The position numbers and the translations under genes were made by a program. DNA of 31,731 bases from a bacterium (GTDB lineage: Bacteria > UBA9089 > CG2-30-40-21 > SBAY01): positions 1 to 31,731 of the forward strand of contig JBFLYA010000017.1 of assembly GCA_040757115.1 (NCBI GenBank), in the 5' to 3' direction. The notes under the pieces are model-generated. The model was not told the DNA's origin. It worked only from the letters and a program-made list of their open reading frames with translations, and did no database searches. Of the stretch, positions 1 to 31,731 are shown piece by piece (within the stretch, counting starts at the first letter, position 1; each line of letters begins with the position of its first letter).

Positions 1-239
1 TAATAATTAATTTTTTAATTTTATTTTCAACCCCCACCCCCCAATCTTGGGGGCTTTAATAAGGAATTAGGATTGTGGCATTCAAAATGACCAACAATAT
101 ATATTATACGAGGACGATGAAAATGGGGGAAGAACACACCCCTGACCGAACACTGAGGCTGGGGGTGAAGGGAAAATTCGAGGTGTGTGAAGACTAATAA
201 AATCAACGCTCAATTTTATCCGAGTTCTAAATAAAAAAG
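1..239. other. Non-coding region with short hairpins
   Basis: No convincing gene is seen here. The left edge is AT-rich. A C-rich run is followed by a small hairpin at 38-53. A second possible stem pairs CACCCC near 136-141 with GGGGTG near 168-173. These pieces look like degenerate intergenic repeats and not like coding sequence. Any gene to the left ends before the window. Confidence 0.5.
38..53. terminator. Weak hairpin, possible terminator of an off-window gene
   Basis: Five C's pair with five G's, plus one A-T pair, around a four-base loop. The stem is perfect, but only a short, interrupted T stretch follows (CTTTAAT). It is therefore a poor match to a Rho-independent terminator. It might end a gene lying left of the window, or be a chance product of the C-rich run. 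Confidence 0.25.
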
Positions 240-240
240 G
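232..240 (+). repeat. Left 9-bp flanking direct repeat (candidate target-site duplication)
   Basis: TAAAAAAGG lies immediately outside the left end of the inverted-repeat element at 241-467. The same nine bases recur exactly at 468-476, immediately outside its right end. This is the arrangement expected of a target-site duplication. The sequence is A-rich, so chance cannot be wholly excluded. Confidence 0.55.
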
Positions 241-467
241 TAACCGTTCAGGCTATATATCAAAAGTGTAAGAAAGGGGATAAGGAGATAAGAGTGATAT
301 GGAGATAAGATAATAGAAATAGATTGAAATTTATAGAAATTAGGTAGAAATTGATTGTGGAAAACAACAAATTTCCATAAATTTCTATTAATTTCAATTT
401 TTTTAATAATATCTCCCTATCTCCTTAATCTCCACATCTCCTTTTGTTACACCACCTGAACGCTTAC
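241..467. mobile_element. MITE-like inverted-repeat element
   Basis: The segment can fold almost entirely on itself. The outer ends carry TAACCGTTCAGG (241-252) and, inverted, CCTGAACGCTTA (455-466), which match at 11 of 12 positions. Purine-rich GGAGATAAG-like words follow in the left arm and their complements in the right arm. The inner arms at about 322-353 and 369-400 match well around a short loop near 354-368. No transposase is encoded, and perfect 9-bp direct repeats abut both ends. Together these features fit a non-autonomous miniature inverted-repeat transposable element of about 227 bp. The arms are imperfect, so the insertion is not very recent. Its right edge lies within 25 bases of the start of the membrane protein gene at 492. 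An alternative is a large hairpin intergenic repeat that does not transpose. Confidence 0.6.
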
Positions 468-476
468 TAAAAAAGG
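468..476 (+). repeat. Right 9-bp flanking direct repeat
   Basis: This is an exact second copy of TAAAAAAGG (first copy 232-240). It overlaps the start of the ribosome binding site of the gene at 492. The right insertion boundary therefore runs into that gene's translation signal. Confidence 0.55.
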
Positions 477-480
477 AGGT
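472..480 (+). promoter_or_regulatory. Strong ribosome binding site for the membrane protein gene
   Basis: AAAGGAGGT is a near-perfect anti-16S match, 11 bases before the ATG at 492. It partly coincides with the right direct repeat of the adjacent mobile element. Confidence 0.6.
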
Positions 481-491
481 GTGAGGAAAAA

Positions 492-917
492 ATGATGGTA
501 ATAAGATGGATTGTATCAGGGGTAGTGGTAGCGATAATTTCGCAGGTTGTGGGATTTGTAATCTATGGGCTGATATTTGGTAAATTTTGTGCGATGAGTG
601 AAGGTATCTGGCGACCGATGACGGATATTTGCTGGAGTGTGGGGATGCCATTGACAGACCTTCTGGCAGGTCTAATGTTTGCCCTCGGTTATCTTTTACT
701 TTACAAAGGGATACCAGGTAAAGGGATAAATAAAGGTTTTACCTTTGGGCTAATCGTTTGGCTTATGGCAAGGGTGCCAGGTGAGTTGTATTTTTATACT
801 ATGATTCCAATTCATCGGATGCTTGTCTTTGCCGGTTGGTTGCAGGGACTTCTCTCTTTATGCCTGGGAGGATTGGTCATAGCCGCCCTCTACGGCAAGA
901 CATTGGAAGAAAAATAG
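492..917 (+). CDS. Small integral membrane protein, four predicted helices, unknown function
   Basis: The product has 141 residues and is strongly hydrophobic. Helices are expected at about residues 6-29, 52-71, 81-97 and 111-134. A short connecting stretch rich in charged and polar residues follows helix 1 (KFCAMSEGIWRPMTD), and the C-terminal tail is charged (KTLEEK). Helices 3 and 4 contain GLIVWL, a Pro-Gly-Glu, Tyr-x-Tyr, Ile-Pro, then GWLQGL and GGLVIAALYG. Such Gly/Pro-rich patterns are common in small uncharacterised four-helix membrane proteins. I cannot assign a family or substrate. Two ATG codons stand in tandem (492 and 495); the first is taken because of the good upstream ribosome binding site. 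The gene stands alone: an inverted-repeat element lies just upstream, so its promoter is probably inside or beyond that element. About 260 bases separate it from the next gene. Confidence 0.8.
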   Translation: MMVIRWIVSGVVVAIISQVVGFVIYGLIFGKFCAMSEGIWRPMTDICWSVGMPLTDLLAGLMFALGYLLLYKGIPGKGINKGFTFGLIVWLMARVPGELYFYTMIPIHRMLVFAGWLQGLLSLCLGGLVIAALYGKTLEEK

Positions 918-1174
918 TCATAAACCAGATAACACAGATTTTAAAGAAAAACCACTAAGGCACTAAGAACACGAAGAAGTAGTCATATCCCCGCGGGACA
1001 CAAACAGCAATGAAAATTTATCACACAAAGACACGGACATGCAGAGAGAGAAAGAGAAGTATTTTATAAAGTTCCTCACGCAAAGACGCAAAAGACGCAA
1101 AGAAAAATAAGGGGAAAATTACCTTGGCGACCTTTGCGAGAAAAAAAAGGGATATTTAAGCAAATAAGAGTAAA
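918..1174. other. Non-coding region with short recurrent repeat fragments
   Basis: No gene is seen. The stretch holds pieces that look like intergenic repeat debris: CACTAAGGCACTAAGAACAC near 953-972, the palindrome CCCGCGGG at 990-997, and CACAAAGACACGGAC near 1023-1037. CGCAAAG occurs at 1079 and again at 1096, and its complement CTTTGCG at 1132-1138 allows an inverted-repeat stem over 1079-1138. No clear promoter is seen for the gene at 1175. The bases before that ATG (AATAAGAG) are only a weak ribosome binding site. Confidence 0.5.
1079..1138. repeat. CGCAAAG / CTTTGCG inverted repeat
   Basis: CGCAAAG occurs twice as direct copies (1079-1085 and 1096-1102), and its reverse complement lies at 1132-1138. 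The intervening sequence is A-rich. It is probably a degenerate member of an intergenic repeat family; no function can be read from it. Confidence 0.45.
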
Positions 1175-1531
1175 ATGACTAAGCAATTTTCAACATACTT
1201 GTTAGATGAAATACTTTTGAAAGAAAAAATAAAAAGGGAGAATTTGCGTCGCCAACTAATCGAGAAGGTGCTAGCTACACTAACAAAACTTTCTGATAAG
1301 GTTAGTTTTAAAGAGGCATATCTGTTTGGTTCTATTGTCAATCCAAACAGTTTCTCCGAAAAATCTGATGTGGATATTGGCTTTGTTGATTTAAGTGACC
1401 GGGATTTCTTTAAAACTATGGCATTTATTTCAAGAGAAATTGGAATAGATGTTGATGTCGTTCAATTAGAAGGTCATCGTTTGGAAGAGAAGATAAAGGA
1501 TAAAGGTATAAGATGGATAAAGAAGGTTTAG
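1175..1531 (+). CDS. MNT-type minimal nucleotidyltransferase, probable antitoxin of a HEPN/MNT pair
   Basis: The 118-residue product has the hallmark of the DNA polymerase beta-like minimal nucleotidyltransferases. LFGS (Gly52-Ser53) is followed by an Asp pair in SDVDIGFVD (Asp65, Asp67). A third acidic position lies in IDVDVVQLE (Asp92 or Asp94). These residues would bind the metal ions and nucleotide. In the characterised MntA proteins the enzyme adds AMP groups to the partner HEPN toxin and silences it. The N-terminal 45 residues are a charged, helical extension. The gene overlaps the downstream HEPN gene by 19 bases, which strongly suggests translational coupling in one operon. All catalytic residues look intact, so the protein is probably active. 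The ribosome binding site is weak. Function as antitoxin is inferred from the motif and the pairing; the substrate is not shown by the sequence. Confidence 0.85.
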   Translation: MTKQFSTYLLDEILLKEKIKRENLRRQLIEKVLATLTKLSDKVSFKEAYLFGSIVNPNSFSEKSDVDIGFVDLSDRDFFKTMAFISREIGIDVDVVQLEGHRLEEKIKDKGIRWIKKV

Positions 1532-2007
1532 TTGTTCTAAAAGCTACAGTATCAAGGCAAATTGAGGAGATTGAAAAACTCTATGTTAGGATTGAGGACC
1601 GTAAACAAAAAAGAGGTAAATCAGGAATAGAAAGTCTTGCTTATCAACTACATAATCTCTATTGTGCCTTTGAAGACCTTTTTAAGATTGTGACTGATAG
1701 TTTTGATAATCATATCCAGAACAAAACCCATTACCATATAGAATTGCTAAGACGGATGACGATGACTATTGAAGGTATTCGACCAGCACTAATTTCTCAA
1801 GAAAATTATGAGTTATTGGATAATCTCAGAGCATTTAGACATCTTTTTCGGCATGCTTATTCTTATGAATTGGATGAAAGAAAAATAAAGATAGTTTTAG
1901 CCGACGCCATAAAATTAAAAAAACGCTACCAAAATGATATTAACATCTTTTTGAAAAGTATTGAGGGGAGACGGTCATCCCCGTTGGGGCATAAAGGAAG
2001 AAGATGA
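1513..2007 (+). CDS. HepT-like HEPN-domain protein, probable ribonuclease toxin
   Basis: The 164-residue, mostly helical product begins inside the 3' end of the nucleotidyltransferase gene. Its key segment, at residues 106-118 (RAFRHLFRHAYSY), contains the HEPN R-x4-H signature (Arg109, His114) with Tyr116 two residues on. In HepT toxins this arrangement forms the RNase site and the tyrosine accepts AMP from MntA. The preceding EGIRPALISQENYELLDNL is typical of the HepT-like subfamily that pairs with MNT proteins, as far as I recognise it. The last 13 or so residues (GRRSSPLGHKGRR) are unlike the helical body, and their DNA (about 1969-2004) resembles the repeat-rich intergenic DNA. The original stop may have been lost and the frame extended. 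Size and gene order fit a type VII toxin-antitoxin system. An alternative is a HEPN protein without toxicity. Confidence 0.8.
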   Translation: MDKEGLVVLKATVSRQIEEIEKLYVRIEDRKQKRGKSGIESLAYQLHNLYCAFEDLFKIVTDSFDNHIQNKTHYHIELLRRMTMTIEGIRPALISQENYELLDNLRAFRHLFRHAYSYELDERKIKIVLADAIKLKKRYQNDINIFLKSIEGRRSSPLGHKGRR

Positions 2008-2034
2008 AAATGGGTTTGATGGTTCAGGTGAAAT

Positions 2035-2061
2035 CAGGCTAAAGCCTGTGGCTACCAGCCT
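2035..2061. repeat. Tandem palindromes downstream of the HEPN gene
   Basis: CAGGCTAAAGCCTG is a perfect palindrome. It is followed immediately by GGCT-ACC-AGCC, a four-base stem with a three-base loop. Both lie about 30 bases after the HEPN stop. They may act in transcript stabilisation or be remnants of a dispersed repeat family. Confidence 0.5.
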
Positions 2062-2110
2062 TCCCGAGTCCCGATTTTTAGAAGAACCCTTCAGCCTTCA
2101 ACCTGATTAC

Positions 2111-2162
2111 GGACACGGAAAACGGACACGATTTACGAATTTTCAGTGTTTCATCCGTGTCC
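2111..2162. repeat. Inverted repeat GGACACGG / CCGTGTCC
   Basis: Eight-base perfect arms are separated by about 36 bases, which include a second partial GGACACG at 2124-2130. The sequence around the right arm (TTTCATCCGTGTCCATCTG) looks like part of a dispersed intergenic repeat. Similar CACGGAC words occur at about 1031-1037 in the other intergenic region, which supports a shared repeat family. Confidence 0.4.
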
Positions 2163-2264
2163 ATCTGTGGCTGAATAGTTACTTTAATTTTACTTATAAA
2201 TTTCAATCCTTATTCGTATTCATAAACGGTAGAATTTGAGGACAAGACATATCGAAAAAAGATT

Positions 2265-2273
2265 GGAGAAGAG
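2265..2273 (+). promoter_or_regulatory. Ribosome binding site of the giant gene
   Basis: GGAGAAGAG directly precedes the ATG at 2274, with GGAG ending five bases before it. The frame has a stop (TAA) at 2223-2225 and no ATG between, so this site fixes the start codon. Confidence 0.65.
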
Positions 2274-2360
2274 ATGAGTGGTTATTTTAAAAGTAAATTA
2301 GTTAGTTTCATAGTCATAAGTGGTATTGGACTGTTTTTATTTAACTCCAATGTTTGGGCG
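2274..2360 (+). other. Signal peptide of the giant protein
   Basis: Residues 1-29 show a Lys-containing N-region (MSGYFKSK), a hydrophobic core (LVSFIVISGIGLFLF), then a polar C-region ending SNVWA before ATT. Cleavage is expected after Ala29, which satisfies the small-residue rule at -1 and -3 (Val, Ala). No lipobox cysteine is present. The protein should therefore be exported by Sec and not anchored as a lipoprotein. Confidence 0.8.
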
Positions 2361-5300
2361 GCTACAACATTGTCCGTAGATTATATTAGTGGACCTGAGG
2401 TTCTCTACGATTCTACTACTGCCGGTCCCTCTCTTTTCACTCTGGGAGTGGCGATAAGAAACACGGGTGGTGAATCTGCCAATAATGTTATAGCTGTTTT
2501 AGATTTTGCCCCATCGGGTTCCTGGACTTATGGTTATGGAGAGGCAACCAGTAGCGGAACGATTACCTCCGGAACTGCTAGCCGAAGTTTTCTCACTCCA
2601 TTATCTCCTAATGCTACCTATACTGCCTTTTGGACAGTCAAATATCCTTGTCTCTCAGAGGGGGTTGTTCATACCTTTACCGTTACAGTAAGAGCTGATA
2701 ATGCCTCTCCCATAGTTTATAATGGCACACTTACGACTCACAATGTCGCAGCTACAGGTGTTGGTGGGACTCCAGTAGGAACATTACAAGGGATTGCAGG
2801 TGGAATTTTAGAGTTTGTGGTTACCTACGACTATGGTAATGTGGGAGCTAGTAATGCTGTTTATGTTCAACCTACAGGAAATAAAGTTGCAGTTGGTGCT
2901 ACTCCAGAGATAATTTTTGATGCCTCTATGTATCGGTTAACAGAAATATGGGGAACATATACCTATACAGATCTTTCTCCCTCTCCAGGGACATTTAGTG
3001 ATAAATTATACTTCCCAGCAGGTTTTCTTGGAAATGCTGCTTTTCTAACTGCCCATTATAAATTCCTTTGTCTGGCAGAAGGGCAAAACCGTGTAGTTCC
3101 GTATGGTGCGAAGGTAGGTGCGCAAAATCAATATAATAACTCATATAATGATGAGACTACTTATGTTACTTTACAGGGGAGCGTGACTTTGACATTAAAC
3201 AAATTTGTAGATTTTGGGACTATTACCCCAGGCGGGACACTTACCTATACCATTGTCTATAAAAATACCTCCGGCACTTATACGGCTAATTATGTTAGTA
3301 TTACGGATGTTATCCCAGCCAGCACTACTTATATCAGCCTTACCGGAAATGGTACTTATAATCCTACAACTAACAAGATTACCTGGGATATTGGGAGTAT
3401 TGGAACAAATACTCAAGGCACGGTAACTTTTAAGGTCAGGGTGAACAATGTTGAGGCGGGGACAATTACCAATATAGCTGAATTATACATTGCCGATAAT
3501 GCCAGCCCTACACTTGTTGCCAGTGTTACCACGACGGTTTATAATGTGCCGCCAGTAATTCAAGTTATCTCACCCAATGGTGGTGAATATTGGAGTGGAA
3601 CAAATACGATTAAATGGACATATTTTGATAGCAATGGCACAACGACTATTGGTTATGTGATAGCCTATTCTACGGCAGGAACTACCTGGATAGACATCAC
3701 TACCGGGACAGTAGCTGGCTTGGCACAAATAGGCACTTCAACTTATGACTGGAATGTTGGAACTCAGACAGATGGCACTTATACCATTCGTGTTGTTGGA
3801 ACTGATACCTATACAGGTGATTTAGGTCCTGCGCCTGGTAGAGGGACAGATACATCGGATGCCTATTTTACCATTGATAATACAGCACCACAAGTAACGA
3901 TTACTTCACCAACGATGAATAGTCCAGCGACAAAGTCAGCGGGACAAACAGTAAATATCTCCTTTAATTATACCGAATTTAGCCCTCAAACCTATACTGT
4001 CCGAATTTTTAATGGGGCGACGGTGATTGGAAGTAAGACAGTGAGTTCAGGATTAAACCCTGGAACGAATGTTGCTACCTCAACGGATGTATCTCTTTTG
4101 CTGACGGCTCAGAGTGGTTCCTACACCGTAGAGGTGGTAATGATAGATAACTTTGGTAGAACTGGCACAAGTAGTGAAGCAGGGGCGGTCCAGGTTAGAA
4201 ATCCAAAGGTAGAAATAGTCAGCACTGTCCCGACTAAAATTATTGATAATGAAAGCGATGATTTATTGAAAATAAGTATCTTCAATAACACCCCTACCTC
4301 ACCAATCGAATGGGCAAAGGTGGATATTAAATTTACTACCAATGGCACAACACCAATTACTGGAACTGAAGCGAGTAATTTATTCTCGCAGTTATGGATT
4401 GCCGTGGATAATGGTGATGGTATTTTTACTTATTTGGTTGACGATGTTCCGGCGACATCTACAACCGATTTTTCCTCTCTGGGCACAAGTGGGATTTTGT
4501 CTATAGTTTTCAATGATGGAGATTCAAATCTTCAAATAAGTTCTGGGGCAACAAAGACTTTCTTTGTCGTCCTCCAGGTAAAGCAGGATGCCAGTGCTCA
4601 AGGGACAAAGACATTTGTCGTCTCGATGGATGAAAACGGCACGCAAGGCACCAGTAGTAATTTAGAGTTCATTGTTGATGATGATGGGCTATCAGACAAT
4701 CCTCTGGTTTTAGAGCAAGAAGGGGCTGAGTTAGTTAGTTCTACTCAATGTGCCGCTGTACCAGAAGACCCAACTATAACCGTAACTGATACCGCCCCTA
4801 CTACCTTAAAAGATGGCAGTATTGATGATATTTTAAAGATAGCGGTTAAACATAATAGCAGTTCTCTGGCAGGAAATATCGAATTTGCCTACCTGACGAT
4901 GAAATTTACCTCAGATGGAATCCCTCTTACCGGCACAACCACACCTCAAGCACTATTCCAGAATATATTTGTCTTTCGTGATGGCACTACTACCGGTGTA
5001 GGGAATTATGGGTCAGAGGATATTTGTGTCGCCACAGTTACTCAGGGTAGTATTAGTTTAAGTTCAAACGGGACAATGACTATTAGTTTAGCAGACCCAA
5101 GTTCTTATACGGTTACCTCCTGGGGCACTACCTCTACATACTTTTTGGGGGTTGAACTGACTCAAGGGGCAAGTGGTTGGGCAACCAGGACCTTTGCGGT
5201 GACGGTGAATGCCATAGCAGGTGATGTAGTCATTGAGGATGAAACCACTGATACTCAACTTGGGATTAAAGATAATTCCTCAGGCTCAGTGCAATCTACT

Positions 5301-8300
5301 CAGGTAAAGGCTATCCCCAAAGATCCTGCTGTGGTTGGAACAAATACTGCTCCAGTTAATATCCCGGATGGTAGTGATGACGACCTTTTAAAGATAACCG
5401 TAACCAATACGGGTACTACAACTTCAGGAAGTATTGGGTTTGGGACTTCAACATTTAGATTTACCAAAGATGGCACTACTGCTTTATCTCCGCAGGATGC
5501 AAGTAGATTGTTTGCCTATTTCTATCTCTATCGGGATACAGGGGATGGTTCTTATAGTTCATCTACTGATAGTCGGGTGGCTACTTACACACCCTCCCTT
5601 GATACAAATGGTGAGCAGACCTTTGTTTTTGGCACAAGTGATACGAATTTCAAGACGGATGGAGGGACAGCCACTATCTATTTTCTTGTAGTCAAACTAT
5701 CTGGCACAGCGAGTGGTTATGCGACAGATACATTTGTTGCCGCGATAATTTTGGCAAAGACCTTTGATTGGCGGGATAAATTTGAATTATCCACGACATT
5801 TACCCCCGCGACATCTACCCAGGTTAAGGCAATTCCGGTTAAACCAGAGGTAGATGTAACCAATATTGCCCCTATCAAGATATGCGAAAATGAGAAAGAT
5901 GCACTTTTGAAGATAAAGTTAATTAATCCGGGTATGGGTGGGGCACAAGATATAAAGTTTGCCAGTGTAACGGTAAGGTTTGGAAGTCAGACGGATATGC
6001 AGTTGACCAGCTCACAGGCACAGGCTTTGTTTAAGAAATTGTATGTTTATTATGATGAAGATGGGAATGGGTTATTTGGGGCAGGTGATATAGTTGTTGG
6101 TAGTCTGACGCAATCAAATATCGCCGGGACAAATACCATTGAACTTGAGTCAGGCACGAGGACTACGGTTTCTGCCGGAGGCTCTGCTACCTATCTTTTA
6201 GTTGTAGAATTAACCGGCACGGCAAGTAGTACCTCACCACGCGTATTTATGGCCAAGATAAAGGAAGATACCGACCCGGTAGTCAGGGCAGGGGATACTA
6301 ATGAGCAACTTAGCCTAGCTACCTCTGACTTAGGGACATCCACACAGGTAACTGTGGTGTCGCCTAACCCTGATGTTGCGGCTACCTCTACCGCACCTTC
6401 CCCTTCAACGATGAGTGACTTACAAAAAGAGGATTTGCTGAGACTGACATTGACCCATAAAGGTATTTCAGGTTCACAGGATATAAGATTGGCTACCGTT
6501 ACTGTGAAACTTACCTCGAATGGTAGTTCGCCACTGGATACTCCGCAGGCAAAATCATTGTTTGACAAAATCATTATCTATTACGACACCAATGGCATCT
6601 TTGAAGAGAGTGATACGGTAGTTGGCAGTGTAACTAATGCCAATATCTCTCTGGATGGTGGTAAGCAGAAGATAGACCTTTACAATACCGCGGATGCAGT
6701 TGTTTCTGTAGGGAGTCCTAAATCATATTTTGTCGTGGTGGAGTTGAGGGGGACTGCCAGTGATTCTGGTGTTCGTACCTTTGCGGCAACCTTTGAGCCG
6801 GCTACTGATACTACGGTCAGGGATAATCTATCGAATATTATCCTGACGGTTAATCCGACCTCTTCGGTTACCACTGCCGTAATCACTGCTCAAGGCACAC
6901 CAACACCACCCAATGTTTATGTCTATGATTCAGCCCCGGCTTCAATTATTAGTGGTGAGAAGAATGACCTTCTGATGATAAAACTTGGGCATACGGGTGA
7001 TGCAAAGGATGCGGATATCGAGATGGCAAGTTTGAAAGTTAAATTTACTAATGGCACACCTACATTTACTGAATTGACTGATACTGAGGCGGCGAATTTA
7101 TTTCAAGCGGTCTATGTCTATCTTGACAGCGGCAATAATAACTATGATGAAAGTGATACCCAGGTTGGAGCAACGACTACTATTAAAGGGAGTACTACCT
7201 TTACCTTTACTGATGGAGATACAAATGTGCAGGTGCCTAAATCTGTTGGCACAAAGACTTATTTGTTAGTGGTGAAACTGACAGCCAATGCTAATGATTA
7301 TGGCACATTTTCCGCTACGATTGATGGCTCAAAGGTAGTTGCTCAGGATGCCAATACCGATGGCACACTTACCATCGGAGGTTATAATGTAGGCACATCT
7401 ACCTCATTGAAATCCGCATCAGCAGACCCGTCGATTGTAGTGGATAGCACCGGGCCCGGGACGACAACGATTGACCCAGACTTTGGCAGGATGCTCAATG
7501 ATGAAACCAATGATTTGCTGAGATTAAATGTGAGTCATCACGGCATTCCGGCAACGGTAGGACTTATATTTGCGACGGTTACAGTTAGATTTACTGATGG
7601 CAATAGTGATTTATCAACTCTCCAGGCAAAGGAATTGTTTGAGAATATCTTCATTTATCTGGATAATGGCGATTTTGAATTTGGTGGTACTGATACTCCG
7701 GTAGCCACAATTACTAATGCCCAGATAGACCTTTCTGGTGGCATTCAGAAGATAGACTTGCCCAATAATTCCTCTACTCAAATTGGCACAGGTGCAACCC
7801 AATATTACTTTTTAGTCATAGACCTGAAGGCAACCGCTACCCTGGGTGCGATAAACACATTTAATGCCATTATCGATGGTGAGGAATGCACCTTACGACG
7901 GCAGGATAACCTTGCTACACATACTATTAGTCCAACTACACCGGCGACATCTACCCCAACGACCAAAATCGTGATGAAAAATCCTACGGTAGATGTAGAT
8001 GATACTGCCCCATCACCGCCAACAATGACCGATGGTGAGCAGGAAGATTTGTTGCGAATTAAGGTATATCATGGAGAAACAGCTACTACTTTGCCCAATG
8101 TCCGATTTGCTACCCTAACTGTAACTTTCCTTGGTGGTAAGACAGGGGCAACTTTGACTACTACAGAGGCACAGAATTTATTCAGTAATGTCTGGATGTA
8201 TTTAGATTCTGGAAATGATGGCACATATAGTTTATCTTCAGACACTATTCGGGTAGGCACTGCTACAACCATAAATGGGGTAACTTCCATTTCTGTTGCC

Positions 8301-11300
8301 AGCAGCACAAATACCGTCATTGCCCCGGCGGGTTCAAAAACATACTTTCTCGTTGTCCAATTACGCAATGATGCCGTTAAGGCAAGTAAGCAAGGGACAA
8401 ATAGCTTTGCAGCCGTGATAAATAGCCTCTATGACCCATTCATAGTTGAGCAGGATAGTGGGTATCGATTGACTGTTTCTTCGCCAGATAGTCCGGTGAC
8501 TTCCGCTACGGTTACAGCACAGGGGGGCGTGCCCACAGCTACGGTTAATGTAATCAATACTGTGCCCAGCAATCCTTACAATATGCCAGATAGTGACATA
8601 GACGATTTGTTGCGGGTAGCAATTACTCATAATGGCACGACTACGGAGTCGTCAATGTGGCTATCACAGATGGAGGTAGTATTTGGCAGTTGGACTGCGG
8701 CTTTGACTACCGCACAGGCTAAATCGTTATTTAAGAATATCTACATTTACCTCGATACCGGGGATAACCAATTCCAAACAACAGATACCTTGGTGAAGAC
8801 AATCCCTAATGCTGAAATTCAAGGCACATTATCTATTGCCTTTACTAAGACGACAGAGACAACTATCGCTACAAATACTACCAAAACCTACTTTGTGGTG
8901 GTAGAATTGCAGGAAGATGCCAGTGGCACTTCGACACATACTTTTAATGCGGCAATTGATGGAGATACACAGGTCATTTTAAAGGATGTGAATTTAGAGG
9001 AAGGAGGAACGGTTACTATTTCTGCTACCAGCCCGGTGACTTCATCCAATGTGCGGGCAGTGCCAAAAAATCCGCAGGTAACAGTTTCTAATGTTGCACC
9101 TACAACTATAAAAGATGGGAATGAAAATGGTTTATTAAGAATACAAATAACTCATCCAGGAACTAAAACTGCTGGTAAGATAGAATTTGCTACATTGACT
9201 GTTAGATTTAAGAAACCAGATGGTACTCCTTTATTAGATACGGATGTGCAGGCATTATTTGGCACTGTAAGTGTTTATTATAACTCAGATACATTGGTAG
9301 GTAGTGCTACGGGTAATGCTATTTTAGGAACATTGGCTTTTACTTTTGATGAAAGTACATCAATGCAAATAGAAGGAGGAAGTTCATCTATCTATTTTGT
9401 AGTGGTTTCACTGACAGGTACTGCCAGCAGTTATGGTACAAAGACATTTATAGTAGAGGTGGGTAGTACTACAGATGTATTAATTGAGGCAGTTTCAGAT
9501 GATACCTTGTTAGATATTTCACTTACTCCCGGAAGTTCTACCTCAGTGACTGCTATACCTGAAAATCCAAAGGTAGAGGTATCCACGATTGCTCAAGCGG
9601 TGCTTCGAGACGATGGCCAGCCAAAGAATGGTTTACTGTCGGTGAAGATTACCAATACGGGTATTTCAGGTGCAGGGAAGGTGGAGTGGGGAACTTTGAC
9701 GCTGAGATTTACGCAAAGTGGAGGAAGTGCTTTGACCGGTGCTCTGGCAGAGAATTTATTTGAGAATATCTATGTCTATCTGGACGATAATCGTGATGGG
9801 ATATACACGGTAGCAAGTGATACAACTGTGGTAGGTAGTGCAAGTGATGTAAATAGTTTTATCAATAGCCAGGGTTATGGCACACTTACCTTCACCGAAG
9901 GCACAAGGACACAAATTACATCGGCATCTTATACGACATACTTTCTGGTGGTGGAACTGAAACCTACGGCAAGTGGTGCCTCACCTAAGACATTTGTTGG
10001 TAGTATTACCTCTACCTGGGTTAAGGTGCGGGATGAGCAGAGTAATATTGAGTTATCCTTAGATGGAGCCAGTTATGGCTCATCTACCCCGGCGGTAACC
10101 ATCATCCCAGTAGACCCGAGTGCTACCGTAACAGATACAGCTAAACTTATGTCCAATCTCCAGCAGAAGGATACGACCAAAGATGACCTGTTATCTATTT
10201 CCATTGGTAACAATGGCACATCAGGGACAGGGGCAGTGGAATTTGGGACTTTGGGTTTGAGATTTTTTGCTACTGCTACTACATCGTTATCTCCCACGGA
10301 GGCAGAGGCTCTATTTGAAAACCTCTTTATCTATCGGGATAACGGGGATGGTGTTTATTCTACCAGTACAGATACGACTGCTATTGCTACGATTACGGAT
10401 ATGACCAGCTTTTTAAATGGCCAGGGTTATGGCACAATGGCTATTTCAGAGAGCACAAATAGCCAGATTCAAGCAGGGACATCTAATACTTTCTTTATAG
10501 TGGTAGAATTAAAGAATGGTGCTAGTGGTCAAGGGACAAATACATATTTTGTTGAGGTTGGGACAGCAAATATTGGACTACGTGATGCGGTGAGTAATAT
10601 CCCGGTAGGGTTAACACCAAATAGCCGTGGGTCTGTTTCCACTAAGGTCATAGCCGTGCCATTAGAGCCGAGTATTCAAGTTATAGATACTGCACCCAAA
10701 AGATATTCAAGTGCAGAGCCGAGTATGACGGATAATGAAAAAGAGGATTTACTTCGTCTGAGAGTGACACATAACGGTGTTTCAACCAGTAGGCCGATAG
10801 AATTTGCCTCATTACGGGTGAAGTTCACGCAAGACCAAGCCTTGACCACGCCATTAACTGAGTCACAAATGGGAGGTTTATTTAAGAAGATATATGTCTA
10901 TTATAGCACAGACAATTCTTATGCCTCGCAGACAGATACAATAGCCATAGGCAGTGTGACTAACTTTACTAATTTTGTAGATACTGGTGGTTATGGAACG
11001 ATTACCTTCTCTGAAATTGCCGAGACAAAGGTTACTGGAGGAAATTCTAAATACTACTTCCTTGTGGTTGAGTTAACCGGGACAGCCAGTTTTCAGACTC
11101 CCAGGACATTTGTGACAACAGTAGATGCGGATGTAGATGCGGCAATCGAGTTGGCTACTTCTACTACAAGGATTGGTGTCCGACCTGTGGCTACGGTATC
11201 TTCAACTTTAGTTACGGCTCAATCCATTCCTGCTACTGCCAGTATCACTATTTCAAATACTGCCCCCAGTCCTCCGAACATCAAAGATACTAATGCAGAC

Positions 11301-14300
11301 GACTTACTCAGCGTTGTTGTCACACACACGGGTGATAGTTTAGATGCACCCATAGAACTGGCTACAGTTACAGTTTTATTTACTAAAGATGGGATGGTAA
11401 GTTTAACTACCGCAGAGGCACAAAGCTTAATTTCAGAGGTAGGCATTTATTATAGTGGTACCCGCATTGGTTATACCAGTATTACCAGTAATCCGCAGAC
11501 CATAAATATCTTTACTGGTAATTCCGACCCGCAGATAACTGCAGGTAATTCAAAGACATTCTTAGTGGTTGTGACTTTACAGTCAAGCGCCAGTGGTAAA
11601 GGGACAAGGACATTTGCGGTTTCATTAGGGCAGGCAGGAAATAATGTAGTCATTCAGGATGCTAATACCCAGATTGCTGTGCCTGGAACTTATACCCAGG
11701 TAGCCACTTCTACAGTTATTACTCCAATTCCTATTGACCCGGCTGTATCTGTATATGATTCCGCACCGGGTAGTGCTGGTCATCTTGACCCACCGACGAT
11801 GACGGATGGAGAGAAAGAGGATTTACTGAAATTAGTGGTTACTCATAGTGGGGTATCAGGTGCCGGAACGATTACCTTTGGCACACTCTCATTGAGATTT
11901 TTTGGCACGCAGTCTGCAGGATTGACTGATTCGCAAGTGCAATCACTGGTCAAAACAGTCTATCTGTTCTTAGACAACGGGAATAATAATTATGATAATG
12001 GGGGAGTGGATATAGATGTTGGCAGTTGCACAGAGACAAATGTGGGTAGTTTGACAATATTGGTTTTTGATACTACGAATCCGAATATGCAGTTTGCTGG
12101 TGCTGGCTCGCGGACATATCTGTTAGTGGTTGAATTAACCGGGACTGCAAGTTTTCAGGCAACGAAGACCTTTGGTGTAAAGGTAGATGGTGATACAGAT
12201 GCTAAAATTATGGATACCCGTGATAGCATACTATTGAGTATCGTTCAAGTAAATACAGTTAGCTCAACACTAGTCACTGCAGAGAAACCACTAACCGGAA
12301 CTTCGGCTACGGTAGTAGTAAGCGATGTGCCTGCACCTATCTATTTAAAAGATGGAAATACTGATGATATTTTGAGGTTAGAAATATCACATACCGGGAG
12401 TTCGACTGAAGCAACTTTGGAATTTGCTCGGTTACGGGTAAGGTTTAGTAATGGTGCTCCAACATTTACACCATTGACTACTCAGGAGGCACAGAATTTG
12501 TTTGATACAATCTGGGTTTATCGGGGGACTTATACTGCAGGAGGAGTAAAGATAGCGACGGTTACCTCAGGGAGCATAACCTTAACCAATGGTATCGGTA
12601 CCATTACCTTTACGGATAACGACCAGAATTGCTGGATAGAGCCAGGGGCAACGGCAACATTCTTCGTAGTAACAAATCTAAAAATTAATGCCAGTGGTTA
12701 TAACACACGCACATTTGCCTTCGCCGTGAATGTAAATAACGGTGGGACAGGCACAGATGTTTGTGTAGAAGATGCCAATATGGATAGAGAGGCAGCTATT
12801 GATTCTAATCCTACTTCCGCAACTTCAACCACTACGAAGGCTATTCCTGTTGACCCATCTGGCTCGGTAACCCTTCGGGACATACCTTATGGTTCGATTA
12901 AAGACAGGGCAAGGGATGATATTTTAAGGATAGATATTACACACAATGGCACCTCTACGGCCGAGAAGGTAGAGTTTGCTACGGTGACTGTCCGCTTCAA
13001 GCGGCAGGATACATTGGCTTTATTGAGTAATGCGGATGTGCAGGCATTATTTGGCACCGTGTCACTTTACTGTGATGCAGGTAAAGATGGGAGTTTTTCG
13101 GGTGATGAGATTGTGGGGTCGGCGACTGGTAGTGCGGTAATTAACCCATTGATATTGACACTGATAAAAGGGACATCGACCAGAGTTACTGGTGGTTCTT
13201 ATTCTACATATCTTTTGGTGGTGGAACTTACAGGGACTGCCAGTGGCTATTCTCCAAAGACCGTTCTTGCCTGTGTCAATGAATCTGGTGATATTAAGAT
13301 TGAAGACAGCCGTGATGATATTAACCTTTCAATGAGCCTTAGTCCTGGCACCTCTAATTCTCTAACTGCCGTGCCGATTGACCCAACTGTAACGGCTACT
13401 AATACCAGCCCTTCTATCATTAAGGATGGGCAGAAGGATGATTTAATCAGTATTACCATCCAGAATACCGGTGAGGTATCAGCAGGAAAGGTAGAATTTG
13501 CCACTCTGACTGTATGGTTGGGGAGCAATGCAACTACCTATCTGACTACCACTCAGGCACAAAGTCTATTTAACAATATCTTTGTTTATTATGATTCTGA
13601 TAGCAATGGGGTTTATGGGACAAATACGGATGTCTATGCCATTGGCACGGTAACTAATGCCGGGCTTTCTGCTTTAAATAATGGCACTTTGACCATTGTA
13701 TTGGATACGGCTAACCAGTATAGCAAGGTTTCTGCTGGTTCGTCAAATACATATTTTCTTGTTTTTGAACTGAAAACCACTGCCTCTACTCATACCACCA
13801 AAAGTTTTATGACCAGATTTGGTCCGGAGTCATACACCTGTGTGCGTGATGAAGCCTCTGATATTGGGCTACCGATTGCCAGTGCCAGTCAAGGGACGCA
13901 GTCAAGTATTGTTTGGGCAATTCCAGTTGACCCGAGTGCTACGGTAACCTCAAGTTCCTCGGTTTATCAGAAAGATACTTCGGTAGATGACTTACTCAAG
14001 GTAGTGATTACCAACAATGGTGTTATTGGTGCAGGCAAGATACGGTTTGCCACCTTGACTGTGCGATTTGGCAGTGAAGCCACAACAGGATTTACCAATG
14101 ACCAGGCACAAAGCCTGTTTGAGCGGGTAAATGTTTATTGGGATTCGTCAAATAATGGTTTTTCTCAGGCGGCAGATGATTATTCTGTAGGCACGACAAC
14201 AGGTAGTTCTGTTTCAGGCACGACGACCATTGTCTTAGCGGATAATTCCAATGCCTGGATAAATGGTGGTGGGACAAAGACATTCTATTTAACCATCAAA

Positions 14301-17300
14301 TTAAAACCAGATGCCAGTGGAACTGCCAGCCGAAATTTTGTCGCCAAAGTAAATGCCCAGGCAGGTGAGATAAAGATTGAGGATGTGATATGCGATATTG
14401 GGTTGCCATTAGTAGGAAGCACAGGTGAGGCAACTTCCACTCCAACTAAGGCTCTTCCAGTTGACCCATCAACCACAATCACTCCTTCTGCCCCTGCGAC
14501 CATCAAGGATTTGGCGGAGGATGACTTGTTAAAGATGGTGATAACGCATAACGGTGTGTCAACTGCTGGAAAGATAGAACTTGCTACCGTGACCGTTAGT
14601 TTCTATAGGTCTAATATGTCTTATATGTCTAATACCGACGCCCAAAGCCTCTTTGGCACAGTAAGTATTTATTGGGATAATAACAAGGATGGGGTAGTAG
14701 ATGACCTGGTCAAGATGGCTACCGGCACAGATGTGCTGGCTAACCTGACATTTACTCTTCCAGAAGGGGCTTCTACACAGATACAGGGTGGGACATCTTC
14801 ATGGTATTTCTTACAGGTGGCTTTAAAGAATAATGCCAGTGGTTATGAAGGCACACGAACATTTATGGCCGCAGTCAACGAGACTTCGGATGTAGGCATC
14901 GAGGATATGCGGGAGGATATTCCACTCAGCTTTGGTTTTTCTCCAGGCACTTCCAGTGAGGTCACAGCCATACCAATAAATCCAAAGGTAGAGGTAATTG
15001 ATGTCGCCACGCAAACCTCTACATTGAAGGATGGCACAAATACCGCCTTGCTTAAGGTTATCGTTACCCATCTGGGTGTGGCTACTGCTGGCAAGGTGGA
15101 ATTTAGCACCTTAACTGTGAGATTTTCTGAAGATAGTGCTGGGGCAAATGCGATTACTACCAGTGAGGCACAAAACCTGTTTGGCACAATCAGTGTCTAT
15201 TGGGATGAAGGAAATGATGGTTATGGTGTGGGGATGGATAGATTGATTGGGACACAGTCGCCGGCTAATGTCAGTTCTACAGGGTCTTTAACCTTTGTCT
15301 TCACGGATGGGACGGATTCAACACAAATTGCCGGTGCATCTGCAAGGAGTTATTTCTTAGTTGTAGATATTAAAGCAACGGCAAGTGCAGGTTCAGTAGA
15401 TACATTGGTAGCAAGTATTACCTCAAGTTGGGTTGGGGTTCGGGATGGAACGAGTAATATCAGCCTTTCTTTAGATACTGCTTCTTATGGCTCACGATCT
15501 ACCCTACAATCTATTATTGCTATTGACCCAGAGGTAGAGGTAACTGACAGCACAGCCAGTCCCTGGACATTAAAAGATGGTGCAATAGATGACTTACTTC
15601 AGATAGAGATAAAAAATAATGGCGTAGCAGGTGCAGGGCAGGTAGAATTGGGGACATTAACTGTGGTCTTTGGTAGCCAGACCGGGATGGTATTTAATGC
15701 GAATCAGATGAATTCTTTATTTGGTTCGGTAAGTGTGTATTATGACTCGACTAAGGATGGATTTAGTGAAGCAGACTTTGTAATTGGTAGCACGACTGAT
15801 TTTACTTCCGGTGGGACTTTGACCATTAGTTTTGGGGAAGAGGATAAGGCAGAGATAACTGCGGGCACATCTGGAGTCTATTACTTAGCGGTCAGACTTA
15901 AACAAGATGCCAGTGGCACACAAACACGGAATTTTAAGGCAACTATTGCCCCACTAAGTCAGGGAGATGTAAAGATACGGGATGAATCAACGAATATTGG
16001 TTTAACTTTGACTACCGGTTCTACTTTGGTTGCTTCTTCTACGGTATGCACGGCTATTCCTATTAACCCAATAGCTACGATTTCAGATACTGCCTACTTT
16101 CTCCCACCTTACCCAGGAACAGAAACAGACGATTTCCCACGCCTGATGAATGAAAGTCAACGGGAGGATTTACTCAAGATAGATATAACCAATCCTGGGA
16201 CTCTGACCGCAGGTAAGATAGAATTTGGGACGGTAACGGTTTGGTTTGGTAGTGTGACGACGACTGCAACGGGATTTACCGATGACCAGGCAAAGGCGTT
16301 GTTCGAATATATCTTCATCTGTCGTGATGATGGTGATGGCACATGGACAACTACTGATACAATCATTGCTACTGTGACGAAGACGGCTATTTCTTTGAGT
16401 AGTGGAAGTTTAACTATTGGTTTAACCGATAATGATGAGCGGACATGGGTTAATCCCGGTTCAACAACTACATTTTTCCTGGTTGTAGAGTTGACCTCTA
16501 ATGCCGGCACACAATCACCCAGATGTTTTGTGGCGAAGATTGATAATCCTGGGTCGGATATTATTTTAGAATCGGCTAAAGATGATATTCAACTAAATAT
16601 AATTCCATCAGCGGGCACAACTTCAACTCAGGTGAGGGCAGTAAGGATACCACCACCACCGCAGGTAGATATTACCAGTACTGCCCCAGCACCAAAGATG
16701 AAGGATGGAAGTAAAGATGATATTTTGAAGTTAAAGATAATACATACAGGGGATGACCCTCTAACATATAGCTGGCTGGAGCTGGATAAGGTTACCATTA
16801 AGTTCAGTTCAAATCAAGGCACATTAACTACTGCTGATGCCCAGGCATTATTTAGCGAGATTGCTATCTATCGGGATTTATCCCCTTATGATGAGTTTGG
16901 TGGTGGTGATTATCAATTGCAGAGTGATACCTCCATTGGAGTAGATAACAATGGAGAGGAGGTGTTTACGCTATCTGAATCTCCTTATGTGCGAATAAAG
17001 CCAGGAAGTAGCACTGCCTTAGGTAGTGGCACATTCTTCATCACTATAAAATTAAAGCAGGATGCCAGTGGCATGGGGACAGAAACCTTCTCGGCATACA
17101 TCTCTACGGCTACCACTAAATTAAGGATAGAGGATGCAAATACCGATAATCAGCTTAATATTGGGACGAGTAGCTCACAGATTTCTGCGACTATAACCGC
17201 AGTGCCTGTAGAGCCGACGGTAATAGTAGAGGATAGCCAGCCACCTATTAAACTAAAGGATGGGACAAAAGATGACCTATTGCGAATTTACCTGCATAAT

Positions 17301-20300
17301 AATGGTATAGCTACTGCCGGCAGGGTAGAATTGGCAACCTTGACTGTGCATATCACTACCTCCGGAACAATCACACCGATGGCAAGCCAGACAGCAACTA
17401 TGTTATTTAAGAATATCTTTGTTTATCTGGATAGCGGGGATAATGTCTATGCTACCAACACAGATACCATTGCGGTTGGAACAATCACTAATCAAGATTT
17501 AAGTAATGAATCTATCTTTGCTAACGGGACATTGACCATTGTTTTACCCAATGTAGGCACATATACAGAAGTTTCTGGTGGGGCGACAAAGACCTACTTT
17601 GTGGTGGTAGAATTGAATGAAAATGCCAGTGCAGTAGGTCCGGGGACTGAGAGTTTTGTGGCGACTATCAAGACAATGCAAGATGTTAGTGTGCGTGATG
17701 AGTCAAGTAAACTTCCACTTGATTTAAAAGCTGATTCTTCAGGCACAGTTTCCTCAAGTTTGACTACTGCCGTGCCACTTGACCCCAAGATAGAGGTAAC
17801 CGACATTGTGCCGTTGCAAAACTTGCGAGAAGGAAGTTATATGTTGCGGGATGGTGATGAGAATGCCTTGCTGCGAGTCAAGGTAATTCATACTGGCTCA
17901 TCGACCGCGGGCAGGATTGAACTTGGGACACTAACTATCTGGTTTGGTTCGGAGACGAATACGAATTTAACCAGCACACAACTGGATAAGTTATTTGAGT
18001 ATATCTGTATCCGCAAGGATGGGGATGGTAATGGGACATACAGTAGCAGTCAGGATACGGTTTCTGTTGGGACCCTGACACCTATTGTTTTGACCAATGG
18101 GTATGGCACGATTACCTTTATAGATAATAACAGCAATGCCCAGATTTTACCTGCGAGTTCTTCAACATATTTCTTAGTGGTCAAACTTCGTGGGACAGCC
18201 ACTGCAAACATACCCAAGACATTTGTGGCAAAGATTGGCACGCAAAATGTAGGTTTGCGAGATGAGTCAAGCAACCTACCACTGCCGCTGACCACAGATA
18301 GTTATGGTAGTCAATCGACCATTGTTTATGGCGTGCCGATTGACCCAGTAGTGATAGCCACAAATACGGTTTCATTCACCTATCCCTATCAGATGGATGG
18401 TAGCAGGACGAGTTTGTTGAAGATAGAGATAGGTAACAAGGGGACCTCTGGGGCAGGCTCGATAGAGTTTGCCACATTAACTGTTAGGTTCAGTTATGAC
18501 GGGGCGAATTTACTTACCGATGCCGAGGTAAGGGCGATTTTTGGGACAGTGAGTATTTGGGAGACATCAAGTATGATAACAGAGGTTACAGGCAATCAAA
18601 TTAAGGCTCAGATGAATATTGATTTACCCGAGGTAGCGGCTACCTGGATTTCTGCGGGTGCAACTAAAACCTATTACTTGCAGATAACACTGCTTGGCAC
18701 GGCATCGAGCAAGGCAACACGGACTTATTCTGCGACAGTAAATCCGTTAGCTGGCGATGTGCGCATAGAGGATAAGCCACATGACATTAAACTCTACCTG
18801 GGTGCAGGCAGTTCTGGAGCGGCGACATCTACGACAATGACGGCTATCCCGGTAGAGCCGAGTGGAACTGTCACCTCTACCTCACCTATTCAGATACGGG
18901 ATAAGATGCAGGATGATGTGCTTAAATTGGTCATTACCAACAACGGTCTCTCAGGGGCAGGGACGATTACACTGACTTATCTACGGCTACGATTTTTTGC
19001 TACTTCGACCCTTAATCAACAGCCTATACCACCGATGAGCACCCAGACAGCAGAGGCACTATTTGAGAATGTATTTATTTACAAAGAAACAGTTAATGAT
19101 GGCACATGGACGACTGGTGATACAATCGTGGGGACGGTAAGTGATTTATCTACTTTCCTTGATGCCCAGGGGCAGGGGACTGTAACATTGGCAACTTTAA
19201 CTACCTGGACACCTTCTGCAAGTTCTACTACCTACTTTGTTGTGGTTGAGTTAAAAGGTTCAGCAAGTGCCGTGGCTACAAAGACATTTAGTTTGGCAAT
19301 TGTTTCAAAGGAAGATGCCGCTATCTTTGATACGACCAAAACATCTATCAGATTAAACCTTACTGCTGCCAGCACTGTCGGGACATCAAATAAAACTACG
19401 GCCGTGCCTCAAGACCCACGGATAGAGATTACCAATATTGTGCCGTTGCAAAACTTCCGTCAGGGGAGTTATATGTTGCGGGATGGTGATGAGAATGCCT
19501 TGCTACGGCTTAAGGTTATTCATACCGGCTCATCTACCGCCGGCAAGATTGAACTTGGGACACTAACTATCTGGTTTGGGTCGGAGACGAATACGAGTTT
19601 AACCAGCACACAACTGGATAAGTTATTTGAGTATATCTGTATCCGCAAGGATGGGGATGGAAATGGGACATACAGTGCCAGTCAAGATGGGGTTTCTGTC
19701 GGGACGATGACGGCTGATTTGACCAATGGTTATGGCACGATTACTTTTACGGATGGCGATACAAATGCCCAGATTCCGCCAGCAGTTAATTTAGGTTCTT
19801 GCACCTATTTTCTGGTGGTTAAACTTCGTGGGACAGCCACTGCAAATCTACCCAAGACATTTGTGGCTAAGATTGGCACGCAAAATGTAGGTCTGCGCGA
19901 TGAATCAAGCAACCTACCCCTGCCGCTGACCACAGATAGTTATGGTAGCCAATCGACCATTGTTTATGCCGTGCCAGTTGACCCGGTAGTGATAGCCACA
20001 AATACAGTCTCATTCACCTATCCCTATCAAATGGATGGTAGTAGAACGAGTTTATTGAAGATAGAGATAGGAAACAAAGGGACTTCAGGTGCAGGCTCTA
20101 TAGAATTTGCCACATTAACTGTCAGATTTAGTTATGACGGGGCAAATTTACTTACCGATGATGAGGTCAGGGCGATTTTTGGCACAGTGAGTGTTTGGGG
20201 GACATCAAGTGTGATAACTGAGGTTTCAGGCAATCAAATTAAGGCTCAAATGAGTATTGATTTACCCGAGGTAGATGCTACCTGGATTTCTGCGGGTGCA

Positions 20301-23300
20301 ACTAAAACCTACTACTTGCAGATAACACTGCTTGGCACGGCATCGAGTAAGGCAACACGGACTTATTCTGCGACTGTAAATCCGTTAGCTGGCGATGTGC
20401 GCATAGAGGATAAACCACATGACATTAAACTCTACCTTGGTGCAGGCAGTTCTGGAGCGGCGACATCTACGACAATGACTGCTATTCCGGTAGAGCCAAC
20501 TGGAACTGTAACTTCTACCTCGCCAATTCAGATACGGGACGGGACGCAGGATGATTTACTTAAATTGGTCATTACCAACAACGGCATTTCAGGGGCAGGG
20601 ACGATTACACTGACTTATCTACGGCTACGATTTTTTGCTACTTCGACCCTTAATCAACAGCCCATACCACCGATGAGCACCCAGACAGCAGAGGCACTAT
20701 TTGAGAATGTATTTATTTACAAAGAAACAGTTAATGATGGCACCTGGACGACTGGTGATACAATCGTGGGGACGGTAAGTGATTTATCTACCTTCCTTGA
20801 TGCACAGGGGCAGGGGACTGTAACATTAGCCACTTCAACTACCTGGACACCAGCCGCTTCATCGACCACTTACTTTGTGGTGGTAGAGTTAAAGGGTTCA
20901 TCAAGTGCCGTAGCCACAAAGACATTTAGTCTAGCAATTGTTTCAAAGGAAGATGTTGCTGTCTTTGATACGACCAAAACATCTATCAGATTGAACCTTA
21001 CTGCTGATAGTACCAGCGGGACATCAAGTAAAACTACTGCCGTGCCTCAAGACCCACGGGTAGAGGTAACTGACATTGTGCCGTGGCAAAACTTAAGAGA
21101 GGGGAGTTATATGTTGCGGGATGGTGATGAGAATGCCCTTTTACGAATTAAGATTATCCATACAGGGTCATCTACTGCTGGGAGTATCGAATTTGGGACT
21201 TTAACAGTCTGGTTTGGGTCTGATACCAACACAGCGCTAACAGGCACTCGGTCGAGTGAATTATTTGAGTATGTCCGTATTCATTTAGATGGGGATAATA
21301 GTGGAACATACACCGCAGGCTCAGACCTAATTTCTGTTGGCACTATGCCACTTACCCTAACAAATGGTTATGGGACAATTACCTTTACTGAGACAAATGA
21401 TGTTCAAGTCTCAGGTGCTGGGTCAAAGACTTACTTCCTGGTAGTCAAGTTAAGAGGGATTTCTACCGCTAAATTACCAAAGACATTTTTTGCCAAAATA
21501 GGAACATCATCAGTTGGAATTCGTGATGCAACAAGTAACTTATCCTTACCATTAGACTCAGCCAGCTATGGTAGCCAATCGACCATAGTCTATGCAGTGC
21601 CGGTTGACCCGACCGTTAAGGTTTATAACACGATAAGTGCAAGCAGTCCGTATCAGATAGATGGCACTTTTGAGGATTTACTACGGATAGAAATACAGAA
21701 TAACGGTAGTCCCACGACTGAGGCAATTGAATTTGCCACCTTGACTGTGAAGTTCACGGATAAAGATGGTAATCCAGTAGCCAATTCCACGGCAAAGAAT
21801 TTATTCAAGAATATCTTTATCTACCTTGATAATGGAGATGGCGTGTATAACCAGGGTTCAGATATTGTGCCGATTGGCACGATTACTAACGCTCAATTAT
21901 CATTAGATGCCGCAGGTTACCAGATAATTAACTTTACTGATAATGACTTAAATGCGACTATTGCCAGTAGTACTACGCGGAGTTACTTTTTAGTAATTGA
22001 ATTGCGTGGCACGGCGTCTGGTTATGCCAGCAGGACATACAGCGCTGAGGTTGGAACGGCAAATGTAACTATCAAAGATACTATCCACAACATTAAATTA
22101 TATTTAGACCCGGCGAGTATTGGAGCAAAATCAGGCACTATGACCGCTATCCCGATTAGTGCTACGGTTACTATAACCAATATTATCTGGCGAACAGACC
22201 CACGAATACCAGGGACAGTTACCCCACCGGTGCAAATGACCGAAGGAGAAAAGGACGCCATCTTCTTGATTGAGATAACCAATAATGGTGGTTCTGGTGC
22301 AGGTGCGATTGAATTTGCAACATTGACCGTATGGTTTGGAAGTAATACCATGATGGCATTAACGCAGGCACAGGCCGCGGCTATCTTCGGCACATTCAAT
22401 GTCTATCTTGATGTGGATAATGATGGGACATACAGTTCAGGAATAGATACTGTGCCAATTGGCACCTTCACTCGAACGGAATTTACTGCAGATGGCACAA
22501 TGAGTATCAGATTGCAGGATAATAGTCCTTATGCTACGGTAACTCCAGGGGCGACAAAGAAATATTTCCTTGTCGTAGAATTAGTTGGCACTTCAAGTAG
22601 TGCCACTCCGAATACCTTTGTTGCCAGAGTAGATGCGGATGCAGATTGTTCGATAGAGTCGGCTTATGATGATATTCTTATTAGCGTTGGCTCTACGGAA
22701 GCAACCTATTCTACACAGGTGGTCATTACCGGCACAGCCTCACTACCTAAATTAATCGTTACGCCTATTACGATTAATACCGGTATTGCTGATACCAGGG
22801 ATAAAGAGATTTTAAAACTAACTTTAATCCATCAAGGCGATGCCAATGAGGCGGCAATAGAATTCAGTCAGGTGAATCTCAGATTTACATATTCAGATGG
22901 TAATTTGATGACTACTGACAAGGCACAAAGGCTATTTGACTACATAGCAATTTATTATGATGAGGGTAATAATGGGGTTTATGATAGGGGTGCGGATAGG
23001 AACATAAGTCAGCATTTACCGTCTTCGATGATTAATGGGTCATTGACATTTACCTTTGAAGATGGGTCGTATTCCACGCGGATTAAACCATCAGGTAGTA
23101 GTCTTCCTAATTCAATCAACGCTACTGCTACCTACTTTTTGGTCATAAAGTTAAAGCCAGATGCCAGTGGCACAAGTAATAAGCAGTTCTATGTGAATAT
23201 AGATACTGATAATGCACGAGTAGAGGATGCGGATACTGATGACAAATTATACCTGGCGATTGAAAGTCAGTCAGGGACATCCACTTTGATTACGCCAGTG

Positions 23301-26300
23301 CCAATTGACCCACGAGTAACGGTGATAAATCAAGCCCCTGTTCCAACGATGCGCGACCTGGATATGAACGATATTTTAAGTATTACCTTACATCATTTAG
23401 GCACACCAACTTCAGGTGATGGTTGGTTTGCTACCCTGACTGCTACTTTTAAAGCCTGGCAAGGTCCTCAAGGTACACCTATACCGATGGCAACTGAAAC
23501 ATTCTATGCCTTATTTGGAACGATTAGTGTGTATCTGGATGAGGGAACGCAGACTGAAGGCGGAACATGGACTCTAACTGATACACCTATTTTAACCATC
23601 CCTGCGGCAAATTTTACTACAACAGGAAGTTATACCATTACCTCCGGCGGCACAATGACCATATTTATACCTAAAGGAACGGATACTCGGTTATCACCGG
23701 TTGGCGGTAGTTATCCGGCTACAAGGACTTATTTTCTCGTTGTTTCAATTAAGGACACCGCCAGCGGGCATGGAAGTGATAGTTTTGTCGCCACAATACA
23801 AGAAGCCGGAACGGACACTGATTCGATTAGAGATGTTTTATGCCGTGAGTGGGAAACAGATTCAGCGATGTTGATGTCCTATGGCAGTAGCTCAGCCAGT
23901 CCCGGTTCTGTAACTATTAGTGGCACGATTACCTGCATCCCGGTTGACCCGGAGGTAGTGGTAACCGATACTGTGCCACTTTTGCCTCTGCAATCGCCTG
24001 CCCGAATGCGTGACCTGGTGGATATAGACGATGTCTTGCGGATAATGATTATTAACAAAGGCACACCCACGGCTGGGAAGGTAGAGTTTGGCACAGTGAC
24101 CGTCTGGTTTGGTAGTGATGCCAATACACCGTTGACCTCTGCCCAGGCAAAGGACTTGCTTGGCACAATTACAGTAGTCCGTGATGTAGATGGTAATGGT
24201 TCGTTCACGACGGCAGATGATACGGCTGTTATTGGCACATTAACTGCCAGCCAGATTACTACGGATGGCACCTGGACTATCCCGCTGTTAGAAAATAGTA
24301 GTGCAGTGGTGGAAGCAGGTACACAAAACGCCTTCTTTGTGGTTGTCCAGCTAAAGGATTCTGCCAGCGGGACACAGACCAGGACATTTGTGGCAAGGAT
24401 TGCAACGGCTACACTGATTGAAATACGGGATGAGGCAACTAACTACGCCTTACCAGTAAGTGGCACACCAGCGATCTCAGGTCAGGTAAAAGCTATTCCT
24501 GTTGACCCAACTGGACAAGCCTTTGATACCGCTCCTTTGTGGATGTTTGATAATCAAAAGGATGATTTACTTAGATTGAAGATAACCCATAATGGTGTTC
24601 AACGGGCAGGAACGATTAGTTTTGGGACATTGAGTATCGGATTTTTGAAAGACCCTGCAGTATTTTTATCATTGGCGGATATGCAGGCACTATTTGGGAC
24701 AGCCAGTATATATTGTGATAATGGTGATAATGTGTATGATAGTGCTTTAGATACTACTTCCATAAAGACTATACTTGCAGGAGACTATGGTAGTTCCTTC
24801 TTAGGAGGCACACTTACCTTTGTATTTAGTGATGCGGATGTAAATACGGAAATTGGTGGTGCGGGCTCCAGAACCTACTTTTTGGTTGTAACGATGCTGC
24901 ATGATGCCAGTGGCTATGCCACCAGGACATTTTTGGTGCAAGCAGATATGGACCAGGATGCAAAAGTAGAAGATGATAGAGATAACATACGCTTGAATTT
25001 AATAGCTACTCCATTAATCACATCAACACAGGTTATCCTTATCTTACCTGAAAATCCGACGGTATATGGTTCGGATACAGCACCCTCTACCCCAGCTACA
25101 ATGGAAGAAGGGGAAAAGAATGATTTGTTAACCATCCAGATTAAACATAACGGCACACCTGAAGCAAGACCGATTGAATTTGGCACATTGAGTTTGCATT
25201 GGACACGGGATGGTGGCGTAACACCACTTACTGATGCTCAGGCACAACGATTGTTTAAGAATATCTTTATCTATCGTGATGTGAATGATAATAAGGTATA
25301 TGAACCGTTGATAGATACAGTGGCTATAGGCACGGTGACTTCAGGGAGTATTACATTAACTAATGGGTCGATGACTATTGTTATGGCAGATTATTCAGTA
25401 GGGGGAACATACACAAGTTGGGTATCAGCAGGGTCAAAGACGGCATTTTTTGTAGTGGTAGAGTTGACCGATGATGCTCGAGGTGCACCGGTAACTACCT
25501 TTGATGTTGAGGTTTATGGTTCAACATCATTTGTAGGGACAGATACTACGGTGGGTATTCGGGATTCAGAGGCAAATGTGCCACTTTATATCTATTCTTC
25601 AGGACTACCCGTCAGGTCAAAGACGGTAAGTGTCTATGAAATTCCTGAAGCAATAACCATTATCTATCCTCATAGTGATGAGGTAATTGTTGGCACTATA
25701 ACTGCTGATGCAGTGGCTTATGGTGATGCGGATAAGGTGTATTTCTGGGTTGAACAGATAGGAACTACTACCTACTGGAATCTACAAGGTAGTAGTGGTT
25801 CGAAGACAATAGATAGTTATCGTGCAGATGGTTGGAATGCATATTGGACTACAAAGGCATTTTCAGATGGCACTTGGACACTCTGCGTAGAGTCATTCAA
25901 TCAGTATAATTCCTCAATGGCAACCGATTCTGTGAGGATATTCATTGATAATACCCCGCCAGTAGGCACAATTACCATAGAAGCAGGTGCAACTTATACC
26001 ACTACACAAGATGTGATATTAACACTTACCTATTACGATAATATTGCGGGTGTGGATTTGGTGAGATATGGGACAGATGGCACGAACTGGCTGGAATGGG
26101 AATCACCAACTTTGACAAAGATTTGGACACTATCGGCAGTTGAACGCACTCATACTATCTGGTATCAACAAAAGGATAAGGTAGGCAATATCGGCACAAA
26201 GACTTCTGATTCAATTTACTTAGACTTAACTGCACCTGTCGGCACTCTGACCATTAATCAAGATGCAGTCTATGCTACCACAACGGCGGTTTTACTCAGC

Positions 26301-29300
26301 TATACCGTAGAGTCAGATACAACAGGGATAAGATTTAGTAATGACCTGGTGGTCTTTAGTTCCTGGGGAACACCAACTATTCCTACGGGCACACAAGCCT
26401 GGACATTATCTTCTGGTGATGGGTTAAAGATAGTTTATATGCAATTACAGGATGCCGCAGGCACAATCACGACGGTGCGAGACTTGATTATCCTGGATAC
26501 GCAAGGACCTGGTTGCACAGTAGTTATTGATGAACACGACCTCTATACACGCAATGCTACCGTAACATTGACTATCTCTGCCTACGACCCGTTCTCAGGA
26601 CTGGGGAGTATGAGATTTTCCAATGACAATAATAGTTGGTCTTCATGGGAAACATACTATACAGGGACTAAGTCCTGGAGTTTAACTACCGATGCAGGAG
26701 GAACTGCAACTAACGGCACTCGACGGGTATATGCCCAATTTAGAGATAATGCAGGTAATATATCTGCTACCTATACCGATAAGATAGTTTATGATACCCA
26801 GCCACCTATTCCTGGTAGTGTAGTCATAAATGGTGGTGCGGCATATTCTACCAGCAAACGGCTTGAATTTGACTGGTCTGGTTTTACCGATGCCACTACA
26901 GAAATAAAAGGATACTACTATGCCTTTACCGATGGTGCTGGAACCACAACCGGGACATATACTACGGCTACCTCTGGCAGGCTTTATGGCGCAGCCGAAG
27001 GCACTGTCACTGTATATGTTTGGGCAGTAGATACGGTTGGCAATATTGGCTCTTCCTGTAGTGATTCTATCTTTGTAGATACTGTATCGCCAGTAGTCAG
27101 TAATGTCAGCATCAATGGTGGAGCGGTCTATGCTACAACTACTATTTTGACCTTTAGCTGGGCTGGCACAGATACAACCCCTGCCTCTGGAGTTAAAGGC
27201 TATTATTACTCATTTGAGAATAATGGTGGTAGTAAGAATGGTGTATTTACTACATTACTTACCGGCACACTAACGACGCCACTCCAAGGCACAGTTACTA
27301 TCTATGTTTGGGCAGAAGACAATGCGGGCAATATCGGGACATCTGCCGCTGATACAATTATCGTTGATGTCTCACCACCTGTTGGTCAATTGTCTGCTGA
27401 TAAGACTTATGTGAAACAAGGCGATACAGTTACCTTCTACTATAATCTTAAGGATTCACAGAATATTACCTCAGTTCAGATTTTAGCGGATGAGTTGAAG
27501 AAGATAGATGGTAGTGCCAGCTCAACACTTGACTTAAGAGACAATGGGCAAGGGGCGGATTTGGTTGCTGGCGACTATATCTTTACCGGCACTCATACTA
27601 TCACCGGGACGGCAAGTGATGGGTTAAAAGAAATCTATGCCACAGCCACAGATTCTGCTAATAATGTATTTACTTCAAAGGTAAAGATTACGGTTGATAT
27701 GACACGACCAGTGATTAATTGGGTGCAAATTAATCAAGGAGCAACCTATACCACAACCAACTTCTTAGATATAGTTTGGGTAGGTCAGGATACAACTTCA
27801 GGGATTGCCTGGTACTATTATTCATTCAGGGATGGTTCTGGGACTACACAGGGCTTGATGACTACAGGAACAGCAACACAACTGGGCACTACTACGCAAG
27901 GCACAATCACTGTTTATGTCTGGGCAATGGATAATGCCGGCAATATTGGCGGCTCAAATTATGATAGTATCATTATGGATACCCAGGGACCAGTGGTGAA
28001 TATTACTGCACCTGCGACCGGGGTAATTCGTCGGGGAACAGTATCAGTTATATTCACTGGTGTAGATTCAATTGTGAGTATTTCTGGGACACCGACCATT
28101 TATATTGATGGAGCGACTTACACTACACAATGGTGGCCACCTAATGGCACATATACCTGGCTAACTTCTAATTTTAGCGATGGCAGTCATATCTATAAGA
28201 TTCGGGCAATAGATACTTTAGGAAATATAGGGGAATCGGAACTGCAGGTATTAATTATTGATAATTCAGCACCTGGCGCACCCATTTTAGCTCAGCCGCC
28301 ATCTCCTACACGCTTTGCTACGATTACTATAAACGGGACAGCAGAAGGTTCATCTACCGTTACCCTTTACCTTAATAGTGTAGAATATGGGACGGTGAGT
28401 GCTTCTAATTTGGGGACATTTAGCCGTTATGTAGTTCTTTCACAACAAGGGTCAAATACCATCACGGCACGAGCCACAGACCTACTCGGTAACGGGCCAG
28501 GATTGGAGTCATTGCCAGTAGTGGTTGTCTATGATTCTGGCACACCGAGCCTTACCTTAGGAACTGTAGAGCCTGGCAGTTCCAATAATGTTGCTATTTT
28601 GGGGACAGCGACAGATTTAATTACTGCTGTGCGGGTGGAGTATCAACTCGATTCTAATCCTGCCTGGATTTCGGCTACGCCAAATGATGGCGTATTTGAT
28701 TCCGGCACAGAGGCATTTACCATATTCCTATATAATTTAGCCGATGGCACACATACCGTTGTGGCAAGGGCAATTGACCAGGCAGGGAATATTTCATCCA
28801 GCCAGACCTGGACATTCCAGATAGATACTACGGGTCCTGTGACGACCAATCTTAGTCTATCTGCCATTGTAACTAATAGCACGATTACTATTTCCGCCCA
28901 AATTACAGATAGCCTTAATCCCGTAGTTGAGGCACGATTCTATGTCGATACCTATCCGTCAACCGGGACATTAATGGTCGGCACAGGTAGTCTAAGCAGT
29001 CCTGTTTATGGCACACTAAATATTAGTAATTTAGCAGATGGCACGCATCTCCTCTATGTGCGTGGTAAGGATAGTCGTGGTAACTGGGGTAGTCCGCAGT
29101 CAACTATCTTCATTGTGGCAAAGGCAAATATTGTGGTGGTAGTTAATCCAGTGAGTCCTGACCCGCTGGGGACGACTACCTTGCGAAGTACGGGTTATGC
29201 CGCAGATTCAACCGCTAAGATTACCTCTTTGAATTGGACATTAATTAGTAGCACCGGGACGATATTAGCAAGTGATTCTATCTTGCCTAAAGATGGCACC

Positions 29301-31731
29301 TTTGATGAATTAGAGGAGGAGTTTGATTTTGGCACGGTGTCATTATGGCAGGGGACTTTGACAATGTCCGTGCGGGCAGGTGATGAGGCAGGAAATTACG
29401 GGACGGGCTCAGATACCTTTGTCATCGATATTGGCACGTCTACGATTGAATTAGGAACTATTCCGTCACCTGCAACAACTAATGATGTCTCCATTTTAGG
29501 CACGGCATCAGATACACTTACAACTATCACTACGGTAAAATATCGCCTGGATTCTGGTAATTGGTTAGTGGCATCTGCTAATGATGGTATTTTTGATGAG
29601 GCGATGGAAACCTTTACTATTTACCTCTACGAACTATCAGAAGGAACACATACCGTCAGGGTAATTGGTGTTGATTCAGCCGGGAATGAATCTATGGAGA
29701 AGACCTATTCATTCCAGATAGATACACGAGGACCTACCGTATCAAATATTCAAGTGAACTCTAACCCAACTAATGCTACGGCTACCTTAAGTGCTACTTT
29801 GACAGATTCGCTAAACAATGTTTCATCAGCAGAATTCTATATTGATACTTACCCAGGGACAGCAACAGCGATGGCAGGTGTGTTTGGTAGCCGCACAGTA
29901 AATGTAACAGGCACTATTTCAATTACAGACCTTGCTGAAGGTCAGCATCTGGCATATATTCGTGGTAAGGATAACCTTGGTAACTGGGGTGATGTAGGCT
30001 TTATTTTATTTACGGTAGATAAAGGCGGGTTATTTGTTTATGTTACGCCAGTATCCCCAGACCCGGCAGGGACCACTACCGTTACAGTGAAAGGTTATGT
30101 GCAGGATGGAAGTGTGGTGATTAGTGCCATTGCCTGGCGATTGGATAGTGGTACCTGGACTTCGCTACCAGGTCCATTTGGAGACCTTAAAGAGGATTTC
30201 TCTATTCAGGTTGGAGTTACTACTGATGGTCCTCATACGGTTACAGTGCGTGGGACAAATACTGCGGATAGTTCTGCCGAAGGATATGATACATTCGTTA
30301 TAGACCGAGGGACTCCGAGTATAACTTTAGTTTCATTGTCAGGTGTGGTAGGTAATGACATCAATCTAACAGGGACTGCAACGGACAGCACAACTAAGAT
30401 AGTTGATGTCCGATATAAGATTGATACTGGCGCCTGGAACTCTGCTTCTTCGATGGATGGTGCGTTTGATGAGGCAACGGAGACATTTACTATCGCCCTG
30501 GTTGAATTACCTGAAGGCACACATACACTTACTGCGCGGGCAGTAGATGAGGTGGGAAATTACAGTAGTGAGGTTGTTAGAATATTTTGTGTAGATACCA
30601 GAGCACCTGAGGTAAATATCTATGCAGTAGATGGTGCTACCCCTGGGTCAAAGGTATTGGCAGGCACGGTTGATGTGGCATTTATCGCTTATGATACCGT
30701 TACTTCGCTTATCGGCACTCCAACCATATTAGTTGATGGTAACAATTGGGGTTATGCACAGGTCTGGACTTCTACTACCGGCTATGGCACTTATTCCTGG
30801 AATACAACCTCCTTACCCGATGGTGCTCATACATTACAGGTGATGGCAACAGATACAGCGGGTAATGTTGGTTATTCTTCCTTAAGGACAGTCATTGTTG
30901 ATAATGTTGTTACCAGTGTTATTACGATTACCAACCCTGTGTCTGGCTCACGAGTCTCTGGGACAGTAACTATCAGGGTTTCAGCACCTGCAAATACCCA
31001 GTATGTTCGATTCCAGGTAGGGACGGAGGCTAACTGGTATAATCCAGTCAATGGCACAACTACGCCGCCGTGGGGAACAGATACAGATGGTAGTGATAAT
31101 TGGACATTCTACTGGCGGACGCCTCTATTCCCAGATGCCAGCAATTATAAAGTTAGAGCAATAGCTTATGCGACAGGGAGTGTGGTGCTTGGTACGGCAA
31201 CCAATACTGAGATTACGGTAGATAATACCCCAGGGACAGTAACTTTTGGCACTATACCCGCGGTTGTTTCCAGAACATTAGTAGGCACGGTAACTGCCGC
31301 TTCGGATGTTGACCAAGTATTATTTGAATATCGGAAAGAAGGAACAGTAGAATGGTATCCAATCTCTCTCGACATCTCCCCACCATTTGGTTTCTCATGG
31401 AATACACTTGGTGTAGAAGATGGGACTTATACCATAAAGGCTACACCTAAAGATACTATGGGTACAGGTACACCGAATATCAGTAATGCCTTTAAGGTGG
31501 ATAATACCGCCCCGGCATTGGTCATAACGAGTATAGATGGTGCAATAGTCGGGGCAAAGGTATTAGTTGGCACAGTAGCAGTAGTATTTACGGCACAGGA
31601 TACGACGAGCTGGATAGAAGGGACAGTGACGGTGTTGATAGATGGGAATGAGGTTGGTTCAGCGAGTTACTGGACAGCACCCAATGGCACATATACCTGG
31701 GTAACACAGAATTATCCGGATGGTGCCCATA
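2274..31731 (+). CDS. Giant secreted multi-repeat beta-domain surface protein, 3' partial (at least 9,819 residues)
   Basis: A single open frame runs from the ATG at 2274 to the window edge without a stop. The start is fixed by the upstream in-frame TAA at 2223, the GGAGAAGAG site and a Sec-type signal peptide right after it. Domains in order, by residue: signal peptide 1-29; duplicated N-terminal module 30-303; DUF11-like 304-423; Kre9/KNH-like 426-534; Ig-like 535-642; 39 units of about 183 residues 643-7790; about 21 Ig-like modules of 90-110 residues from 7791 onward, the last cut by the window. Composition is rich in Thr, Ser, Gly, Asn and Asp, with few Cys, as in extracellular beta-sandwich proteins. 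The dipeptide Gly-Thr is strikingly frequent. No catalytic domain is visible, and any anchor or enzyme domain would be beyond the window. Likely roles are adhesion, surface layer or contact with other cells. That is inference, since the central unit belongs to no family I can name. The frame is intact over 29.5 kb, which argues for selection to keep it. No downstream partner gene is visible. Confidence 0.9.
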   Translation, partial: MSGYFKSKLVSFIVISGIGLFLFNSNVWAATTLSVDYISGPEVLYDSTTAGPSLFTLGVAIRNTGGESANNVIAVLDFAPSGSWTYGYGEATSSGTITSGTASRSFLTPLSPNATYTAFWTVKYPCLSEGVVHTFTVTVRADNASPIVYNGTLTTHNVAATGVGGTPVGTLQGIAGGILEFVVTYDYGNVGASNAVYVQPTGNKVAVGATPEIIFDASMYRLTEIWGTYTYTDLSPSPGTFSDKLYFPAGFLGNAAFLTAHYKFLCLAEGQNRVVPYGAKVGAQNQYNNSYNDETTYVTLQGSVTLTLNKFVDFGTITPGGTLTYTIVYKNTSGTYTANYVSITDVIPASTTYISLTGNGTYNPTTNKITWDIGSIGTNTQGTVTFKVRVNNVEAGTITNIAELYIADNASPTLVASVTTTVYNVPPVIQVISPNGGEYWSGTNTIKWTYFDSNGTTTIGYVIAYSTAGTTWIDITTGTVAGLAQIGTSTYDWNVGTQTDGTYTIRVVGTDTYTGDLGPAPGRGTDTSDAYFTIDNTAPQVTITSPTMNSPATKSAGQTVNISFNYTEFSPQTYTVRIFNGATVIGSKTVSSGLNPGTNVATSTDVSLLLTAQSGSYTVEVVMIDNFGRTGTSSEAGAVQVRNPKVEIVSTVPTKIIDNESDDLLKISIFNNTPTSPIEWAKVDIKFTTNGTTPITGTEASNLFSQLWIAVDNGDGIFTYLVDDVPATSTTDFSSLGTSGILSIVFNDGDSNLQISSGATKTFFVVLQVKQDASAQGTKTFVVSMDENGTQGTSSNLEFIVDDDGLSDNPLVLEQEGAELVSSTQCAAVPEDPTITVTDTAPTTLKDGSIDDILKIAVKHNSSSLAGNIEFAYLTMKFTSDGIPLTGTTTPQALFQNIFVFRDGTTTGVGNYGSEDICVATVTQGSISLSSNGTMTISLADPSSYTVTSWGTTSTYFLGVELTQGASGWATRTFAVTVNAIAGDVVIEDETTDTQLGIKDNSSGSVQSTQVKAIPKDPAVVGTNTAPVNIPDGSDDDLLKITVTNTGTTTSGSIGFGTSTFRFTKDGTTALSPQDASRLFAYFYLYRDTGDGSYSSSTDSRVATYTPSLDTNGEQTFVFGTSDTNFKTDGGTATIYFLVVKLSGTASGYATDTFVAAIILAKTFDWRDKFELSTTFTPATSTQVKAIPVKPEVDVTNIAPIKICENEKDALLKIKLINPGMGGAQDIKFASVTVRFGSQTDMQLTSSQAQALFKKLYVYYDEDGNGLFGAGDIVVGSLTQSNIAGTNTIELESGTRTTVSAGGSATYLLVVELTGTASSTSPRVFMAKIKEDTDPVVRAGDTNEQLSLATSDLGTSTQVTVVSPNPDVAATSTAPSPSTMSDLQKEDLLRLTLTHKGISGSQDIRLATVTVKLTSNGSSPLDTPQAKSLFDKIIIYYDTNGIFEESDTVVGSVTNANISLDGGKQKIDLYNTADAVVSVGSPKSYFVVVELRGTASDSGVRTFAATFEPATDTTVRDNLSNIILTVNPTSSVTTAVITAQGTPTPPNVYVYDSAPASIISGEKNDLLMIKLGHTGDAKDADIEMASLKVKFTNGTPTFTELTDTEAANLFQAVYVYLDSGNNNYDESDTQVGATTTIKGSTTFTFTDGDTNVQVPKSVGTKTYLLVVKLTANANDYGTFSATIDGSKVVAQDANTDGTLTIGGYNVGTSTSLKSASADPSIVVDSTGPGTTTIDPDFGRMLNDETNDLLRLNVSHHGIPATVGLIFATVTVRFTDGNSDLSTLQAKELFENIFIYLDNGDFEFGGTDTPVATITNAQIDLSGGIQKIDLPNNSSTQIGTGATQYYFLVIDLKATATLGAINTFNAIIDGEECTLRRQDNLATHTISPTTPATSTPTTKIVMKNPTVDVDDTAPSPPTMTDGEQEDLLRIKVYHGETATTLPNVRFATLTVTFLGGKTGATLTTTEAQNLFSNVWMYLDSGNDGTYSLSSDTIRVGTATTINGVTSISVASSTNTVIAPAGSKTYFLVVQLRNDAVKASKQGTNSFAAVINSLYDPFIVEQDSGYRLTVSSPDSPVTSATVTAQGGVPTATVNVINTVPSNPYNMPDSDIDDLLRVAITHNGTTTESSMWLSQMEVVFGSWTAALTTAQAKSLFKNIYIYLDTGDNQFQTTDTLVKTIPNAEIQGTLSIAFTKTTETTIATNTTKTYFVVVELQEDASGTSTHTFNAAIDGDTQVILKDVNLEEGGTVTISATSPVTSSNVRAVPKNPQVTVSNVAPTTIKDGNENGLLRIQITHPGTKTAGKIEFATLTVRFKKPDGTPLLDTDVQALFGTVSVYYNSDTLVGSATGNAILGTLAFTFDESTSMQIEGGSSSIYFVVVSLTGTASSYGTKTFIVEVGSTTDVLIEAVSDDTLLDISLTPGSSTSVTAIPENPKVEVSTIAQAVLRDDGQPKNGLLSVKITNTGISGAGKVEWGTLTLRFTQSGGSALTGALAENLFENIYVYLDDNRDGIYTVASDTTVVGSASDVNSFINSQGYGTLTFTEGTRTQITSASYTTYFLVVELKPTASGASPKTFVGSITSTWVKVRDEQSNIELSLDGASYGSSTPAVTIIPVDPSATVTDTAKLMSNLQQKDTTKDDLLSISIGNNGTSGTGAVEFGTLGLRFFATATTSLSPTEAEALFENLFIYRDNGDGVYSTSTDTTAIATITDMTSFLNGQGYGTMAISESTNSQIQAGTSNTFFIVVELKNGASGQGTNTYFVEVGTANIGLRDAVSNIPVGLTPNSRGSVSTKVIAVPLEPSIQVIDTAPKRYSSAEPSMTDNEKEDLLRLRVTHNGVSTSRPIEFASLRVKFTQDQALTTPLTESQMGGLFKKIYVYYSTDNSYASQTDTIAIGSVTNFTNFVDTGGYGTITFSEIAETKVTGGNSKYYFLVVELTGTASFQTPRTFVTTVDADVDAAIELATSTTRIGVRPVATVSSTLVTAQSIPATASITISNTAPSPPNIKDTNADDLLSVVVTHTGDSLDAPIELATVTVLFTKDGMVSLTTAEAQSLISEVGIYYSGTRIGYTSITSNPQTINIFTGNSDPQITAGNSKTFLVVVTLQSSASGKGTRTFAVSLGQAGNNVVIQDANTQIAVPGTYTQVATSTVITPIPIDPAVSVYDSAPGSAGHLDPPTMTDGEKEDLLKLVVTHSGVSGAGTITFGTLSLRFFGTQSAGLTDSQVQSLVKTVYLFLDNGNNNYDNGGVDIDVGSCTETNVGSLTILVFDTTNPNMQFAGAGSRTYLLVVELTGTASFQATKTFGVKVDGDTDAKIMDTRDSILLSIVQVNTVSSTLVTAEKPLTGTSATVVVSDVPAPIYLKDGNTDDILRLEISHTGSSTEATLEFARLRVRFSNGAPTFTPLTTQEAQNLFDTIWVYRGTYTAGGVKIATVTSGSITLTNGIGTITFTDNDQNCWIEPGATATFFVVTNLKINASGYNTRTFAFAVNVNNGGTGTDVCVEDANMDREAAIDSNPTSATSTTTKAIPVDPSGSVTLRDIPYGSIKDRARDDILRIDITHNGTSTAEKVEFATVTVRFKRQDTLALLSNADVQALFGTVSLYCDAGKDGSFSGDEIVGSATGSAVINPLILTLIKGTSTRVTGGSYSTYLLVVELTGTASGYSPKTVLACVNESGDIKIEDSRDDINLSMSLSPGTSNSLTAVPIDPTVTATNTSPSIIKDGQKDDLISITIQNTGEVSAGKVEFATLTVWLGSNATTYLTTTQAQSLFNNIFVYYDSDSNGVYGTNTDVYAIGTVTNAGLSALNNGTLTIVLDTANQYSKVSAGSSNTYFLVFELKTTASTHTTKSFMTRFGPESYTCVRDEASDIGLPIASASQGTQSSIVWAIPVDPSATVTSSSSVYQKDTSVDDLLKVVITNNGVIGAGKIRFATLTVRFGSEATTGFTNDQAQSLFERVNVYWDSSNNGFSQAADDYSVGTTTGSSVSGTTTIVLADNSNAWINGGGTKTFYLTIKLKPDASGTASRNFVAKVNAQAGEIKIEDVICDIGLPLVGSTGEATSTPTKALPVDPSTTITPSAPATIKDLAEDDLLKMVITHNGVSTAGKIELATVTVSFYRSNMSYMSNTDAQSLFGTVSIYWDNNKDGVVDDLVKMATGTDVLANLTFTLPEGASTQIQGGTSSWYFLQVALKNNASGYEGTRTFMAAVNETSDVGIEDMREDIPLSFGFSPGTSSEVTAIPINPKVEVIDVATQTSTLKDGTNTALLKVIVTHLGVATAGKVEFSTLTVRFSEDSAGANAITTSEAQNLFGTISVYWDEGNDGYGVGMDRLIGTQSPANVSSTGSLTFVFTDGTDSTQIAGASARSYFLVVDIKATASAGSVDTLVASITSSWVGVRDGTSNISLSLDTASYGSRSTLQSIIAIDPEVEVTDSTASPWTLKDGAIDDLLQIEIKNNGVAGAGQVELGTLTVVFGSQTGMVFNANQMNSLFGSVSVYYDSTKDGFSEADFVIGSTTDFTSGGTLTISFGEEDKAEITAGTSGVYYLAVRLKQDASGTQTRNFKATIAPLSQGDVKIRDESTNIGLTLTTGSTLVASSTVCTAIPINPIATISDTAYFLPPYPGTETDDFPRLMNESQREDLLKIDITNPGTLTAGKIEFGTVTVWFGSVTTTATGFTDDQAKALFEYIFICRDDGDGTWTTTDTIIATVTKTAISLSSGSLTIGLTDNDERTWVNPGSTTTFFLVVELTSNAGTQSPRCFVAKIDNPGSDIILESAKDDIQLNIIPSAGTTSTQVRAVRIPPPPQVDITSTAPAPKMKDGSKDDILKLKIIHTGDDPLTYSWLELDKVTIKFSSNQGTLTTADAQALFSEIAIYRDLSPYDEFGGGDYQLQSDTSIGVDNNGEEVFTLSESPYVRIKPGSSTALGSGTFFITIKLKQDASGMGTETFSAYISTATTKLRIEDANTDNQLNIGTSSSQISATITAVPVEPTVIVEDSQPPIKLKDGTKDDLLRIYLHNNGIATAGRVELATLTVHITTSGTITPMASQTATMLFKNIFVYLDSGDNVYATNTDTIAVGTITNQDLSNESIFANGTLTIVLPNVGTYTEVSGGATKTYFVVVELNENASAVGPGTESFVATIKTMQDVSVRDESSKLPLDLKADSSGTVSSSLTTAVPLDPKIEVTDIVPLQNLREGSYMLRDGDENALLRVKVIHTGSSTAGRIELGTLTIWFGSETNTNLTSTQLDKLFEYICIRKDGDGNGTYSSSQDTVSVGTLTPIVLTNGYGTITFIDNNSNAQILPASSSTYFLVVKLRGTATANIPKTFVAKIGTQNVGLRDESSNLPLPLTTDSYGSQSTIVYGVPIDPVVIATNTVSFTYPYQMDGSRTSLLKIEIGNKGTSGAGSIEFATLTVRFSYDGANLLTDAEVRAIFGTVSIWETSSMITEVTGNQIKAQMNIDLPEVAATWISAGATKTYYLQITLLGTASSKATRTYSATVNPLAGDVRIEDKPHDIKLYLGAGSSGAATSTTMTAIPVEPSGTVTSTSPIQIRDKMQDDVLKLVITNNGLSGAGTITLTYLRLRFFATSTLNQQPIPPMSTQTAEALFENVFIYKETVNDGTWTTGDTIVGTVSDLSTFLDAQGQGTVTLATLTTWTPSASSTTYFVVVELKGSASAVATKTFSLAIVSKEDAAIFDTTKTSIRLNLTAASTVGTSNKTTAVPQDPRIEITNIVPLQNFRQGSYMLRDGDENALLRLKVIHTGSSTAGKIELGTLTIWFGSETNTSLTSTQLDKLFEYICIRKDGDGNGTYSASQDGVSVGTMTADLTNGYGTITFTDGDTNAQIPPAVNLGSCTYFLVVKLRGTATANLPKTFVAKIGTQNVGLRDESSNLPLPLTTDSYGSQSTIVYAVPVDPVVIATNTVSFTYPYQMDGSRTSLLKIEIGNKGTSGAGSIEFATLTVRFSYDGANLLTDDEVRAIFGTVSVWGTSSVITEVSGNQIKAQMSIDLPEVDATWISAGATKTYYLQITLLGTASSKATRTYSATVNPLAGDVRIEDKPHDIKLYLGAGSSGAATSTTMTAIPVEPTGTVTSTSPIQIRDGTQDDLLKLVITNNGISGAGTITLTYLRLRFFATSTLNQQPIPPMSTQTAEALFENVFIYKETVNDGTWTTGDTIVGTVSDLSTFLDAQGQGTVTLATSTTWTPAASSTTYFVVVELKGSSSAVATKTFSLAIVSKEDVAVFDTTKTSIRLNLTADSTSGTSSKTTAVPQDPRVEVTDIVPWQNLREGSYMLRDGDENALLRIKIIHTGSSTAGSIEFGTLTVWFGSDTNTALTGTRSSELFEYVRIHLDGDNSGTYTAGSDLISVGTMPLTLTNGYGTITFTETNDVQVSGAGSKTYFLVVKLRGISTAKLPKTFFAKIGTSSVGIRDATSNLSLPLDSASYGSQSTIVYAVPVDPTVKVYNTISASSPYQIDGTFEDLLRIEIQNNGSPTTEAIEFATLTVKFTDKDGNPVANSTAKNLFKNIFIYLDNGDGVYNQGSDIVPIGTITNAQLSLDAAGYQIINFTDNDLNATIASSTTRSYFLVIELRGTASGYASRTYSAEVGTANVTIKDTIHNIKLYLDPASIGAKSGTMTAIPISATVTITNIIWRTDPRIPGTVTPPVQMTEGEKDAIFLIEITNNGGSGAGAIEFATLTVWFGSNTMMALTQAQAAAIFGTFNVYLDVDNDGTYSSGIDTVPIGTFTRTEFTADGTMSIRLQDNSPYATVTPGATKKYFLVVELVGTSSSATPNTFVARVDADADCSIESAYDDILISVGSTEATYSTQVVITGTASLPKLIVTPITINTGIADTRDKEILKLTLIHQGDANEAAIEFSQVNLRFTYSDGNLMTTDKAQRLFDYIAIYYDEGNNGVYDRGADRNISQHLPSSMINGSLTFTFEDGSYSTRIKPSGSSLPNSINATATYFLVIKLKPDASGTSNKQFYVNIDTDNARVEDADTDDKLYLAIESQSGTSTLITPVPIDPRVTVINQAPVPTMRDLDMNDILSITLHHLGTPTSGDGWFATLTATFKAWQGPQGTPIPMATETFYALFGTISVYLDEGTQTEGGTWTLTDTPILTIPAANFTTTGSYTITSGGTMTIFIPKGTDTRLSPVGGSYPATRTYFLVVSIKDTASGHGSDSFVATIQEAGTDTDSIRDVLCREWETDSAMLMSYGSSSASPGSVTISGTITCIPVDPEVVVTDTVPLLPLQSPARMRDLVDIDDVLRIMIINKGTPTAGKVEFGTVTVWFGSDANTPLTSAQAKDLLGTITVVRDVDGNGSFTTADDTAVIGTLTASQITTDGTWTIPLLENSSAVVEAGTQNAFFVVVQLKDSASGTQTRTFVARIATATLIEIRDEATNYALPVSGTPAISGQVKAIPVDPTGQAFDTAPLWMFDNQKDDLLRLKITHNGVQRAGTISFGTLSIGFLKDPAVFLSLADMQALFGTASIYCDNGDNVYDSALDTTSIKTILAGDYGSSFLGGTLTFVFSDADVNTEIGGAGSRTYFLVVTMLHDASGYATRTFLVQADMDQDAKVEDDRDNIRLNLIATPLITSTQVILILPENPTVYGSDTAPSTPATMEEGEKNDLLTIQIKHNGTPEARPIEFGTLSLHWTRDGGVTPLTDAQAQRLFKNIFIYRDVNDNKVYEPLIDTVAIGTVTSGSITLTNGSMTIVMADYSVGGTYTSWVSAGSKTAFFVVVELTDDARGAPVTTFDVEVYGSTSFVGTDTTVGIRDSEANVPLYIYSSGLPVRSKTVSVYEIPEAITIIYPHSDEVIVGTITADAVAYGDADKVYFWVEQIGTTTYWNLQGSSGSKTIDSYRADGWNAYWTTKAFSDGTWTLCVESFNQYNSSMATDSVRIFIDNTPPVGTITIEAGATYTTTQDVILTLTYYDNIAGVDLVRYGTDGTNWLEWESPTLTKIWTLSAVERTHTIWYQQKDKVGNIGTKTSDSIYLDLTAPVGTLTINQDAVYATTTAVLLSYTVESDTTGIRFSNDLVVFSSWGTPTIPTGTQAWTLSSGDGLKIVYMQLQDAAGTITTVRDLIILDTQGPGCTVVIDEHDLYTRNATVTLTISAYDPFSGLGSMRFSNDNNSWSSWETYYTGTKSWSLTTDAGGTATNGTRRVYAQFRDNAGNISATYTDKIVYDTQPPIPGSVVINGGAAYSTSKRLEFDWSGFTDATTEIKGYYYAFTDGAGTTTGTYTTATSGRLYGAAEGTVTVYVWAVDTVGNIGSSCSDSIFVDTVSPVVSNVSINGGAVYATTTILTFSWAGTDTTPASGVKGYYYSFENNGGSKNGVFTTLLTGTLTTPLQGTVTIYVWAEDNAGNIGTSAADTIIVDVSPPVGQLSADKTYVKQGDTVTFYYNLKDSQNITSVQILADELKKIDGSASSTLDLRDNGQGADLVAGDYIFTGTHTITGTASDGLKEIYATATDSANNVFTSKVKITVDMTRPVINWVQINQGATYTTTNFLDIVWVGQDTTSGIAWYYYSFRDGSGTTQGLMTTGTATQLGTTTQGTITVYVWAMDNAGNIGGSNYDSIIMDTQGPVVNITAPATGVIRRGTVSVIFTGVDSIVSISGTPTIYIDGATYTTQWWPPNGTYTWLTSNFSDGSHIYKIRAIDTLGNIGESELQVLIIDNSAPGAPILAQPPSPTRFATITINGTAEGSSTVTLYLNSVEYGTVSASNLGTFSRYVVLSQQGSNTITARATDLLGNGPGLESLPVVVVYDSGTPSLTLGTVEPGSSNNVAILGTATDLITAVRVEYQLDSNPAWISATPNDGVFDSGTEAFTIFLYNLADGTHTVVARAIDQAGNISSSQTWTFQIDTTGPVTTNLSLSAIVTNSTITISAQITDSLNPVVEARFYVDTYPSTGTLMVGTGSLSSPVYGTLNISNLADGTHLLYVRGKDSRGNWGSPQSTIFIVAKANIVVVVNPVSPDPLGTTTLRSTGYAADSTAKITSLNWTLISSTGTILASDSILPKDGTFDELEEEFDFGTVSLWQGTLTMSVRAGDEAGNYGTGSDTFVIDIGTSTIELGTIPSPATTNDVSILGTASDTLTTITTVKYRLDSGNWLVASANDGIFDEAMETFTIYLYELSEGTHTVRVIGVDSAGNESMEKTYSFQIDTRGPTVSNIQVNSNPTNATATLSATLTDSLNNVSSAEFYIDTYPGTATAMAGVFGSRTVNVTGTISITDLAEGQHLAYIRGKDNLGNWGDVGFILFTVDKGGLFVYVTPVSPDPAGTTTVTVKGYVQDGSVVISAIAWRLDSGTWTSLPGPFGDLKEDFSIQVGVTTDGPHTVTVRGTNTADSSAEGYDTFVIDRGTPSITLVSLSGVVGNDINLTGTATDSTTKIVDVRYKIDTGAWNSASSMDGAFDEATETFTIALVELPEGTHTLTARAVDEVGNYSSEVVRIFCVDTRAPEVNIYAVDGATPGSKVLAGTVDVAFIAYDTVTSLIGTPTILVDGNNWGYAQVWTSTTGYGTYSWNTTSLPDGAHTLQVMATDTAGNVGYSSLRTVIVDNVVTSVITITNPVSGSRVSGTVTIRVSAPANTQYVRFQVGTEANWYNPVNGTTTPPWGTDTDGSDNWTFYWRTPLFPDASNYKVRAIAYATGSVVLGTATNTEITVDNTPGTVTFGTIPAVVSRTLVGTVTAASDVDQVLFEYRKEGTVEWYPISLDISPPFGFSWNTLGVEDGTYTIKATPKDTMGTGTPNISNAFKVDNTAPALVITSIDGAIVGAKVLVGTVAVVFTAQDTTSWIEGTVTVLIDGNEVGSASYWTAPNGTYTWVTQNYPDGAH
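2361..3182 (+). other. Duplicated N-terminal module of the giant protein
   Basis: Residues 30-303 appear to be two related modules of about 130 residues each. Both begin with beta-strand text of the type VAIRNTGGESANN / VTYDYGNVGASN, and both contain a cysteine motif: KYPCLSEG (Cys126) and KFLCLAEG (Cys266). Each ends with an Asn-rich stretch. The strand pattern with a conserved Asn-x-Gly resembles CARDB/NEW3-type adhesion domains, but the match is weak. The paired cysteines are notable in a protein that otherwise has few. Confidence 0.55.
3183..3542 (+). other. DUF11-like domain of the giant protein
   Basis: Residues 304-423 show the features of the DUF11 surface repeat. PGGTLTYTIVYKNTSG is followed by a strand with VSITDVIPASTTYISL, then KITWDIGSIGTNTQGTVTF. 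The D-x-[IL]-P in the middle and the W-x-[IL]-G-x-[IL] near the end are typical of the family. DUF11 domains occur in many secreted bacterial and archaeal surface proteins and have no enzymatic role. Confidence 0.8.
3549..3875 (+). other. Kre9/KNH-like (Ser-Thr-rich membrane-anchored family) domain
   Basis: Residues 426-534 begin VIQVISPNGGEYWSGTNTI and continue with KWTYFDSNG. The SPNGGE-x-W followed by I-x-W is the usual opening of this beta-sandwich domain in bacterial secreted proteins. It closes with DGTYTIRVVGTD and the linker DTSDAYFTIDNTAP. It probably acts as a structural or carbohydrate-associated module. Confidence 0.7.
3876..4199 (+). other. Ig-like domain preceding the repeat array
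   Basis: Residues 535-642 start DNTAPQVTITSPTMNSPAT and include GQTVNISFNYTE, SGSYTVEVVMIDNFGRTG and a closing strand AVQV. This is the standard pattern of bacterial Ig-like domains: an IDN-TAP linker, a TITSP strand and a V-x-x-x-D-N-x-G turn. The same linker and turn recur throughout the C-terminal part from 25947 onward. Confidence 0.65.
17784..19415 (+). repeat. Three-unit block, copy 1 (units 26-28)
   Basis: This block of 1,632 bp is nearly identical in DNA to the next 1,638 bp. The first unit carries VPLQNLREGSYMLRDGDENA, the second NTVSFTYPYQMDG, and the third IPPMSTQTAEALFENVFIYK. These rare variants occur in the same order in copy 2, so all three units were copied together. Confidence 0.9.
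19416..21053 (+). repeat. Three-unit block, copy 2 (units 29-31)
   Basis: The second copy is displaced by 1,632 bp at its start (CCGTTGCAAAAC at 17811 and 19443) and by 1,638 bp later (ACGATTACAC at 18963 and 20601). The net indel of six bases lies in the first unit. Units 32-33 (21054-22151) begin like a third copy (GSYMLRDGDENALLRIK) but have diverged more and lack an obvious third unit. The series suggests repeated unequal exchange. Confidence 0.9.
25644..31731 (+). other. C-terminal series of Ig-like modules of the giant protein
   Basis: About 21 modules of 90-110 residues follow the large array and run off the window. Starts lie at about 25644, 25947, 26223, 26496, 26793, 27078, 27366, 27696, 27978, 28260, 28533, 28824, 29118, 29427, 29721, 30018, 30303, 30594, 30900, 31221 and 31500. 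Most open with the linker [VI]-D-[TN]-x-x-P and end with V-x-A-x-D-x-x-GN-x-[GS]. Modules at 26793, 27078 and 27696 share SGI/EIKG-x-YYY-[AS]-F and VTVYVWA-x-D-x-x-GNIG. Modules at 27978, 30594 and 31500 share a TPTI-x-[IV]-DG strand and a GTY-[TS]-W strand. These fit bacterial Ig-like domains of large adhesins. No catalytic motif is seen. Confidence 0.8.
28533..30593 (+). repeat. A-B-C module super-repeat in the Ig-like tail
   Basis: Three distinct modules recur in fixed order. A (28533, 29427, 30303) has ILGTATD, a Y-x-[LI]-D strand, a DG-x-FD loop, ETFTI and EGTHT. B (28824, 29721) has TDSLN, then a FY-[VI]-DTYP strand and a Y-[VI]-RGKD-x-x-GNWG turn. C (29118, 30018) has V-x-P-V-S-P-D-P-x-GTTT. 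The order is A-B-C-A-B-C-A with periods of about 894 and 876 bp. DNA similarity is moderate, so this duplication is older than the block at 17784-21053. Confidence 0.8.

Follow-up and report, generated by a model that had tools for sequence, protein, structure and literature searches.

Is a single bacterial reading frame of at least 9,819 codons a genuine gene, and if so, what kind of protein does it encode and how would this protein reach its place of action? The question is raised by the window, i. e. the whole stretch of 31,731 bp that was analysed, which is the complete contig C17 of a metagenome bin of 4.3 Mb (462 contigs, 99.87% complete). The frame begins with an ATG, contains no stop codon and is truncated by the contig end at position 31731, leaving its 3' end open. 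It occupies 29,457 of the 31,731 bases, in agreement with the 93% given in a sequence-only reading of this DNA, and the list of open reading frames and the contig end both bear out the claim of that reading that the frame runs stop-free to the window edge. The nearest in-frame stop upstream of the ATG lies at 2223, and the remaining five frames contain 358 to 863 stops each over the same stretch. At about 0.06 stops per codon, the chance of such a stop-free frame is about 10^-264. For the visible part of the protein, previously put at about 1 MDa, we computed a mass of 1.04 MDa; it is acidic (pI 4.4) and rich in threonine, serine and glycine. The features of the window are the following:

1175..1531, + strand: MntA-like nucleotidyltransferase, upstream neighbour, separate from the giant gene
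1513..2007, + strand: HepT-like (PF20797) HEPN protein, upstream neighbour, separate from the giant gene
2265..2268, + strand: likely ribosome-binding site GGAG of the giant gene, 5 bases before the ATG
2274..31730, + strand: giant open frame, 9,819 codons visible
2274..2360, + strand: signal peptide, residues 1-29, cleavage predicted after VWA (sequence judged by eye)
3189..3488, + strand: DUF11 (PF01345), residues 306-405, 48 bits against a cut-off of 24.6; also TIGR01451
4176..25625, + strand: 39 tandem repeats of about 183 aa, residues 635-7784, delimited with an iterated profile
17760..19391, + strand: repeats r26-r28, one copy of a three-repeat block, 90% DNA identity to r29-r31
19392..21029, + strand: repeats r29-r31, the other copy of the block, 90% DNA identity to r26-r28
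25626..31730, + strand: Ig-like tail (Big_13, Big_7 and OmpL47-type), residues 7785-9819, open at the contig end

A frame of this kind might be an artefact, i. e. the product of a chimeric assembly or an open frame in decay. The bin is a metagenome bin in 462 pieces, and in all relatives the giant gene is broken off at a contig edge or interrupted by an N gap. However, the comparison with relatives speaks clearly against this explanation: With respect to a genome of the same genus, dN/dS is 0.17 over 4,051 codons, that is along the whole compared length, and the substitutions fall mostly on third codon positions (340/248/954 for the three positions). A genome of the same family gives a dN/dS of 0.165, and the values determined repeat by repeat range from 0.08 to 0.30 for all 22 repeats tested. 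Moreover, colinear orthologues are present in independent assemblies, and no near-identical tandem array that would point to misassembly was found in the window. For the part that was compared with relatives (residues up to about 5,700), an artefact is already refuted, and for the gene as a whole we find it hardly credible. The giant gene is real and under purifying selection. The sequence-only reading had taken the absence of frameshifts to show that the gene is maintained; the maintenance stands, and it is the substitution pattern that establishes it, whereas the absence of frameshifts alone is no proof. The wider claim of that reading, a giant maintained surface gene, holds as well, with the signal peptide, which is plain in the sequence (MSGYFKSKLVSFIVISGIGLFLFNSNVWA, with A as the residue after the predicted cleavage site), the DUF11, Ig-like and OmpL47 modules, the orthology of the repeats, and the probable sorting domain on a second contig (C141) that is described below. 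We thus have a well-supported case of a bacterial protein of more than 1 MDa that is demonstrably under selection.

The central array has a history that can be read from its copies. The 39 repeats have a mean pairwise identity of 32%, and no Pfam family common to them was found. In the same-genus genome, each of the repeats r1 to r22 finds its best match in the window repeat of the same number (22/22, with 67-95% identity), and in the same-family genome this is the case for 27 of 28 repeats. This one-to-one orthology in the same order, together with the low dN/dS of each repeat, indicates that the duplications are old and that every copy has since then been retained individually and at its place in the array. 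There is one clear recent change in the array, the three-repeat block r26-r28/r29-r31, the two copies of which differ at 10% of their bases. In addition, r10 (window 9048-9551) is closer to its counterpart in another genus (76-77% identity) than to that in the same genus (67%), which suggests local recombination at this repeat; dS is raised across r10-r12. A loop of the type D..(D/N)G.(Y/F)..D occurs in 16 of the 39 repeats as compared to 0.3 expected from shuffled sequences. This is only a hint of calcium binding, and the loop is absent from most copies. Many repeat adhesins carry near-identical repeats, whereas the window gene has distinct copies that are ordered across genera; therefore, what is gained from each copy can be tested copy by copy.

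The fold of the repeat was addressed with an AlphaFold2 model based on the repeat alignment (pLDDT 93). In comparisons with Foldseek and VIA-align, the N-terminal domains of GH33 sialidases from Bacteroidota come out on top with Z scores of 9.8-13.0, against 7.2 for the next group. Several of these domains match the model at Z 12.4-13.0, the best superposition (Z 13.0) having an rmsd of 2.4 over about 138 residues, and 7.2 is also the score of the first unrelated entry. The N-terminal domain of GH33 sialidases has been described as CBM93 (Pfam PF14873), a proposed carbohydrate-binding module (PMC9472817, PMC10553830). We considered an assignment of the repeats to the CBM93 sequence family and rejected it since PF14873 does not recognise them: none of the 39 repeats is among the matches listed up to E 5, and a search of C17 with the model gave no hit at E <= 1. 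A direct search of the repeat sequence against the PDB gave nothing meaningful. As modelled, the repeats share the beta-sandwich fold of CBM93, but they are not filed as CBM93. The closely similar domain of the sialidases NanH and PG0352 is present there in one copy, as compared to 39 tandem copies in the window gene, which has no sialidase domain attached. Any binding of glycans by the repeats would be a speculative step from this resemblance. Yet the repeat is absent from Pfam and has a fold near that of a carbohydrate-binding module, and therefore its ligand can be sought directly.

A model of two repeats in tandem (pLDDT 94, pTM 0.87) points to a fixed angle between neighbouring repeats and thus to a stiff rod. 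The same fixed geometry would suit a spacer, and the array might be a passive stalk or sheath in which binding is left to the Ig-like tail or to the N-terminal domains. That the repeats match no known ligand-binding sequence family, and that the resemblance to CBM93 concerns the fold only, is in line with this possibility. We consider it a serious one, even though we would not bet on it: The copies in the window differ by 68%, and each is conserved separately across genera, which suggests copy-specific surfaces. Spacer-like behaviour can be seen elsewhere in the same genome. A second giant frame (L123, L124), located on the minus strand of contig C29 from position 2029 to the contig end, comprises 8,268 codons and is 5'-open. 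It has a strong 84-aa period with near-identical repeats, as would be expected of a spacer whose copies are kept uniform by homogenisation, and ends in the same kind of C-terminal domain as C141. The behaviour of its repeats is the opposite of that in the window gene. If the idea of copy-specific surfaces is carried to its end, the array could be an ordered reader of multiple specificities, in which 39 modules with the CBM93 fold, in fixed order and each maintained individually by selection, would each have a glycan or surface ligand of their own. This is unlikely in our view; if true, one molecule would recognise a long heterogeneous polymer or the envelope of another cell.

Where does the gene end? 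A 5'-open frame of 1,973 codons without a start is found on another contig of this genome, C141. Its Ig/OmpL47 modules resemble those of the window tail with up to 44% identity, and the modules of both match NF047446 (OmpL47-type) and PF19077 (Big_13) above the cut-offs. The frame ends with a domain resembling FlgD_ig and the PorU C-terminal domain (CTD): it scores 30.1 bits with FlgD_ig (cut-off 27) and aligns to the C-terminus of PorU. One could argue that C141 ends a different gene, and that the window gene stops soon after 31731 with another kind of anchor. Indeed, neither a DNA overlap between C17 and C141 nor a read joining them was found (at the DNA level, the final 1,732 bp of C17 have no match other than C17 itself), and these genomes contain many Ig modules. 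However, C141 is the sole contig of its own genome with strong similarity to the window tail, and its frame is open at the 5' side. Moreover, three other genomes (G001, G003 and G004) each have a 3'-open N-terminal part and a separate 5'-open part homologous to C141, and in the more distant G014, a single scaffold carries repeats, Ig-like tail and the same end domain, the tail being interrupted by an N gap. A different gene on C141 is therefore quite improbable. The similar Ig modules, the recurrent split and the single scaffold of G014 lead us to the view that the window gene very probably ends on C141, a linkage that we infer from these sequence comparisons. Joined with C141, the protein would probably have a length of no less than 11,792 aa and a mass of no less than 1.25 MDa, and the frame in the window most likely represents the N-terminal 80% or so of the giant gene. 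In G004, a 13.6 kb contig (C255, L104) consists of a single frame of 4,523 codons that is open at both ends and encodes tail modules; a long stretch of these modules seems to be exactly repeated, which is either a real duplication or an assembly effect. If C255 belongs to the gene, the giant gene of G004 may encode more than 12,500 aa.

Neither the window nor C141 yielded a catalytic or other enzyme domain in domain-model searches. We have thus dropped an enzymatic role of the giant protein, and for the same reason a role as an adhesin or scaffold appears likelier.

The end domain on C141 suggests how such a protein might leave the cell. In Bacteroidota, cargo of the type IX secretion system (T9SS) has a Sec signal and a CTD and passes through Sov/SprA; it is collected by PorV, whereas type B cargo, of which SprB is an example, has a PorP-like partner for this purpose, the gene of which adjoins that of the cargo (PMC10202324, PMC9143113). 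The arrangement here is similar in plan: Downstream of the end domain, there is a gene for a barrel protein of the PorV/PorQ family (NF033709, 112 bits, cut-off 90). Such a PorV-family gene also follows the end domain in G001 and G003. Family f1 alone was seen to have this neighbour; the end domain of G014 is followed by recR instead. Between the end domain of C141 and the PorV-family gene lies a frame for a protein of about 135 aa (L042:6308-6715) that matched no known NCBIfam family, and G001 and G003 have frames of similar size at the corresponding position. The end domain occurs at 41 places in its own genome, many of them in frames of 1,000-8,000 codons, as expected of a shared sorting signal. 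As for possible components of the secretion apparatus, a SprA/Sov-like frame of 2,011 aa is present on C74 (TIGR04189, 193.3 bits, under the cut-off of 200, E 4.5e-57), and five frames on C44, C6, C43 and C11 exceed the cut-off for Peptidase_C25 (gingipain/PorU-type), four of them with more than 2,000 codons. The partner family and the CTD model differ from those of Bacteroidota: the type A CTD model TIGR04183 does not match the end domain of C141, and the matches of the C141 frame listed up to E 0.01 include neither of the type B models (TIGR04131/PF13585). A literature search under the presumed name of the lineage found no report of a T9SS. Taken together, the giant protein is probably exported by a T9SS-like route.

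We therefore propose, as the explanation that we believe to be probably correct, a very long rod-like adhesin of at least about 11,800 aa. The protein would enter the periplasm by means of its signal peptide, and a T9SS-like system would recognise the probable C-terminal sorting domain encoded on C141 and take the protein across the outer membrane. The PorV-family barrel, the gene of which comes next, would then hold it at the surface, an anchoring that we infer from the gene order. The 39 repeats with the CBM93 fold would form a stiff rod, and this rod and the Ig-like tail together would make up a long stalk for binding to surfaces or polysaccharides.

Huge bacterial surface proteins and giant T9SS adhesins are already known. 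SprB is a giant, repetitive T9SS adhesin of 669 kDa with a C-terminal sorting domain, the gene of which lies beside that of a barrel partner (PMC9143113). The window gene together with C141 resembles it in its giant size, in its repetitive make-up, in the probable C-terminal sorting domain and in the adjoining gene for a putative barrel partner. However, the CTD of SprB is of type B and its partner is the PorP-like SprF, whereas here we find the FlgD_ig/PorU-CTD-like end and a neighbour of the PorV/PorQ family. Moreover, adhesins of the SprB type come from Bacteroidota while the window belongs to a different, small phylum, which suggests a giant T9SS-like surface protein outside Bacteroidota. 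Huge surface proteins have been described for Omnitrophota, Elusimicrobiota and Planctomycetota (PMC11573180). The window gene shares with them a length of more than 5,000 aa, surface-type modules and a poorly studied lineage, but it differs in its phylum and in having an undescribed repeat in a frozen order. As compared to proteins built of OmpL47-type and Big_13 Ig-like modules, such modules form only the tail here and not the main array. What is new is the undescribed repeat with the CBM93 fold, its order frozen across genera, and its occurrence in a small phylum.

Among 19 genomes of the same phylum, the repeat is present in five further ones, one of which has a single partial copy. Outside the phylum, one of 223 genomes has a match at E <= 1e-6. 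This single copy (L067:79-567 on G075:C135) belongs to a short protein that also has TSP3 repeats and whose hydrophobic C-terminus ends in arginine. A search for related loci with the repeat consensus resulted in SBAY01000314.1 (deposited as 'Nitrospira sp. Bin_21_1') as the sole match.

In the window, as in G001 and G003, the giant gene is directly preceded by an MntA-HepT-like nucleotidyltransferase/HEPN pair. Such pairs were found at 1175-2007 of the window, at L059:299-1555 and at L060:17277-17982, and their HEPN subfamilies differ. Finally, a small membrane-protein-like frame with a weak match to DUF1761 is present at 492-917 of the window, upstream of the giant gene.
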